Assembly (NCBI RefSeq): GCF_008271695.1
Contig: NZ_VKKY01000003.1
Coordinates: forward strand, 1,302,001-1,366,000
Direction of reading: 5' to 3'
DNA from: Rufibacter hautae
GTDB taxonomy: Bacteria > Bacteroidota > Bacteroidia > Cytophagales > Hymenobacteraceae
DNA length: 64,000 nt
Below, piece after piece: positions 1 to 64,000 of this stretch (position 1 is the first letter of the stretch; every line of letters begins with the position of its first letter). The translations under genes and the position numbers were made by a program. The notes beneath the pieces are model-generated. The model saw only the letters and a list, made by a program, of their open reading frames with translations. It did no database searches and was not told the origin of the DNA.

Positions 1-939
1 ATTGGGTTGTGCTTTAACATTCTGTCCATTGAGAAAGAACAGGGCACTTTGCCTTTGTTGCTGTCGCAGCCCATCAGCCTTCCGCTGATTGTGGGAGCGA
101 AACTCACGTTCCGGATGATGGTGGTGCTGGGTATGGCGTTGTTGCTTTCCATTGTGGCCATGGTCTGGGGCGCGGTCGTGCCAGATGCACGGATAGCCTT
201 GTGGTTGGGCGTGGTGGTACTGTATTGCGTATTCTGGTTCGGGATGGCGTTTCTAGTGGCGGCCTTGCAGAAAAACTCGGCGTTCAATGCGGTGACGTTA
301 TTGGGCGTGTGGTTATTGCTCACCATCATCATCCCGGCGCTACTGAACGTGTATGTGTCCATCCGGCAACCGGTTCCACAGGCGCTAGCCCTCACCATCA
401 AGCAGCGCGAGGTGGTGCACGGCGGTTGGGACAAACCTAAGCGCGAAACCATGGAGGCCTTCTTCGTGCGCTATCCACAATACCGCGACACGGCCGAGAT
501 CCAGGGCCGGTTCGCCTGGAAATGGTACTATGCCTTTCATTTGCTGGGAGACATAGCCGTGGAAGATCTGGCGAAAGAGTACCAAAGCAGTCTGCAGGCT
601 CGGCATGACCTGGTGCAAAACCTAAATGTGCTGTCGGTGCCGGTGAACGTGCAGGGCATTTTCAACGCCATGGCCGGTTCTGACTTACCTTCTTACCTGC
701 AATTCCTGCAAAGTGCCACCCACTACCACGATACCCTGCGCGAGTTTTACTATCCATTCCTGTTCAAGCAGGTTGGCTTCACCCACGCCGATTACGCTCG
801 GGAACCCCGGCACAGTTTTACCAGCACGTCAGACATGCCCTCCGCTAAGAATGGTTTGGTGAAACTGCTCCTCAGTGTGCTGGTGGTTTTTGCCGCAGGA
901 TTGCTTTTGTTCAGGTGGAAAGAGGCTTCTGTGAAGTAG
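1..939 (+). CDS. ABC-2 type transporter permease, DUF3526-like (5' truncated by window)
   Basis: Inner-membrane permease subunit of an ABC exporter; the substrate is unknown. The frame is open from base 1 with no start codon, so the N-terminus lies outside the window. The visible part opens with the phrase SIEKEQGTLPLLLSQP, typical of ABC-2 permeases just after a transmembrane helix. Hydrophobic segments follow at roughly residues 35-60, 64-88 and 95-115. A long soluble stretch (about 120-275), rich in aromatic and charged residues as in the DUF3526 group, precedes one last C-terminal helix (about 285-302). The partner ATPase would be expected upstream. Family assignment is from recognition of this layout, not from a search. 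Confidence 0.75.
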   Translation: MGLCFNILSIEKEQGTLPLLLSQPISLPLIVGAKLTFRMMVVLGMALLLSIVAMVWGAVVPDARIALWLGVVVLYCVFWFGMAFLVAALQKNSAFNAVTLLGVWLLLTIIIPALLNVYVSIRQPVPQALALTIKQREVVHGGWDKPKRETMEAFFVRYPQYRDTAEIQGRFAWKWYYAFHLLGDIAVEDLAKEYQSSLQARHDLVQNLNVLSVPVNVQGIFNAMAGSDLPSYLQFLQSATHYHDTLREFYYPFLFKQVGFTHADYAREPRHSFTSTSDMPSAKNGLVKLLLSVLVVFAAGLLLFRWKEASVK

Positions 940-965
940 GAATTTGACTTTGCTGCTACCAATGG

Positions 966-1000
966 TTTTTAGCCTGTTTTCTGAAAAACGCCTCAAAATC
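966..1000. repeat. Palindromic intergenic element, copy 1
   Basis: First of about 26 copies of a recurring imperfect palindrome. The usual form is a left arm like TTTTAGGCCTGTTTTC, a 1-4 base loop, and a right arm like GAAAACAGGCCTAAAAC. The outer bases vary between copies but stay complementary within a copy. Here the arms are TTTTAGCCTGTTTTC and GAAAAACGCCTCAAAA. Confidence 0.7.
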
Positions 1001-1010
1001 ACTAGATAGT

Positions 1011-1044
1011 TTTTGCCTTGTTTTCTGGAAAAAGTGGCTAAAAC
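1011..1044. repeat. Palindromic intergenic element, copy 2
   Basis: Second copy, 10 bases after copy 1 and in the same convergent gap. The left arm TTTTGCCTTGTTTTC pairs partly with a right arm ending GTGGCTAAAAC. Confidence 0.65.
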
Positions 1045-1058
1045 CAATTCAAAGAAAA

Positions 1059-1085
1059 AGGCCCTACATTTTTGGTGTAGGGCCT
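1059..1085. terminator. Bidirectional intrinsic terminator
   Basis: Perfect 10-bp stem AGGCCCTACA / TGTAGGGCCT around a 7-base loop, with A/T-rich runs on both sides. It lies between the convergent permease and M48 protease genes and can serve both. Confidence 0.85.
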
Positions 1086-1109
1086 TTCTTAAACATTACC
1101 ATTTGCTGT

Positions 1110-2585
1110 TTACTTCTCAATCACTTTGATCAAGGTATTGGCAGCAATACGGTCACTTAACTGCATGCCGTTCAGAATGGCCATTTCATCGAAGCGTTTG
1201 CTGGGCACATTGTACGATTGCAGCACCTGTGACAAGGTTCCGGCGGTACGCACGGTTTTGATGCGCACTACTTCCGGTTTGCGGTTGATTTTCTCCTGAT
1301 CGGTGAGTTGCCGGAAGTTGGTTGCCGTGGCACTAAACGCCGGGAAGTAGGTATTGAAATCAGTAGCTGCGGTCACCCCGGTGATGTTGTAGATGTTGCC
1401 GCCGTACTGGATAAAGTAGCTCAGCGCTTGAATTGGAGGAGTTTGTTGTTGCTGGGCTTGCTGCTGCTGTTGCTGTTGTTGTGGCGCCTGTTGCGAAATT
1501 ACCGCCAGGGCAGGTAAACCGTTTACCGTTACCTGTTTAGATTCCAAGGCTTGCAATTGGTTGTCGGTGAGCATTTTCTGGGCCGCGGCCTCCAGGGAAG
1601 TGCCCTGAGCCAGGCGCAGGAACATCATCGCCTTCCCATCTGCTGGGGCCATCTGTACCTGTTGCGGAGAGTTCTGGTGTTTCCAGCCGGCTGGGATCGG
1701 GAACTGGAACTTCAGTTCTGGGTGATAGAAGATGCTATTCTCCACGAAGCCTTGTTTTGGGTCTTCGCCGTAGATCAGGCCCTCCAGCATTCTCAGGTAA
1801 CTGTCTCTGCCTTCCTTCAGGTTGGTAGCGCTTGTTTTCTGCTTCCACTGATCGGCGAGTTGGTGCACGGTGGTATAACGGTTGGCCGGGTCTGGGTGCG
1901 TAGATTGCCACTCCGGAATCTGGCCCTGGCCACTTTGCTCGGTTTGCCGTTGCAGAGTTTGGAAGAAATCGGCCATGTGGCTGGCATCATATCCTATCTT
2001 GGTAGAGTATTCCACTCCCAGTTCATCAGACTGGCGCTCATCGTCGCGTCCGAATTTCAGGAATAAAAGTCCGGCTCCCTGCATGAGTTCGTTTCCGTAA
2101 TTTGCCAAGGTAGGGGAGGCAATCATTCCGCCAATGAGCAGGACCTGCGCCAGGGTGGATTTGCTTTGCTGCTGCGCCGAGTGGCGGGCGGTCACGTGGC
2201 CAATCTCATGCCCCAACACCCCGGCAAACTGCGCCTCTGAGTTGAAGTGGGCCATGATGCCGCGGGTGAAGTACACATATCCGCCGGGCACCGCAAAGGC
2301 GTTCAGGATGGGAGAGTCCACGATCTTGAACTCGTATTTGAGGTTGGGCCTGTGCGAGATAGCGGCCATCTGCTGGCCTTTCTCCTGGATGAATTTTTGC
2401 AGGGTGGGGTTCTGCACCAACCCAAACTGGGCAACTATCCCGGGGTCGGCTTGCATGCCCATGGCTACTTCCTGTTCCTCAGACACAAAGTTGATGTCTC
2501 TTTTTCCGGTAACGGGGTTCGTGGCGCAGGAGTTAAACAATAGGATGGCCGCGGTGGCCAAACTATAAGAGAATAGGTTTTTCAT
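1110..2585 (-). CDS. M48-family zinc metalloprotease, lipoprotein
   Basis: Envelope protease of the M48 (BepA/LoiP-like) group, probably acting in outer-membrane protein quality control. The ATG at 2585 is preferred over an upstream TTG because it starts directly on a lipoprotein signal with lipobox FNSC (Cys about residue 20). The zinc motif HEIGH is at about 126-130 and the probable third ligand is the Glu in DERQSDELG (about 183). A glutamine-rich linker lies at about 375-395. The last 45 residues, with TLSQVLQSYNV and AILNGM, resemble a LysM module. At 491 aa it is longer than minimal M48 proteins because of this C-terminal half. Convergent with the ABC permease gene. Confidence 0.88.
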   Translation of the reverse strand: MKNLFSYSLATAAILLFNSCATNPVTGKRDINFVSEEQEVAMGMQADPGIVAQFGLVQNPTLQKFIQEKGQQMAAISHRPNLKYEFKIVDSPILNAFAVPGGYVYFTRGIMAHFNSEAQFAGVLGHEIGHVTARHSAQQQSKSTLAQVLLIGGMIASPTLANYGNELMQGAGLLFLKFGRDDERQSDELGVEYSTKIGYDASHMADFFQTLQRQTEQSGQGQIPEWQSTHPDPANRYTTVHQLADQWKQKTSATNLKEGRDSYLRMLEGLIYGEDPKQGFVENSIFYHPELKFQFPIPAGWKHQNSPQQVQMAPADGKAMMFLRLAQGTSLEAAAQKMLTDNQLQALESKQVTVNGLPALAVISQQAPQQQQQQQQAQQQQTPPIQALSYFIQYGGNIYNITGVTAATDFNTYFPAFSATATNFRQLTDQEKINRKPEVVRIKTVRTAGTLSQVLQSYNVPSKRFDEMAILNGMQLSDRIAANTLIKVIEK

Positions 2586-2731
2586 AGCGGTAGGGTTAAG
2601 GCTCAAGTAGTATTACAGTCAGTACAAACCCGCAGCGCAGGCCGTGCTGTTCTTAGCAACGTGTTAATAAATTATAGGTTGCGGCGGCGTATTTCTAGGA
2701 TTAATCTTAGACGCCCTGCTGCAAGAGAAGA

Positions 2732-2777
2732 CCTTTGTTTTTAGGCTGTTTTTAAGAAATAGGCCCTGAAACAAAGG
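2732..2777. repeat. Palindromic intergenic element, copy 3
   Basis: Extended copy whose outer arms CCTTTGTTT and AAACAAAGG pair perfectly around a less regular core. It lies between the EcsC-like gene and the M48 gene, so it can also act as a weak terminator for the former. Confidence 0.6.
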
Positions 2778-2816
2778 CCCAAATGCAGCTGCAATGGCCC
2801 AGGTTTCTGAGAAAAA

Positions 2817-3584
2817 TCAAAGGGCAGGATGGTCCGGCGGGGAGAGCAGGTTCAGGGTGGATTGCTCTTTCCAGCGCATGCGGTAGGCGTTCATGGCGGT
2901 GGTGCCCAGTTTCTGGAGAAGCTTGTAATTGACTACCGCGCCCACCGGCGCCCCGATGATGGGAATTAGCTGAGCCATCTTGGCCAGGTCAATGTAATCG
3001 CGGTACTCCTGCTGGAAGGTGCGCCAGTCAAACTGGTGGATGTCCTCGGGGAGGTGCAGCTTCTGGGTTTCCCAGTCCAACATCTGCAGGTACACCTCGC
3101 GGCGCTGCTGCTGTCCGCTGAACGCCAGCTGGAAAATGTGCAATAGGTAAATCCGCTCGCGGTAATCCTCCACAGAGTGGCCGTACAGGGCGGCAATGTC
3201 AAACAGCATCTTCAGCTTGATGCCCATTAAAAGCGGGAAATCGGCGAGGCCCAGCAAGATGCCGCCGGCGCCGGTGATGCCTCCCTCGGCGGCGGCCGTT
3301 TTCTTGTAAAAATCAATCCGGTCCCGTACCACGCCTTCCTGCAGCTCCAGCGTGGCGTGCGCGAAGGCATTGCCGGTGGTGTGCCGCGCGCCAAATAGCA
3401 CTGCCCTGATCATCTGCTTGATGGCCGCCGTAATGGCCTGGTGCACCTTCTCAGGGATGTAGCTGTTGAGTTTCTGCTGCATGCCCCGGGCCAGATGGTT
3501 GAGCAAAGTCGGGTCCCGTTGCATCTGCTGCTGCCACTCGCGCAACTCCTGGAGTACTTTTTCTTCGTAGGCGGTGTGGGGCAT
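2817..3584 (-). CDS. EcsC-family protein
   Basis: EcsC-domain protein of unknown biochemical role. The family is named after a Bacillus gene next to an ABC transporter but is widespread as a stand-alone protein. I use the ATG at 3584 (255 aa, MPHTAYEEKV); the TTG at 3638 would add 18 residues that look non-coding. Family signs are the glycine-rich amphipathic stretch ITGAGGILLGLADFPLLMG (about residues 120-138) and the C-terminal IPIIGAPVGAVVNYKLL (about 208-225). Both could associate with membranes. No signal peptide. The long terminator upstream at 3680-3738 separates it from rluF. Confidence 0.75.
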   Translation of the reverse strand: MPHTAYEEKVLQELREWQQQMQRDPTLLNHLARGMQQKLNSYIPEKVHQAITAAIKQMIRAVLFGARHTTGNAFAHATLELQEGVVRDRIDFYKKTAAAEGGITGAGGILLGLADFPLLMGIKLKMLFDIAALYGHSVEDYRERIYLLHIFQLAFSGQQQRREVYLQMLDWETQKLHLPEDIHQFDWRTFQQEYRDYIDLAKMAQLIPIIGAPVGAVVNYKLLQKLGTTAMNAYRMRWKEQSTLNLLSPPDHPAL

Positions 3585-3679
3585 GGCAGGCAGAACAGGG
3601 GTTAGGTTTCTGCCCGAAAGAAAGCGTTTTTCCGGCAAGGGCCAAAATCAAGTGCGTGCTGTATGGTCAATTGCCCCAA

Positions 3680-3738
3680 AAAGCCAGAAGCGTTTAGGCC
3701 CCGTTTTCTTGAAGCAGGCCCTAAACGCTTCTGGCTTT
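3680..3738. terminator. Long hairpin terminator containing a palindromic element (copy 4)
   Basis: The outer stem pairs AAAGCCAGAAGCGTTTAGG with CCTAAACGCTTCTGGCTTT. The loop is the core of the recurring palindromic element (CCCGTTTTCTTGAAGCAGG). It follows the rluF stop codon on the minus strand. Confidence 0.85.
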
Positions 3739-3753
3739 ATTTGAAAGAATCTT

Positions 3754-4983
3754 CTACCGTCTGCCTCTGCCGCGGGTGCCGGCTGTTCTTTTGGGCGTCT
3801 GGTCACCGGCTGGTTTGGGCTTTCTGGCCGCTTTGGCTTTGGGGTTTCTGGCGGGCAGAGAACCTTTGGGCGACCGAGGGGTCTTTTTAGAAGCGTGTTC
3901 TGATTTGGTTTTCAGGTTCTTGGCGCCGGAGGCTTTAGGCCGGCGCTCTGAAGGTGCCTTGGCCGGTTTCTCAGAAGCGAAATCATCGTCAAAGAAGTCG
4001 TCGCGGTCTGCTTTGGGTTTTCGGGCAGGGGCAGCCTTGGGTGCGGGACGGCGGTTGGCGGAATCGTCTTCCTTGGGCTTTCTGGCGGCTTTGGATTTGG
4101 AGTTCACGTACTCCGGGGTGGTGCGTTGGGGCCGGGTCACGCGGTGCACTTTTACCCCGAATTCCTCGGTCACCTCGTCTTCATCCGCCTGGTCGGCCGC
4201 ATCGGCTTTTCTGGCGGCGCGGGCCGCTTCCTTGCCCCACGAAGAGGCATCCTCGGTTTTGGAGGACTCAGAAACAAGCTGGTTGATGGATTTGATTTCC
4301 TCCAGGGTGAGGTAGCGCCAGTGACCGGAAGGCAGATCGTCTAGTTTCACGGTCATGATGCGCGTGCGCTTGAGCCGCTCCACTTTGTAGCCCAGGGCCT
4401 CGCACATGCGCCGGATCTGTCGGTTCAAGCCCTGCGTCAGAATGATTCTGAACCCCTTGTGGCCCTGCTGCTGCACAAAGCATTTCTTTGTAACACCCTC
4501 AAACAGGCGCACGCCGTTGCTCATCTTCTGGATGAAATCATCGGTCACGGGCTTGTCCACCATCACCACATATTCCTTCTCGTGGTTGTTGTCGGCACGT
4601 AGGATCTTGTTTACGATGTCCCCGTCGTTCGTCAAAAAGATGAGCCCTTCTGAGGCGTTGTCTAGCCTTCCGATGGGGAAGATACGCTTGGGGTAGCCAA
4701 TGAAGTCAATGATGTTCTTCTTGTCCTTGGTATCAGTAGTGGTGGTGACGCCGGTGGGCTTGTTGAAGGCTAGGTAAATGGGCCGGTCGCTGGGTTTGCG
4801 GGTTTTGATGGCCTCGCCGTCCACGGCCACTTTGTCGCCGGGCTTTACCGTGGCGCCTTTTTTGGCGGTGCGGTCATTGATGGTGACGCGGCCTTCGTCT
4901 ATGTAATTGTCGGCCTCGCGGCGCGAGCAGAAGCCCGAGTCGCTGATGAATTTGTTGAGCCGAATGGTGTTATCTGTTGACAT
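3754..4983 (-). CDS. rluF: 23S rRNA pseudouridine synthase RluF
   Basis: RsuA/RluB/RluF-family enzyme that isomerises a uridine in 23S rRNA (U2604 in E. coli) to pseudouridine. An S4 RNA-binding domain covers about residues 6-65 (LNKFISDSGFCSRREADNYI). The catalytic domain covers about 68-240, with the catalytic Asp in PIGRLDNASEG and the late motif GLNRQIRRMCEALGY. The long similarity along the domain to E. coli RluF, including NKILRADNNHEKEY, favours RluF over RluB. The last 165 residues are a Lys/Arg/Ala/Pro-rich low-complexity tail, much longer than the basic tail of E. coli RluF and probably a disordered RNA-contact region. Clean ATG. It may be co-transcribed with the VF530 gene 83 bp upstream. 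Confidence 0.92.
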   Translation of the reverse strand: MSTDNTIRLNKFISDSGFCSRREADNYIDEGRVTINDRTAKKGATVKPGDKVAVDGEAIKTRKPSDRPIYLAFNKPTGVTTTTDTKDKKNIIDFIGYPKRIFPIGRLDNASEGLIFLTNDGDIVNKILRADNNHEKEYVVMVDKPVTDDFIQKMSNGVRLFEGVTKKCFVQQQGHKGFRIILTQGLNRQIRRMCEALGYKVERLKRTRIMTVKLDDLPSGHWRYLTLEEIKSINQLVSESSKTEDASSWGKEAARAARKADAADQADEDEVTEEFGVKVHRVTRPQRTTPEYVNSKSKAARKPKEDDSANRRPAPKAAPARKPKADRDDFFDDDFASEKPAKAPSERRPKASGAKNLKTKSEHASKKTPRSPKGSLPARNPKAKAARKPKPAGDQTPKRTAGTRGRGRR

Positions 4984-5066
4984 GTCTGTGCTGATTCTGA
5001 ATACTATACGTGTGCGGAAAAATGTACGCCACCCAAATTAGGCGGCAAGCCCTGAAAAGAAACGGC

Positions 5067-5282
5067 TCAGGCAAAGGTGCGCAGGTACAGGTCTTCCACT
5101 TTCTTGCGCGCCCAAGGCGTTTTCCGCAAAAAGGCAAGGCTGGACTTAATGCTGGGATTGTGCGTGAAGCTGTTGATTCTGATGCGGTCTCCCAGTTCTT
5201 CCCATCCGTAATGGTCCACCAGCAGCACCAGAATCATCTCTAGTGTTTTACCGTGCAAGGGGTTGTTTTTCTGTTCTTCCAT
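5067..5282 (-). CDS. VF530-family (DUF2132) small protein
   Basis: 71-aa protein matching the VF530 family, small helical proteins regarded as DNA-binding. Recognisable family phrases are [22 protein letters not shown] and [19 protein letters not shown] start and full family length. It lies 83 bp upstream of rluF on the same strand with no visible terminator between, so the two may form an operon. Confidence 0.85.
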
Positions 5283-5383
5283 AATTCCAGGACAAAGGTA
5301 ACCTTTTCTCCCTGAGTTTACGCGGATGCCTTTGTCTGGGTGCGGGAAAGCGTTTCGCGGTTTTGTGCTGTTTCACGTATCCT

Positions 5384-5420
5384 GTTTTAACCCTGTTTTG
5401 CAGGAAGTAGCCTAAAAACA
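5384..5420. repeat. Palindromic intergenic element, copy 5
   Basis: Left arm TTTTAACCCTGTTTTGC and right arm GTAGCCTAAAAACA, in the divergent gap between the VF530 gene and hutU. Confidence 0.55.
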
Positions 5421-5446
5421 AATTTTAGCCTCATCTGCGACCTGGT

Positions 5447-5480
5447 TTTGTAATCAAATTGAGAATTTTTAGTATATTAA
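5447..5480 (+). promoter_or_regulatory. Possible hutU promoter
   Basis: TTTG at 5447-5450 is followed after 22 bases by TATATTAA (5473-5480), a loose match to the Bacteroidota -33 TTTG / -7 TAnnTTTG promoter. It is about 50 bp before the hutU ATG. The -7 match is imperfect. Confidence 0.3.
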
Positions 5481-5532
5481 TGGATTCTAATTGCCCAAGC
5501 CTTCCTTTTTAGCACTAAACCACTCTGTCCTT

Positions 5533-7245
5533 ATGGAAACCATTTCTCTGTCCCGCACAGCCCTCGCCCCCAAGCTTTCTGTAGAAGAGTTTATCCAGAC
5601 CTACGCAAACCACCCGGTGTACATTCCGGCGGTAGGGCCCACGCTGCACGCGAAGAACTGGCAGGCAGAGGCCGCCCTGCGGATGTTCCTGAACAACCTG
5701 TCTGCCGAGGTGGCCGAGGACCCGGCCCGGTTGGTGGTGTACGGCGGCATTGGGCAGGCGGCCCGCACCCCGCAGGATGCCCGCAAGATTGTGGAGTTGC
5801 TCCTGACGCTGGAAGAAGACGAGAGTCTGCTGATCCAGAGCGGGAAACCGGTGGGCAAGATCAGAAGCCACGCCGAGGCGCCGCGCGTGCTCATCGCCAA
5901 CAGCAACCTGGTGCCCAAGTGGGCTACCTGGGAGCATTTCAACCAACTGCGGGAGCGGGGCCTCATGATGTACGGGCAGATGACGGCCGGTTCCTGGATT
6001 TACATCGGGACGCAGGGCATTCTGCAGGGAACTTACGAGACCTTCGCGGCTTGCGGGCGCCAGCACTACGGCGGCAGCCTGCAGCACAAACTGGTGGTGA
6101 GCGGCGGTCTGGGCGGCATGGGCGGAGCCCAACCCCTAGCGGCCACCATGGCAGGCGCTACGTTCCTGGGCGTGGATATTGACCCTGAGCGCATCAAAAA
6201 ACGCCTGGAGACCCGCTACATAGACAAAATGACCTTTGATTACCGCGAAGCCGTGCGCCTGGCCCTGGCCGCCAAAGACAAAGGCGAAGCAGTTTCCATT
6301 GGCCTGGTAGGCGACATCGGCGATGTGCTGCAGCAACTGATCCAGGACGGAATTACCCCGGATATCCTCACCGACCAGACCTCGGCCCACGATCCGTTGA
6401 ACGGCTATGTGCCCCACGGCATGTGCCTGCCCCAGGCCCTGGCCCTGCGGGAAAGAGACCCCGAGCAGTACCGGGCGCAGTCCCTCAAAAGCATGGGCCG
6501 CCACGTAGGTTTCATGCTGGAACTCAAACGCCGCGGCAGTATCACCTTTGATTATGGCAACAACCTGCGCGAGTTTGCCCAACAAGGCGGCGAGCCCCGC
6601 GCCTTTGAAATACCGGGCTTTGTGCCCGAGTTTATCAGGCCGCTGTTCTGCGAGGGCAAAGGCCCGTTCCGCTGGGCCGCCCTTTCCGGTGATCCCGAGG
6701 ACATCAAAGTAACCGATGAGGCTCTGAAAGCACTTTTCCCCGAGAACACGCACATGATCAATTGGCTTCAGCAAGCCGAGGTCAAAGTGGCGTTCCAGGG
6801 ACTTCCCAGCCGCATCTGCTGGCTAGGCATGGGCGAACGGGAGAAAGCGGGTCTCCTGTTCAACCAACTGGTGCGGGAAGGCAAAGTAAAAGCGCCCCTC
6901 GTGATTGGCCGTGACCACCTGGACTGCGGCTCGGTGGCATCTCCGTATCGCGAGACCGAAGGCATGAAAGACGGCTCCGATGCCGTGTCTGACTGGCCGC
7001 TCCTCAACCTCATGGCCAATGCCAGCGGCGGCGCCACCTGGGTTTCCTTCCACCACGGCGGCGGCGTAGGCATGGGCTATTCCCAGCACGCCGGCATGGT
7101 TATCTTAGCAGACGGCACAGACCGCGCCGACCGTTGCCTCCGCCGCGTGCTGCACAACGATCCCGCCCTGGGCATCTTCCGCCACGCCGATGCCGGCTAC
7201 GAAACCGCCCAGGAAAACGCCGAGCAGTTTGGGTTGGAGTTGTAG
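5533..7245 (+). CDS. hutU: Urocanate hydratase
   Basis: Converts urocanate to 4-imidazolone-5-propanoate with a tightly bound NAD+, the second step of histidine degradation in the cytoplasm. The ATG at 5533 (570 aa) is preferred to the upstream TTG at 5491. NAD-binding glycine motif [10 protein letters not shown] at about residues 192-201. The block containing [10 protein letters not shown] (about 424-433) carries the Cys I take to be the active-site cysteine. Family signatures [19 protein letters not shown] and [17 protein letters not shown] follow. Full family length. First gene of a hutU-hutI-hutG series on the plus strand, separated from hutI by a 353-bp gap holding an inverted repeat. 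Confidence 0.96.
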
Positions 7246-7299
7246 CAGCTTTTAAAAAGCTTTTATTAACTGATATTACTATTCTCGATATTCTGAAAA

Positions 7300-7463
7300 G
7301 TAGGGGCAATCCCTTGTGGTTGCCCTAACTGTCCACACTCATTTCTGCCAAGCTCTTTTCTTTGTCTGCCTTACCAAAACACGTCCGCCGTTGTTGCGTG
7401 TTCTCACCAACAACCGGTATTCCGGTGGCATGCGCAAGGGCAACCACAAAGGATTGCCCCTAC
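7300..7463. mobile_element. MITE-like inverted-repeat element (GGGGCAAT type)
   Basis: The 28-bp arms 7300-7327 and 7436-7463 are reverse complements with two mismatches. Each arm is itself a small hairpin (GGGCAA...TTGCCC). The 108-bp interior encodes nothing recognisable. Similar GTAGGGGCAATCCC-type repeats occur between genes in many bacteria (recollection, not searched). A decayed relative of one arm lies at 44473-44507. Confidence 0.65.
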
Positions 7464-7496
7464 AACTTGTATTGCATTCAGTAAAACTATCCATCA

Positions 7497-7533
7497 GTTT
7501 TAAGCCGGTTTTTCTAAAAACAGCCTGAAAATC
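7497..7533. repeat. Palindromic intergenic element, copy 6
   Basis: Left arm GTTTTAAGCCGGTTTTTC, right arm AAAAACAGCCTGAAAATC. It follows the inverted-repeat element directly. Confidence 0.65.
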
Positions 7534-7598
7534 ATTTTTACAAGCCAACCGTCATTAACTTGCTGTCTGCACCTTTTTCTTATTGAACCTTGAGCTTA

Positions 7599-8855
7599 AT
7601 GCCAGAAGAACCAGAAGAACACCTACTCATCGGGCCTTTCAGCCAAATCATCACCATGGCAGGCTTGCCTTTGAATGGCCCTTTGCGCGATGCGCAGTTG
7701 GATGTCCTGGATCACGCGGGCGTGCTCATCAAAGGAGAGAAGATTGCGAAAGTAGGTTCCTATGCAGAACTGGCCCAGGAAGCAGAAGCCCAGCAGTACA
7801 GGTTGCAGGAAATAGAGGAGCCGATGGTGCTGTTTCCCGGTTTCATTGATGCCCACACGCACCTGTGTTTCGCGGGGTCCCGGGCTCGTGACTATGCTTT
7901 ACGGGTGGAGGGTAAAAGCTACTTGGAGATAGCCCGCAGCGGAGGCGGTATTCTGGATACGGTTTCTAAAACCAGGGCTGCTGCCCAGGAAGAACTGGTG
8001 CAAGGAATCATCACCAGAGGTAAGCGGCACCTGACTGAAGGCGTGACCACCTGCGAGGTGAAAAGCGGCTATGGCCTCACGGTAGCCGAAGAACTAAAAA
8101 TGCTGCAAGCCATACAAGAAGCCGACCAGCAGCTCGCTCTAGATTTGGTGCCCACCTGCTTGGCTGCCCACATGCGCCCGCCGGAGTTTTCAGATTCACA
8201 GGCTTATTTACAGCACATTGTACAAGAATTGCTGCCAAAAGTGAAAGAGAAAAACCTAGCCCACCGGGTGGATATCTTCATTGAAGATACGGCATTCTCA
8301 GAGGCCGAGGCTTTAACTTACCTGCAAGCCGCGCTGGAAATGGAATTTGAGGTAACGGTGCATGCTGATCAGTTCAGTAAGGGAGGCAGCCAGGTGGCGG
8401 CCCAGGTAAAAGCCGCCAGCGCAGATCACTTGGAAGCCAGCGGCCCTGAGGAAATTGCCCAACTAAAAGCTGCCGGGGTGGTCGCCACCGTTCTTCCAGG
8501 AGCTTCCCTGGGTTTGGGAATGGGCTATGCCCCCGCCCGTCAGCTCCTGGACGGAGGTCTCTGTGTGGCCATTGCCACCGACTGGAACCCAGGCTCGGCA
8601 CCCATGGGGGATCTGCTGTTGCAGGCAGCCTTGCTAGGTGCCGCTGAGAAACTGACCTTGGCCGAAACCTTCGCAGGCATAACCTTCCGGGCGGCCCGCG
8701 CCTTGCGCCTAGAGGATCGGGGTCGTTTACAGCATGGGCTTCTGGGCGATTTCGTCGCTTTTCCTACGGGGGATTACCGGGAAATCTTATATCACCAAGG
8801 CAAACTGAAACCAGCCATGGTATGGAAACGAGGGAAGCTTTGCTTAAGGCCATGA
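7599..8855 (+). CDS. hutI: Imidazolonepropionase
   Basis: Amidohydrolase-family zinc enzyme hydrolysing imidazolone-5-propanoate to N-formimino-L-glutamate, the third step of histidine degradation. The ATG at 7599 (418 aa) is chosen; a TTG three codons upstream is possible. The metal-binding HxH is in PGFIDAHTHLCFAG (about residues 81-94), followed by RARDYALRVEGKSYLEIARS. Later metal and substrate residues sit in TVHADQFSKGG and VAIATDWNPGSAPMG. Full family length. hutG follows 44 bp downstream, so the two are probably co-transcribed. Confidence 0.95.
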   Translation: MPEEPEEHLLIGPFSQIITMAGLPLNGPLRDAQLDVLDHAGVLIKGEKIAKVGSYAELAQEAEAQQYRLQEIEEPMVLFPGFIDAHTHLCFAGSRARDYALRVEGKSYLEIARSGGGILDTVSKTRAAAQEELVQGIITRGKRHLTEGVTTCEVKSGYGLTVAEELKMLQAIQEADQQLALDLVPTCLAAHMRPPEFSDSQAYLQHIVQELLPKVKEKNLAHRVDIFIEDTAFSEAEALTYLQAALEMEFEVTVHADQFSKGGSQVAAQVKAASADHLEASGPEEIAQLKAAGVVATVLPGASLGLGMGYAPARQLLDGGLCVAIATDWNPGSAPMGDLLLQAALLGAAEKLTLAETFAGITFRAARALRLEDRGRLQHGLLGDFVAFPTGDYREILYHQGKLKPAMVWKRGKLCLRP

Positions 8856-8899
8856 CCGGTTCCTGAATTATAAATCAGAATTGAAAAGCTCTCCAAGAG

Positions 8900-9862
8900 A
8901 TGTACAAACCATCAGACAAAACGGCCTGGAAGGGAAGAATAGACCCGCAAGACGGTGCTCTTGGCCTCAGGTGGCACCAGGTAATGCAATGGCTGGATCT
9001 TTCAGGCGAAGTGCCGAAAGGCGAAGGCCAGGTTGCTTTCCTGGGGTTCAGTTGTGAGGAGGGCGTGCGCCGAAACCAAGGCAGGGTAGGGGCCGCCGAT
9101 GGTCCCGCGGCCATCCGGCAGGCCCTGTCTCCTATGGCCGATCATCTGCCTGAAACCCTGCGCTTGTTTGAAGCCGGCGAGGTCATTTGCACCGAAACCC
9201 ATCTGGAAGAAGCCCAGGCCCAACTAGGCAGGAAAGTGGCGATGTTACTAAAGCAGGGCTACCGAACCATTGTCCTGGGGGGCGGACATGAAACGGCCTT
9301 TGGGCATTTCCAAGGAATCCAGCAATCCCTGCTGCCGCAGGAACGGCTAGGCATTATCAACCTGGACGCCCATTTCGATCTTCGCAGCTACAGCCCGCAG
9401 CCCAGTTCCGGCAGTCCGTTTCTCCAGATCGCCCGCGCGCTGGAAGCGGCTAAGCAAGAATTCCATTACCTCTGCCTGGGTATTCAGGAGTATGGGAACA
9501 CCCGCAAACTCTTCCAGACCGCCGCTGAACTGGGGGTTCAGTTTGTGGAAGCCCAGGACCTGCAGTTTGGGTTAACCGACATGGTGAAACAGAAAGTCCA
9601 GCAGTTTCTCTCTGGGGTGGACAAAGTGTACCTCAGCATTGACCTGGATGTGTTTGCGGCTGCCTACGCGCCCGGCGTGAGTGCCCCCACAGCCTTGGGT
9701 TTACCGCCCCAGGCCATTTTGCCCCTTCTGCAGGAAATTGCTGGCAGCGGCAAATTGCTCACCGTGGATGTGGTGGAGTTGAATCCTAAGCTTGACATTG
9801 ACAACCGTACCGCCAAGCTGGCAGCTGGCCTCATCTACCACTTGGTGCAAAAGTGGCGCTAG
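8900..9862 (+). CDS. hutG: Formimidoylglutamase (arginase family)
   Basis: Manganese ureohydrolase that splits N-formimino-L-glutamate into glutamate and formamide. Metal-binding motifs of the arginase superfamily are in order: GGGHETAF (about 132-139), NLDAHFDLR (about 154-162) and SIDLDVFAAAYAPG (about 247-260). ATG start, 320 aa. The N-terminal phrase GFSCEEGVRRNQGRVGAADGP is typical of formimidoylglutamase rather than arginase or agmatinase. Third gene of the hut series. Confidence 0.92.
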   Translation: MYKPSDKTAWKGRIDPQDGALGLRWHQVMQWLDLSGEVPKGEGQVAFLGFSCEEGVRRNQGRVGAADGPAAIRQALSPMADHLPETLRLFEAGEVICTETHLEEAQAQLGRKVAMLLKQGYRTIVLGGGHETAFGHFQGIQQSLLPQERLGIINLDAHFDLRSYSPQPSSGSPFLQIARALEAAKQEFHYLCLGIQEYGNTRKLFQTAAELGVQFVEAQDLQFGLTDMVKQKVQQFLSGVDKVYLSIDLDVFAAAYAPGVSAPTALGLPPQAILPLLQEIAGSGKLLTVDVVELNPKLDIDNRTAKLAAGLIYHLVQKWR

Positions 9863-9867
9863 AACCC

Positions 9868-9896
9868 GTTTAAGGCTTGTTTTTAGAAAATAGAAC
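9868..9896. repeat. Palindromic intergenic element, copy 7 (degenerate)
   Basis: Short degenerate copy reading GTTTAAGGCTTGTTTTTAG then AAAATAGAAC, just after the hutG stop. Confidence 0.4.
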
Positions 9897-9950
9897 TATA
9901 AACAAGAATGGTAAATTGTTGAAAGATTACGGAAGTCAAGGCAGATCCAT

Positions 9951-9988
9951 GTTTCAAAGGCATTTTCCAGAAAACAGGTCTAAAACAG
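9951..9988. repeat. Palindromic intergenic element, copy 8
   Basis: Arms CATTTTCC and AGAAAACAGGTCTAAAAC, immediately before the shared hutG/ppc terminator. Confidence 0.55.
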
Positions 9989-9990
9989 AA

Positions 9991-10031
9991 AAGAGAACCC
10001 CGGCTACACAAGGTATAGCCGGGGTTCTCTT
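9991..10031. terminator. Bidirectional intrinsic terminator hutG/ppc
   Basis: Perfect 16-bp stem AAGAGAACCCCGGCTA / TAGCCGGGGTTCTCTT with a 9-base loop and a T-run on the plus side. Shared by the convergent hutG and ppc genes. Confidence 0.9.
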
Positions 10032-10050
10032 TTGATAAGCTTAGCGAAGT

Positions 10051-12627
10051 TTACGCGGAGTTTCGTTCGGCGTTGATAATCCCGAAAGAGCAGCGCATGA
10101 CCAATTTCTCAAACTTGCTTTTGTTCAGAGCCTCGGTTTCCTGCTCCTCCATTTCCCTGATCTTGGTGAGGGCAAACTGCTGAATGGTGAGCAGGGGCAA
10201 CTCAATGCGCTGGCGCATCTGGATGGAAAGTCTGTTCACGGGTTTGTCTTCCATGAGCTGGGTGTTGTTGGTGAGGCGCAAAACGTACTGTTTGGTGCGC
10301 TCAAATTCCTCATGGATCATCTTCCAGAGCTCGCCGTACTGCGGGTGCCCGGCCAGGAAAGCGGTGAGCGGGAAAAAGCATTTGGTCATGGCCATCTCGC
10401 AGTTGCCCACCAAGGTCCGGAAGAACAGCGAGCGGGCATACAGTTGCTCAATGTCTGCCCATTTTCCATCGTTTTCCAGTTTTTCCATGGCGGCTCCCAC
10501 GCCATAGTAGCCGGGTAGGTTCTGTTTCAGTTGGCTCCAGGAACCCACGTACGGCACGGCCCGCAGGTCATTCAGGTTCAGTTTGCCCGGTTTGCGTTTG
10601 GCCGGACGGCTCCCGATGTTCGCCTCGGCGTAATACCGGAGCGGACTGGCGTAGTTGAGGTACTCCAGGAAGTTTGGTAGGTTCTTGAGCGTGTTGTAGG
10701 CCTCGTAACTCTCGTCGGCCATCTGTTGCAAGAGCTGCTCCTCTTCCTCCGTGAGGGTAGTTTCCCGGGCGGTGAACAAGGTGTTCCGGATGCCGGCGTG
10801 CATGAGCTGTTCCATGTTGTACTGCGCCGCATCAATCGTCCCGAAGTTGGAGCTGATGGTCTGCCCCTGGATGGTCAACTGGATTTCCTTGCTCGCGATG
10901 TTGGAGCCCATGGACGCGTAGAACTGGTGGGTTCTACCACCGCCCCGCGCCGGAGGTCCGCCGCGGCCGTCAAAGAACACCACTTGCAGGTCGTACTGTT
11001 TGGCCAGCATACTCAGTTCTTCCTTGGCTTTGTAAATGCTCCAGTTGGCCATAAGGTAGCCGCCGTCTTTGGTGCCGTCTGAGAAGCCCAGCATGATGGT
11101 CTGGATGTTGCCGCGCCGCTGCAGGTGCTGCCGGTACACGGCAGACGTGTACAAGGCCTGCATAACCTCGCGGGCGTTTCTCAGGTCATCAATGGTCTCA
11201 AACAGCGGCACAATGTCCACGGTCAGTTCCTCGGGTTTCCAGCCGCTCAGCAGAAACAGGCCGTACACTTCCATAATGTCCAGGGCGCTGGTGCTGTGGC
11301 TGATGATGTAACGGTGGCAGCCCTGCTCGCCGTTGATCTGCTGGATGGCCTTGATGGCCTGCATAGATTCCACGGTATCGCGGTGCAGCTCATTCTCCAG
11401 CATTGAAGAATCCACCGTAATACCGGAATGGAGTAGCGCGCTTATCTTTTCCTCCGCCGAAAGCTGGGTATAATTATCAGGGAGCGCCTCTGTCTGGGCA
11501 GCGATGGCTTCCAAGGCCTCGGTGTGCGCCGAGCTGTCTTGCCGCACATCCAAAGAAGCGAAGTACAGACCAAATAGCTCCACCTTCCGGACCAGGTTCT
11601 CGGCCAGGTTCAGGAACAGGCCGTTGTGGTCTTTTATCAGGATATCGGTGATTTTCTGCAGCGGCGCCAAGATGTCCTCTTTGGTGATATCGGCTTTGTA
11701 GCCGGGCAGGAACAGGTTGTTGTAGAGCTTTTCTTCCAGCGCGATCAGCTCATTCAGCACGCCCTTGAAGGTGAGGCGGCGCTTTAGTTTGCGCACATCC
11801 CGGTAGTAGGATTTGATGATGGCCCCGCGCAGCGCCTCGGCTACTTTGAGCGTGATCTGGGCGGTCACAAACGGGTTGCCGTCGCGGTCGCCGCCCGGCC
11901 AGAAGCCCAGCCGGATCAAGGGATTGGTGGCCGAAACCGCCTCAGGGAACTGGCTTTTCAGGTAGGTCATGATCTGCCCCGCCGATTGGTAAAAGACGTT
12001 CTCCAGGTACCAGATCAGGCTGACGGCCTCGTCATAGGGCGATGGCTTCTCGTTCTTGAAAAACGGGGTTTTCCCCAACTGCCGGAGATAGCTGTTCACC
12101 TGGGCGGTGTTGTCGCTATCCAGGGCTTTGGACAGGTCGTTGATGATGCCCAACACCTCGCTGGGGTAGAACTGGGTAGGGTGGGCCGTGAGCACCAGTC
12201 GTACCGAGAAATCCTGCAGTTTTTCTTTCAGTTGCTGGTGCACCTGGGTCTGCTCCACCTCGGCTTGCAGGTGTTTCAGGGTACCGGCGCCGGTCATGTC
12301 ATGCGTCTCCCGGAAAGAAGCATCTTCCAGGGCATCAAACAGCACCACCTGGCGCTCAGCGTACTGCACAAACCGGAACAACAGATCCATCTGCTCCTGC
12401 TCAGTGCGGTAAGGCGTGTACTGGCTGAAGAACGTCCCGATGATCTCGGCGGGGCTCAGCACTTTCTCAAAGCCTTCCTCGCAGTGCAAGAGGAAAATGG
12501 AAAGCAGCACGCCCGTTTTCTCTACCCGGTGAAACGGAAGTGCCGTGAACAAACTGTTGTATAACTGGAATTTGAGTCCTACGTGTTTGTCATAGGTCTG
12601 CAGGGCACTGTTAGAAGAACCGTCCAT
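10051..12627 (-). CDS. ppc: Phosphoenolpyruvate carboxylase
   Basis: Cytoplasmic anaplerotic enzyme carboxylating PEP to oxaloacetate. 858 aa, ATG start. The catalytic-His motif is VLTAHPTQFYP (His about 149). The substrate-site block GFSDGTKDGGYLMANW and the Arg/Gly-rich loop FFDGRGGPPARGGGRTHQF are intact. The C-terminus ends FGIINAERNSA instead of the usual ...RNTG, a notable departure because the extreme C-terminus of the family contributes to the active site. Single-gene unit, convergent with hutG, with a good promoter-like site upstream. Confidence 0.95.
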   Translation of the reverse strand: MDGSSNSALQTYDKHVGLKFQLYNSLFTALPFHRVEKTGVLLSIFLLHCEEGFEKVLSPAEIIGTFFSQYTPYRTEQEQMDLLFRFVQYAERQVVLFDALEDASFRETHDMTGAGTLKHLQAEVEQTQVHQQLKEKLQDFSVRLVLTAHPTQFYPSEVLGIINDLSKALDSDNTAQVNSYLRQLGKTPFFKNEKPSPYDEAVSLIWYLENVFYQSAGQIMTYLKSQFPEAVSATNPLIRLGFWPGGDRDGNPFVTAQITLKVAEALRGAIIKSYYRDVRKLKRRLTFKGVLNELIALEEKLYNNLFLPGYKADITKEDILAPLQKITDILIKDHNGLFLNLAENLVRKVELFGLYFASLDVRQDSSAHTEALEAIAAQTEALPDNYTQLSAEEKISALLHSGITVDSSMLENELHRDTVESMQAIKAIQQINGEQGCHRYIISHSTSALDIMEVYGLFLLSGWKPEELTVDIVPLFETIDDLRNAREVMQALYTSAVYRQHLQRRGNIQTIMLGFSDGTKDGGYLMANWSIYKAKEELSMLAKQYDLQVVFFDGRGGPPARGGGRTHQFYASMGSNIASKEIQLTIQGQTISSNFGTIDAAQYNMEQLMHAGIRNTLFTARETTLTEEEEQLLQQMADESYEAYNTLKNLPNFLEYLNYASPLRYYAEANIGSRPAKRKPGKLNLNDLRAVPYVGSWSQLKQNLPGYYGVGAAMEKLENDGKWADIEQLYARSLFFRTLVGNCEMAMTKCFFPLTAFLAGHPQYGELWKMIHEEFERTKQYVLRLTNNTQLMEDKPVNRLSIQMRQRIELPLLTIQQFALTKIREMEEQETEALNKSKFEKLVMRCSFGIINAERNSA

Positions 12628-12712
12628 AATTGGGTTGTTGTTGAGGTACCGAAAAGGCTTGCCCCATTGCTCATTTCAAATCACTCCACCAACAGACGTA
12701 GGTGGTCTTTAA

Positions 12713-12744
12713 CAAATATAGAAGATAATGGCTATTTTGTTAAA
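12713..12744 (-). promoter_or_regulatory. Likely ppc promoter
   Basis: Read on the minus strand, TATATTTG (12720-12713) matches TAnnTTTG exactly. Twenty bases further upstream is TTTA (12744-12741) in the -33 position. It lies about 85 bp before the ppc ATG. Confidence 0.5.
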
Positions 12745-12830
12745 GCGTGTATAGTTTTTAAGTTGAATCGATGATTATTTATCAAATAATTTTCTGAATT
12801 GCTGATTTCTGCTCAATCAGGGTGAAGCCG

Positions 12831-12869
12831 TTCTAAGCCTGATTTTCTGAAATAAGCCCCAAAACAAAG
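12831..12869. repeat. Palindromic intergenic element, copy 9
   Basis: Arms TTCTAAGCCTGATTTTC and GAAATAAGCCCCAAAAC, in the gap between ppc and the GH95 gene. Confidence 0.6.
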
Positions 12870-12911
12870 CAGTGGCTTTCTGCAAATTCAGCTACTTCCG
12901 ACTGGTTCCTT

Positions 12912-15386
12912 CTACAACCCGATGAGCTCATAGGTTTTCCCTTTGCCGGTATTCAGGTCAAAGAGTAAAGTGGTGGGCAGTTCTACTTCCTTGAGATTTG
13001 CCTTAGGTGAGACTAATGGGTTTTTGATTGCGGCTGTCTCGTAAAAAGCATTCGGGTTTACTCCTTTTGCTTTCTTCAGGCCGCCTTGGCCTTTCAGGCT
13101 TAGCCCATTGGCTACCCTTATACGGCAGTTACCGCCCAGTTTGGAGTGAATGGTGAGCGCCTTTACCTTGCCGTTCTCCCAGCGCATGTCTACCACAAAA
13201 CCACCGCGGGCCACCAATCCCTTCACCTGGCCGATCTGCCATTTGTCTGGGAGGGCCGGCAGCAGGTGCAAGGCTCCGTCATGGCTCTGCAGCAGCATCT
13301 CGGCGATGCCGGAGGTACAACCAAAATTGCCGTCTATCTGGAAAGGAGGGTGGGCGTCAAACAGGTTCGGGTAGGTGCCACCGCTTTGGCCCGATTCCTC
13401 TTGGCCGGCGGGCGTCAGTTGGTCTTCAATGAGTTTGTAGGCGCGGTTTCCGTCCAGCAGGCGGGCCCACAGGTTCACTTTCCAGCCCATAGACCAACCC
13501 GTGGATTTGTCGCCGCGGTACACCAACGAAGTGCGGGCCGCCTGGAACAACTCCGGGTGGGTGAACGGGGAAACCTGGTTGCTGGGAAACAGGCCGTACA
13601 GGTGCGACACATGGCGGTGTTGGTCGGTGGGTTTGTCCCAGTCCTGGAGCCATTCCTGCAACTGGCCGTGCTGCCCCACCTGCATAGGCGCCAGCCGGTC
13701 CCGCAGCGTGCGCAAAGAATCAGCGAAGACCTGGTCGGTTTTCAGGGCGGTCGCGGCGTGGATCATGTTGGAGAACACATCAAACACCAATTGGTTGTCC
13801 ATGGTGGTGCCGGCGGCAATGGAAACCCCGCTCTGGTGGGAATTCTCCGGCGACATGGACGGGGCCACCACCAGCCATTGGTGGGTGGGTTCTTCCTGCA
13901 GCACATCCACAAAGAATTGGGCCGCTCCTTTCAAAACAGGGTAATATTCTTGCAGGAACTTCCGGTCCCCGGTATAGAGGTAATGCTGCCACAGGTGTTG
14001 GGTGAGCCAGGCGCCGCCCATGGGCCACAGACCATAGAACGCTCCGTCAACCGGACCGGTAATGCGCCAGAGATCGGTGTTGTGGTGCAGGGTCCAGCCG
14101 CGGGCTCCGTACATCTTGGCCGCACTTTCCCTGCCGGTTTGGCTCAGGTCTTTGAGCATGGTGAACAGCGGCTCGTGCATCTCCGGCAATTGGGTGACCT
14201 CGGCGGGCCAGTAGTTCATCTCGGTGTTGATGTTCACGGTGTACTTGCTGTCCCAGGGTGGGGAAACCTTGTCGTTCCAGATGCCCTGCAGGTTGGCCGG
14301 CTGGGTGCCCGGCTGCGAGCTGGAGATAAGCAAATACCGCCCAAACTGGAAATACAAACTCACCAGCTGCGGATCGTTGCCTTTGGCGAACTCGGCCAAG
14401 CGCACATTGGTGGGTTTGCGCATCGCCTCGGAGGTGCCTAGGTCCAGAGAAACGCGGTTAAAGTACTGCTGATAGAAGCGGACGTGCGCCTCGCGGGCCT
14501 TGCCGTAATCCTTTTTGAGAGCCTTTTCCAAAAAACCGGCTGTTTTCGCCGACTCGTCACCGGAGATGTCCTGGTAGTTCTTGAAGTTGGTGCCCATGGA
14601 AACATAAAGGACCACTTCATCGGCGCCGGCGATCTGGAGCACGTTGGCCGTAGCCGAAAGCTTGCCGCCTGTCACCCTGGGCTGCACCCGGGCCTGGAAC
14701 CGCACTTTGCCTTTCTTGTTGTCCTTGTCCCCGGATACTCCGCTCAGCAGCAGTTGGTCGCCCTGGGTGCGCACGGCGTAACTTTTATGCGGGCTGTCGG
14801 CGGATACGGTGAAGGTGAGGCTGCGGGGCTTGTTGGCGGTGAGCCGAATAAGGATGACGTCGTCTGGAAAAGAGGTGAACATCTCTCGCTTGTAGGTCAC
14901 GTCGCCTACCTTGTAAGACACCGTGGCCACCGCCTGACTGATATCCAGATCACGGGTGTAGTGGGTGGCCGCCTCGTGGCCGGGGAACTGCAGGAACAAG
15001 TTGCCCACGGGTTGGTAAGGCATGCCGTAGTTGTTGTCGGGAGGCGCGTTCCTGGGTAGTTTCTGTAGGGCCAGCGTCTGGGCTTGCTGGTGTTGCCCGG
15101 CAAAGATCAGCTTCCGGATATCAGGTAGGGCAGGGAAGAGATCGTTTTTGACGTTGTTTCCAGGTTCGCCGGCCCAAACGGTTTCCTCGTTCAGCTGCAG
15201 TTGCTCCCGGGCCGGATTACCGAACACCATGGCCCCCAGGCGCCCGTTCCCCAGGGGCAAGGCCTCGTTCCAGTTGGCGGCCGGTTTATCGTACCAAAGC
15301 CGCAAAGAGGCGTTTTGCTGCGCCGAACAGACGCTGATGGTCAACGCCAGGAGGAGGGTAAACCCAAGGAAAGGAAGCTTCAGCAT
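12912..15386 (-). CDS. GH95 alpha-L-fucosidase/galactosidase-like glycoside hydrolase
   Basis: Secreted glycoside hydrolase of family 95 (alpha-1,2-L-fucosidase or alpha-L-galactosidase), probably trimming side chains of pectin or xyloglucan. Sec signal peptide [16 protein letters not shown] with a cleavage site near CSA-QQ. The N-terminal domain carries [18 protein letters not shown] and LNEETVWAG. The (alpha/alpha)6 barrel includes [27 protein letters not shown] and [19 protein letters not shown], which hold positions equivalent to the Asn pair, acid Glu and Asp of the characterised Bifidobacterium AfcA. 824 aa. It sits downstream of the uronate catabolic genes on the same strand but is separated by a terminator, so it may be a separate transcript. 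Confidence 0.9.
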
Positions 15387-15391
15387 AGGAA

Positions 15392-15430
15392 TACGTTTTG
15401 GGGGTGTTTTCTGGAAAAGGACGTAAAAAC
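15392..15430. repeat. Palindromic intergenic element, copy 10
   Basis: Arms ACGTTTTGGGGGTGTTTTC and GGAAAAGGACGTAAAAAC, just upstream of the GH95 start. Confidence 0.6.
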
Positions 15431-15468
15431 TGGAAGAGGTTCAACTCACATGGCATGCCCAATATGAA

Positions 15469-15497
15469 AAAAAGCAGGACCGGATGGCCCTGCTTTT
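15469..15497. terminator. Intrinsic terminator after the ExuT-like gene
   Basis: Stem AAAAGCAGG / CCTGCTTTT around a 10-base loop. On the minus strand it is followed by a T-rich run, and it lies 18 bp after the ExuT-like stop. Confidence 0.75.
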
Positions 15498-15515
15498 GGT
15501 ATGCGTAAGGTTTGC

Positions 15516-16916
15516 CTAGATGGCCACCGGCTTCATTTTAGGCACCAGCGACTTCATCACGCTCCAGGCAATGAGGTACGCCATGGCGCAGAAGGCGAAC
15601 ATGATGGTGTAACCGGTTTCCACGCGGCCCAGGGCTTCATAGTGGTCAAAAAGGTAACCGCCTACTTTGGTCACGACCACCCCGCCAATCCCGCCGGCCA
15701 TGCCGCCGATACCGGTCACCGAGGCTACGGATTTCTTAGGGAACATATCAGAAACGGTGGTGAAGATGTTCGCTGACCAGGCCTGGTGCGCCGAGGCCCC
15801 GATCCCGATGAGCAGCACCGGGAACCAGTAGCTGATACCGCCCAGCGGTTGTGCTGCCAGTACGACCAAGGGGAAAAGCGCGATGACAAACATGGCCCGC
15901 ATGCGGCCCTCGTAGGGGTTATAGCCTTTGTTGATGAAGTACACGGGGAACCAGCCGCCCCCAATACTGCCCACCATGGTCATGCTGTACAGCACGGATA
16001 GCGGGAGCATCACTTGGGTACCCGTCAGGCCATACTGTGCTTTGAGGTAAGCCGGCAGCCAGAAAAGGAAGAACCACCAAACGCCATCGGTGAGGAACTT
16101 GCCGAAGGCGAAGGCCCAGGTCTGACGGAAACTCAGCAGTTTAAACCACGATACTTTCTCGGCCGAAGCCGGGGAATCCGGTTCCAAAACGGGCTCGCTG
16201 TCGCTGCTGATGTAGTCGCGCTCGGCGGCCGAGAGTCTTTTTTGCTTGTCGGGGGTTTCGTAGAAAGCGAACCAGAAAAACAGCCAGAGGAACCCAATGG
16301 CCCCGATGATGAAGAAGGTGTATTCCCAACCCAGGTGAGAGGCAATCCAGGGTACGGTGATAGGCGCCAGGATGGCCCCCACGTTGGAGCCGGAGTTGAA
16401 GATACCCGTGGCCAGCGAGCGCTCCTTTTTGGGGAAGTACTCGGCGGTGGCTTTGATGGCCGCCGGAAAGTTACCAGACTCCCCGAAACCCAGGAAAGCG
16501 CGAGCCACCATGAACCCAATGACCGAGACCGGCAAGGCCCCGAACCCCAGGGTAGTGAACAAAGGACTCACCGACCGGCCCAGCGGCTCAGCGTAGGCGT
16601 GCAGAATAGCGGCCAGCGACCAGATGATCAAAGCCCAGGCGTACCCCCACTTGGTGCCCAAACGGTCAATGATGCGGCCGGCGAAGAGCATGGAAATGGC
16701 GTAGGTGAACTGGAAAACGGCCGCAATGTTGGCGTAATCGGTGTTAGACCAGCCGTACTTCTCCGCCAAAAGAGGCTGCAGCAGACTGAGTACCTGGCGG
16801 TCAAGGTAATTGACCGTGGTGGCGAAGAAAAGCAGGCCGCAGATGGTCCACCGGTATTTGCCTATTTTCTCTTGGAGGGTGATAGGGCTGGCATTTGTTT
16901 GTTTAGTCTGGGTCAT
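15516..16916 (-). CDS. exuT: MFS hexuronate transporter, ExuT-like (ACS family)
   Basis: Inner-membrane proton symporter of the anion:cation symporter branch of the MFS, probably importing galacturonate/glucuronate or unsaturated uronates from the periplasm. 466 aa with about 12 hydrophobic segments. The N-terminal signature FFATTVNYLDRQVLSLLQPL matches ExuT/GudP-type carriers, and FLGFGESGNFPAAIKATAE matches their helix-4 region. Last gene of the uxaC-kdgK-kdgA-exuT run; the gap to kdgA is 13 bp. Substrate inferred from context. Confidence 0.87.
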   Translation of the reverse strand: MTQTKQTNASPITLQEKIGKYRWTICGLLFFATTVNYLDRQVLSLLQPLLAEKYGWSNTDYANIAAVFQFTYAISMLFAGRIIDRLGTKWGYAWALIIWSLAAILHAYAEPLGRSVSPLFTTLGFGALPVSVIGFMVARAFLGFGESGNFPAAIKATAEYFPKKERSLATGIFNSGSNVGAILAPITVPWIASHLGWEYTFFIIGAIGFLWLFFWFAFYETPDKQKRLSAAERDYISSDSEPVLEPDSPASAEKVSWFKLLSFRQTWAFAFGKFLTDGVWWFFLFWLPAYLKAQYGLTGTQVMLPLSVLYSMTMVGSIGGGWFPVYFINKGYNPYEGRMRAMFVIALFPLVVLAAQPLGGISYWFPVLLIGIGASAHQAWSANIFTTVSDMFPKKSVASVTGIGGMAGGIGGVVVTKVGGYLFDHYEALGRVETGYTIMFAFCAMAYLIAWSVMKSLVPKMKPVAI

Positions 16917-16929
16917 AAGGGCGCTTTAA

Positions 16930-17589
16930 CTATTTTCTACATGTCTGTGCTAATTCCAACGCTTGTGTCGTGAGGTCATGTAATTGGTCAAACTGGCGGT
17001 TGGCCAGAATGTCTTTGCTGATGAGTTTGCTGCCCATGCCCACGGCACAGACCCCGGCCTTGAACCAGGTGCGGAAGCTTGCCTCCTCCAGGTTCACGCC
17101 CCCGGTGGGGATGAACAACTGCCCCGGAAACAGTTCTTTAATAGAAGACACAAACGCCGGACCCACAATGTTGGCCGGGAAGATCTTGATCAAAGCCGCC
17201 TGCGCCTGCTGCGCCACATGGATCTCCGTGGGCGTGAAGCACCCCGGAATCCAGAGCAGACCGGCCTCGTGCACCAGGTTACCTACCTGCGGGTCCACAA
17301 TAGGAGCTACCACGTAATCGGCGCCGGCTTTCAGAAAATCATTGGCCTGTTGCACGGTTTTGATGGTGCCAATGCCCAAATGGAGGTCTTCGTACGATTT
17401 CAGCTCGTTTTTCAGAAACGTGAAGTTTTCCAGGGCGGCGGGGCCTCGGTTGGTGTACTCCAGCGTCCGGACGCCGGCCTTGTACAGGGTTCTGATGATC
17501 TCCAGGCTTATTTCGGGGCTCTCGTAGAAGAACAGGGGCAGCAGGCCTTGGTCTACAATGGCCTTGAGGGCGGTTTCTTTAGTTGGCAT
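16930..17589 (-). CDS. kdgA: KDPG/KHG aldolase
   Basis: Class I aldolase splitting 2-keto-3-deoxy-6-phosphogluconate into pyruvate and glyceraldehyde-3-phosphate, the last step of uronate catabolism here. The ATG at 17589 (219 aa) is preferred to a TTG at 17610. It overlaps the 3' end of kdgK by 11 bases, suggesting coupled translation. The Schiff-base Lys is in LIKIFPAN (about 135) and the catalytic Glu in RTLEYTNRG (about 44). The phosphate-binding end is PTGGVNLEEASFRTWFKAG. Confidence 0.92.
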   Translation of the reverse strand: MPTKETALKAIVDQGLLPLFFYESPEISLEIIRTLYKAGVRTLEYTNRGPAALENFTFLKNELKSYEDLHLGIGTIKTVQQANDFLKAGADYVVAPIVDPQVGNLVHEAGLLWIPGCFTPTEIHVAQQAQAALIKIFPANIVGPAFVSSIKELFPGQLFIPTGGVNLEEASFRTWFKAGVCAVGMGSKLISKDILANRQFDQLHDLTTQALELAQTCRK

Positions 17590-18607
17590 ACGCTTGTATG
17601 GTTTCCTCAATCTCGGCTACCGTGGTGGTGGTAGCGTCGCTTTGAATGAATAATTTCTTAAAGGCCGCCGCGGTGGCGAATTCCAGAGTCGTTTTAGGGT
17701 CGTTTTGGTGAAAGAAGCCGTAAATCAAGCCGGCCATAAAACAGTCGCCGCTGCCCACTTTGTCCAGGATCTGGTCTACCACATACTCCTGCGAAACGTG
17801 CAGCTCGCCCTGGGTGTACAGCGTGGTGAAATAGCGGATGCCCTGCGCCCCGTGGTCGAACCTAAAGGTATTGGCCACGATCTTGCACTTGGGGAATTCC
17901 TGTAAAATGGCCTCAGAGGTAAGCGTGGCGTGTTGCAGCAGTTTCTCCTTTTCTACCTCGGCTACCAGTTCTTCCTGCAGCGGCATGCCCAGCATTTTAT
18001 TGGCGGCCCACACGTTGCCCATTATCAGGTCACAGGCTTTGGCCAACGTTGGCATGGCCTCTATAGGGTCCTTGCCGTATTTCCAGAGCTTGGCGCGGTA
18101 GTTCAGGTCCAGCGAGACGAAGATGTTGCGTTCCTGGGCGACTTGCAGCGCCTCGGCGCAGACATCGGCTACGTTCTGGTTGATGGCCGGACAGATGGCA
18201 CTGAAATGGAACCAGCTTACGCCCTCAAAAACTTTGTCCCAGTCAATGGTACCGGGGGTAAGATCGGCGTACGCCGAGCCTGCGCGGTCATAGATGACAC
18301 CGGCGTTCTTGAGGTCTGTACCTTTGGGCAGGTAATACAACCCGATGCGGTCGCCCTGTAGGACAATGGCATCTGTGTCTATCAGGTGATTTTTCAAATA
18401 CCCCAGCAACTGTTCAGACACGAAGTTCTCCGGCAAAGCCGTAAGATACGCCGAAGGGACGCCCCACAAAGCCAGCGCCGTGGCTACGTTCAGCTCGGCG
18501 CCCCCCACGTAGAACGGCAGCTTGTTTTCCTGTAGCCACTGACCATCGCCATCGGGGCAGATTCTCAGCAGCAGTTCTCCAAACGATAAGACTTTTCCGG
18601 TGCCCAT
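17579..18607 (-). CDS. kdgK: 2-keto-3-deoxygluconate kinase
   Basis: PfkB/ribokinase-family sugar kinase phosphorylating KDG to KDPG. N-terminal FGELLLRICPDGDG and the family motif VGGAELNVATALALWG at about 33-48. The C-terminal PfkB signature KVGSGDCFMAGLIYGF contains the catalytic Asp (about 287). 342 aa, ATG start. It begins 3 bp after the uxaC stop codon and overlaps kdgA, so uxaC-kdgK-kdgA form one tight operon. The operon gives KDG rather than fructose as the substrate. Confidence 0.93.
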   Translation of the reverse strand: MGTGKVLSFGELLLRICPDGDGQWLQENKLPFYVGGAELNVATALALWGVPSAYLTALPENFVSEQLLGYLKNHLIDTDAIVLQGDRIGLYYLPKGTDLKNAGVIYDRAGSAYADLTPGTIDWDKVFEGVSWFHFSAICPAINQNVADVCAEALQVAQERNIFVSLDLNYRAKLWKYGKDPIEAMPTLAKACDLIMGNVWAANKMLGMPLQEELVAEVEKEKLLQHATLTSEAILQEFPKCKIVANTFRFDHGAQGIRYFTTLYTQGELHVSQEYVVDQILDKVGSGDCFMAGLIYGFFHQNDPKTTLEFATAAAFKKLFIQSDATTTTVAEIEETIQAYAN

Positions 18608-18610
18608 ACT

Positions 18611-20008
18611 TTAGAAGTTAAAAAAGTTCTTGGCGTTGTTGTAGCAAATGTTCTCCACCATCTGGCCCAACCATTTCATCTCAGAGGCCGGCAGTTCGCC
18701 GTTCTCCACGTCGTTGCCCAGCATGTTGCAGAGGATTCTCCTGAAGTACTCGTGGCGCGGGTAGGAGAGGAAGCTGCGCGAATCAGTCAACATCCCCACA
18801 AAACGGCTCAACAGGCCCATGTTGGACAAAGCGTTCATCTGCGCCTCCATGCCTTGTTTCTGATCCAGGAACCACCAGGCAGATCCGTACTGGATTTTGC
18901 CGGGCGTGCTGCCGTCATTGAAGTTGCCTATCATGGTGGCGTACAGCTCGTTCTGGCTCGGGTTCAGGTTGTAGAGGATGGTTTTGGCCAGTTGGTTGGA
19001 GTTATCCAGTTTGTCCATGAAGCGTGAGAGCGGACGGGCCACGTCAAAATCCCCGATGGAGTCAAACCCGGTATCGGCGCCTAGTTCGCGCATCATGCGG
19101 GTGTTGTTGTTGCGAAGCGCACCCAGATGGAACTGCTGCGTCCAGCCTTTGGCGTGGTCCATCAACGCCAGTTCCACCAGCATAGCAGACTTGAATTTGA
19201 GTACCTCGTCTTGTGTGAGTTGCTGTTTCTGAAGCGCTTTTTCAAAAATGGAGGCAATCTCCTGGTCGGTGTATTCCTCGGTGTAGATGGTTTCCAGGCC
19301 GTGGTCAGACAAGCGTCCGCCTTGCGCGTGGAAGAAATCGTGGCGCTGTTGCAGGGCATCCAACAGGCTCTGATAATTGGTGATGGAAACCCCGGAAGCG
19401 GCCTCCAGTTTTCCCAGATAGGTCAGGTAGCCGGCGTCCTCAATCGCCATGGCCTTGTCCGGACGGAAGGTAGGCAACACCTTGATCCCGAAATCATCGG
19501 CAGCGATCTTCTGGTGGTGCTCCAGGGAGTCAATAGGGTCATCGGTGGTGCAGATGGTGACCAGGTTCATCTTCTTCAGGATGCCGCGCACGCTGAACTC
19601 CGGGGTTTGCAGCATGCCAGTAGCCGCGTTGTAAATCTCCCTCGCTGAATCTGGGTTCAGGACCTTCTCAATCCCGAAGGGGCGCTTCAGCTCCATGTGC
19701 GTCCAGTGGTACAAGGGATTCCGCATGGTGTACGGCACGGTCTGGGCCCATTTCTCAAACTTCTCGTAATCATCTGCGTTGCCGGTGCAGAAACGCTCGG
19801 GTATGCCGTTCGTCCGCATGGCGCGCCACTTGTAGTGGTCGCCCTCCAGCCAGATCTGGGTCAGGTTCTGGAAGGATCTATCGTTGGCAATGTCCTCCGG
19901 ATTCAGGTGGCAATGGTAGTCAATGATGGGCATGTTCTTGGCATGCTCATGGTACAACGTCTGGGCCGTCTTGGTCTGGAGGAGAAAGTTATCGTCTAAA
20001 AAGGACAT
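18611..20008 (-). CDS. uxaC: Uronate isomerase
   Basis: Amidohydrolase-superfamily isomerase converting D-galacturonate to tagaturonate (and glucuronate to fructuronate). 465 aa, ATG start. Opens with MSFLDDNFLLQTKTAQTLYH and the metal-binding IIDYHCHLNPEDIA (about 28-41). Further family blocks are YHWTHMELKRPFG, TTDDPIDSLEHH and LLSRFVGMLTDSRSF. First gene of the uxaC-kdgK-kdgA-exuT run. The gap to uxaB upstream is 137 bp and contains a palindromic element, so uxaB could share the transcript. Confidence 0.95.
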   Translation of the reverse strand: MSFLDDNFLLQTKTAQTLYHEHAKNMPIIDYHCHLNPEDIANDRSFQNLTQIWLEGDHYKWRAMRTNGIPERFCTGNADDYEKFEKWAQTVPYTMRNPLYHWTHMELKRPFGIEKVLNPDSAREIYNAATGMLQTPEFSVRGILKKMNLVTICTTDDPIDSLEHHQKIAADDFGIKVLPTFRPDKAMAIEDAGYLTYLGKLEAASGVSITNYQSLLDALQQRHDFFHAQGGRLSDHGLETIYTEEYTDQEIASIFEKALQKQQLTQDEVLKFKSAMLVELALMDHAKGWTQQFHLGALRNNNTRMMRELGADTGFDSIGDFDVARPLSRFMDKLDNSNQLAKTILYNLNPSQNELYATMIGNFNDGSTPGKIQYGSAWWFLDQKQGMEAQMNALSNMGLLSRFVGMLTDSRSFLSYPRHEYFRRILCNMLGNDVENGELPASEMKWLGQMVENICYNNAKNFFNF

Positions 20009-20060
20009 GTACTGAGGTGTTTTGAATCAATTTAAAGACAAACCGGGCGCAATGCCGATT

Positions 20061-20099
20061 CGTTTTCCTGGTAATTTAGTGAAAACAGGCTTAAAACAG
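20061..20099. repeat. Palindromic intergenic element, copy 11
   Basis: Arms CGTTTTCCTGGTAATTTAG and GAAAACAGGCTTAAAACAG, between uxaB and uxaC. Confidence 0.5.
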
Positions 20100-20145
20100 C
20101 CACTCTGTTTCGGGGCGGCAGTTTAGCTAAGGCAAGAACATGCCT

Positions 20146-21570
20146 TTAAACCGCCTTCACGGGTTCCTGCTCTTGCAGAAAGGCCAATTCTTTAACTACG
20201 GTGGCTTCCAGTCCGGCTACCTGGGTTAAGTCAGTGCCCCAGAAGTCGTGGTTGGCTAATACAGCCTGTACTGTTTCCTCCACGGTGTCTTTCTGCCAGG
20301 CTTCCTGGAAAAACTCCAGCACCTCTGGCGTATCGTTCACCGGGGTCTGTTCGCCGTTGTACTCGCCTTTGTAGAACAGGATCAAGGCCGCCAGCGAGTG
20401 CAGCAGACGCTGCGGCAACTGGCCTTTGCGTTTGTGGTATTCCAGCACCGACGGCAGTACGCGCACCTTGTATTTAGACACGGAGTTAAGGGCGATGGAT
20501 TGCAGCTCATGGCGGATGAACGGGTTCTGGAAGCGCTCTATCACGTCATTGGCGAACTGGTTCAGCTCCTCAGCGGAAAGGTCCAGCGTGGGGATGATCT
20601 CCTCAAAAATGGCCTCTTTGATGAACGTACCGGCTTTTTCGTCTTCCACGGCTTCGCGCACGGTGCGCAAACCTTGCAGGTAAGCCACCGGAACAAGGGC
20701 AGTGTGGGCGCCGTTGAGGATGCGCACTTTGCGGGTTCTGTACGGCGTGAGATCGTCTACAAACTTCACCTGCAGCCCGGCTCTCTCCGTGGGGAAAGCC
20801 TTGGCCACTGATTCCGGGGCTTCAATCACCCACAGGTGGAAAGGCTCGGCTTTCACCACCAGGTTATCGGCGAAGCCCAATTCCTGCTGGATTTCCTGGA
20901 TGGTGTCTTTGGGGAAGCCCGGCACAATGCGGTCTACCAGCGTGTTGCAGAAAATAGTATTGTTCTGAATCCAGTCGGCGAAGTCAGTGGGTAAATTCCA
21001 GTGCTTGGCAAACTGGAGCACCGTTTCGCGCAGGTTCTCGCCATTTTTCTCAATCAGTTCGCAGGGGATGATGGTGAGGGCTTTGTCTTTGGCGCCGGCA
21101 AAATGGGTGAAGCGGCGGTACAGCAGTGCGGTGAGTTTGCCCGGGAAGGAGTTGGGCGTCGTGTCAAACCCGACATCGGCGGGGTCAAAGGAAATGCCGG
21201 CCTCAGTAGTGTTGGAGATCACGAACTCCAGGTCTGGGTTCTCGCCCAGCTGCAGGTACTGCTCGTAGGTATCATAGGGGCTAAGCGCATTGCTCACGCA
21301 GGTGATCAGCCGGTTTTCCTGCACGGTCTGGCCCTCCTGGATTCCCTCCAGCACCACATGGTACAAGCCATCCTGCCCGTTGAGTAACTGGTAAATGCCT
21401 TTGTCCAGCGGCTGAATGATCTCTACGGACCCGTTGAAATCTGTTTTCTCGTTCAGGATATCAATGATCCAATCCACGAAACCGCGCAGAAAGTTTCCCT
21501 CGCCAAACTGGATTACTTTGGTGGGTCTTGTTTGGGTGATCTGGGCGGTGGTTCTGTTGAGTTGCTGCAT
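20146..21570 (-). CDS. uxaB: Tagaturonate reductase (altronate oxidoreductase)
   Basis: NAD-dependent polyol dehydrogenase-family enzyme reducing tagaturonate to D-altronate. 474 aa, ATG start. N-terminal nucleotide-binding region VIQFGEGNFLRGFVDWIID (about 20-38). Family features are ISNTTEAGISFDP, CNTLVDRIVPGFP and KVRILNGAHTALVPVAYLQG with the conserved Lys/Asn/His of the mannitol-dehydrogenase fold. It lies between the LacI-type regulator and uxaC on the minus strand. The next enzyme, altronate dehydratase UxaA, is not encoded in the window. Confidence 0.93.
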   Translation of the reverse strand: MQQLNRTTAQITQTRPTKVIQFGEGNFLRGFVDWIIDILNEKTDFNGSVEIIQPLDKGIYQLLNGQDGLYHVVLEGIQEGQTVQENRLITCVSNALSPYDTYEQYLQLGENPDLEFVISNTTEAGISFDPADVGFDTTPNSFPGKLTALLYRRFTHFAGAKDKALTIIPCELIEKNGENLRETVLQFAKHWNLPTDFADWIQNNTIFCNTLVDRIVPGFPKDTIQEIQQELGFADNLVVKAEPFHLWVIEAPESVAKAFPTERAGLQVKFVDDLTPYRTRKVRILNGAHTALVPVAYLQGLRTVREAVEDEKAGTFIKEAIFEEIIPTLDLSAEELNQFANDVIERFQNPFIRHELQSIALNSVSKYKVRVLPSVLEYHKRKGQLPQRLLHSLAALILFYKGEYNGEQTPVNDTPEVLEFFQEAWQKDTVEETVQAVLANHDFWGTDLTQVAGLEATVVKELAFLQEQEPVKAV

Positions 21571-21586
21571 GCGCTTTTGGATTTAA

Positions 21587-21611
21587 GGAGAGGAAACACT
21601 AATTCCTCTCC
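21587..21611. terminator. Hairpin between the regulator gene and uxaB
   Basis: Perfect 9-bp stem GGAGAGGAA / TTCCTCTCC with a 7-base loop, 17 bp upstream of the uxaB ATG. There is no strong T-run on the minus strand, so it could be an attenuating or mRNA-stabilising stem rather than a terminator. Confidence 0.4.
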
Positions 21612-21701
21612 GCTTTTGCTTTGTGCGTCAGGAAGGGAAAGGATCTTCCTTTATATGGTATTTTAAACTTAAGCCTCTGCGCTCAAGCAATAGACTTTGG
21701 T

Positions 21702-21737
21702 GTTTTGGTCCTGTTTTCTTGAAAACAGGGCCAAAAC
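21702..21737. repeat. Palindromic intergenic element, copy 12 (near perfect)
   Basis: Arms GTTTTGGTCCTGTTTTC and GAAAACAGGGCCAAAAC pair almost completely around a 2-base loop. It lies 20 bp after the stop of the LacI-family gene and may act as its terminator. Confidence 0.75.
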
Positions 21738-21757
21738 GCTACTTCCGTGGCCTCTAG

Positions 21758-22828
21758 CTAATCGGAAGCTTTTTCGTTTAGAGAATCTGCTTTCAGGGAA
21801 GATCCCCGGATGATCAGTTCTGGTTTAAGAACGGTTTTCTGAGGGACCAACTTCTCGTCTGGTGCGGTTTTGAAATGTTCAAAGAAGAGCTCGGCGGTGA
21901 TGCGGCCCATGGTCAAGCTGAACTGGTCCACGGTGGTAAGCGCCGGGTCTGAGAAAGAGGTGAACGGCTCATTCCCGAACCCCGCGATGGCGACTTGCTG
22001 CGGTACTTTGATCTTCCTTTCTTTGAGCACCTGCAGGGCACCCATGGCGCCGTAGTCTGAGGCCGAGAAAACCGCGTCGGGCATTTCCTTCAGCTGGAGC
22101 AGTTCCTCCATGCCGGAGCGGCCGTCTTCCAGTTGCAGGTTGCTCTTGATCACCAGTTCCTCATAGAAAGGCACGTCATAGTCCCGGAGGGCATCCATGT
22201 AGCCGCGCAGACGCTCCTTGAAAATGCTCACTTTCTTGGGGCTGGTGAAATGCGCAATGCGGCGGCAACCCTGCTGGATGAGGTGCTCCACTACTTTGTA
22301 GGCGCCCAGGTAATCGTCAATCATAACCTGGCTTACCTCCAGGGCATCGGTGGTGCGGTCAAACAGTACCAGCGGAATGCCTTTCTCCTGGGTGCGCTTG
22401 AAATGGTCAAAGTTCTCGGTGTTCTTGCCAATAGAGGCAATGATGCCATCCACGCGGGCGCTCAACAGGGCGTCAATGGTCTGCACTTCTTTCTCGTAGT
22501 TGTCATAGGACTGCGAGATGATCACTTTGTAGTTCAGTTTGTTCGCGATCTCCTCAATGCCGCGCACCACCGAGGCGAAGAACGCCCGGTCGGCGGTGGG
22601 CACGATGATACCGATGATGTAGCTTTTCCCATTCCTAAGGGCCGCCGCAATGTTGTTGGGCTGATAGTTCAGCTGTTTGGCAGCCTTCAATACCGCTTTT
22701 TTGGTCACCTCGCTGATGCGGGGGTTGTCGTTCAACGCCCGCGACACGGTAGAGGCCGTGATATTGAGTTTCTCCGCAATGTGGTGAATGGTCACCTTTG
22801 GTTTATTGGCCATTTTATTCGTTGCCAT
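21758..22828 (-). CDS. LacI-family transcriptional regulator of the pectin/uronate locus
   Basis: DNA-binding regulator with an N-terminal helix-turn-helix (VTIHHIAEKLNITASTVSRA, about residues 13-32), hinge helix YQPNNIAAALRNGKS (about 55-69) and a periplasmic-binding-protein-like effector domain (about 70-345). 356 aa; a second ATG five codons in is also possible. It lies between kduD (46 bp) and uxaB in the minus-strand catabolic run. Its likely operators are the five 16-bp CG-centred near-palindromes described at 24530, 24738, 37975, 45933 and 46140. The effector is unknown; KDG or an unsaturated digalacturonate would be natural guesses. Not close enough to any named regulator for a symbol. 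Confidence 0.92.
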   Translation of the reverse strand: MATNKMANKPKVTIHHIAEKLNITASTVSRALNDNPRISEVTKKAVLKAAKQLNYQPNNIAAALRNGKSYIIGIIVPTADRAFFASVVRGIEEIANKLNYKVIISQSYDNYEKEVQTIDALLSARVDGIIASIGKNTENFDHFKRTQEKGIPLVLFDRTTDALEVSQVMIDDYLGAYKVVEHLIQQGCRRIAHFTSPKKVSIFKERLRGYMDALRDYDVPFYEELVIKSNLQLEDGRSGMEELLQLKEMPDAVFSASDYGAMGALQVLKERKIKVPQQVAIAGFGNEPFTSFSDPALTTVDQFSLTMGRITAELFFEHFKTAPDEKLVPQKTVLKPELIIRGSSLKADSLNEKASD

Positions 22829-22874
22829 GTAGGTAGGTCAAAATCTACAACACTTTTCCTTCTTTCGCTAAGCG

Positions 22875-23663
22875 TTACCGCTCGTTGCTGGGTTTTCCGA
22901 TGGTGGCCAGAATGCCGCCGTCTACATATACAATCTGCCCGCTCACAAAATCGCTGGCTTTGCTGGCCAGGAAAATAGTGGCCCCCGCTAAATCCTCAGG
23001 GTCACCCCAGCGCCCGGCCGGAGTACGGTGGATGATGAACTCATTGAACGGATGCCCGTCTACCCTGATGGGAGCGGTTTGGTCGGTGGCAAAATACCCC
23101 GGCCCGATGCCGTTCACCTGCACGTTGTACCGGGCCCACTCGGTGGCCAGGTTCTTGGTGAGCATCTTCAGGCCGCCTTTGGCTGCCGCGTAGGCAGAAA
23201 CCGTGTCCCGGCCCAGTTCGCTCATCATGGAGCAGATGTTGATGATCTTGCCGGCCCGGCGCTCCACCATGTATTTGCCCACTGTTTTGGACATGATGAA
23301 CGGGCCGGTAAGGTCCACGTCCAGCACTTTCCTAAAATCGGCTACCTCCATCTCCAGGGCAGGGGTGCGCTGGATCATGCCGGCGTTGTTCACCAAGATG
23401 GCAATAGGCCCAACCTCCTGCTCAATACGCGCGATGTTCTCTTTGGCCAGTTCCTCGTTGGTGACATCGAATAAATAACCTTTCACGTCCAACCCCTGTT
23501 GGCGGTATTGCTCCAGGGCGCATTCCATCTTCTCCGGGGTATTGCCGTTCACCACCAGGGTGGCGCCTGCTTTGCCCAAAGCCGTCGCCATGGCCATTCC
23601 TAACCCATGGGTGGCACCCGTGACCAAAGCTACTTTGCCGGTTAAATCAAATAAATGGGTCAT
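22875..23663 (-). CDS. kduD: 2-keto-3-deoxygluconate 5-dehydrogenase (KduD-type SDR)
   Basis: Short-chain dehydrogenase reducing 2,5-diketo-3-deoxygluconate (3-deoxy-D-glycero-2,5-hexodiulosonate) to KDG. Cofactor motif TGATHGLG (about 15-22), NNAG (about 91-94) and catalytic Ser-Tyr-Lys with SAYAAAKGG at about 157-165. C-terminal FVSGQIVYVDGG. 262 aa. SDRs of this type are often annotated gluconate 5-dehydrogenase; the 6-bp spacing after kduI makes KduD the better name. Start codon ATG. Confidence 0.9.
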   Translation of the reverse strand: MTHLFDLTGKVALVTGATHGLGMAMATALGKAGATLVVNGNTPEKMECALEQYRQQGLDVKGYLFDVTNEELAKENIARIEQEVGPIAILVNNAGMIQRTPALEMEVADFRKVLDVDLTGPFIMSKTVGKYMVERRAGKIINICSMMSELGRDTVSAYAAAKGGLKMLTKNLATEWARYNVQVNGIGPGYFATDQTAPIRVDGHPFNEFIIHRTPAGRWGDPEDLAGATIFLASKASDFVSGQIVYVDGGILATIGKPSNER

Positions 23664-23669
23664 AAACGG

Positions 23670-24512
23670 CTATTTTAGTTCGGTGGTAGCTACTTTGTCC
23701 ATGTCGTTGTAATCCAGGTTCTCGCCGGCCATGCCCCAAATAAAGGTATAGTTAGACGTTCCGGCCCCCGAGTGGATGGACCAAGGTGGGGAGAGAACCG
23801 CCTGTTGGTTCTGCATCCAGATATGGCGGGTTTCCTGCGGCTCGCCCAGGAAGTGGCAAACGGTCTGGTCTTCTAGTACCTCAAAATAGAAATAGGCTTC
23901 CATTCTCCGGTCATGGGTGTGGGCGGGCATGGTGTTCCAGACGCTGCCGGTTTTCAGCTCCGTGATGCCCATCTGCAGTTGGCAGGTCTCCACCACGGAG
24001 TTGATCAACACCTTCCGGATGGTGCGGGCGTTGGCGGTCTCCAGGGAGCCCAGTTCCACGGTCTCGGCCTCGCTCAACTGCACCTTCTTGGTAGGATAGG
24101 TGTGGTGGGCGGGCGCGGAATTGAAGTAGAAGCGGGTGTCGGCGCCGTTAGGGGCCGGGTGGAACAGGACTTCCTTTACGCCCTTGCCTATGTATAAAGC
24201 CTCTTTGTTCTTCAGGGTGATCTCCTCGCCGTCTACCGTGATGGTGCTGTCTGAAGAGACGTTGATGATCCCGATCTCGCGCCGGTCCAGGAAGTTCTCA
24301 GACCGCAGGGTAGGGAAGGTGTCCAGCCGCACGGGGCCACTCACTGGGTGCACGCCGCCTACAATCAACCGGTCATATAAGGTATAAGTCAGTTGGATGG
24401 AATCTGCCTGGAAAAGATTCTCAATCAGGAAGTGCTCACGCAGTTTGGCGGTGTCATATCCCTTGAAATCATTGGGGTGGATGGCGTGCCGGGTGGATTG
24501 GTGGACAGTCAT
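23670..24512 (-). CDS. kduI: 5-keto-4-deoxyuronate isomerase
   Basis: Zinc cupin isomerase converting 5-keto-4-deoxyuronate, the product of pectate lyase and GH105 action, to 2,5-diketo-3-deoxygluconate. 280 aa, ATG start. Zinc ligands are visible in MPAHTHDRRMEAYFYF (His about 198 and 200, Glu about 205) and SIHSG (His about 247), matching the E. coli enzyme with an offset of two. First gene of the long minus-strand catabolic run. A candidate LacI operator lies 18 bp upstream of its start. Confidence 0.95.
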   Translation of the reverse strand: MTVHQSTRHAIHPNDFKGYDTAKLREHFLIENLFQADSIQLTYTLYDRLIVGGVHPVSGPVRLDTFPTLRSENFLDRREIGIINVSSDSTITVDGEEITLKNKEALYIGKGVKEVLFHPAPNGADTRFYFNSAPAHHTYPTKKVQLSEAETVELGSLETANARTIRKVLINSVVETCQLQMGITELKTGSVWNTMPAHTHDRRMEAYFYFEVLEDQTVCHFLGEPQETRHIWMQNQQAVLSPPWSIHSGAGTSNYTFIWGMAGENLDYNDMDKVATTELK

Positions 24513-24529
24513 AAAGTAGGGGTGCTAGG

Positions 24530-24545
24530 TGTAATCGTTTGCGCA
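24530..24545. promoter_or_regulatory. Candidate LacI-type operator, site a (kduI)
   Basis: TGTAATCGTTTGCGCA, centred on CG, 18 bp upstream of the kduI ATG. On the minus strand it overlaps a -7-like TAATTTG. It shares the pattern TG(C/T)AA(A/T)CG-NTTG with four other sites in the window. Confidence 0.65.
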
Positions 24546-24707
24546 AATTACGAATTTATCAATCTGTTAGGCTATGTTGGGCCAGAAAAATATTCGGGCT
24601 GTAGAATTCAGTCCGTTGTAACCTTCTGCTAACATAATAAAAATATGTTAATCAAAAGCGGTTTTAGTGGGTGTATTTAGAAAACTGTTAAAAAATAGGC
24701 AATATTT

Positions 24708-24739
24708 TTTGGGTTTGTTTTTAAATAGTGTTAAATATG
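24708..24739 (+). promoter_or_regulatory. Candidate promoter of the first susC
   Basis: TTTG at 24708-24711, 20-base spacer, then TAAATATG at 24732-24739, close to TTTG-n20-TAnnTTTG. The last two bases of the -7 element are the first two of operator site b. The same arrangement recurs before the second susC. Confidence 0.45.
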
Positions 24740-24753
24740 CAATCGGTTGCGCA
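24738..24753. promoter_or_regulatory. Candidate LacI-type operator, site b (first susC)
   Basis: TGCAATCGGTTGCGCA, 65 bp before the susC ATG and immediately downstream of a -7-like box, so bound regulator would block the promoter. Confidence 0.7.
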
Positions 24754-24818
24754 GATTCAGGTCCGTAACTCATCCGCTTCGTATTTCTGTCATTTTATCA
24801 AAATCAAATTTCTCTCCC

Positions 24819-27800
24819 ATGCAACATGCATTACTTAAGAAGAGCCGGTATCTGCTGGTGCTGATTTTTTTCTTTACGGCCGCGGCCGGTGCCTTTGCTC
24901 AGACGGTTACCATCACTGGTAAAGTGACCGATGAGAAGAAAGAAGGCCTGCCCGGGGTAACGGTGCTCCTGAAGGGTACTACCACCGCCAACGCGACAGA
25001 CGTGAATGGGGAGTTTTCCCTTGCCGTGCCCAATGGCGCCGGCACGCTGGTGTTTTCCTACATCGGGTTTCTCTCCCAGGAAGTGCCTATCAATGGCCGG
25101 GCCTCTATCAACGTGGCCCTGGCCTCTGATTCAAAAGCGATTGAGGAAGTGGTAGTGGTAGGGTACGGCACGGTGCCCAGAAAGGAATTGACCGGATCAG
25201 TGGCCACCATCACGGCGAAAGACATCCAGGATATTCCGGTGAGTACTGCGGCAGAAGCGCTGGCCGGAAGATTGGCAGGGGTTCAGGTGACTTCCACGGA
25301 AGGCCAGCCCGGCGCTGAGATCCAGGTGCGGGTGCGCGGAGGCGGGTCCCTGACGCAGGATAACTCCCCGCTTTATATTGTAGACGGAATCCAGATGGAA
25401 AATGCCTTGTCTATCATCTCTCCCCAGGAAATTGAGTCGGTAGACGTGTTGAAAGACGCGGCTTCTACTTCTATCTATGGAGCCAGGGGTGCCAATGGCG
25501 TGGTGATCATCACTACCAAAGGGGGCAGGGAGCAGAAAACACAGGTGACGTACAACGGCTATGCCGGGGTAAGACGCATCGTGAACAAGCTGGAGGTGAT
25601 GAACCCGTATGACTATGCCCTGTACCAGTACGAGTCTTACAACCTGTTCAGCAACACCAATGATGAAAGCCGCACCTCTTTCAGGGACCGCTATGGCAGA
25701 TGGGAAGACCTGGATATCTATAAATCAATGCCCACCACCGACTGGCAGGACAAAGTGTTTGGGAGAGATGCCTTCAGTCAGACGCATGTGTTAGGCATCA
25801 CCGGAGGATCCAAAGAGACTTCCTTCAACTTTACGCTGAATCACGCCGACGAAAACGGCATCATGATCAACTCTGGTTATGTGAGAACCCTGGCATCTTT
25901 CAAGTTTGACCACAAGGTGACAGACCGGTTCAAGGTAGGGTTGACCACCCGCTACAGCCGCCAGCGAGTAGACGGCGTGGGTACGTCCAGCACGGGTTCG
26001 CAGAGCAATAACCGGTTAAGAAACGCGGTGCGCTACAGACCGTTCATCGCCCCAGGTTTTGAAAGCCAGGTAGATGAGTTTGACGTGGAATACGCCAGCA
26101 GCACCCAATTGACCAGTCCGGTTCTTTTGGCCAACAGCGAGGAAAGACGTGACTACCGCAATGACATCATCGTGAACGGTTATTTCAGCTATGACATCCT
26201 CAAGAACCTGACTTTTAGAACAGTAGTAGGGGTGAACGCCCTGGAAAGAAAAACCAATGCCTTCAGCGGTCCGGTTACGGCAGTGGCCAGACAGAACAAT
26301 GACCAACCTGTGGTAGACATGACGGCGGGTGAGGCTTTTTCCTTCACCAATACCAACACCTTAACCTATAAAACCAAAGTAGGGGAAGACCACAATCTTG
26401 ATTTCCTCTTAGGCCACGAGGTAGTACAGTGGGATAGCAAAAGCAGAGGCACCCGCACCAAATGGTTACCGTCTGACATCTCGCCCGACCAGGCGTTTGC
26501 AGGTATCCAGAAGGCGACGCCTCCTGCCGGCCTCATCCAAGACAACCCTACTACCTCTGAGTCTGGCACCCGTTTATTGTCCTTTTTTGGAAGAGCAGGC
26601 TATAACTACAAAGGCAGGTATTTCGCCAACTTCAACCTGAGACGGGACGGTTCCTCTCTGTTTGCCGATGGCAACCGCTACGGTACTTTCCCCTCGGCGT
26701 CTATCATGTGGCGCGTAGCCGATGAAGCCTTCATGGCACCTTTTGAGGGATGGTTGAGTGACCTGAAAGTTCGCCTTAGCGTGGGTTCTGTGGGCAACAA
26801 CCGCATCGGGGTGGATTTATACAGAACAATGTACACCGCCAGCTCTACAGAAGGGTACGCCTTCACGGAGTCTATCACCCCGGGTTACGTAGCGCCTACG
26901 CTGGCCAACCCGAACCTGGTATGGGAAACCACCCTGTCCAAAAACGCGGGCGTTGATTTCGCTTTCTTCAATAACAGATTGACCGGTTCCATTGACGCTT
27001 ACCAGAATAGAACCAGAGACCTTCTTTTAGAAGCTACTATTCCGCAAACCAGCGGCTACAGAACGCAGCTCCAGAACATTGGCGAAACCGAGAACAAAGG
27101 GATTGAACTCCAGTTGGGTGCCGTAGTGGTGGACAAAGGCGATTTCAGATGGAATTCTAATTTCAACATTGCCTTAAACCGGAACAAGATTGTGAGTCTG
27201 GGTCTGGATCCATCGGGGCAGCCGAAGAGTTCTTATTTGGTGCAGTCGGGTTGGGTGAATTCCCTGGAAGACTTCAAGGTAGAAGTGGGCCAGCCGGTAG
27301 GGCAGTTCTATGGCTATGTGACCGACGGCTACTATACCGTGGATGATTTTAACGCCACTTTCAACGCCACTACCAATACCTGGACCTATGTGCTGAAAGA
27401 AGGAGTAGCCAACAGTTCCAGCGTGGCGCTGGGCAACAGACAGCCGCAGCCCGGTGACCTGAAGCTGAAAGACCTCACCGATAACAACAGCTCCCTCATC
27501 TCCACCGCAGACCGGACGGTTATTGGCAATGCCCAACCAAAATTCACCGGTGGTTTCAACCAGCAGTTCTCCTACAAAGGGTTTGACCTGAGTGTTTTCA
27601 TGGTGTTTTCCTATGGCAACAAAGTATACAACGCGAATAAAATGGAGTTCACCACCCAGTACACCACCCGTGACAACAACATGCTGGCCCTCATGAATGA
27701 TCGGTTCAAACTATATGACGAAAACGGGCAGATGGTTTCTGATCCTGAGAAGCTAAGAGCCTTGAACGCCAACGCCAAATACTGGAGACCATCTTTAGGC

Positions 27801-28082
27801 AACTACTTCACACATTCTTTCGCCATTGAAGACGGATCGTTCCTTAGAATCAGCAACCTGACCCTGGGCTACAGCATTCCGGAGTCCATCCTGAAAAGAA
27901 CACGGGTTATCTCCAAGTTAAGGGTTTACGGCACTGTGAATAACCTGTACACCTTCACCAAATACACCGGTTATGACCCAGAGGCCAACACCAGAAGAAA
28001 TTCGCCTCTTACGCCTAGCGTAGACTACGCCGCCTATCCGCGCAGCAGATACATTCTGGGTGGTATCAATGTTACTTTCTAA
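24819..28082 (+). CDS. SusC/RagA-type TonB-dependent outer-membrane receptor (locus 1)
   Basis: Outer-membrane oligosaccharide importer of the pectin locus. The ATG at 24819 (1087 aa) starts on a Sec signal (LLVLIFFFTAAAGAFA-Q); the earlier ATG at 24747 overlaps the operator region. Domains: carboxypeptidase-regulatory-like domain (about 30-105, VTITGKVTDEKKEGLPGVTV), plug with EEVVVVGYGTVPRKELTGSV (about 113-132) and YIVDGIQME, then a 22-strand beta-barrel ending GGINVTF. Forms a complex with the SusD protein encoded 18 bp downstream. Pectin oligosaccharide specificity is inferred from neighbours. Confidence 0.95.
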   Translation: MQHALLKKSRYLLVLIFFFTAAAGAFAQTVTITGKVTDEKKEGLPGVTVLLKGTTTANATDVNGEFSLAVPNGAGTLVFSYIGFLSQEVPINGRASINVALASDSKAIEEVVVVGYGTVPRKELTGSVATITAKDIQDIPVSTAAEALAGRLAGVQVTSTEGQPGAEIQVRVRGGGSLTQDNSPLYIVDGIQMENALSIISPQEIESVDVLKDAASTSIYGARGANGVVIITTKGGREQKTQVTYNGYAGVRRIVNKLEVMNPYDYALYQYESYNLFSNTNDESRTSFRDRYGRWEDLDIYKSMPTTDWQDKVFGRDAFSQTHVLGITGGSKETSFNFTLNHADENGIMINSGYVRTLASFKFDHKVTDRFKVGLTTRYSRQRVDGVGTSSTGSQSNNRLRNAVRYRPFIAPGFESQVDEFDVEYASSTQLTSPVLLANSEERRDYRNDIIVNGYFSYDILKNLTFRTVVGVNALERKTNAFSGPVTAVARQNNDQPVVDMTAGEAFSFTNTNTLTYKTKVGEDHNLDFLLGHEVVQWDSKSRGTRTKWLPSDISPDQAFAGIQKATPPAGLIQDNPTTSESGTRLLSFFGRAGYNYKGRYFANFNLRRDGSSLFADGNRYGTFPSASIMWRVADEAFMAPFEGWLSDLKVRLSVGSVGNNRIGVDLYRTMYTASSTEGYAFTESITPGYVAPTLANPNLVWETTLSKNAGVDFAFFNNRLTGSIDAYQNRTRDLLLEATIPQTSGYRTQLQNIGETENKGIELQLGAVVVDKGDFRWNSNFNIALNRNKIVSLGLDPSGQPKSSYLVQSGWVNSLEDFKVEVGQPVGQFYGYVTDGYYTVDDFNATFNATTNTWTYVLKEGVANSSSVALGNRQPQPGDLKLKDLTDNNSSLISTADRTVIGNAQPKFTGGFNQQFSYKGFDLSVFMVFSYGNKVYNANKMEFTTQYTTRDNNMLALMNDRFKLYDENGQMVSDPEKLRALNANAKYWRPSLGNYFTHSFAIEDGSFLRISNLTLGYSIPESILKRTRVISKLRVYGTVNNLYTFTKYTGYDPEANTRRNSPLTPSVDYAAYPRSRYILGGINVTF

Positions 28083-28100
28083 TTTTTGAGAAGAACAGCA

Positions 28101-29942
28101 ATGAAAAGAAATATCCTAAAAAGTTTTATCATACCACTTGCCATAGGCAGTTTGGTGACCGTAAGTTCTTGTGAGAACTACCTGGAGGTTCAGAATCCGT
28201 CTACGCTTTCCCAGGATGCCATCTTCAGCAGTCTGGCCTTTACAGAATCTGCCATCACGGGTGTCTACAACCAATTACCCGGCGATGACGGTTACGGAAG
28301 CCGTATCTCTACGCTTTTCCCCAATGGTTCTGATGATTTTAAAATGGGCGGAGACCATGACCCCATTGCCCGGGGCGGTATTTCCCACTTTGGGGTAAGC
28401 CCGGGTTTCACAGACTTGGAGAACCCATTCCTGCAATTGTACAGAGGCATTGAGCGGGCCAACATCTGTATCAAATACATTCCGCTTTCTGCCTTGTACA
28501 CCAGCGGCACCGCCACTGAGCAGGCTACCATGCGCCGGTTCTACGGAGAGGCGCTTACTCTAAGGGCCCAGTTCTACCACGAGTTGATCAGGAACTGGGG
28601 TGATGTGCCGGCCCAATTTGAGCCATCGGCAGATACCCCGGACCTGTTCCTGCCTAAGACCAACCAGGATGAAATCTATGACAAACTGCTGGCCGATTTA
28701 GCCATGGCCGCAGACTTGGTTCCGTGGAGGTCAGAATCTGGCGCACCCACTACCAGGGTGACCAAAGGTGCGGTGAAAGGTCTGAGAGCCAGAATAGCCT
28801 TGGCCCGTGGCGGGTACGCCTTGAGAAGAGAAAGCGGTATAGTAGAGCGCCGTGCCAACTACAAAGACTTCTATCAGATTGCCAGAACCGAGGCTTGGGA
28901 AGTGATCCAAAGCAAACAGCACGCCTTGAACCCAAGCTATGAGAACGTGTTCAGAAGCCTGCACGGCAACGGCGTTACAGACGCCACCTATGAGCATGTG
29001 TGGCAGGTAGGCGCCTTCGGCGGGAATGCCAGAACAGATACTAAACTGGGATTTGGAAACGGGCCAAGAATTGCCGAGGCCAGTACCTATGGTAGAGCGA
29101 ATGGTCTTTCTGAAGCGGTACCCACGTATTTCTATGAGTTCGACTCTATCGGGGATTCAAGAAGAGACGTGACCTTGGCTTACTTCCAGGTAGATACCAA
29201 AGCCAATAACGACAATAAGTTATTGACCACCCCGCTCTTGATGAGAGAAGGCAAGTTCAGAAAATACTGGACCAGCATTGCCGGTACAAACCAGACCCTG
29301 GGCATCAACTGGCCGCTCATCCGCTATGCCGATGTGCTGTTGATGTTCGCCGAGGCAGAGAACGAACTGAACGGACCTACCCCAGAAGCGAAGGCCGCCC
29401 TGGAGGAAGTAAGAAAAAGAGCTTTCTTGGATGACTATGAGGATAGAATGCCTGAGACGCCGTCTTCCAAAGAAGATTTCTTCAAAGCCCTGGTGCAGGA
29501 GCGCTACCTGGAGTTCGGTGGCGAGGGCGTGCGTAAGTATGACCTGATCCGCTGGGATCTGCTGGAAACCAGAATCAATGAGGTAAGAGCAGACTTACGG
29601 GCCATGATGACCGGTACCGGGCGTTATGCCAACGTGCCCCAGTATGTTTTCTACAAGCCAACCCCGCTGTTGGGACCAAGAGCCACCGCCCGCCAGGAAA
29701 TGCTGGATTACAATCTGTTTGGCGGCAACGTGAACAAGGTGATGTACGAACCTTCCACTACCACCACTGCGCCTGACGGTTATACCAGAATCAGTTGGGG
29801 AGCGGCAATCACCGAAGCACATATCACTGGTCCCACCAGAGGCTTTGCGAGCCAATTCAAAAAGAACCATTCTGAGCTGCTACCTATCTATAACGGGGTG
29901 CTAAGCCAAAACTATAGACTCACCCAGGACTACGGATACTAG
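28101..29942 (+). CDS. SusD/RagB-type surface glycan-binding lipoprotein (locus 1)
   Basis: Outer-membrane surface lipoprotein that caps the SusC barrel and captures oligosaccharides. The ATG at 28101 (613 aa) is chosen over a TTG at 28086. Lipobox in TVSSCENYLEVQNPSTLS (Cys about 24). Typical SusD TPR-like regions follow, with the C-terminal WPLIRYADVLLMFAEAENEL and ALVQERYLEFGGEGVRKYDLIRW. It follows susC by 18 bp and was presumably co-transcribed with it. Confidence 0.95.
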   Translation: MKRNILKSFIIPLAIGSLVTVSSCENYLEVQNPSTLSQDAIFSSLAFTESAITGVYNQLPGDDGYGSRISTLFPNGSDDFKMGGDHDPIARGGISHFGVSPGFTDLENPFLQLYRGIERANICIKYIPLSALYTSGTATEQATMRRFYGEALTLRAQFYHELIRNWGDVPAQFEPSADTPDLFLPKTNQDEIYDKLLADLAMAADLVPWRSESGAPTTRVTKGAVKGLRARIALARGGYALRRESGIVERRANYKDFYQIARTEAWEVIQSKQHALNPSYENVFRSLHGNGVTDATYEHVWQVGAFGGNARTDTKLGFGNGPRIAEASTYGRANGLSEAVPTYFYEFDSIGDSRRDVTLAYFQVDTKANNDNKLLTTPLLMREGKFRKYWTSIAGTNQTLGINWPLIRYADVLLMFAEAENELNGPTPEAKAALEEVRKRAFLDDYEDRMPETPSSKEDFFKALVQERYLEFGGEGVRKYDLIRWDLLETRINEVRADLRAMMTGTGRYANVPQYVFYKPTPLLGPRATARQEMLDYNLFGGNVNKVMYEPSTTTTAPDGYTRISWGAAITEAHITGPTRGFASQFKKNHSELLPIYNGVLSQNYRLTQDYGY

Positions 29943-29982
29943 AGGTAGCCTTACTTGACAGAACTTAAGAAAAGAAACACAC

Positions 29983-31596
29983 ATGAAAAAGTTTGGATCA
30001 ACGTTGTCCCTCTGGTTTGCTGCAATGCTCCTGTTAGTGGTGGGTGGTTTGTCTGCCTGTAACCCCGATGATGAGGAGGAGCAAAACGACCTCTCCCGCA
30101 TGTTTATGCCCACTGGGGTTATTGGCTCCACTACCGCGGAAACCCAGGTGAGGCTTTCCTGGAAACCGGCACTTTACGCCACCGGTACCGTCACCTATAC
30201 CGTGGAGGTAGCCGCTGACACCTTGTTTGCGACTCCGGTTATTTTTACCGGAGTGACAGATACCGCCTCCATTGTGCTTACGGATGACCAGATCCCGGCC
30301 AAGCAGAAATTCTTTGCCCGGGTAAAAACCAACGGCCAGGAAAATACGCCGGAGTCAAAGTGGTTGGTGAGCAACGGATTCTCCATCAGAGGAGTGCAGG
30401 CATTTACCAATGTTCCGGTTAACTCCGCTGATGTTACAGACCGCGCCGTGCGCCTGCTGTTCACCGCCAGACCCGGGATTACCAGAATAGTGGTTACCCC
30501 AGCGGGAGGAACGGCGCAGGAGATTGCCTTGTCTCAGGCCGATCTTGCCGCCGGTTTCTACATAGTGGACAACCTTACCTCCGGGGCCACCTACACCGCA
30601 GAGATTTTCGCCGGAACCAAGAGTTACGGGGTGACTACTTTCCAGACCAAAGAGCCTTTGGCGGGAGTTCTGGTAGACCTGAGAGGTTTCGTGGATAGAC
30701 CAAGCGTATTGCAGGATACCCTCACCCAGATTCCTAACGGCAGCACCGTGATCCTGAAGCGTGGCGTAACGTACACCATTGCCTCTGAAGTGGTTTTGGA
30801 CAAATCTGTTACCATTACCAGTGGCTCAGACCTGACCGTGCCTGGCTGGGCATCCATCTACTTTACCAGCAACTTCAATATTGCAACCGGCAGCAACATT
30901 GACCACATCACCTTTAAAGATGTGATTCTGACCGGAAGTGATGCCACGGCCAAGTACGTTTTCAACATCAACAAAGCCTCTACCATTGGCTCGGTGACGT
31001 TTGACAATGTAAAGGCTAGTATGTTCAGGAGTGTGCTCAGGTTGCAATCCCAGCCTACCACCATCACTAACTTTACCATCACCAACAGTGTGATAGACAG
31101 CATCGGAAGTTTTGGGGTGGTGAACGTTGATGTGGCCACAAGCCAGATCCAGAATATCGTGATCAGCAACTCTACTATTTCCAAAGCCGAGAAAGTCATT
31201 GTTAGCAGGAACAATTCAACCTCGGTGCTGATTGAAAATGTTACGGTAAATGAGTCGCCCATCATCAACCAGTACCTGGTAGATTACTCTACTTCCGGAT
31301 CCAACGAGGTCACCAACGGCATCAAAATCAGAAACACCATCTTGGGGATCGGTAAAGCCGGAAACCAATCGGTGAAGGGCGTGAGGGCCAGCACCAGCAC
31401 GCTGGTGGAAGCAGTAAATAGTTTCAGCACGTCTGACTACGTTTTGGCGGCTACCAATAATTTCGCCATCCCGGGGTTAACCGCCTACTCCGCTACCTCG
31501 CTGAACTTGTGGCAAGATCCTAAAAACGGGGACTTCCATTTCAAAGACGCCGCCTTCCCGGGCAAAGCCTCGGCCGGAGACCCACGTTGGAGATGA
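29983..31596 (+). CDS. DUF4957/DUF5123-type lipoprotein, probable surface glycan-binding protein
   Basis: Third gene of the SusCD operon, in the position of SusE/F-type glycan-binding proteins. Lipobox VGGLSACNPDDEEE (Cys about 26), so probably anchored at the cell surface. Residues about 45-210 contain two fibronectin-III-like beta-sandwiches. Residues about 220-480 form a parallel beta-helix of short repeated strands (GSDATAKYVFNINKAS, ITNFTITNSVIDSIG). The C-terminus has the DUF5123 ending DFHFKDAAFPGKASAGDPRW. No catalytic residues are obvious. In other Bacteroidota, proteins of this type accompany pectate-degrading loci, which suits pectin binding. Confidence 0.8.
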   Translation: MKKFGSTLSLWFAAMLLLVVGGLSACNPDDEEEQNDLSRMFMPTGVIGSTTAETQVRLSWKPALYATGTVTYTVEVAADTLFATPVIFTGVTDTASIVLTDDQIPAKQKFFARVKTNGQENTPESKWLVSNGFSIRGVQAFTNVPVNSADVTDRAVRLLFTARPGITRIVVTPAGGTAQEIALSQADLAAGFYIVDNLTSGATYTAEIFAGTKSYGVTTFQTKEPLAGVLVDLRGFVDRPSVLQDTLTQIPNGSTVILKRGVTYTIASEVVLDKSVTITSGSDLTVPGWASIYFTSNFNIATGSNIDHITFKDVILTGSDATAKYVFNINKASTIGSVTFDNVKASMFRSVLRLQSQPTTITNFTITNSVIDSIGSFGVVNVDVATSQIQNIVISNSTISKAEKVIVSRNNSTSVLIENVTVNESPIINQYLVDYSTSGSNEVTNGIKIRNTILGIGKAGNQSVKGVRASTSTLVEAVNSFSTSDYVLAATNNFAIPGLTAYSATSLNLWQDPKNGDFHFKDAAFPGKASAGDPRWR

Positions 31597-31600
31597 AAAC

Positions 31601-31648
31601 GAAAGTGATCGGAAGGGCTGGGGTAACTGGTCCCTTCCGATCACTTTT
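31601..31648. terminator. Intrinsic terminator after the SusCD-DUF5123 operon
   Basis: 17-bp stem GAAAGTGATCGGAAGGG / CCCTTCCGATCACTTTTC just after the stop codon, followed by an A/T-rich run. It marks the end of the three-gene SusCD operon. Confidence 0.8.
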
Positions 31649-31680
31649 CATAAAAACGCCTTCAAAACAGCCCTGCATTC
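31643..31680. repeat. Palindromic intergenic element, copy 13 (partial)
   Basis: Partial copy reading TTTTCATAAAAACGCCTTC then AAAACAGCCCTG; it overlaps the 3' arm of the terminator. Confidence 0.35.
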
Positions 31681-31749
31681 AACCACTATTCTGCCGGGTA
31701 CGCCAAGTACCTGTTTTAGTCTCCTTTTCCCCTGCTTACCCATAAAACT

Positions 31750-33039
31750 ATGATCAAAAAGTATCTTACCTGGAAAAACGGAGCTTTAGGTGTAGCGCTC
31801 CTTTTCAACGTAGCCTGCTCCTCTAGCCAAAAAGTAGCTTCTTCTGAATTCCCGCAATCGTTCACGGTACAGGTTTCTAATCCTTTGAACCGGGAGCGGG
31901 AAAGTGTGCTGGTGGTGATCAAAGAAGAGGACCTGCCTACAAAAGGCGTGGGTTTTAACAGGAATGCGTTCATAGTGACAGATGGCTCCACCGAAATCCC
32001 CAGCCAGTACAACGGCAAGGATGCCCATAACAAGGGAATTGCTTTGGTATTGGACAAGATGGGAGCCGGCGAAACCAAGAAACTGACGGTGAGTTACAAC
32101 CCGGAGGGAACGAACCAACGCACCTATACCAAACGTACCCAGGCCGAATTGTCCAAGAAAGTAGGCGGACGCTGGGAAAACCGGAAATACATTGGCGGCG
32201 ATTTCCAGAACATAGACTCTTTGCGTGTACCCAGTGAACTGACCGACCATTCCTACTACCTCCGTTACGAGGGACCAGGCTGGGAATCGGACAAAGTGGG
32301 TTACCGCTTTTACCTGGACTGGCGCAACGCCGTGGACGTGTTCGGGAAGCAAACCCCGGAAATGGTGTTGCAGAAAGCGGGCCTGGACGGATACGATTCT
32401 TACCACAACCAACAACCCTGGGGCATGGACGTGCTCAAAGTGGGCAAGGCGCTGGGCGTAGGAACGCTGGCCATGTATGACAACGGCAAAGCCGTGCGCG
32501 TGGAGAAAACTGACAGCACCTACAGCAAAATCCCGCAAAATGGTCCGGTGTATTCTTCCATCCTTACAGACTATTACGGCTGGCAGGTGGCGGGGCACAA
32601 ACTGAATGTGCATTCGCAGTTGAGCATTCACGGCGGCACCAGAATGACCCACCACCAGATCAGGCTGGAAGGCGGGCAACCGCAGAACATTGCCACCGGC
32701 CTCATCAAAGACAAAGCGGCCAAACTGGTCAGCGACAAAGGCGAGGCCGGCAAGCGTTACGGTTTTATGTACACTTATGGCAAGCAGACCCTGAACTCTC
32801 CGCCAGACAACATCGGTATTGCGGTACTGTTCAACCCGCAGGACTTCATCACCTTCTCAGATGATCCCCTGAGCCACGTGGTACAGCTGAAACCATCCAA
32901 CGGACAGGCTCAATACTACTTCCTGGCGGCCTGGGAACTAGAGCCCAACGGCATCAAAACCGAGGAGCAATTCCGCCAATACATCACCAGAACTGCCGAG
33001 GAACTGGCCAATCCGGTGAGAGTGAAAGTGTCTAAATAG
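31750..33039 (+). CDS. DUF4861-family lipoprotein
   Basis: 429-aa protein of the DUF4861 family, whose biochemical role I do not know. Lipobox FNVACSSSQK (Cys about 23). The N-terminal part is a beta-sandwich-like stretch (FTVQVSNPLNRERESVLVVI). The rest carries recognisable family phrases: YLRYEGPGWESDKVGYRFYLDWRN split over about 175-200, QPWGMDVLKVGKALGVG, and the C-terminal HVVQLKPSNGQAQYYFLAAW. The fold suggested by the sequence is large and beta-rich, compatible with a carbohydrate-active enzyme. It stands between SusCD-DUF5123 and a pectate lyase, so a role in pectin oligosaccharide processing is likely but unproven. Confidence 0.78.
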   Translation: MIKKYLTWKNGALGVALLFNVACSSSQKVASSEFPQSFTVQVSNPLNRERESVLVVIKEEDLPTKGVGFNRNAFIVTDGSTEIPSQYNGKDAHNKGIALVLDKMGAGETKKLTVSYNPEGTNQRTYTKRTQAELSKKVGGRWENRKYIGGDFQNIDSLRVPSELTDHSYYLRYEGPGWESDKVGYRFYLDWRNAVDVFGKQTPEMVLQKAGLDGYDSYHNQQPWGMDVLKVGKALGVGTLAMYDNGKAVRVEKTDSTYSKIPQNGPVYSSILTDYYGWQVAGHKLNVHSQLSIHGGTRMTHHQIRLEGGQPQNIATGLIKDKAAKLVSDKGEAGKRYGFMYTYGKQTLNSPPDNIGIAVLFNPQDFITFSDDPLSHVVQLKPSNGQAQYYFLAAWELEPNGIKTEEQFRQYITRTAEELANPVRVKVSK

Positions 33040-33137
33040 ACCGAGTTAAGCTACAGGATCTATCTCTCCTTTCAGGATGACAAAAGGTTAGAACATCCTT
33101 CAGGAAACAAAGCTTCTTGAGCATACATGAACCAAGG

Positions 33138-33172
33138 CGTTTTTAGGTCCTTTTTTTAAAAAGAAGGCCAAT
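33138..33172. repeat. Palindromic intergenic element, copy 14
   Basis: Arms CGTTTTTAGGTCCTTTTT and AAAAAGAAGGCCAATAC, between the DUF4861 and PL1 genes. Confidence 0.45.
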
Positions 33173-33255
33173 ACCACAAGGCTTAAGGTTCTGAATGAAA
33201 AAAATATAAAACGCAGGACAGGGGACGAGGGCAGGAGATCAGTTATAGAAATCAC

Positions 33256-34668
33256 ATGAATTACAGAAACAACATATTGACGAGTACCTGCTTGGGGTTG
33301 GCGTTCCAGATGGTTGTATTATCGGGTTGTGCCGAGAAGGTAGCTTCGGTGCCCACGCAGAAGGTAGAAAGCCACTCCGCTTCCGGTTCAAGCAATGACG
33401 AGACTGCTCATGTACTGGCGTTCCCCGGGGCCGAAGGATTTGGTAAGTTTACCACGGGCGGACGCGGCGGGAAGGTGCTGGTTGTTTCCAATCTGAATGA
33501 CGATGGTCCGGGCAGTTTGCGCGAGGCCATCCGCAAAAAAGGTCCGCGTACCATTGTTTTTGCCGTGTCGGGCAACATTGAATTGCAGGCCCCGCTGGAC
33601 ATCAACAACGGGGATCTGACCATCGCTGGGCAATCAGCACCGGGTGAGGGCATCACCCTGAAAAACTACCAGGTGAGCATTAAAGCTGATAACGTGATTG
33701 TGCGGTATCTGCGCTTCCGGATGGGGGACGAGAAAGGCCAGCAGTCCGATGCGTTTGGGGCGAACCGGGGCAACAGCAACATCGTGATTGACCATTGCTC
33801 CATGAGCTGGGCTACCGATGAGTGCGCGTCTTTCTACCGCAACAAGAATTTTACCCTGCAGTGGTGCATCATCGCCGAGGCTTTGAACCACTCGGTGCAC
33901 GAGAAAGGCGACCATGGCTATGGCGGTATCTGGGGCGGCGAGGGCGCTTCGTTCCACCACAACCTCATTGCCAGTAACAACAGCCGCAACCCGCGTTTCT
34001 CCGGTTCCAGCTCCACACCTAACTCTCCGGAGGAACTGGTGGATTTCACCAACAACGTGATCTACAACTGGGGCTTCAACAGCATCTACGGTGGCGAGAA
34101 AGGCCGCTACAACCTGGTGAACAACTACTTTAAATCGGGACCGGCCACACAGGAATCCCGGAAGAACCGCATTGTGAACCCCTCGCAGCCGTACGGCAAG
34201 TTCTACGTGAACGGCAACCACGTAGAGGGCTTCCCCCAAGTGACCAAAGACAACTGGGCCGGCGGGGTGCAGTGCGACCACCCGGATTCCACTAAAGCAG
34301 CTTCGGCGTTTCAGGTGCTGAACATTTCTACCCAACCGGCGCAGGCCGCTTACGAGGCCGTGCTAGCCCAAGCCGGTGCTAGCTTCAAACGCGATGCCGT
34401 GGACACCCGCATTGTGGCCGAGGTGCGCAGCGGTAAGTCTACAGCCGGCAAGAAAGGCACCGGCATCATCGACTCGCAGAAAGATGTGGGTGGATTCCCG
34501 CAGCTGAAATCGGTCGCCGCGCCGGAGGACAAAGACCAGGACGGCATGCCCGATGTCTGGGAACGCACCCAGAAACTGGACAGCAACAACGCCGCCGATG
34601 CCGTGGCGCACACCTTGAACAAGCAATACACCAACCTGGAAGTGTACTTAAACAGCCTCGTAAAATAG
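33256..34668 (+). CDS. Pectate lyase, PL1-like, lipoprotein
   Basis: Secreted beta-helix lyase cleaving de-esterified homogalacturonan by beta-elimination. Lipobox VLSGCAEKV (Cys about 25). The catalytic fold opens with AFPGAEGFGKFTTGGRGGKV (about 54-73), includes YLRFRMGDEKGQQSDAFG and VIDHCSMSWATDECASFY, then SRNPRFSG with the conserved Arg. The C-terminal DQDGMPDVWERTQKLD resembles a dockerin-like calcium segment. 470 aa, ATG start. Paralogue of the gene at 38078 but lipid-anchored and without a T9SS domain. The CE8 gene follows 7 bp downstream. Confidence 0.9.
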   Translation: MNYRNNILTSTCLGLAFQMVVLSGCAEKVASVPTQKVESHSASGSSNDETAHVLAFPGAEGFGKFTTGGRGGKVLVVSNLNDDGPGSLREAIRKKGPRTIVFAVSGNIELQAPLDINNGDLTIAGQSAPGEGITLKNYQVSIKADNVIVRYLRFRMGDEKGQQSDAFGANRGNSNIVIDHCSMSWATDECASFYRNKNFTLQWCIIAEALNHSVHEKGDHGYGGIWGGEGASFHHNLIASNNSRNPRFSGSSSTPNSPEELVDFTNNVIYNWGFNSIYGGEKGRYNLVNNYFKSGPATQESRKNRIVNPSQPYGKFYVNGNHVEGFPQVTKDNWAGGVQCDHPDSTKAASAFQVLNISTQPAQAAYEAVLAQAGASFKRDAVDTRIVAEVRSGKSTAGKKGTGIIDSQKDVGGFPQLKSVAAPEDKDQDGMPDVWERTQKLDSNNAADAVAHTLNKQYTNLEVYLNSLVK

Positions 34669-34675
34669 TACGGTT

Positions 34676-35626
34676 ATGAAAAAGTGGTTCGGTATTTTTC
34701 TGATGTGCGTTTTGGCGGTGTTTTCCGCGAAAGCGCAACAAAAGCGGATCGTGGTGGCCCAGGACGGCAGCGGCGATCACACCACCATCCAGGGTGCGCT
34801 AGACGCTATTCCGGCGTTCCCCAACGACCGCATCGAGATCCATATCAAAAACGGCACCTACCGTGAGAAACTGGTGGTCTCCTCCTGGAAAACCCGCATC
34901 TCCTTCATCGGCGAGGACCGCGACAAAACCATCATTGTCTGGAACGATTACTCCGGCAAGGGCAAGATCAACACGTTCACCTCGTACACCGTTTTGGTGC
35001 AGGGAAACGAATTCCAGGCCGAAAACCTGACTTTCCAGAACGATGCCGGTCCGGTAGGGCAGGCGGTAGCGCTGCACGTAGAGGCAGACCGCTGCGTGTT
35101 CAGGAACTGCCGCATCCTGGGCGACCAGGACACCCTGTACGCCGGGGTAGACAACAGCCGCCAGTACTACGTGAACTGCTACATTGAAGGCACCACCGAT
35201 TTTATCTTCGGGCCGGCCACGGCGGTTTTTGAGAACTGTACCATCCACTGCAAAAAGAACTCCTACATCACCGCCGCCTCCACGCCGCAGAACCAGCCGT
35301 ACGGCTTTGTGTTCCTCAATTGCAAGATCACGACTGCCGCTCCAGAGGCCACCAAAGTGTACCTGGGCCGACCGTGGCGACCGTACGCGCAGACGGTGTT
35401 CCTCAACTCCGAGTTAGGAACGCACATCCTGCCCGAGGGCTGGCATAACTGGAACAAACCCGATGCCGAGAAAACCGCCCTGTACGCTGAGTACAAGTCT
35501 ACCGGACCGGGAGCGGCTACTGAGAAACGGGTAGCCTGGTCTAAGCAACTTTCCAGAAAAGAAGCCAAAAAATACAAGCCCGAACTAGTCTTAGCCGGTG
35601 ACGACAAATGGAACCCCACGAAATGA
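34676..35626 (+). CDS. Pectin methylesterase, CE8 (first copy)
   Basis: Removes methyl esters from homogalacturonan so that pectate lyase and GH28 can act. Sec signal MKKWFGIFLMCVLAVFSAKA-QQ. Beta-helix with the CE8 motifs QAVALHVEADRCVFRN, GDQDTLYAG (catalytic Asp about 150), GTTDFIFGPA (second Asp about 174) and GRPWRPYAQTVF (Arg about 231). 316 aa. It starts 7 bp after the PL1 gene, so the two are translated from one mRNA. Paralogue of 36934-37914. Confidence 0.93.
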   Translation: MKKWFGIFLMCVLAVFSAKAQQKRIVVAQDGSGDHTTIQGALDAIPAFPNDRIEIHIKNGTYREKLVVSSWKTRISFIGEDRDKTIIVWNDYSGKGKINTFTSYTVLVQGNEFQAENLTFQNDAGPVGQAVALHVEADRCVFRNCRILGDQDTLYAGVDNSRQYYVNCYIEGTTDFIFGPATAVFENCTIHCKKNSYITAASTPQNQPYGFVFLNCKITTAAPEATKVYLGRPWRPYAQTVFLNSELGTHILPEGWHNWNKPDAEKTALYAEYKSTGPGAATEKRVAWSKQLSRKEAKKYKPELVLAGDDKWNPTK

Positions 35627-35631
35627 GCTTT

Positions 35632-35662
35632 CGCCTCGTTTTCCTAGAATCTGCCTCAAAAC
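35632..35662. repeat. Palindromic intergenic element, copy 15 (degenerate)
   Basis: Degenerate copy with arms CTCGTTTTCCTAG and CTGCCTCAAAAC, in the 66-bp gap between CE8 and GH105. Confidence 0.35.
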
Positions 35663-35692
35663 ACCTCTTTTAAGAATTAGCCAGCGTTACCA

Positions 35693-36925
35693 ATGAAACT
35701 TGCCCAATACGCCCTTATTGCAATTTCCGCTTTGACAATGGCCTGCCGCTCCGGCGAGACGGCCTCATCCAGCGCCACACCGGCTGCTTCGCCCAGCGGC
35801 AAACCCTATTCTGTCTGGATGGCCGATTCTGAGATGAAACGGAGTCCACAGGGTTGGATGATCGATTTCCGGCCGGAGCCGAAGTGGGACTACACGCAGG
35901 GGCTTTTCGCGAGCGCGCTGGAGCGGGTCTGGAAACGCACCGGCGACCAGAAGTACTTGACCTACATCAAGGCCTTCGCTGATACCATGATTACCGATAA
36001 TGGCCAGATCAAAACCTACAAGAAAACCGATTACAACATTGACCGCGTGAACCCGGGCAAGTTCCTGATCGCGTTGTACAAGGAAACCGGCCAGCAGAAA
36101 TACAGAACCGCCATTGACGAGCTGCGCGACCAGATGCGCACGCACCCCAGAACCTCGGAAGGTGGTTTCTGGCACAAGAAAATCTATCCGCATCAAATGT
36201 GGCTAGATGGGCTGTATATGGCTACGCCTTTCCTGGCCCAGTACGCCTCTGAGTTCAACGAGCCCGCTTTGTATGACGATGTCGCCAAGCAGATCATCCT
36301 GATTGACAAACACACCTGGGACGAGAAGAAAGGCCTGTTCTATCATGCCTGGGACGAGAAACGCGAGCAGAAGTGGGCCAATCCGGTGACCGGATTATCA
36401 CCGAACGTGTGGGGCCGCGCCATGGGTTGGTTGTCGATGGCTTTGGTGGACGCCTTGGATTATCTGCCGCAAAACCATCCGCAACGCGGCGAGGTGTTGC
36501 GCGTGACCAAAAAGATGGCGCAGGCCATTGCCCAGTACCAGGACCCTAAAACCGGCCTGTGGTGGCAAGTGGTAGATCAGGGCGGCCGGGAAGGAAACTA
36601 CCGCGAGGCCTCGGTTTCGAGCATGTTTACCTACTTTCTGGTGAAGGCCACCAAGAAGGGCTACATTGACCAGAAATACATGGAAGATGCCCGCCAGGGC
36701 TACAACGGCCTGCTGGAGAACCTGATCAGAAAGAACGCCGACGGCACCATCAGCATCACCGAGGTGTGCGCGGTGGCCGGCTTGGGCGGAACCCCGTACC
36801 GCGACGGAACTTACGAGTACTACATCAATGAGCAGAAACGCGACAATGACCCCAAAGCCGTGTCGCCGTTCATCATGGCCTCGCTGGAGTTTGAAGAAAT
36901 GGGCAAAGCCTCGGCCCTTAAATAA
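35693..36925 (+). CDS. GH105 unsaturated rhamnogalacturonyl/galacturonyl hydrolase, lipoprotein
   Basis: Hydrolyses the unsaturated uronate at the non-reducing end of lyase products, releasing 5-keto-4-deoxyuronate for KduI. Lipobox LTMACRSG (Cys about 18), so it is outside the cytoplasm. The (alpha/alpha)6 barrel carries DSEMKRSPQGWMIDFRPEPK, WDYTQGLFASALERVW and the catalytic Asp in HQMWLDGLYMATPFL (about 172). Later blocks are GLSPNVWGRAMGWLSMAL and CAVAGLGGTPYRDGTYEYY. 410 aa. Flanked on both sides by CE8 genes, the second only 8 bp away. Confidence 0.93.
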   Translation: MKLAQYALIAISALTMACRSGETASSSATPAASPSGKPYSVWMADSEMKRSPQGWMIDFRPEPKWDYTQGLFASALERVWKRTGDQKYLTYIKAFADTMITDNGQIKTYKKTDYNIDRVNPGKFLIALYKETGQQKYRTAIDELRDQMRTHPRTSEGGFWHKKIYPHQMWLDGLYMATPFLAQYASEFNEPALYDDVAKQIILIDKHTWDEKKGLFYHAWDEKREQKWANPVTGLSPNVWGRAMGWLSMALVDALDYLPQNHPQRGEVLRVTKKMAQAIAQYQDPKTGLWWQVVDQGGREGNYREASVSSMFTYFLVKATKKGYIDQKYMEDARQGYNGLLENLIRKNADGTISITEVCAVAGLGGTPYRDGTYEYYINEQKRDNDPKAVSPFIMASLEFEEMGKASALK

Positions 36926-36933
36926 GCATTCGC

Positions 36934-37914
36934 ATGAACCTGAGAAAACCTTTTCTGTTGCTTGTTTTCCTGTGCTGCACCGCATTGTTCGCGCAGGCGC
37001 AGAAGTATGATTTTGTGGTGGCCAAAGACGGCAGCGGTACCTTCAAGACGGTGCAGGAAGCCATCAACGCCGTGCCTGATTTCCGCAAGAACGTCACCAC
37101 CATTTACATCAAGAACGGCACCTACAAAGAGAAACTGACTTTGCCTAGCACCAAAACCGCGGTGCGCATGATTGGCGAGGACGTGAAGAAAACCATCCTC
37201 ACTTTTGACGATTACGCGGCCAAGAAGAACCGGTTCGGGGAGGAGATGGGTACTACCGGCTCTACCAGTTTCTTTGTGTACGGCGATGATTTCACCGCTG
37301 AGAACATCACCTTTGAGAACTCCTCCGGTCCGGTTGGGCAAGCCGTGGCCGTGCGCGTGGACGGTGACAAGGTCATGTTCCAGAACTGCCGCTTCCTGGG
37401 TTTCCAGGACACGCTCTACCCGCACGGCGAGAAAAGCCGCCAGTACTACAAGAACTGCTACATTGAGGGCACCACGGATTTCATCTTCGGGTGGTCTACG
37501 GCCGTGTTTGAGAACTGCGAGATTTTCAGCAAAAAAGGCGGAAACTTTGTGACGGCCGCTTCCACGCTGGAAGGTGCGCCTTACGGTTTCGTGTTTTTGA
37601 ACTGCCGCCTCACAGGCGATGCCCCGGAGAAGTCCTACTACCTGGGCCGCCCCTGGAGACCTTTCGCCAAGACGGTGTTCCTCAACACGTATTTAGGAAA
37701 ACACATCAGACCCGAGGGTTGGCACAACTGGAGCAAACCAGAGGCCGAGAAACAGGTGCTTTATGCGGAGTACAACTCCACCGGTCCGGGCGCAGCCAAG
37801 ACGGACCGCGTGAAATGGTCCAAACAACTGACGGAGCAGGAAGCCCAGCAATACACTTTGAAAAACATCTTCGGGGACTGGACTCCGGGGCAACTGATCA
37901 CCGCAAATAAATAG
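36934..37914 (+). CDS. Pectin methylesterase, CE8 (second copy)
   Basis: Second pectin methylesterase, 326 aa, with Sec signal LLLVFLCCTALFAQA-QKY and no lipobox. Motifs: GQAVAVRVDGDKVMFQNC, GFQDTLYPHG (Asp about 158), GTTDFIFGWS (Asp about 180) and GRPWRPFAKTVFLNTYLG. Clearly homologous to the copy at 34676 along its whole length but with many substitutions, so an old duplication. It may differ in preference for block or random methylation. Co-transcribed with GH105. Confidence 0.93.
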   Translation: MNLRKPFLLLVFLCCTALFAQAQKYDFVVAKDGSGTFKTVQEAINAVPDFRKNVTTIYIKNGTYKEKLTLPSTKTAVRMIGEDVKKTILTFDDYAAKKNRFGEEMGTTGSTSFFVYGDDFTAENITFENSSGPVGQAVAVRVDGDKVMFQNCRFLGFQDTLYPHGEKSRQYYKNCYIEGTTDFIFGWSTAVFENCEIFSKKGGNFVTAASTLEGAPYGFVFLNCRLTGDAPEKSYYLGRPWRPFAKTVFLNTYLGKHIRPEGWHNWSKPEAEKQVLYAEYNSTGPGAAKTDRVKWSKQLTEQEAQQYTLKNIFGDWTPGQLITANK

Positions 37915-37974
37915 GTGAAGAAGAACCTGCACGCGGAGACTGGGAAAAGGAAGTTGATTTGAAGGGCCCTTAGG

Positions 37975-37990
37975 TGCAAACGATTGCATC
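37975..37990. promoter_or_regulatory. Candidate LacI-type operator, site c (PL1-T9SS gene)
   Basis: TGCAAACGATTGCATC, 88 bp upstream of the PL1-T9SS ATG and followed immediately by a palindromic element. Its presence implies a separate regulated promoter inside the plus-strand gene series. Confidence 0.65.
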
Positions 37991-37992
37991 AA

Positions 37993-38030
37993 TGTTTTTG
38001 GGCTGTTTTGAAGAAATCAGCTCGGAAACA
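37993..38030. repeat. Palindromic intergenic element, copy 16
   Basis: Arms TGTTTTTGGGCTGTTTTG and GAAATCAGCTCGGAAACA, starting two bases after operator site c. Confidence 0.55.
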
Positions 38031-38077
38031 ACTTACAGAACGACAACGCACATCTTCCCCTAGAAAGAGGTAAAACG

Positions 38078-39772
38078 ATGGTAAAGAAGCTACTCACATT
38101 GGCCCTGTTGGGATGTCTTGGAAGCCACCTGCAGGCGCAGCAACTGGCGTTCCCCGGGGCCGAAGGGTTTGGCCGCTACGCCACGGGCGGCAGGGGCGGA
38201 GCCGTGCTGGAGGTCACCAACCTGAATGACTCTGGGCCGGGTAGTTTAAGGTCCGCCATCAACGCCTCGGGTGCCAGAACAGTGGTGTTCCGGGTGTCCG
38301 GGACCATAGCACTGGCCTCTAACCTCACCATCAGGAACCCCAACCTCACCATTGCCGGCCAGACCGCGCCCGGTGACGGCATCGCCATAAAGAACTACCC
38401 GGTGAGCGTGGACGCTGATAACGTGATCGTGCGCTACCTTCGGTTCAGGATGGGCGATGAGGCACAGCAGGAAGGCGATGCGTTTGGGGGCCGTTTTCAC
38501 AAAAACATCATCGTAGACCATTGCTCCATGAGTTGGTCCACCGACGAGTGCTTGTCGTTCTACGCCAATGAGAATTTCACGCTGCAGTGGTGCATTATTT
38601 CCGAGAGCCTCCGCAACTCGGCGCATGCCAAAGGGGCGCACGGCTACGGCGGCATCTGGGGCGGCAAGAATGCCTCTTTCCACCATAATCTCATGGCGCA
38701 CCATGACAGCCGCAACCCAAGGCTGGGCGAGGAAGCCGGCAAAGCTTTCGCCCTCACGGATCTGGTGGATGTGCGCAACAACGTGTACTACAACTGGGCC
38801 AGCAACAGCATGTACGGCGGCGAGGCCATGAACGTAAACGTAGTCAACAACTACTACAAACCAGGGCCCGCCACGGCCAAGAAAGAGCGCATCTTCTCCA
38901 TCGATAAAAACAAGAACGAAGGCACCGAGGTGTATGACATCTGGGGCAAGTTCTACATTGACGGGAATTTTGTGGAGGGCAGCACCCGCGCCACCAATGA
39001 CAACTGGACCTACGGCGTGTTCAACCAATTTCACAGCAGCTATGGCACCATTTCAGACGCGGACAAAGCCGCGATGAAACGCAGCGCTCCGCATCCTATT
39101 CAGAACAACGTGACCACGCATTCCGCCGAGGAAGCCTACGAACTGGTCATGAACAAAGCCGGTGCCTCCCTGAAACGCGATGCCGTGGATACCCGCATCA
39201 TCAATACGGTTAGTAATAAAACCTTTACCGCCTCGGGTTCCAACGGCAGCACCAACGGTATCATTGACAGTCAGAACGATGTAGGCGGCTGGCCCACGTT
39301 AGCCTCTCTGTCCGCTCCCGAGGACACCGACAAAGACGGTATGCCCAACGCCTGGGAAATCCAGAAAGGCCTGAACCCCAACAACGCCGAGGACCGCAAC
39401 GGCGACGGCAACAACGATGGCTACACCAACCTGGAAGAATACCTGAACAGCCTGGTGTCTACGGGCAACCTGACCAGTTCCCCAGAGGGCAAAAAGACAG
39501 GTTCTACCCAACTGCACCCCAATCCATTTTCTGCGTCTACCAAAGTAGCTTTCACAGCGAAGCAAAAGGGTCAGGCACTGGTGAAAGTGACCAACGCCGC
39601 TGGCGAGACCGTGGCTACTTTGCTCAACGCCTCGGTGGGTTCGGGGGCCCACTCCCTTATCTGGAGCGGCACCGACCAAAGCGGAAGCAAACTGCCCAGC
39701 GGCATGTACTTTGTCTCAGTACAGGTAGGAAATGAAAAAGAAACGAAGCGGGTGGCGCTTCTAAGAGATTAA
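38078..39772 (+). CDS. Pectate lyase, PL1-like, with T9SS C-terminal sorting domain
   Basis: Secreted pectate lyase exported by the type IX system and either released or attached to the surface. Sec signal MVKKLLTLALLGCLGSHLQA. The catalytic beta-helix (about 22-440) parallels the lipoprotein lyase at 33256: AFPGAEGFGRYATGGRGG, YLRFRMGDEAQQEGDAFGG, VDHCSMSWSTDECLSFYA, SRNPRLGEE. A calcium-binding-like segment DTDKDGMPNAWEIQKG follows. The last 75 residues are a T9SS type A sorting domain (LHPNPFSASTKVAF, SGTDQSGSKLPSGMYFVSV). 564 aa. Its own operator suggests separate control from the upstream genes. Confidence 0.92.
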   Translation: MVKKLLTLALLGCLGSHLQAQQLAFPGAEGFGRYATGGRGGAVLEVTNLNDSGPGSLRSAINASGARTVVFRVSGTIALASNLTIRNPNLTIAGQTAPGDGIAIKNYPVSVDADNVIVRYLRFRMGDEAQQEGDAFGGRFHKNIIVDHCSMSWSTDECLSFYANENFTLQWCIISESLRNSAHAKGAHGYGGIWGGKNASFHHNLMAHHDSRNPRLGEEAGKAFALTDLVDVRNNVYYNWASNSMYGGEAMNVNVVNNYYKPGPATAKKERIFSIDKNKNEGTEVYDIWGKFYIDGNFVEGSTRATNDNWTYGVFNQFHSSYGTISDADKAAMKRSAPHPIQNNVTTHSAEEAYELVMNKAGASLKRDAVDTRIINTVSNKTFTASGSNGSTNGIIDSQNDVGGWPTLASLSAPEDTDKDGMPNAWEIQKGLNPNNAEDRNGDGNNDGYTNLEEYLNSLVSTGNLTSSPEGKKTGSTQLHPNPFSASTKVAFTAKQKGQALVKVTNAAGETVATLLNASVGSGAHSLIWSGTDQSGSKLPSGMYFVSVQVGNEKETKRVALLRD

Positions 39773-39808
39773 TCAAGCTGTACCTTTCGGTACTTAACAC
39801 GTAAGCAG

Positions 39809-41494
39809 ATGTCCCCTAACAAAACTTTAGCCCTTGGTTTCCTTCTCCTCTTGGGCGCTTGCCAAAGCGAGAAAACGCGTACCTCCTTATCGGTTTCCAA
39901 CACCAGCGCCTCGGGTGGCAGCATGGCGGCTCCGGCTGGTTATGTCTCCAAGGTGTGGGTCTCGGACAAAGGGGACGGCACCTTCCAGAACCCGGTCCTG
40001 GACGCCGACTACTCCGATCCCGATGTGGTGCGCGTGGGCGATGACTACTACATGACATCGTCCAGCTTCAGCTCCATCCCCGGCCTGCAGATCCTGCATT
40101 CTAAGGACTTGGTGAACTGGCAGATTATCGGGTACGCCATCGACCGCTTGCCGCCGTACCAGCACTTCGCCAAGCCGCAGCACGGCAACGGCGTGTGGGC
40201 CCCGTCCATCCGGCACCACAAAGGCGAGTTCTACATCTACTGGGGCGATCCTGATTTCGGGATTTACATGGTGAAAACCAAGAACCCGGCGGGCCGCTGG
40301 GAGGCTCCCGTGCTGGTGATGGAAGGCAAAGGCCTGATTGATTCCTGCCCGCTGTGGGACGAGGACGGCAACGCCTACCTGGTGCACGGCTGGGCAGGAA
40401 GCCGGGCCGGTGTAAAGAGCATGCTCACCGTGAACCGCATGAACCCCGAGGGTACCAAAGTGCTAGACGAGGGCGTGATGGTCTTCGACGGCCACGATGC
40501 GCATCCCACCGTTGAAGGCCCTAAGTTCTACAAGCGTAACGGCTACTACTACATCATGGCGCCGGCCGGCGGCGTGGCTACAGGCTGGCAACTGGTGCTC
40601 CGGTCTAAGAACGTGTATGGGCCCTACGAGGAGAAAATAGTGATGGACCAGGGCAAGACGCCCATCAACGGTCCGCACCAGGGCGCCTGGGTAGACACCA
40701 AGACCGGCGAGGACTGGTTCTTCCATTTCCAGGACAAGGAAGCCTACGGCCGCGTGGTGCACCTGCAGCCCATGAAGTGGGTGAACGATTGGCCCGTGAT
40801 TGGCGAGGACCCGGACGGCGATGGCAAAGGCCAGCCGGTGCTCACCTACAAGAAACCGAACGTGGGCAAAACCTACCCCATCGTGACGCCCGCCGAGTCG
40901 GACGAGTTTGACAGCCACTTGCTGGGCTTGCAATGGCAGTGGCACGCCAACCCTAAGGCCACCTGGGCGTTCGCTTCGAACAAAGGCAACCTGCGCCTCT
41001 TCACCGACCAGATGCCCGAGGGCGGCAAAAACCTCTGGGATGTGCCCAACCTGCTGCTCCAGAAATTTCCCGCCGAGAACTTCACCGTAACCACCAAACT
41101 CAAGTTCACGCCCAATCCCAAACTGCAGAACGAGCGCACCGGCCTGGTGGTGATGGGCATGGATTACGGCTACGTGTCGGTGGTGAACAAAAAAGACGGA
41201 ATGTACCTGACCTACAACACCGCGCTCAAAGCCGACAAAGGCACGCCTGAAAAGGAGCAGATTCTGGGAAAACTGACCGGAAACGAAGTGCAGTTCCGGG
41301 TGCAAGTGAGCAAGGGCGCCAAATGCCAGTTCAGCTACTCAGAAGACGGCCAGACCTTCAAAAACGTCGGCACACCGTTCACCGCCGTTCCGGGCAAATG
41401 GATTGGCGCCAAGGTGGGCCTGTTCGCCCTCCGCGAGGACAAAACCAACGACTCCGGCTACGCCGATTACGACTGGTTCAGAGTGACCAAGTAG
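39809..41494 (+). CDS. GH43-family glycoside hydrolase, lipoprotein
   Basis: Five-bladed beta-propeller glycosidase, probably alpha-L-arabinofuranosidase or beta-xylosidase acting on pectin side chains. Lipobox LLLLGACQSEK (Cys about 18). Catalytic base Asp in DADYSDPDVVRVGDDYYM (about 70), pKa-modulating Asp in GKGLIDSCPLWDEDG, and acid Glu in AHPTVEGPKFYKR. The C-terminal 190 residues (ESDEFDSHLLGLQWQWHANP onward) form a concanavalin-like sandwich common in larger GH43 enzymes. 561 aa. Exact linkage specificity cannot be read from the sequence. Confidence 0.9.
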   Translation: MSPNKTLALGFLLLLGACQSEKTRTSLSVSNTSASGGSMAAPAGYVSKVWVSDKGDGTFQNPVLDADYSDPDVVRVGDDYYMTSSSFSSIPGLQILHSKDLVNWQIIGYAIDRLPPYQHFAKPQHGNGVWAPSIRHHKGEFYIYWGDPDFGIYMVKTKNPAGRWEAPVLVMEGKGLIDSCPLWDEDGNAYLVHGWAGSRAGVKSMLTVNRMNPEGTKVLDEGVMVFDGHDAHPTVEGPKFYKRNGYYYIMAPAGGVATGWQLVLRSKNVYGPYEEKIVMDQGKTPINGPHQGAWVDTKTGEDWFFHFQDKEAYGRVVHLQPMKWVNDWPVIGEDPDGDGKGQPVLTYKKPNVGKTYPIVTPAESDEFDSHLLGLQWQWHANPKATWAFASNKGNLRLFTDQMPEGGKNLWDVPNLLLQKFPAENFTVTTKLKFTPNPKLQNERTGLVVMGMDYGYVSVVNKKDGMYLTYNTALKADKGTPEKEQILGKLTGNEVQFRVQVSKGAKCQFSYSEDGQTFKNVGTPFTAVPGKWIGAKVGLFALREDKTNDSGYADYDWFRVTK

Positions 41495-41502
41495 GAGAGA
41501 GC

Positions 41503-41545
41503 CTTTGTTTTAGGGCTGTTTTCCTTAAAGCAAGCAGAAAACAAA
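41503..41545. repeat. Palindromic intergenic element, copy 17
   Basis: Extended copy with arms CTTTGTTTTAGGGCTGTTTTC and AGCAGAAAACAAA, after the GH43 stop. Confidence 0.6.
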
Positions 41546-41602
41546 ATACAGGAAGCTCCTCTGCGGAGCCATCACCAGAAGTTAAAGAGTAAATATACCA
41601 TC

Positions 41603-43360
41603 ATGAAGAATGTAGCAAAGAGCAGGTTTTTATTGGCTTTGGGACTGGCGAGCGCGTTTCAGTTCTCCTGTCAACGTCAATCCTCAGCCCCGGCGGCCAG
41701 TGCCCCCGCAGCCCCCGCTGAAACCACCACTGGGCGTAATTTCTCCAGCGCCAGCGTAGCCGCTACTATTTACGAGGGCATTGAGTTTGACATGCCCAAA
41801 GTGAAAGAAACCAAGTTCCCCAACTACAGCGTGCCCATCACCAAGTACGGCGCGGTGGGCGACGGCATCACCAAAAACACGCAGGCCTTTGAGCAGGCCA
41901 TCAATGACGTGGCGGCCAAAGGAGGCGGACACGTGATCATTCCGCGCGGTTTGTGGCTCACCGGGCCCATCGTGCTGAAAAGCAATATTGATCTGCACGC
42001 TGAGGCTGGTTCCATGGTCATTTTCAGCCGTGATTTCAATGACTATCCCTTGATCAAAACCAGCTTCGAGGGGCTGGATACGTACCGCTGCCAGTCGCCT
42101 ATTTCGGGCATGAACCTGGAGAACGTGGCCATCACCGGTGAGGGTACGTTTGACGGAAACGGTGATGCCTGGCGTCCGGTGAAGAAAAGCAAGATGACTG
42201 ATGCGCAGTGGAAAACCTTGACCAAAACCGGGGTGCTGAGCGATGACGGGAAGACCTGGTACCCCACCGAGAAGTCTAAGAAAGCCGATGCCAAAGACAA
42301 CTTTAACGTGCCCAACTTTAAAACGAAGGAAGAGTTTGAGGCCGTGAAAGACTACCTGCGCCCCGTGTTGCTGAGTCTGGTGAACTGCAAAACCGTGCTT
42401 CTGGATGGACCTACCTTTCAGAACTCTCCGGCCTGGAACCTTCATCCGCTCATGTGCCAGGACATCATCCTGCGCAACCTGAACGTGCGCAACCCCTGGT
42501 ACTCGCAGAACGGCGACGGCCTGGACCTGGAGTCCTGCAAAAACGCGCTGGTCTACAACAACACCTTTGACGTAGGCGACGATGCCATCTGTGTGAAATC
42601 CGGGAAAGACGAAGACGGCCGCAGAAGAGGCGTGCCTACTGAGAACGTGATCGTGAAAAACAACGTGGTGTACCACGGCCACGGCGGTTTTGTGGTGGGC
42701 AGTGAGATGTCTGGCGGCGTGAAAAACGTGCACGTGTCTAACTGTACCTTTATGGGCACCGACATCGGGTTGCGTTTCAAGAGCACGCGCGGCCGGGGCG
42801 GCGTGGTAGAGAACATCTGGATCTCTAACATTGACATGATCAATATTCCTACGCAAGCTATCAGCTTTAACCTTTTCTACGGCGGCAACTCGCCGGTGCT
42901 GGAAGAAGACCAGAAAGCCGGCACCGAGGCCCGAGTAGAGAAACCAGTGCCCGTAACCGAGAAAACGCCGTCGTTCAAAAACATCTGGATGCGCAACATC
43001 ACCGTCTCGGGGGCCGATGAAGCCGTGGCCTTGCAAGGTCTGCCCGAAATGAACCTGCAGAACGTGAACCTTGAGAACGCTTACCTGAAAGCCCGAAGAG
43101 GAATCTCGGCAGTGGATGCAACGGGCATCGCCCTGAAGAACGTGAAAGTAGTCACCGAGAAAGGTCCGGCCCTGACCATCCACAACAGCAAAGACATCAA
43201 CGTGCAGGGGCTTACCTTTAACCAGACAAATGAACCGGCGGTGAAAGTCCTGGGTCCCCTGACCAAAAACGTGAAGCTGAACAACAAAGACTTCACCAGC
43301 GCCGCCACCCAAATCTCCAAAGGCAAAGACCTGGGAAAAGCGGCGGTTTCCATGCAGTAA
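41603..43360 (+). CDS. GH28 polygalacturonase-family hydrolase, lipoprotein
   Basis: Right-handed beta-helix hydrolase of galacturonan or rhamnogalacturonan. Lipobox AFQFSCQRQSS (Cys about 23) followed by an Ala/Pro-rich linker. GH28 catalytic motifs in order: NGDGLDLES (about 301-309), GDDAICVKSGKDE (about 324-336), YHGHGGFVVGSEM (about 356-368) and LRFKSTRGRGG (about 390-400). 585 aa, longer than typical because of an insert at about 195-245 after the GEGTFDGNG motif. That insert is seen in exo-acting relatives, so exo activity is possible. ATG start. Confidence 0.92.
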   Translation: MKNVAKSRFLLALGLASAFQFSCQRQSSAPAASAPAAPAETTTGRNFSSASVAATIYEGIEFDMPKVKETKFPNYSVPITKYGAVGDGITKNTQAFEQAINDVAAKGGGHVIIPRGLWLTGPIVLKSNIDLHAEAGSMVIFSRDFNDYPLIKTSFEGLDTYRCQSPISGMNLENVAITGEGTFDGNGDAWRPVKKSKMTDAQWKTLTKTGVLSDDGKTWYPTEKSKKADAKDNFNVPNFKTKEEFEAVKDYLRPVLLSLVNCKTVLLDGPTFQNSPAWNLHPLMCQDIILRNLNVRNPWYSQNGDGLDLESCKNALVYNNTFDVGDDAICVKSGKDEDGRRRGVPTENVIVKNNVVYHGHGGFVVGSEMSGGVKNVHVSNCTFMGTDIGLRFKSTRGRGGVVENIWISNIDMINIPTQAISFNLFYGGNSPVLEEDQKAGTEARVEKPVPVTEKTPSFKNIWMRNITVSGADEAVALQGLPEMNLQNVNLENAYLKARRGISAVDATGIALKNVKVVTEKGPALTIHNSKDINVQGLTFNQTNEPAVKVLGPLTKNVKLNNKDFTSAATQISKGKDLGKAAVSMQ

Positions 43361-43367
43361 TTCATCA

Positions 43368-43398
43368 TGAAAAGGGCATGTGCAAGCGTGCCTTTTTT
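43368..43398 (+). terminator. Probable terminator after the GH28 gene
   Basis: Hairpin AAAAGGGCATG / CGTGCCTTTTTT with one bulged base and a terminal T-run, directly after the GH28 stop. A reading frame that starts with ATG at 43367 runs through it, but this is unlikely to be translated. Confidence 0.6.
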
Positions 43399-43431
43399 CC
43401 TGCCCTTTTCGCAAAAACAGCTTAAAAATAG
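43398..43431. repeat. Palindromic intergenic element, copy 18
   Basis: Arms TCCTGCCCTTTTCGC and AAAAACAGCTTAAAAATAG, ending 8 bp before the preferred CE12 start codon. Confidence 0.5.
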
Positions 43432-43438
43432 AACCTAC

Positions 43439-44230
43439 ATGCTGAGAAGATTATCCCTCTTTCTTTTCCTGGTGGGCTGCGTGGCGGCCATGTCGTTTGC
43501 CCCTTTCAAGAAGAACATCGTGCGCGTGTACCTCATCGGGGATTCCACCGTGGCCGATTATTCTGACTACGATGGCGAAGATTACCTGAACAAGCGCTAC
43601 CCGGTGATGGGTTGGGGCCAGATGTTCAAGCCGTTCCTCACGAAGGACAGTTTGGCCAAAGTAAAGCACCTCATCAAGGGAGACAGCGTCATCCTGCTGG
43701 ACAAAGCCCGGGGCGGCCGCAGCACGCGCACCTTTTTTGAGGAAGGCCGCTGGGCCGCCGTGTACAAAGACCTGAAGAAAAACGATGTAGTCATGATCCA
43801 GTTCGGCCACAATGATGCGGCGGTGGAGAAGACCGAGCGCTACGTGAACATCCAGGGCTACAAGGAATTTCTGCGCCTGTACGTGAACCAGACGCGTGAG
43901 AAAGGCGCGTATCCCATTCTGCTCACGCCCGTGGTCCGCAACTATCCCTGGAAAGACGGCAGAATCGGGAACGTGCACGGCGAGTACCCGCAGGCGGTGA
44001 AAGACGTGGCCAAAGAGTTGAACGTGCCTCTAATTGACCTGCAGCAGCTTTCCATTGATTCCTTTTCCCAGAAAGGGCAGGAGTTTGTGACCGCCAATTA
44101 CTTCATGAACCTACCTGCCGGCCAATACAAAAACTACCCCGAGGGGCAGAAAGACAACACCCACTTCCAACCCGAAGGGGCCAAAGAAGTAGCCCGCCTT
44201 GTGTTTCAAGGGATGAAGGCACTGAAGTAA
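43439..44230 (+). CDS. Rhamnogalacturonan acetylesterase, CE12 (first copy)
   Basis: SGNH-type esterase removing acetyl groups from rhamnogalacturonan-I. I choose the ATG at 43439 (263 aa) because it begins a normal signal peptide (MLRRLSLFLFLVGCVAAMSFA). The ATG at 43367 would add 24 residues encoded by a terminator and a repeat. Catalytic Ser in LIGDSTVAD (about 36), the oxyanion Gly in ARGGRSTRTF, Asn in QFGHNDAA (about 123), and Asp/His in KDNTHFQPEGA. Paralogue of 51318-52091. Last gene of the first locus, closed by a strong terminator. Confidence 0.92.
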   Translation: MLRRLSLFLFLVGCVAAMSFAPFKKNIVRVYLIGDSTVADYSDYDGEDYLNKRYPVMGWGQMFKPFLTKDSLAKVKHLIKGDSVILLDKARGGRSTRTFFEEGRWAAVYKDLKKNDVVMIQFGHNDAAVEKTERYVNIQGYKEFLRLYVNQTREKGAYPILLTPVVRNYPWKDGRIGNVHGEYPQAVKDVAKELNVPLIDLQQLSIDSFSQKGQEFVTANYFMNLPAGQYKNYPEGQKDNTHFQPEGAKEVARLVFQGMKALK

Positions 44231-44259
44231 AAATCGGTTGTAAATTGTTCTAAAGTCTT

Positions 44260-44309
44260 AAAAAACGAATCGGGGCTGTTTTCCAGAAAACAGCCCCGAT
44301 TCGTTTTTT
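44260..44309. terminator. Perfect 24-bp hairpin terminator (element copy 19)
   Basis: Arms 44260-44283 and 44286-44309 are exact reverse complements with a 2-base loop, ending in a T-run. The core CTGTTTTC/GAAAACAG is that of the palindromic element. It ends the plus-strand pectin series. Confidence 0.92.
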
Positions 44310-44591
44310 TGCTTTTAACTCCTTTAATCAGGAGCGAATAGCTATTGGTCCTTTTTGATATGGTCTACACGCATTCCGTCCCCCTTTGAAGGGGGTAGGG
44401 GGATGACAAAGGCCGATTGTAGAACCAAGTTGCCTTGCTTCATAGGGCAGACATCAATGGCGCTCCTCACCTAAGGGCAACTACAAGTGATTGCCTCTGC
44501 AGAACTTGGGAATGCCATGATCAGCACGAGCAATCATCCCCCTACCCCCTTCAAAGGGGGACGTAATGCGTGAGGCTGCCTTAAAACCAAA
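44310..44591. other. Intergenic region with a nested repeat element
   Basis: Part of the 428-bp gap between the CE12 and esterase genes. It holds the inverted-repeat element at 44368-44572 and no credible gene or promoter. Confidence 0.6.
44368..44572. mobile_element. MITE-like inverted-repeat element (CCCCCTTTGAAGGGGG type)
   Basis: The 40-bp arms 44368-44407 and 44533-44572 are reverse complements with two mismatches. Each arm contains its own hairpin CCCCCTTTGAAGGGGG. The 125-bp interior contains, at 44473-44507, a decayed copy of the GGGCAA arm seen at 7436-7463 including its flank ACTTG. No coding capacity. Confidence 0.65.
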
Positions 44592-44640
44592 GAAAAGCAT
44601 TTAGGGGCTGTTTTCTGTAAAACAGCCCTAAATGCTTTTC
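44592..44640. terminator. Hairpin terminator of the esterase gene (element copy 20)
   Basis: 22-bp stem GAAAAGCATTTAGGG / CCCTAAATGCTTTTC plus the element core CTGTTTT/AAAACAG, with one bulged G. It lies 19 bp after the esterase stop on the minus strand. Confidence 0.85.
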
Positions 44641-44658
44641 AACTTTCAAAAGATTTGA

Positions 44659-45657
44659 TTACGCCTTCTTCTTCGGTGCATAAACTTTCTTCAGGAAAGT
44701 GTCAATGTACTTCACCATGGGCTCAAACCAAGGATCAAAGAGAGGGAAGGTATGCGGGGAATCAGGGAAAGTATGCACCTCTGAGTAGATTTGGTGTTGA
44801 TCCAGGATCTTCCGGAAATCGTCGCGGCCGGCGTGCATGCGATCTACTGAGCTGTTGATGAACAGGAAGGGCGGTGCGGTAGGGCCTACTTGGTTCAAGG
44901 GCGAGGCTTCCTCCCACAGGGCGATCTTCTCCTTTTTAGGATACCCAAACCAGTACGTAGCCGCCGAGATGCCTTTAGCGTCATTTCCCTCTCCTGACTC
45001 GGGGTGCACAAAGGAAAGCGTTCCGTCAATGTCTACCACTGCCTGCACCTGGCTGGATACTTTGGAAAGGCAATTTTCCCCTTCAAAGATTGGGTTCTTG
45101 TTGGTGGCCCCCAGAAGCGCCGCCAATTGTCCGCCTGCCGAAAAACCGAGGGCTGTGATTTTGGCCGTGTCCAGGTTGAATTGCTTCGCATTGGCCCGCA
45201 CCCAGCGCACCGCCGATTTCAGATCATGCACCGCAGCAGGGTAGAGGGCTTCGGTAGACAGGCGATACTCCACGGTAAAACAGGCGTAACCAAGATCGGC
45301 CAGACGTTGGGCCAGGGGAATATGCTGTTCGCGGTTTCCGCTGCGCCAACCGCCTCCGTGAATGAGCAGAATGGCCGGAGTGGGAGCCTTGGTTTTCTTC
45401 TTCGGGTAAAAAGCGTCTAAGGCCAGGTCTCGGTTCCCAACGCGGCAATACTTGATATCCCGTTTCTCCTGCACTGTGGGCAATTTAAATACCTCTACCA
45501 ATTTAAGATTCGCATTGGGGTGGTATTTCTTGGCCTGCCGGTAAGCACCCGGGTTGGAGAAGGAGGTGTCGCGTATTCTGGTCAGGCCAGTGGTCATTTG
45601 GGCCATGGCTGAACTTGCCGTAAAAAATAGCAGGAAGCCGAAGAGATGTTTTTTCAT
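44659..45657 (-). CDS. Secreted alpha/beta-hydrolase esterase (BD-FAE/acetyl xylan esterase-like)
   Basis: Serine esterase of the alpha/beta-hydrolase fold, probably a carbohydrate deacetylase. The ATG at 45657 starts directly on a Sec signal (MKKHLFGFLLFFTASSAMA); the ATG at 45669 adds four residues. Oxyanion motif LIHGGGWRSGN (about 98-108), nucleophile in ALGFSAGGQLAAL (Ser about 174), Asp in NSSVDRMHAG and His in PDSPHTFPLF near the C-terminus. About 332 aa. It lies alone on the minus strand between the two SusCD loci, with operator site d upstream, so it probably belongs to the pectin regulon. Confidence 0.85.
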   Translation of the reverse strand: MKKHLFGFLLFFTASSAMAQMTTGLTRIRDTSFSNPGAYRQAKKYHPNANLKLVEVFKLPTVQEKRDIKYCRVGNRDLALDAFYPKKKTKAPTPAILLIHGGGWRSGNREQHIPLAQRLADLGYACFTVEYRLSTEALYPAAVHDLKSAVRWVRANAKQFNLDTAKITALGFSAGGQLAALLGATNKNPIFEGENCLSKVSSQVQAVVDIDGTLSFVHPESGEGNDAKGISAATYWFGYPKKEKIALWEEASPLNQVGPTAPPFLFINSSVDRMHAGRDDFRKILDQHQIYSEVHTFPDSPHTFPLFDPWFEPMVKYIDTFLKKVYAPKKKA

Positions 45658-45780
45658 GCACAGGTTCATTTTGTATGGTTGAAGGTTAGTAACGGGCTAG
45701 GTAAGTGTTCGCCCATCTTAACCTGGTAAAAAGTGTTTTTTTAATGGAGTCCAAGGAAAGAATAGAAAAGTGCCAGACCT

Positions 45781-45818
45781 GTTTTTAGTGGTGTTTTTTG
45801 GAAACAAGCCTCAAAACT
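45781..45818. repeat. Palindromic intergenic element, copy 21
   Basis: Arms GTTTTTAGTGGTGTTTTTTG and GAAACAAGCCTCAAAAC. Confidence 0.55.
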
Positions 45819-45932
45819 TCTTTTCCCTTCCGTATCTATTCGGTTTTTCTGCTTCTTTCTTGAGGGTAATACTTCCTTGTTAAAAAGCATAGGGGTCTTG
45901 AGGTATAAATTTCATTATGTTAAACCAGGATG

Positions 45933-45948
45933 TGTAAACGTTTGCACT
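45933..45948. promoter_or_regulatory. Candidate LacI-type operator, site d
   Basis: TGTAAACGTTTGCACT, in the divergent gap about 275 bp upstream of the esterase start and 630 bp upstream of the second susC. Which gene it serves is unclear. Confidence 0.5.
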
Positions 45949-46109
45949 AAAAATAGGGATAGCTTTGATTTTGCCCTTCAGATTAGCGCAAGGAATACTA
46001 TTCTAAGTGGGCATTTTAATGCTCCTTCTGTAAACATAATGTCTAATGTAATGAATATATGACAAATAAACGCTTGTTTAAAAACGATGATTTAAAAAAT
46101 AAGAAAAAG

Positions 46110-46141
46110 CTTGTGTTTATTTTATTAAATCACTATCTATG
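46110..46141 (+). promoter_or_regulatory. Candidate promoter of the second susC
   Basis: CTTG at 46110-46113, 20-base spacer, TATCTATG at 46134-46141. The -7-like box runs directly into operator site e, as at the first susC. Confidence 0.4.
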
Positions 46142-46155
46142 CAATCGATTGTACA
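46140..46155. promoter_or_regulatory. Candidate LacI-type operator, site e (second susC)
   Basis: TGCAATCGATTGTACA, the most symmetric of the five sites, abutting the -7-like TATCTATG. A weaker match, CCCAATCGTTTGTTAG, lies at 46182-46197, 42 bp downstream (about four helical turns). Confidence 0.65.
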
Positions 46156-46229
46156 ACATGAAGCCCTTAATAGGGTAAGTTCCCAATCGTTTGTTAGCCG
46201 CCATGTCTCAGGTTGAGCGCAGGAATTAA

Positions 46230-46322
46230 TTCTTTCCTGACTGGGTAGAGAAGAAGTTGGCCGAAGACAATCCTAGTAAAAGCATCAAATCGACTTTAAT
46301 CCCTGGCAAACTCATAGTATAG
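46230..46322 (+). pseudogene. Possible short gene remnant
   Basis: Stop-to-stop open stretch of 30 codons with no start, reading FFPDWVEKKLAEDNPSKSIK and ten further residues. It looks protein-like but I cannot assign a family; chance is possible. Confidence 0.15.
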
Positions 46323-46336
46323 AGTCTTCCCGCCAG

Positions 46337-46456
46337 TTAGTACCCGCAGATACAAACACCTTTGTATAACCCGCTATAGCTTCCATAGCTCTCGTCGATA
46401 ATTTGATCACCACGCTTAAAAGCCGCCTTCTTGGCTTTGTAGTAAAAGTTCAGGCG
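46337..46456 (-). pseudogene. Possible short gene remnant
   Basis: Stop-to-stop open stretch of 39 codons on the minus strand with no start. It contains LNFYYKAKKAAFKRGDQIID followed by a Tyr/Gly-rich end. Protein-like but unassigned. Confidence 0.18.
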
Positions 46457-46565
46457 TTAATGCAAGATGTTCCTCTTAAGGAGATTTAGGCAGGTACGTG
46501 AGAATGCCCATCAAAGCTTAGGATTGTCTTTCACTCATCTCTTCATTACATGTAAACCCAGTTTT

Positions 46566-49500
46566 ATGAAAAATTCATTACAGCATGTATTTAAAAGAAC
46601 CTGCCAAACCCGCTGGCTGATTCTTATTCTATGCCAGATAAGTTTAATGCCGCAGCAGGGTTGGGCAAAGGATGGCGAAGCAATACCAGGTTTGCGCAAG
46701 GAAGCCGCTGGAAAAGGAAACTTAATTGCCTATAAAGGGACCAAGAGCTTGTTCTCTCACCCAAAGAAATTGTTTCTGCACACCGTTCGCGGGAAAATAT
46801 CCGATGAGAAAGGAACGGGAATGCCTGGGGTCACCGTGATGCTGAAAGGCACCACCTCTGCCGCACCTTCTGCCTCAGACGGGACCTATGCCATTGAATT
46901 ACCCGATGGAAACGGTACATTGGTGTTCTCCTTTATGGGGTATAAACCCTTGGAGGTTGCCGTTAATAATAGGACCACAATTGATGTAAGCCTGGTCCCG
47001 GACGCCGAGTCTTTGGATGAGGTGGTTGTGGTGGGGTATGGTACCCAGAAAAAAAGTGACCTGACAGGTTCAGTAAGCGCTGTATCCTCAGAGGAATTCA
47101 ACGTGGGGCCGCAATTAAGCCCGCAACAGCTGATCCAGGGGAAAATGGCCGGGGTGAACATCTCCCAGAACAGCGGGAAACCCGGTGCCTCCAACACAGT
47201 ACGCATCAGGGGAGGTACCTCTTTGACGGGTTCCAATGATCCGCTGTACGTGATTGACGGAGTGCCCATCTCTACCTCCAGCGGCGTAAACCAGGCCAAC
47301 ATCAGGGGCAACGGTACCGACGTTTTTGACCAGGAGCCTACCAACCCGCTCATGACCCTGAACCCTAATGATATTGAGTCCATCACCGTGTTGAAAGACG
47401 CCTCCGCTACGGCCATTTACGGGTCAAGGGGCGCTAATGGAGTTATTGTCATCACTACTAAGAGAGGAAAAGCCGGCAAGGCCCAGGTCACCTACAACGT
47501 GCTGGCCGGGGTTTCCAAAGTTGCCAATACCCTGGATGTTTTAACCGCCGACCAGTACCGAGCCGTGGTAAGAGACCTGGAACTCACCCTGGATGACAAA
47601 GGCGCCAACACTAACTGGCAGGATGAAATTTACCGCACCGCCTATAACCAGGACCACAGTCTTTCTTTGATGGGGGGCGTGAGCAATACCATGTACCGCG
47701 TTTCTTTAGGTTACGGAAAACAGGAAGGGATCATGCTGGGCTCCGATTTGAGCCGGTACAATGGTTCCATCAACATCAACCATGCCGCCCTGGAAGACAA
47801 ACTGAAGTTTGACCTGGTGGTGAACTATGGCCAGACAAGATCAAACGCAGCGCCGGTTTCCAATACCGTGGGCAGCGAGGCTGGTACCAGCATGAACTAT
47901 GAAGCCTTTGTCTTCAACCCAACTTATCCCGTGTATGATCCTAACGGAGAGTACTATCACGTAGGACCGTTCCGGGTGAACCCTGTTTCTTTCTCCTCTG
48001 ATGTGACCGATGAAAAAACCGCCCAACGGTTGCTGGGGAACCTGTCAACAACCTATACCATCATTGATCCGCTGAGCATCAACGTGAGTTTGGGCTACAC
48101 CCGGCAGGAAATCGATCGGAACTCTTTCATCCAGAAGTCGAATCCGCTGGGCGAGGGTTTCGGGGGCTTTGCCAGCACCCAGAAACTCGCCGATTACAGC
48201 AAATTGCTGGAGACAGTCCTTCGGTTTAACAAGTCTTTCGGCCAACATGCGGTTGATGCCATCGCGGGGTATTCTTACCAATACTTTTTAGGCGAGGGAG
48301 GGCGCACCACAGCTTCGGGGTTCCTGTCAGATTCCTTTAAATGGTACAGTTTGCAGGCTGCCAGTACGGTAGGGGGCATCAGCAGCTTCCAGGAAAGCAA
48401 CACCCTTATCTCCATGTACGGCAGGGTGAACTATGACTTTGGCGGGAGATTCCTGCTCACCGGTACCATCCGGCGCGATGGTTCCAGCCGGTTCGGCTCC
48501 GGAAACAAATGGGGGGTGTTCCCTTCCGGTTCCGTGGCCTGGCGGATCTCGCAGGAGAAATTCTACCCCGAGAATCCTTTGTCTGACCTGAAAGTGCGGG
48601 TGAGCTACGGCGTCACCGGTAACCAGGAGATCGGGAACCTGAATTCCCTCACCACTTTGGGAGCCAGTAACAGAGGGTACCTGGTGGGCGGTCAACGGAT
48701 CACCATCGTGTTGCCGCAGCAATACGCCAACCCAGACCTGAAATGGGAGCAAACCTCCCAGGTAGATGTGGGCCTGGACTTCGGTTTCTTTAAAAACAGA
48801 GTCCATGGTAGCCTGGATTATTACCGCAAGAAAACCAGTGACCTTTTGCTCCGCATCGCTGTTCCGTCGCCTTCTGTGGTGACTACCCAATTGGCCAATG
48901 TGGGCAGCGTGGAAAACAAAGGCTTTGAGCTGGAACTGGGGGCCAACATCATTGACAAAGGCGATTTCACCTGGGAAGCCGATGTGAACTTCAGCCGGAA
49001 CAAAAGCGAGGTGTTGAGCCTCTCCAACGATCTGTACAAGGGAGACAACATCCAGATTGCCCCCTTGCAGGGCGCCGGTCTGTCGGGCATTTATGCGCAG
49101 TTGATCAAACCAGGCGAGCCGCTGGGCACGTTCTGGGGCCGCAAATTCATAGGCATAGAAAACGGGGTAGAGCAGTTTGAGCCGGGCAACCAGGTCATCG
49201 GGACGGCCCAGCCAGATTTCACCTTCGGGTTCAGCAACTCCTTCCAGTACAAAGCCTGGAGCCTGGGCTTCAACTTTAGAGGATCGGTAGGAAACGATGT
49301 CTTCAACCTCACAGCCAACAACCTGGCCTATGAAAGTAATCTGCCGGGCAGAAACATTCTAGCGGTGGCACTGGGAGACGGAGTAGGAAGAGAGCAACCC
49401 AAACAGTATTCCTCCCGCTGGATTGAAGACGGGTCCTTCGCCCGCCTGGATAACATCACCTTAGGCTACACCTTCAACGTGAAGAATACGCCTTTGTCCA

Positions 49501-49673
49501 ACGCCAGAATCTTTGTCACCGGTCAGAACCTGCTGCTCATCACCAACTATTCGGGGCTGGATCCTGAGGTGAACGCTGAGGTGTCCGGTACGGGTGTGGC
49601 TCCGCTGGGAATTGACTACCTGGCCTATCCACGGGCGAAGACGGTGAGTCTGGGCGCCAGCATTTCTTTCTAA
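46566..49673 (+). CDS. SusC/RagA-type TonB-dependent outer-membrane receptor (locus 2)
   Basis: Second outer-membrane glycan importer. The ATG at 46566 (1035 aa) is chosen; the frame upstream to 46467 is not signal-like. The signal segment is WLILILCQISLMPQQGWA, then about 45 unassigned residues before the regulatory-like domain (VRGKISDEKGTGMPGVTVML, about 89-108). Plug: DEVVVVGYGTQKKSDLTGSV and YVIDGVPIST. The barrel ends VSLGASISF. Only moderately similar to the first SusC, so it should take a different oligosaccharide, perhaps rhamnogalacturonan given the CE12 downstream. Preceded by operator site e. Confidence 0.94.
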   Translation: MKNSLQHVFKRTCQTRWLILILCQISLMPQQGWAKDGEAIPGLRKEAAGKGNLIAYKGTKSLFSHPKKLFLHTVRGKISDEKGTGMPGVTVMLKGTTSAAPSASDGTYAIELPDGNGTLVFSFMGYKPLEVAVNNRTTIDVSLVPDAESLDEVVVVGYGTQKKSDLTGSVSAVSSEEFNVGPQLSPQQLIQGKMAGVNISQNSGKPGASNTVRIRGGTSLTGSNDPLYVIDGVPISTSSGVNQANIRGNGTDVFDQEPTNPLMTLNPNDIESITVLKDASATAIYGSRGANGVIVITTKRGKAGKAQVTYNVLAGVSKVANTLDVLTADQYRAVVRDLELTLDDKGANTNWQDEIYRTAYNQDHSLSLMGGVSNTMYRVSLGYGKQEGIMLGSDLSRYNGSININHAALEDKLKFDLVVNYGQTRSNAAPVSNTVGSEAGTSMNYEAFVFNPTYPVYDPNGEYYHVGPFRVNPVSFSSDVTDEKTAQRLLGNLSTTYTIIDPLSINVSLGYTRQEIDRNSFIQKSNPLGEGFGGFASTQKLADYSKLLETVLRFNKSFGQHAVDAIAGYSYQYFLGEGGRTTASGFLSDSFKWYSLQAASTVGGISSFQESNTLISMYGRVNYDFGGRFLLTGTIRRDGSSRFGSGNKWGVFPSGSVAWRISQEKFYPENPLSDLKVRVSYGVTGNQEIGNLNSLTTLGASNRGYLVGGQRITIVLPQQYANPDLKWEQTSQVDVGLDFGFFKNRVHGSLDYYRKKTSDLLLRIAVPSPSVVTTQLANVGSVENKGFELELGANIIDKGDFTWEADVNFSRNKSEVLSLSNDLYKGDNIQIAPLQGAGLSGIYAQLIKPGEPLGTFWGRKFIGIENGVEQFEPGNQVIGTAQPDFTFGFSNSFQYKAWSLGFNFRGSVGNDVFNLTANNLAYESNLPGRNILAVALGDGVGREQPKQYSSRWIEDGSFARLDNITLGYTFNVKNTPLSNARIFVTGQNLLLITNYSGLDPEVNAEVSGTGVAPLGIDYLAYPRAKTVSLGASISF

Positions 49674-49703
49674 TCGTGTTGCATTACTTTTTAACCTAAG
49701 AAG

Positions 49704-51215
49704 ATGAAACGTCTCATAACAAAAATAAAAGTATTGGTGAGTGCTGCCATTTTAGTAACTGGCTGTACCGATCTGGAGGAAGAACAATTCGGCCGCCTTT
49801 CGCCGGATACGTATTACCGGACCGAGGAAGAGGCCTTGTCTTCGGTAGTGGGTATTTACCAGCAGTTGTCGTACGTGGTGGACATAGGAGACCCGTTCCG
49901 GATAGCTGAATTCGGGACCGATGAGTTCATTGTGCCGGGCCGGGCTAGCGGAGGCTGGTTTGACCAGAACAACATAGACATCATGCTGCACCAGGTAAAG
50001 CCAGACAATGCCACCACTGGTCGGGCCTGGGGATTCATTTTCCAGGAAATCGGGACAGCCAACGCGGTGCTGGAAAGTCTGGAAAGTTCTCCTAACAAAG
50101 CCAATTTCCCCGGGGTAATTGCCGAGGCACGGGCCTTGCGGGCGTATGGTTATTTCTACGCCATGGATTTTTGGGGCAACGTTCCCATTTTCACCCAGGC
50201 CCGGGTAGACCCCAATAACCTGCCCACGAATAATACCCGCACCGAGGTCTTCCAGTTTGTGGAGAAGGAAATGCTACAAGCTTTGAATGACCTGCCCTCT
50301 GTGAATACAGTGACGGCGGCCTATTACCCACGGCTCACCAAAGAAGCCGTGTATGCCGCCCTGGCGACGCTTTACCTGAACGCCGAGGTGTACACAGGAA
50401 CCCCGAAATGGGCCGAAGCCCTCGCCATGGCGGACAATGTGATCAACTCAGGAGCGTACTCGCTGGAGCCACAGACCGTGGACAATTTCAAAGCCACGAA
50501 CGAGGTCAATTCCACAGAGATTATCTCCTCGTTTTCGGTAAACCCCACCAGAAACGCCGGAGCCAACCAGTTTATGTTGTACGCGCAGCCTGCCCTGGAC
50601 AAACAACGGTACAATCTTCCGTTCTCCCCGGCCAACGGGTACAGTACCTACCAGGAAGCCCTGGACCGGTATGAAGCAGCAGATGAACGGAGAAGCCTGA
50701 TTCAGCAGGGACCACAAACGTATCCCAATGGCCAGCCACTGGTGGACAGCAAAGGAGAACAATTGGTGCTTGTACCAGTGGTAGATTACGTGAGTGCCCA
50801 GGACAACGAAGGCTTCCGGGTTCTGAAATACGTGCCGGAAGGCGTGACCTGGTCAGGCTTCAACGCCGATAATGACCTGGTGCTCATCCGCTACGCCGAT
50901 ATCCTGTTGATCAAGGCCGAGGCGCTGTTCAGAACCGGCAACTCGGGCGAAGCCCTTACCCTGGTGAACCAGGTGAGAACCAGAAGCAATGCCACTCCAC
51001 TCACTACTCTTACCTTGAAAAACATCGAGGAAGAAAGAGCCCGGGAGTTTATCTGGGAAGGTCACCGCAGAAGAGACATGATCCGGTTCGGGAGCTATTT
51101 CACCGAGACCTGGACCTTCAAAACCACCCAGACACCTACCTGGCGCGGAATCTACCCCATCCCGGCAGAGCAGATCGTGGCGAACCCCAACTTGAAGCAG
51201 AACCCTAACTACTAG
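49704..51215 (+). CDS. SusD/RagB-type surface glycan-binding lipoprotein (locus 2)
   Basis: Partner of the second SusC, 30 bp downstream of it. Lipobox AAILVTGCTDLEEEQ (Cys about 21). 503 aa, about 110 residues shorter than the first SusD. Family features include TYYRTEEEALSSVVGIYQQL, EARALRAYGYFYAMDFWGNV, LIRYADILLIKAEALFRTGN and the C-terminal GIYPIPAEQIVANPNLKQNP. ATG start. Confidence 0.95.
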   Translation: MKRLITKIKVLVSAAILVTGCTDLEEEQFGRLSPDTYYRTEEEALSSVVGIYQQLSYVVDIGDPFRIAEFGTDEFIVPGRASGGWFDQNNIDIMLHQVKPDNATTGRAWGFIFQEIGTANAVLESLESSPNKANFPGVIAEARALRAYGYFYAMDFWGNVPIFTQARVDPNNLPTNNTRTEVFQFVEKEMLQALNDLPSVNTVTAAYYPRLTKEAVYAALATLYLNAEVYTGTPKWAEALAMADNVINSGAYSLEPQTVDNFKATNEVNSTEIISSFSVNPTRNAGANQFMLYAQPALDKQRYNLPFSPANGYSTYQEALDRYEAADERRSLIQQGPQTYPNGQPLVDSKGEQLVLVPVVDYVSAQDNEGFRVLKYVPEGVTWSGFNADNDLVLIRYADILLIKAEALFRTGNSGEALTLVNQVRTRSNATPLTTLTLKNIEEERAREFIWEGHRRRDMIRFGSYFTETWTFKTTQTPTWRGIYPIPAEQIVANPNLKQNPNY

Positions 51216-51221
51216 AAGAAC

Positions 51222-51281
51222 TGGCGGCAGGCAAAGGGCAGCACGCAGAAATGCGCGCTGTTCTTTGCCTGTCGCTTTTTT
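51222..51281 (+). terminator. Intrinsic terminator after the second SusCD pair
   Basis: Long imperfect stem between GGCGGCAGGCAAAGGGCAGC and GCTGTTCTTTGCCTGTCGC, followed by a run of T. Partial read-through to CE12 is possible because no separate promoter is evident. Confidence 0.75.
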
Positions 51282-51317
51282 ATCCTTTCCCAGACACCCA
51301 CCTAATTTATCTGCCCT

Positions 51318-52091
51318 ATGATGAAAGTTGTTTTCAGAGGCGCTTTGCTGATAGGCCTGCTCGTTTTAGCCTCGTTTTCTATAAACAAGCCCCAAAACAA
51401 GATCAAGGTGTACCTCATCGGGGACTCCACGGTGCAGCACTATGAGCCAACCAAGTACCCGGTGCAAGGCTGGGGAATGCCGTTCGCCTACTTTTTTGAT
51501 TCCACGGTGGTGGTTCAGAACAGAGCCAAAGGCGGAAAAAGCACCAGAACGTTCCTGTCCGAAGGACGTTGGCAGCCCATCGCCGACAGCCTCAGAGAAG
51601 GAGATTACGTGTTCATGCAATTCGGGCACAATGACGAGGCTAAAGAACCCCAATACGCCGCCCGCTACACGCCAGTGCCCGATTACCGCAAGAACCTGAT
51701 TAAATTCATCTCGGAGACCCGGGCTAAAAAAGCCACTCCGGTCCTCATCACCCCCGTCACCCGAATGGTATTTGATGCCTCCGGCAAAGCCCAGGAAACC
51801 CACGTAGAATACTCCCAAGCCGTGCGGGAAATCGCCAGAGAACTGAAGGTGCCTATGATTGACCTGGACCGTAAAAGCCTGGAGCTGGTGCAGAAGATGG
51901 GCCCGGATCACGCCAAGGACCTGTTCAACCAACTGGAACCCGGCGAGCACCCCAACTACCCTGAGGGCATCAAAGACAACACCCACTTCAACGAGTTCGG
52001 CGCCCGGAAAATGGCCCAGCTCGTCCTGGCCGAAATCAAAAGGCAGAACCTGGAACTCGCCAATAGAATCATCAAACAGACTCCTAAATAG
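51318..52091 (+). CDS. Rhamnogalacturonan acetylesterase, CE12 (second copy)
   Basis: SGNH esterase for acetylated rhamnogalacturonan, 257 aa. Signal peptide VVFRGALLIGLLVLASFS; the second half of it and the mature N-terminus (LVLASFSINKPQNK) are encoded by a palindromic element. Catalytic Ser in YLIGDSTVQHY (about 36), Gly in AKGGKSTRTFL, Asn in QFGHNDEAKEP (about 104), and Asp/His in KDNTHFNEFGA (about 220). Start at one of two adjacent ATGs. Paralogue of 43439-44230 but clearly diverged. Confidence 0.92.
   Translation: MMKVVFRGALLIGLLVLASFSINKPQNKIKVYLIGDSTVQHYEPTKYPVQGWGMPFAYFFDSTVVVQNRAKGGKSTRTFLSEGRWQPIADSLREGDYVFMQFGHNDEAKEPQYAARYTPVPDYRKNLIKFISETRAKKATPVLITPVTRMVFDASGKAQETHVEYSQAVREIARELKVPMIDLDRKSLELVQKMGPDHAKDLFNQLEPGEHPNYPEGIKDNTHFNEFGARKMAQLVLAEIKRQNLELANRIIKQTPK
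51362..51402. repeat. Palindromic element inside a coding sequence, copy 22
   Basis: Arms CGTTTTAGCCTCGTTTTC and AAACAAGCCCCAAAAC within the CE12 signal-peptide region, in frame and without a stop codon. Confidence 0.7.
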
Positions 52092-52119
52092 AAGCGAAGG
52101 ATTCTAATTTTAAGAAATT

Positions 52120-52160
52120 GATTTTGGCTCCTTTTCTGGAAAACAGCCTTAAAATGAATC
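52120..52160. repeat. Palindromic intergenic element, copy 23
   Basis: Arms GATTTTGGCTCCTTTTC and GGAAAACAGCCTTAAAAT with extra outer pairing GATT/AATC, after the CE12 stop. Confidence 0.65.
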
Positions 52161-52178
52161 ACCCATAACCACATCAAC

Positions 52179-55100
52179 ATGACTGGGAACCTCTGCCGGA
52201 TGGTTTGTTTTATGGCTGTTTTCTGGTTTTTAGCCCCAAAATGCGAGGCCCAGAAACTCCAGAAAAAGGACGTTGAGGCCGTTAAGATTGATTTTTCCTT
52301 TGCCGGGTACCAGGCCAGTAATGCCCCACCGCCCATAGTGCCGGTGGTGCTTCAGGTGCAGCCCAGCGGCGGCGATGACACCAAACTGTTGCAAGGCGCC
52401 CTTGATTATTTGGGCAAGTTGCCGATGCAGGAAAATGGATTCCGGGGAGCTTTGTATTTGCAGGAAGGCCGGTACCAGGTGGCCGGGCAACTGCAGATAA
52501 CCAAAGCCGGCATCGTGATTAGGGGAGGGGGAAACCCGGCCAAAACGGTACTGATAGCTACGGGCAACGGAAGGCGCACCTTGCTCAAAATCGGGCAGGA
52601 AGACACGGTCGCAGTGGTTTCAAAAGCCATTAAGGTAACAGGAGAAGTGCCAACTGGAGGACGTGTGTTAACCCTGGAGAACGTAGCAGACCTGCAAGTG
52701 GGAGACCACGTGCAGGTTAATCGCCCCAGCACTGCTCCTTGGATTGCCGACCTGGGGATGAACAAAGCCGAGGGGATGTTCGTGGCCGTGCGGGGCCTGC
52801 GCTGGCCCGTGGGTTCAAGGGACCTTACCTGGGACCAAACCATTACCCAGCTAGACCCGGCCAAAAAGCAAATCACCCTGAACGCTCCTATCACCACCGC
52901 GCTGGAACCCTATTACGGTGGAGGCACGGTTCAGAAAGTTACTTCCAAAAACCTGGTGCACTCGGTGGGGTTGGAAGGGTTCACCCTGGAGAGTGCCTAT
53001 GACAAGACCAATCCCTCTGATGAAGAACACGCCTGGATCGGTATTCAGGTGGACCATGCGCAGGATGTCTGGGTGCGGGAGGTCACGGCGCGGCATTTCG
53101 TGAGTTCGGCCATCAGGGTAGGACCGAGGGCCCGGCAGGTAAGTATCCTCTGGTGCAGAAGTGAGAAACCGGTGTCTGAAATCGGAGGGTACCGCCGGAT
53201 GAGTTTTCTAGTGGAAGGCCAGCAAGTGCTGGTGGAAAACTGCACCGCAGATGCCGGGCTCATTGATTTTGCGGTTGGTTTCTGCGCGGCCGGTCCTAAC
53301 GTCTTTTTGAACTGCAAAGCCACCAATGCGCTAGGTGCCAGCGGTTCTTTTGAAAGTTGGGCCTCTGGGGTGCTGTACGAGAATGTTTCCATTGAAGGGG
53401 CAGACCTGCGGTTGACCCATGATTTCGAGCGCGCCCAAGCCGGAGGCTGGACCGCTGCCAATTCGGTCATCTGGAACGCCAAAGCCAGGAAAGTAGAGGC
53501 TGAAGGTCCGCGGGATTATTCCAATCGGATGGTTTCTGCTGGCTATTCGCTGTACGGGTTACAGGTTGAAAAACGGCTGGGCAGGCAGGGAACTGCCAAG
53601 AAGCCTGTGACTGCCTTTAATAAACAAGCCCTTTCAAGCCAGGTAAAAGAATTCACGCTTCAAGACCTCGGGGCAGAGTCCGCATTAGATAAAAAAACTA
53701 CGCACCCGCTGCAAATCATCAACGGGCGATTCGTGATGGACAGGAAAGTCCTCTGGAGCGGTACCGTGGGCGATCAGTTCTGGCGCGGGCAGGCATTCCC
53801 GGGCGGAGAGTTGAACTCCGGGGTAAGTTTAACGCGGTTCGTGCCGGGCAAAGATGGCCCTGGTTTAACCGAGATTTTGCCAAAACTGGCCCAAAACATG
53901 GTTAGCCAGGACAACCGGTTCTACCAGGCCATGACGGGTCTGTGGTATGACCGCCGGCGCGATGACCACTCGGTCAGTCCCCGAGCGGATGGGAACGTGT
54001 GGGCGCCTTTTTATGAAATGCCCTGGGCCCGCAGCGGGAAAGGCAAAGCTTGGAACGGACTCAGCAAGTTTGACCTTACCAAATTCAATCCCTGGTACTT
54101 TACTAGGCTAAAGGAGTTTGCCCGGCTCTGCGACGAGCAGGGTTTGGTGCTATATTACAGCCTGTATAACACGCACAACCTGCTGGAGTACGTCACCCAT
54201 TGGGTGGATTACCCCTGGCGGCCGACCAACGCTATCCAGAAAATAAACGTGCCGGAGCCGCTTCCGGTGGAGCCCTGGGCGCGGCTGCACCTGGGCAATG
54301 AGTTCTATGACCCGGAGAATCCGTCTTTGCGGGAACTTCACCGCACCCATATTTTCAAGGTGCTGGACGAACTGGGAACGGCGGAGAACGTCATTTTCAA
54401 CCTGGGCTTTCAGTTCACCGGGCCCTTGGCGTTTCAGCGCTTCTTTTTGCAAACCATCGCTGAATGGGAAACCCAACACCACCGCAACGTGCGGGTGGTC
54501 CTGACCACGAGCAAAGACATCACCGATGCCATTCTCTCTGACCCTGCCCTGGCCAAACAGGTAGAAGTCATTGATACCCGCTACTGGCAGTACCGCCCCG
54601 AGGGGTTGTTCTCTAACAGTGATTCTTTGTGGGCCCCACCAGGAGGAACGAACCAATCTTACCGCGAAATGGTGAGCGAAGCCTTTCTGCAGGCCAGCGA
54701 CTATCCCTTGCCCACTACCCAGGAACTGATGTACCGCCAGGTGCGGGAATACACCGATAAATTCCCAAACAAAGCCGTGATCGCTATTGCCAATGACATC
54801 AGCCCTATTCCCGCGTTGATGGCTGGTGGGGCGCAAGTGGTGATGGGAAGTCCCCAGAAGAGAGGCAATGGACGCGTGACCTTTCCTACTTTTGTGCAGG
54901 AACACCTGGCAGATAAGTTGATGCAGCTGAAGCCCCATGACACCTTGCTCAAGAATCCGGCGCAGAACTGGTGCCTGGAAAACGCTGACCGTTCCACGCT
55001 GCTGCTCTACTCCCTTTCTGGCCCGGATATCTCATTTTCCCAGAAGCTGCCCAGCCAAACATTATCGGGAATCTGGTATGATCCTCTTTCGGAGAGGACC

Positions 55101-55199
55101 TTTCCCTTTGACCCGGAAATGAGCTTGAGCAAAGGCAAATCCATCAGGAAACCATCTGCCGGAAATTGGTTGCTATTGCTCACCACCAAGGAGAAGTAA
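52179..55199 (+). CDS. Two-part secreted protein: pectate-lyase-like beta-helix plus DUF6298-like barrel
   Basis: 1006-aa secreted protein; I infer a carbohydrate-active role but cannot name the reaction. Signal peptide MVCFMAVFWFLAPKCEA (second Met) or from the ATG at 52179. Residues about 50-450 look like a Pectate_lyase_3-type beta-helix: QPSGGDDTKLLQGALDYLG, YLQEGRYQVAGQLQI, VIRGGGNPAKTVLIATGN, VEGQQVLVENCTADAG. Residues about 540-920 resemble a TIM-barrel-like DUF6298 region: NRFYQAMTGLWYDRRRDDHS, NVWAPFYEMPWARSGKGKAW, LVLYYSLYNTHNLLEYVTHW, NVIFNLGFQFTGPL. The end is a beta-rich domain. Conserved acidic residues in the barrel could be catalytic. It closes the second SusCD locus, next to CE12. 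Confidence 0.7.
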   Translation: MTGNLCRMVCFMAVFWFLAPKCEAQKLQKKDVEAVKIDFSFAGYQASNAPPPIVPVVLQVQPSGGDDTKLLQGALDYLGKLPMQENGFRGALYLQEGRYQVAGQLQITKAGIVIRGGGNPAKTVLIATGNGRRTLLKIGQEDTVAVVSKAIKVTGEVPTGGRVLTLENVADLQVGDHVQVNRPSTAPWIADLGMNKAEGMFVAVRGLRWPVGSRDLTWDQTITQLDPAKKQITLNAPITTALEPYYGGGTVQKVTSKNLVHSVGLEGFTLESAYDKTNPSDEEHAWIGIQVDHAQDVWVREVTARHFVSSAIRVGPRARQVSILWCRSEKPVSEIGGYRRMSFLVEGQQVLVENCTADAGLIDFAVGFCAAGPNVFLNCKATNALGASGSFESWASGVLYENVSIEGADLRLTHDFERAQAGGWTAANSVIWNAKARKVEAEGPRDYSNRMVSAGYSLYGLQVEKRLGRQGTAKKPVTAFNKQALSSQVKEFTLQDLGAESALDKKTTHPLQIINGRFVMDRKVLWSGTVGDQFWRGQAFPGGELNSGVSLTRFVPGKDGPGLTEILPKLAQNMVSQDNRFYQAMTGLWYDRRRDDHSVSPRADGNVWAPFYEMPWARSGKGKAWNGLSKFDLTKFNPWYFTRLKEFARLCDEQGLVLYYSLYNTHNLLEYVTHWVDYPWRPTNAIQKINVPEPLPVEPWARLHLGNEFYDPENPSLRELHRTHIFKVLDELGTAENVIFNLGFQFTGPLAFQRFFLQTIAEWETQHHRNVRVVLTTSKDITDAILSDPALAKQVEVIDTRYWQYRPEGLFSNSDSLWAPPGGTNQSYREMVSEAFLQASDYPLPTTQELMYRQVREYTDKFPNKAVIAIANDISPIPALMAGGAQVVMGSPQKRGNGRVTFPTFVQEHLADKLMQLKPHDTLLKNPAQNWCLENADRSTLLLYSLSGPDISFSQKLPSQTLSGIWYDPLSERTFPFDPEMSLSKGKSIRKPSAGNWLLLLTTKEK
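52206..52244. repeat. Palindromic element inside a coding sequence, copy 24
   Basis: Arms TGTTTTATGGCTGTTTTC and TTTTTAGCCCCAAAATGC; this element encodes most of the hydrophobic core of the signal peptide of the 52179 protein. Confidence 0.65.
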
Positions 55200-55235
55200 G
55201 GAATGATGTCCGGCAAAGGTGGAGGTTGCACGGAT

Positions 55236-55270
55236 TTTTAGGGAACAAAAGCCCTTAAATACCTCCTTTA
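55236..55270. repeat. Palindromic intergenic element, copy 25 (weak)
   Basis: Degenerate copy: TTTTTAGGGAAC and AAAAGCCCTTAAATACC. Confidence 0.3.
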
Positions 55271-55296
55271 AAGCCTGCTTTATAAATAAGCCAAAT

Positions 55297-55304
55297 TAAT
55301 TTTG
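55297..55304 (+). promoter_or_regulatory. Possible -7 promoter element of the NTT-like gene
   Basis: TAATTTTG matches TAnnTTTG exactly, about 150 bp before the ATG at 55455. No clear -33 TTTG is seen at the expected distance. Confidence 0.3.
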
Positions 55305-55454
55305 TACTTTGTAGGTGGTTAGAAGACGCTTATAGGTGACTTTGCATGCCATGCCCGCCGCTATCTGAGTCAAGAGGAAAACTCCCAGCCAGATATAGAT
55401 TTTGCTTTTGATGTTTCCAGGAGTCGTGTATTATGAGCAGAGGAGAATCCGTCT

Positions 55455-58208
55455 ATGCATTACAAGTTTTACGCACTACTCAACATCAAGCCTTCTGAGT
55501 ACAAGGTAGTGCGGCAACTGTTTTTGGTGCAGTTTTTTTTGGGTATTGCCACGGCCTTCCTTTTTACCAGCACCTTGACCATGTTCCTGCATTCCTTTAA
55601 GGTGCAGCATATCCCTGAGGTGTACATCCTTTCTGCTTTGCTGCTGCTGTTGGCTAATTGGGGCTACTCAAAACTGGAGCATCATCTTACCTCCCGCAAG
55701 CTTCTGGAGAAAATCATCCTCTTCTCGGCGGGTTCGCTGCTTTTTACTTGGGCGGCTATCTCTTTTATAGACTTCAAGTGGCTGCCGTTTCTGCTCTCGG
55801 CCTGGAACATGGTGGTGTACATGCTGGTCAGTTATGCCTTCTGGGGCATGGCGGCCATTATTTTCAACGTGCGGGAAAGCAAGCGCATTTTTGCCGTGGT
55901 GGGCTCAGGTGATATTCCGGCCAAACTGATGGGGTACGCCCTGGTGCCGGTGCTCACGCCCTTTATCGGGGTGAATAACCTGCTGTGGATCTCGGTGCTA
56001 GCTTTTTTGGGCGCTTACCATTTCTTAGGCAAATTCCAGCATAAGGTGGTAGACCGCACCGTGCATGCGCCGCAACAAAGCCCGGCGTTGGCTGCCCAGG
56101 AAAAGGCCCCGTTCCGGTCTTCCTTTATCACCAAGCTTTTCTATAACCGGCTTATCTTTTCCATTGCGCTGTTCTCCCTCATTGCCTTTACGGTCTTCGC
56201 GCTCATTGATTACACTTTGCTGGGCGAGGTGAAGGCCCGGTTTGCCAAAAGCCCGGACCTAGCCATTTTCATTGGGGTGTTCTTCGCCATCGGGCGGATA
56301 ATGGCTATTTTCTTTAAGCTTCTGTTCAGCAGCAGGGTGATCAGTAGGCTGGGGCTTACCAACGCCTTGCTGCTTTCCCCGGTGGTGGTGCTGGTGTTAA
56401 CCAGTTTGCTTCTGTTGCCCGGTGAAAGCGTGAATACCATTCTGTACATTTTCGGGGTGATGGTGCTGCTCTCTGAGGTGTTGAAGTCTGCGGTGCAGGA
56501 ACCGGCCTTCTTTATTCTTTTTCAGCCCCTTGAACCCCACGTGCGGCTCAAGGGACACTTGGTGGCCAAAGGCTACATGCTGCCCTTTGCCTTGCTGGGT
56601 AGCGGGACTTTCCTGCTGCTTTGCTACGAACTGAAAGTAGACTTGGGCATCCATTTTATTGCGCAGGTGCTCTTTGTGCTGCTGGTGTTCTGGGTCAGCT
56701 CTGTTTTCCTGGTGAAGAAAGAATACCTGCACACGTTGGTGCGGGCCATCCGGAAGGGGTGGTTTACCGGCTCTGAGCTCTTTCTGCATGACGGACCCGT
56801 GCAGGAACTTCTCCTGAGCAAAGCCACCAGCAACAACCCCAAAGACGTACTTCTGGCCCTGGAACTGTTGGAAAGGTCGGGGTACCGCAAGCTGAGGCAA
56901 CTGCTGGAGCACCAGTTTGACAGCCCTTTCTATGAGGTGCGCAGGTTTGCCCTGGCCAGCCTTATCCGGCTGGATGGTAAAAACGTGCTGGACCTGGTGC
57001 AGCAGCAGTTGGCCACTGAAAAGGCAGACCCTCTGAAACCGGAACTACTCAAAGCGTATTACAGCCTGATCCCCGAGGTGAGCGCCCCAGACCAGGCGGC
57101 CCTGCAGTCGATGGAAGCCGAGGCGTACCAAGCGGCCTTGGTGGGACTATTGCAGCGGCAGAACTCAGACGCGAAGGACGTGGTGCAAACCGCCTTGGCG
57201 CCCATGGTCAACAACAAAGAGAATGCCCAAGCCCAACAGTTGGTACTGGACATCCTGTGGGAGGCTCCCGCCAGCGGTTTTCAGGAGGTACTGGGCAATT
57301 TGCTGAACTCCGATTTTGAGCCGGTTTACAAAAAAACCATCGAAACCGTGGGCAGGGTAAAGGAATTCAGTCTGTTGGAACCGGTGGTGGAAACCGCCAA
57401 AACTCGCCAGGCCTGGCATGCGCTGCAGAAATCCCTGGTGTACTTCGGGGACCCGGTGTTCACATCAGAGGTCCTTAAATCACGGGCACCGGCGGCTTTT
57501 GTGCGGGCGGTGGTGCTGGCCGCCGGCAAGGTGAAGGGCGAGAACTCAACTGACTTCTTGCTGGATTTGCTGGCCCGGGAGGAGGGCCCTACCGGCGACA
57601 TTATTGAGGCACTTTGGCTAAAACAGGCCGAAATGAGCAATGAAGGCCAGAAGAACCTGGAGACCTGGGTCAACAAGAACCTGGCGAGTTGCCTGCAGAA
57701 AACCTCGGCTTGCCGTGATCTCAGGACCAAACCAGAGCTGCAATTGCTGGCCACCACCCTTACCCGTGAGATAAACCAGGATGTGGTCCTGCTGCTGAAA
57801 GGCTTAGCCCTCAGGTACGACCGCCAGCAGATTGGCCGCGTCATGAGCCTCCTGAAACTCCACGACGAGAACCGGATGGCCAATGCCATTGAGATTCTGG
57901 AGCACCTCATCCCTAAGACATATTTCCTGCAGTTAGACCGAATCCTGGATTTCACCAGCGAGTCTCCGGACAAAGAGGATGACCTGAGCGTACGAATCAA
58001 ACACGAAATGTCGGCCTCGGCCATGGTGGCTTCCGTTATCCAGAATACCCAGATGCATTGTTCCGCCTGGACCAAGTCTGTGGCCTGCTACCTGCTTCCC
58101 CAACTGGGAGCTTCTGAAGCGCACATGATTCTGGTTGATGAGGAACGGCTGCCCCAAGATCTCCTTTTCCAGGAGACAAAAGAGTATGTTTTATCTGCCT
58201 TAAAGTAA
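55455..58208 (+). CDS. NTT/MFS-like membrane protein with C-terminal HEAT-like repeats
   Basis: 917-aa inner-membrane protein. Residues about 15-430 contain about 12 hydrophobic helices, with a pattern reminiscent of nucleotide-transporter (ATP/ADP translocase) MFS relatives. Residues about 440-910 are soluble helical repeats of HEAT type (DVLLALELLERSGYRKLRQL, FYEVRRFALASLIRLDGKNV). Proteins of this build are known in which a cNMP-binding domain follows the HEAT region; here that domain is a separate gene 8 bp downstream, so the two products probably form one complex. Transport substrate, if any, is unknown. Annotation by architecture only. Confidence 0.72.
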   Translation: MHYKFYALLNIKPSEYKVVRQLFLVQFFLGIATAFLFTSTLTMFLHSFKVQHIPEVYILSALLLLLANWGYSKLEHHLTSRKLLEKIILFSAGSLLFTWAAISFIDFKWLPFLLSAWNMVVYMLVSYAFWGMAAIIFNVRESKRIFAVVGSGDIPAKLMGYALVPVLTPFIGVNNLLWISVLAFLGAYHFLGKFQHKVVDRTVHAPQQSPALAAQEKAPFRSSFITKLFYNRLIFSIALFSLIAFTVFALIDYTLLGEVKARFAKSPDLAIFIGVFFAIGRIMAIFFKLLFSSRVISRLGLTNALLLSPVVVLVLTSLLLLPGESVNTILYIFGVMVLLSEVLKSAVQEPAFFILFQPLEPHVRLKGHLVAKGYMLPFALLGSGTFLLLCYELKVDLGIHFIAQVLFVLLVFWVSSVFLVKKEYLHTLVRAIRKGWFTGSELFLHDGPVQELLLSKATSNNPKDVLLALELLERSGYRKLRQLLEHQFDSPFYEVRRFALASLIRLDGKNVLDLVQQQLATEKADPLKPELLKAYYSLIPEVSAPDQAALQSMEAEAYQAALVGLLQRQNSDAKDVVQTALAPMVNNKENAQAQQLVLDILWEAPASGFQEVLGNLLNSDFEPVYKKTIETVGRVKEFSLLEPVVETAKTRQAWHALQKSLVYFGDPVFTSEVLKSRAPAAFVRAVVLAAGKVKGENSTDFLLDLLAREEGPTGDIIEALWLKQAEMSNEGQKNLETWVNKNLASCLQKTSACRDLRTKPELQLLATTLTREINQDVVLLLKGLALRYDRQQIGRVMSLLKLHDENRMANAIEILEHLIPKTYFLQLDRILDFTSESPDKEDDLSVRIKHEMSASAMVASVIQNTQMHCSAWTKSVACYLLPQLGASEAHMILVDEERLPQDLLFQETKEYVLSALK

Positions 58209-58216
58209 TCTGTCCT

Positions 58217-58669
58217 ATGTTGCTCATTGAAAAGGTATTGACGCTGCGGGCCTCGGAGATATTCAGCGAAACCCCTGAGCCGGAGCTGGTGGAATTGGCC
58301 GGAGTGCTGGAAGAGATTCATTTAGCGCCGGGCACCGTGTTGTTTGGGAAGGGAGAGATTGGAGACAGCATGTACATCATCTACAAAGGTCGGGTCAAGA
58401 TCCATGACCATGAACACACCTTTGCCGAGTTGGAGGAAAATGAATTGCTAGGGGAACTCTCTATCCTGGACACGGAGCCCCGCTCGGCCAGCGCCACCAT
58501 CATAGAAGATGCCATCCTGCTTAAACTGGCGCAGGAGCCTTTTTATGAAATCTTGCTCAATAACGCCGAAGTGCTCAAAGGAATCCTGAAGACCTTATGC
58601 CGCCGGCTCCGGCAGATGGACGCCCGCCTGGTATCTACGCGCCAGTCTTCTGAAGTTGACCTGTTTTGA
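58217..58669 (+). CDS. Cyclic-nucleotide-binding domain protein
   Basis: 150-aa single-domain cNMP-binding protein with no DNA-binding helix-turn-helix. The phosphate-binding cassette is intact: LLGELSILDTEPRSASAT holds Glu about 80 and Arg about 89, which contact the ribose and phosphate. The N-terminal beta-roll includes APGTVLFGKGEIGDSMYIIY. It starts 8 bp after the NTT-HEAT gene, so they are one operon, and it probably acts as the cAMP-sensing subunit of that membrane protein. Its last 35 bases overlap the 3' end of the convergent HD gene. Confidence 0.88.
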   Translation: MLLIEKVLTLRASEIFSETPEPELVELAGVLEEIHLAPGTVLFGKGEIGDSMYIIYKGRVKIHDHEHTFAELEENELLGELSILDTEPRSASATIIEDAILLKLAQEPFYEILLNNAEVLKGILKTLCRRLRQMDARLVSTRQSSEVDLF

Positions 58670-59246
58670 CTTTCAGGTTCTGGAGATTGGCCTGTTTGTG
58701 GGCTTCCCGGTTCTGGTGGCAGTGGCGCGTAAAGTAGCGGTGTTTCTCCAGGAAATTGACCTGCATTTGTATCCATTGTTCCTCGGTCTGCAGAATATCC
58801 AGGGCGAGCAGTTCTTGGTACAGGCGGTGGGCGATGGGTGAATAGTCGTCACGGCCCAGGTAATCCAGGTCTGCGTCACAGATCACCTGCTCCAGTTTGG
58901 TCTGGGGGCTCTGGGGCAGTTTGGTAGCCATGATGAGGTGGCAAATGGTATCTATTTCCTGAGGGTTAAACCCAAACGCGGGCAGTTCCTGGCCCGCAAT
59001 CTCGCAGCTCTTTTTCTCATGGTTCTGGTAGGTCTCTATAAAACCTGCATCGTGGTAGAGCACGGCCACCTTCAGAAGCAATAACTCTCTGGGGGATTTT
59101 ACTTTCTCGGCTATGGCAATGGCCTCGGCCCGGTCCAATACGTCCAGGGTGTGGGCAACACTGTGGTAGGTGAGATGGGAAGCCAAGCCATCTTGTAGTT
59201 TCTGGATGACGTGCTGCTGGATCTGCGGAAACGGGGTAGGGACCAT
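58635..59246 (-). CDS. HD-domain phosphohydrolase
   Basis: 203-aa metal-dependent HD-superfamily hydrolase (ATG at 59246; a TTG at 59258 would add four residues). Ligands are visible in LTYHSVAHTLDVLDRA (His about 28 and 32), AVLYHDAGFI (His-Asp about 65-66) and VICDADLDYLGRDD (Asp about 124). The substrate is unknown; a cyclic-nucleotide or nucleotide phosphohydrolase would suit the flanking cyclase and cNMP-binding genes, but this is inference. It is antisense-overlapped at its 3' end by the cNMP-binding gene over 35 bp. Confidence 0.82.
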   Translation of the reverse strand: MVPTPFPQIQQHVIQKLQDGLASHLTYHSVAHTLDVLDRAEAIAIAEKVKSPRELLLLKVAVLYHDAGFIETYQNHEKKSCEIAGQELPAFGFNPQEIDTICHLIMATKLPQSPQTKLEQVICDADLDYLGRDDYSPIAHRLYQELLALDILQTEEQWIQMQVNFLEKHRYFTRHCHQNREAHKQANLQNLKVKTGQLQKTGA

Positions 59247-59284
59247 ACGGGTTTTCAAGGGTTAGGGCTGCAGGAGGCATTAGG

Positions 59285-59322
59285 CGTTTTACGGCCTTTT
59301 TCAGGAAAAAGGCCGTAAAACG
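59285..59322. terminator. Perfect 18-bp hairpin (element copy 26)
   Basis: Arms CGTTTTACGGCCTTTTTC and GAAAAAGGCCGTAAAACG are exact complements with loop AG. It lies between the cyclase and HD genes, both on the minus strand, and probably terminates the kinase-cyclase transcript. Confidence 0.85.
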
Positions 59323-59371
59323 ACCTCAAGAAGAAACGTCATTTAGGGAATGCTGGGGGATTTAACTGCTC

Positions 59372-60538
59372 TTACCCTCTTCGGTTTATCCGGCTCTGCA
59401 CAAAGTACATGTCTACTTCCCCTTTGTTTTTGGCGGGCACCTTGCCCCGGTAAAGGCAACTGAACCACTCTTTCACGGCTTCAAAGGTAGTCTCTGAAAT
59501 GTTGATTTTGCCTCCCTCGCCAGAAGATTCTATGCGGCTGGCCAGGTTCACGGTATCGCCCCAAATGTCATAGGCGAACTTCTTGCGGCCCACCACGCCC
59601 GCCACCAACGGACCCGTATGAATACCGATGCGCAGAGTCCACGGTACCAACCCCTGGGCTTTCCTTTCCTCGTTCAATCGTTCCATGTGATCCTGTATCT
59701 CAATGGCGGCTAAGATGGCGTCCACGGCGTGGGTCTCGTTGGAGACGGGAAGTCCGCCGGCGCACATGTAGGCATCGCCAATGGTTTTGATTTTCTCCAG
59801 GTTGTTCTTTTCAATAATGGAGTCAAAGGCCAGAAAGCAGTTGTTCAGCTCAGACACCAGCTCGTTCGGGCTCAAGCCCTCGGCAATGGAAGTGAACCCC
59901 ACAAAGTCGGTGAAAAGCACGGTGGCACTTTCATAGAAGCGTGGGGTGGCGGCTCCTTTCTCTTTCAGTTCATTGGCCACTTCCACCGGCAGGATGTTGA
60001 GCAGCAGCTTCTCAATTTCTTCTTTTTGCCTGTTTACCTGCTCGGTGCGTTCCTCTACTTTCTGCTCCAGCACTTCATTCGCTTCCTGCAGCTCATGGAT
60101 GAGATGCTTGTTTGTGCGGCGCAGCTGAAAGGCCTCAATGGCGTTGTCCAGGGTGATTTTGAGCTCTTCTTTTTCCCAGGGCTTCACAATGTAGCGGTAC
60201 ACCTGGCCCGTGTTGATGGCCTCCACAATAGATTCCATGTCGCTGTAGCCCGTCAGGATCATCCGAATCATGTCCTTGTCCTCGGGTAAGTTTTTCAGGA
60301 ACTGGACGCCCGTCATCTTGGGCATGCGTTGGTCTGTGATCACCAGGCTGGCGTCCAGTGACTTCAAGATTTCCAGGCCTTCTTCCCCAGATTTAGCCGT
60401 GTGCACGTTGTAATGCCTCCTGAACGCTGATTTAAAAACAACCAGGTTATCCTCCTCATCATCTATGTACAGAATGGCGGGTTTCTCAGAGGCTTGGGTA
60501 GGGATAGAAACAACTTGTTCCAAGGTCATGTTTTCCAT
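59372..60538 (-). CDS. Response regulator with class III adenylyl cyclase output domain
   Basis: 388-aa cytoplasmic protein. Receiver domain about 20-135 with phospho-acceptor Asp69 (VITDQRMPKM), Thr96 and Lys119. A coiled coil spans about 140-185 and the class III cyclase domain about 200-380. Metal Asp211 (LFTDFVGFT) and Asp255 (IGDAY), adenine-selecting Lys251 and Asp324 (YDIWGD), and transition-state Asn331 and Arg335 (NLASRI) are all present. It should therefore make cAMP, not cGMP, as an active homodimer. It lies 43 bp after the TPR histidine kinase gene and is probably switched by it. ATG start. Confidence 0.92.
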   Translation of the reverse strand: MENMTLEQVVSIPTQASEKPAILYIDDEEDNLVVFKSAFRRHYNVHTAKSGEEGLEILKSLDASLVITDQRMPKMTGVQFLKNLPEDKDMIRMILTGYSDMESIVEAINTGQVYRYIVKPWEKEELKITLDNAIEAFQLRRTNKHLIHELQEANEVLEQKVEERTEQVNRQKEEIEKLLLNILPVEVANELKEKGAATPRFYESATVLFTDFVGFTSIAEGLSPNELVSELNNCFLAFDSIIEKNNLEKIKTIGDAYMCAGGLPVSNETHAVDAILAAIEIQDHMERLNEERKAQGLVPWTLRIGIHTGPLVAGVVGRKKFAYDIWGDTVNLASRIESSGEGGKINISETTFEAVKEWFSCLYRGKVPAKNKGEVDMYFVQSRINRRG

Positions 60539-60581
60539 GGTTTTGAGGGGGAATGAATGGCGGTTTGTACACGTGGCTGCT

Positions 60582-62792
<2,211 letters not shown>

Positions 62793-62829
62793 ACCTCATG
62801 CTTTTTAGAGCTTCTAATTACTAGGGGCT

Positions 62830-62867
62830 AGCCGCCTTCCGCGGGCGTTCCACCGAGGAAGGCGGCT
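62830..62867. terminator. Hairpin between the T9SS cargo and kinase genes
   Basis: Perfect 11-bp stem AGCCGCCTTCC / GGAAGGCGGCT with a 16-base loop. It lacks a strong T-run on the minus strand, so its efficiency as a terminator is uncertain. Confidence 0.5.
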
Positions 62868-62897
62868 GGCTTTGGTCTTTCAGGCCAGATGAAAAGG

Positions 62898-64000
62898 TTA
62901 TTCCCGTTTCACCAACCGGAAGGATTTCACCTCATTTCCATATTCTATTTTGAGCAGATACACCCCAGACGCCAGGCGGCTGGTGTTCAGGACCGGAGCG
63001 GTCTTGCCCACTTGCAGTCGCTGGCGTTTCAGGCACGTTTTTCCCAAAACATCTGCAATGGAGACAGTCACCTCCGTTTCCTCTAAGCCACTCAAGTCCA
63101 GGGAGACTTCATTCCCAATTGGGTTGGGGAATACCTTAATGGTGGTGGTTTCCTGTGCAGGGGCCACTTCCAGACTGCTGGCGATCACACCCTGGAGCGT
63201 GGTTTTGGCGCAGGGAGCGAAAATAGTAGTGTTGGTTTTGCACCTGCCAGAAGTGGCACTGGCGTAAGAGGCAATGGAGGTCTTTTTAGTACCCTGGATA
63301 CTGGTTAGGTCCCAGGTGACTTTGGTGCCGTCAAATTCTACCGAGAAGGCATAGTTCTTACCCGGCAGGAAGACCGTAGGAATTTTGGTGTTGTTCACAA
63401 AGCAAGGTGGCTGGGCCCCGGCATACGTGAGTTTGTTTTCACTGTTAAGCGGTAACCCCACGGTTCTGGTGTTCGGGTTTTCATACCAGAAATGGGCGAT
63501 GTAATAACCCGGAGTTTTGGAGACTTGCACGCATTCCAAAATAGGTTTCACGGCTCTAACCCCGGTGCCAATCGGGTTCACAAAGAAGTTGGCGGGTTCC
63601 CCGTACGTGACGTTCACGTTAGGGGAGAGCAGCGAAGCCGGAGCCCAGCGGTGCGTACCCAACGTGTAGCCAGTGATGAGGTTGATGGAATACAACCTGG
63701 TGAGCACTTCGTCTGCCTCGTTCAGAATCAAAACTGATTTCTCATTATTGGCTGGGCCCACAGTATTGGTGTTCAGCACCCTGGCGGCATTGATGACCCT
63801 TGCCGCATTGATCACCCGGGCGGCGTTCAGCACGCGGGCGGCATTCATGAGGTAGGTAGCATTTATTACCCTTGAGGCGTTCAACTCGCTGGTGTATACC
63901 TCATTGAGCAACCTGCTGCTCACGTTCAATACCCTGGTGGCATTGATCACCCGGGCAGCACTGGTCTCTGCCAATTCGCTTACCAGAAAACTCCTGTTCC
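62898..64000 (-). CDS. T9SS-exported protein with Asn-rich hexapeptide repeats (5' truncated by window)
   Basis: The C-terminal 367 residues of a larger secreted protein; the frame stays open to the window edge with no credible start. The first 70 visible residues are repeats of about six residues of the form ARV(I/L)NA (for example ARVLNAARVINAARVINA), which may form a solenoid with stacked Asn side chains. A beta-rich segment of unknown type covers about 85-280, with several Cys. The end is a T9SS type A sorting domain: KVFPNPIGNEVSLDLSG, ASGVYLLKIEYGNEVKSF. Function unknown; a surface adhesin or structural protein is possible. Confidence 0.75.
   Translation of the reverse strand, partial: NRSFLVSELAETSAARVINATRVLNVSSRLLNEVYTSELNASRVINATYLMNAARVLNAARVINAARVINAARVLNTNTVGPANNEKSVLILNEADEVLTRLYSINLITGYTLGTHRWAPASLLSPNVNVTYGEPANFFVNPIGTGVRAVKPILECVQVSKTPGYYIAHFWYENPNTRTVGLPLNSENKLTYAGAQPPCFVNNTKIPTVFLPGKNYAFSVEFDGTKVTWDLTSIQGTKKTSIASYASATSGRCKTNTTIFAPCAKTTLQGVIASSLEVAPAQETTTIKVFPNPIGNEVSLDLSGLEETEVTVSIADVLGKTCLKRQRLQVGKTAPVLNTSRLASGVYLLKIEYGNEVKSFRLVKRE
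63776..63990. repeat. 18-bp tandem repeat in coding sequence
   Basis: Tandem and near-tandem 18-bp units (for example GGCGGCATTGATGACCCT, TGCCGCATTGATCACCCG, GGCGGCGTTCAGCACGCG) that encode the hexapeptide repeats of the T9SS protein. Clearest at 63783-63850; the array continues past the window edge with interruptions. Confidence 0.75.

Follow-up and report, generated by a model that had tools for sequence, protein, structure and literature searches.

Seven sites in a pectin/uronate region of the Rufibacter hautae genome very likely serve as operators for a LacI-family protein (21758-22828), which we predict to be an autoregulated repressor of pectin and uronate genes. The same short sequence stands before pectin-uptake, pectin-cutting and uronate genes and is very probably read as a switch by this locus-encoded LacI-type repressor. 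In this genome the sites are almost exclusive to pectin and uronate genes, and they are conserved together with the regulator. A pectin/uronate regulon of a familiar kind, common to related bacteria of several families, is well supported. Table 1 lists the genes and the five sites that fall within the window, the 64,000-nucleotide stretch of DNA that was analysed.

Table 1. Genes and predicted operators in the window
Feature	Position	Strand	Basis or context
MFS transporter	15516..16916	-	
KDPG/KHG-type aldolase	16930..17610	-	NCBIfam match below cut-off
PfkB-family sugar kinase, probably KDG kinase	17579..18607	-	NCBIfam matches below cut-off
uxaC, uronate isomerase	18611..20008	-	Pfam UxaC
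uxaB, tagaturonate reductase	20146..21570	-	NCBIfam PRK03643 above cut-off
LacI-family regulator	21758..22828	-	third gene of kduI operon; Pfam LacI HTH and sugar-binding domains
kduD-like SDR dehydrogenase	22875..23663	-	NCBIfam
kduI, 5-dehydro-4-deoxy-D-glucuronate isomerase	23670..24512	-	NCBIfam PRK00924 above cut-off
Operator 1	24530..24543	-	exact match; 17 bp before kduI
Operator 2	24738..24751	+	exact match; 67 bp before susC1
susC1	24819..28082 (ATG 24819)	+	Pfam plug and carboxypeptidase-like domains
susD1	28086..29942	+	Pfam SusD
Operator 3	37975..37988	+	exact match; 89 bp before pectate-lyase-like T9SS-tail gene
Pectate-lyase-like protein, T9SS tail	38078..39772	+	PDB 9buj pectate lyase, E 5e-74
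BD-FAE-like esterase	44659..45669	-	
Operator 4	45933..45946	-	exact match; adjoins BD-FAE-like esterase (start 45669)
Operator 5	46140..46153	+	exact match; about 313-314 bp before susC2
susC2	46467..49673	+	
susD2	49704..51215	+	

The regulator has the domains of the LacI/GalR family, an N-terminal LacI HTH (PF00356, 52 bits) and a periplasmic-binding-protein-like domain (PF13377, 110.9 bits), both above cut-off. CcpA and PurR are its closest solved LacI-family structures and share its domain order, but they act on other genes and respond to other effectors. The PurR operator is nearly the same palindrome as the Rufibacter operator. The kduD-like protein matches the NCBIfam gluconate 5-dehydrogenase model above cut-off while the KduD models stay below theirs, and the Pfam scan found no lyase match in the pectate-lyase-like protein.

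The original prediction had placed five CG-centred near-palindromes at the positions of operators 1 to 5, and all five are present there as 14-mers, before or beside the genes it had named (starts at 24512 for kduI, 24819 for susC1, 38078 for the lyase, 45669 for the esterase and 46467 for susC2). Its central CG also holds, but the consensus is better given as the 18-bp palindrome TGTGCAATCGATTGCACA than as a 16-bp one, and the set extends past the window. The genome scan suggested as a test did not find the motif scattered: TGYAAWCGNTTGYR has eight exact matches across the 5.84-Mb genome, seven of which lie inside 51 kb of the pectin/uronate region, while the eighth sits within a coding frame. 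Two of the seven clustered matches, which were not used in writing the motif, lie outside the window at C3:1371771 and C3:1377264; one stands 19 bp before uxaA, and the other precedes a small gene, after which comes a pectin-acetylesterase-like gene. A matrix built from the seven sites scored them at 23.4-28.6 bits and the next-best place in 98 kb of contiguous sequence at 10.4 bits, in a scan that is partly circular because those sites built the matrix; ten order-1 Markov control sequences of 98 kb averaged 0.9 places at or above 12 bits. Given that next-best score, no match of similar strength exists elsewhere in the window, in line with the original reading. Matches to TGYAAWCGNTTGYR with one mismatch are at background across the whole genome (70 strand matches versus 55 in the control). 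We rejected a wider motif, YGYAAWCGNTTRCR; site 46140 falls outside its limits, and the only places it added in this genome were the paralogue sites C1:1220082 and C1:1220300, and C2:1666103 inside a susD frame. The sites are even palindromes with a central CG near their predicted target genes, as is typical of LacI/GalR-family operators (PMC4052901).

The comparison of orthologous upstream regions shows the sites kept at the same promoters. All 13 other genus genomes with the orthologous LacI carry exact sites before kduI, susC1 and uxaA, so that operators precede uronate catabolic genes, as in KdgR/UxaR-type systems, both here and in 13/13 genus carriers; the expected enrichment at uxaA is borne out. 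Across 30 aligned genomes, the two kduI/susC1 intergenic sites are 95% identical versus 51% for the whole region. Counterparts of operator 3 lie upstream of the orthologous gene in G027 and G042, and G027 also has those of operator 4, beside the esterase orthologue, and operator 5, before the susC2 orthologue; esterase-adjoining sites recur in G022 and G063. The site-regulator pairing extends to other families. Of 51 loci, 49 have a site no more than 460 bp upstream of kduI or lacI; in a further 38 distant loci, an upstream site was found in 35 and none in the other three. Where a locus lacks kduI and kduD and is led by lacI, the site still stands upstream of lacI, which ties the motif to the 21758-22828 type of regulator. 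G051 keeps the kduI operator although its lacI has shrunk to the last 76 residues; the uxaA search in G051 and G017 had two positive genomes as control. Pontibacter carriers of the regulator average 8.4 motif matches versus 1.7 in the control, and far fewer occur in 29 regulator-free genomes (mean 2.1 versus 1.3), of which the first 16 were a biased choice of genomes with zero or one LacI match and 13 were added later. In relatives, some of the exact sites stand before xylan genes, unrelated genes or other lacI genes, or fall within coding frames.

Clustering and conservation of the sites support the original prediction that the regulator controls both SusCD loci jointly with the uronate genes, a reading drawn from sequence. 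A LacI dimer would bind the 18-bp CG-centred palindrome, which would overlap or abut the -7 region in the promoters of kduI, susC1, susC2 and uxaA; for this reason, we propose that those promoters are repressed. Operator 1 would control kduI-kduD-lacI-uxaB-uxaC-kinase-aldolase-MFS, while the target gene of operator 4 is presumed, since that site is 264 bp from the nearest gene start. Without pectin, repression would fall on the two SusCD uptake systems, on the secreted lyase and esterase, and on the uronate-to-KDG pathway, including the regulator's own gene. A pathway product would release the repressor, the likeliest being 2-keto-3-deoxygluconate (KDG) or a uronate intermediate close to it. 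We infer all three elements of this scheme, namely binding, repression rather than activation, and the effector.

Both SusCD systems might instead be mainly under HTCS or sigma/anti-sigma control, with the LacI protein merely tuning them. In Bacteroides, such control is usual for loci of this kind, and a SusCD operon under dual control has been described (PMC3878776), but a Pfam scan of 29 proteins of the window found neither make-up, and we regard this arrangement as unlikely. Less likely still is a regulator that activates, or works in both directions, rather than a plain repressor. Activation is known for some LacI-family proteins, and at the esterase and susC2 some 260-310 bp separate the sites from the gene starts; at kduI, uxaA, susC1 and susC2, however, the operator abuts or overlaps, on its downstream side, what we take to be a -7-like promoter element.

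The genome encodes six other LacI-family proteins besides the regulator, and another of these seven, or several of them jointly, could bind the pectin/uronate sites. The HTH sequences are similar among the paralogues, a motif-matching site adjoins a lacI of 46-47% identity in G042 and G037, a G054 locus whose lacI is 34% identical has three such sites, and non-carriers retain some excess of matches (35 versus 4 in the control for 13 non-carriers with other LacI genes). Against this, two of the six paralogues have different operators beside their own genes, twin CGTAATCGATTACG sites for C1:1220303 and TGAAACCGATTTCA and TGCAACCGATTTCA for C2:325126, and the site follows the 21758-22828 type of lacI across genera. 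A scan of 1.5-kb flanks allowing one mismatch found no site for the other four, and binding by a paralogue is weakened to the point of being improbable. Chance agreement with a generic consensus can be dismissed as the origin of the sites: the motif is indeed the common LacI-family one, with a central CG in 1173 of 1303 regulators in one study (PMC4052901), but the clustering, the conserved footprint and the recurrence at the same promoters speak against chance.

The predicted repressor may also act through paired sites. Operators 1 and 2 are spaced 208 bp apart and the esterase/susC2 pair 207 bp, and the kduI/susC1 spacing is 207-209 bp in 14/14 genus loci (sd 0.5), whereas other gaps in these loci vary more (lacI-uxaB, 50-195, sd 52; uxaB-uxaC, 108-167, sd 18). 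In 55 pairs of equal length, the spacer itself averages 60% identity without gaps. The kduI-to-susC1 distance is equally constant (337-342 in 13/14 genus loci), which may mean no more than that indels are resisted throughout this intergenic region. Twin spacing is 204-211 over the 10 Pontibacter loci included, 208 in L121 and 239 in L131, L114, L115, L118 and L120. Helical phasing at 10.5 bp gave a Rayleigh p of ~0.009 for 13 hand-chosen lineage values, post hoc. Lineages fetched later gave a one-sided p of ~0.035 for 10 genus-level values, or ~0.075 after similar ones had been combined into 7; this set omits Belliella (189) and G333 (177), both in the first set, as well as loci without a clear pair, and 10.8 bp fits it slightly better than 10.5. 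The spacing is rigid and the phase suggestive; the lineages are not independent. By eye, a leucine heptad is not obvious at the regulator's C-terminus. Within the window, the two intergenic regions with twin sites align with each other at a score above 200 base shuffles, but 3 of 18 control comparisons, from only 9 real AT-rich candidates, reach the same score. We regard it as conceivable but unlikely that the divergent kduI/susC1 promoters are sealed together by a repression loop between two operators at a fixed, helically phased distance, an arrangement conserved across families in the phylum and repeated at esterase/susC2.

A literature search that covered few subscription journals turned up no account of this regulon for Rufibacter, Pontibacter or Cytophagales. 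The nearest published system appears to be UxuR2 of Algoriphagus marincola, a predicted LacI-family galacturonate/glucuronate regulator in Bacteroidetes outside Bacteroides (PMC5507952), which resembles the Rufibacter regulator by description; its loci contain a TRAP transporter and a GH109 enzyme, and the section on them does not mention SusCD or pectin enzymes. KdgR (BT0487), UxaR (BT0824) and UxuR of Bacteroides are likewise LacI-family proteins, with predicted control over the catabolism of galacturonate, glucuronate or KDG (PMC3878776, PMC4052901). The Rufibacter operators differ from what is described there in lying also at both SusCD systems and the secreted pectin enzymes. One regulator likewise spans cytoplasmic sugar catabolism and SusCD-type import in the accounts of ManR and AraR of B. 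thetaiotaomicron, but these belong to the GntR family (mannosides) and the NrtR family (arabinose), respectively (PMC3878776), and not to the LacI family.

For pectin use by Rufibacter, Pontibacter and related bacteria, the analysis yields a testable regulon and a motif that can be applied. It places import across the outer membrane, the secreted enzymes and central uronate catabolism under one predicted repressor. The constant twin-operator spacing raises the question of looping between divergent promoters; if such a loop exists, pectin import and uronate catabolism would switch as a single unit.

We derived a motif, TGYAAWCGNTTGYR, from five near-palindromes, all of which are confirmed at the window positions of the original prediction, and scanned the 5.84-Mb genome (8 contigs, C1 onward; the window lies at C3:1302001-1366000). 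Exact matches occur at eight places, seven of which fall within one region, C3:1326530-1377277; one of these precedes uxaA, as expected of a motif tied to uronate and pectin genes. The eighth sits within a 638-aa frame. A seven-site matrix applied to 98 kb of contiguous sequence scores the seven sites at 23.4-28.6 bits versus 10.4 bits for the next place, a test that is partly circular because the sites scored also built the matrix; ten Markov sequences of the same length average 0.9 places of at least 12 bits. The earlier observation that nothing comparable occurs elsewhere in the window thus holds. With up to one mismatch, the whole genome yields 70 strand matches versus 55 for a reversed control, so weaker sites are indistinguishable from background.

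Putative operators and regulator gene of the predicted pectin regulon
Feature	Position	Associated gene	Match
Operator	window 24530	kduI	exact match
Operator	window 24738	susC1 (first SusCD system)	exact match
Operator	window 37975	pectate-lyase-like gene	exact match
Operator	window 45933	esterase	exact match
Operator	window 46140	susC2 (second SusCD system)	exact match
Operator	C3:1377264	19 bp upstream of uxaA start	exact match
Operator	C3:1371771	~140 bp upstream of 132-aa gene	exact match
lacI	window 21758-22828 (-)		

Two of these sites lie beyond the original five. The uxaA product has altronate/galactarate dehydratase domains, and its start was set by the 548-aa form in relatives. The 132-aa gene has a glyoxalase-like counterpart in genome G027 and is followed by a GDSL gene whose resemblance to the pectin acetylesterase PaeY falls short of the model's cut-off. 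A patatin gene starts ~440 bp from the same operator on the opposite side, so the target assigned to this operator is presumptive.

The regulator encoded within the locus is, as predicted, a LacI-family protein, an ordinary member whose nearest PDB relatives are CcpA and PurR. Its gene is the third of kduI-kduD-lacI-uxaB-uxaC-kinase-aldolase-MFS, and orthologues occur in Rufibacter, Pontibacter, Belliella, Chryseolinea, and others. We sampled 15 other genomes of the genus, one of them named Sabulibacter ruber, and 13 carry an orthologue at 85-95% identity. All 13 carriers possess kduI, kduD, lacI, uxaB, uxaC, and a divergent susC, and the comparison of their upstream regions recovers exact sites before kduI and susC1 and at the uxaA start in every one. 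In G054, the usual susC-side site is degraded, and an exact site lies ~0.3 kb upstream of susC1 instead. The non-carrier G017 has a single exact match in its whole genome, none of the neighboring genes near its best LacI, and no uxaA that we could find. In the other non-carrier, G051 (Rufibacter sp. SYSU D00344; stretches L228 and L169), the regulator has been partly lost in nature: the last 76 residues of lacI and a fragment of uxaB remain, kduI with its operator, kduD, uxaC, and the kinase, aldolase, and MFS genes are retained, and a search run with two positive-control genomes found no uxaA.

Conservation extends across families. Of 51 loci (14 from the genus, 20 from Pontibacter, and 17 others), 49 carry a site, one mismatch being allowed, no more than 460 bp upstream of kduI (or of lacI where kduI is absent); in the remaining two it lies ~0.7 kb from lacI. 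An upstream site is also found in 35 of 38 further loci, 26 from the family containing Belliella and 12 from another family in the phylum, with three Belliella species common to both sets; the search found none in L233, L256, or L265, the last a short stretch. Across 30 aligned regions upstream of kduI (the window as reference, 13 of the genus, and 16 Pontibacter), both sites match the window at 95% identity, versus 51% across the region. Outside this alignment are the Pontibacter loci L117, L124, L125, and L130, in which kduI and kduD are absent beside lacI and the site is kept further upstream of lacI; L117 keeps two, spaced by 204 bp.

Match numbers follow the regulator. Counting palindromic sites on both strands, the 13 genus carriers hold 83 exact strand matches versus 24 for the control, and 21 Pontibacter carriers hold 176 versus 35, or 8.4 per genome, compared with 62 matches (2.1 each) in all 29 Pontibacter non-carriers. 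The 16 non-carriers that have at most one LacI match show no excess (27 versus 33). The other 13 drawn do (35 versus 4), which suggests that other LacI proteins use motifs overlapping the operator motif.

We examined 40 stretches around exact matches in the genus, a set that excludes three matches from G051 and G017, the non-carriers. Sites lie upstream of pectate-lyase-like genes in G027, G042, G048 (two), and G006 (at 575 bp), of pectinesterases in G032 and G012, and of further susC genes in G027 and G042; they adjoin the esterase in G027, G022, and G063. Others precede a GH10 gene (G057), a glucuronoyl-esterase gene (G037), GH95 (G054), a gene pair in G060 resembling the GH95 case by lengths alone, GH43/GH2 (G027), proteins recognized solely by a T9SS tail (G048 and G054), a MotA/ExbB-type gene (G012), and other lacI genes (G054, G042, and G037). 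Five exact sites fall within frames, and a few adjoin genes without identification. The regulon is sharply defined at its core and less so at its margin, where motifs belonging to other LacI proteins probably intermix. In L203 (G054:C38), a different LacI locus, perfect TGCAAACGTTTGCA palindromes stand at three genes, a lacI, an SDR gene, and a susC; this is probably a separate SusCD regulon. The sequence TGCAATCGGTTGCA occurs by the GH10 gene in L189 (G057:C2) and near the glucuronoyl-esterase gene in L217 (G037:C4), a hint that another LacI may govern xylan genes through an almost identical operator.

The window's genome has six further LacI genes. The paralogue at C1:1220303 is adjoined by twin CGTAATCGATTACG sites 218 bp apart (C1:1220082 and 1220300; L229 and L230), and that at C2:325126 (L035) by TGAAACCGATTTCA and TGCAACCGATTTCA, 276 bp apart; the two pairs have different half-sites. 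For the remaining four, a scan of the 1.5-kb flanks that allowed one mismatch turned up no site. The operators of these two paralogues could aid in reading the HTH-to-operator code.

Twin operators between divergent genes (24530/24738 and 45933/46140 in the window; L098-L110, L112-L131, L150-L165, and L232-L269) lie 207-209 bp apart in all 14 genus loci, where the gaps between neighboring genes vary widely and the spacer is ~60% identical; the kduI-susC1 distance is equally constant in 13 of the 14. Spacing is 112-239 bp in other lineages, with 239 bp in four Pontibacter. A 10.5-bp helical phase is suggestive (p ~0.009, post hoc; in later lineages p ~0.035, or 0.075 after merging; lineages not independent). 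The regulator sequence has no obvious tetramer helix, and looping between the twin operators is a bold and rather unlikely reading.

Operator position points to a likely mechanism. The operator directly follows TAnnTTG at kduI and uxaA and overlaps TAnnTATG at susC1 and susC2, elements that we take to resemble the Bacteroidetes -7 element. A protein bound at that position would prevent transcription, which makes repression, lifted by an intermediate of the pathway, the likeliest mode of control. The catabolic steps under predicted control lead to 2-keto-3-deoxygluconate, making it the first effector candidate.

Earlier studies describe even palindromes centered on CG as the LacI-family rule (PMC4052901), predicted LacI regulons for uronates in Bacteroides (KdgR, UxaR, and UxuR) and a ManR regulon there that spans SusCD (PMC3878776), a predicted LacI regulator of uronate loci in Algoriphagus (PMC5507952), and a pectin locus including kduI and kduD in Gramella flava (PMC5306329). 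The Rufibacter regulon is predicted to reach further, taking in a pair of SusCD systems together with secreted pectin enzymes. Judged from sequence, it is a new, well-conserved case among predicted LacI uronate regulons.
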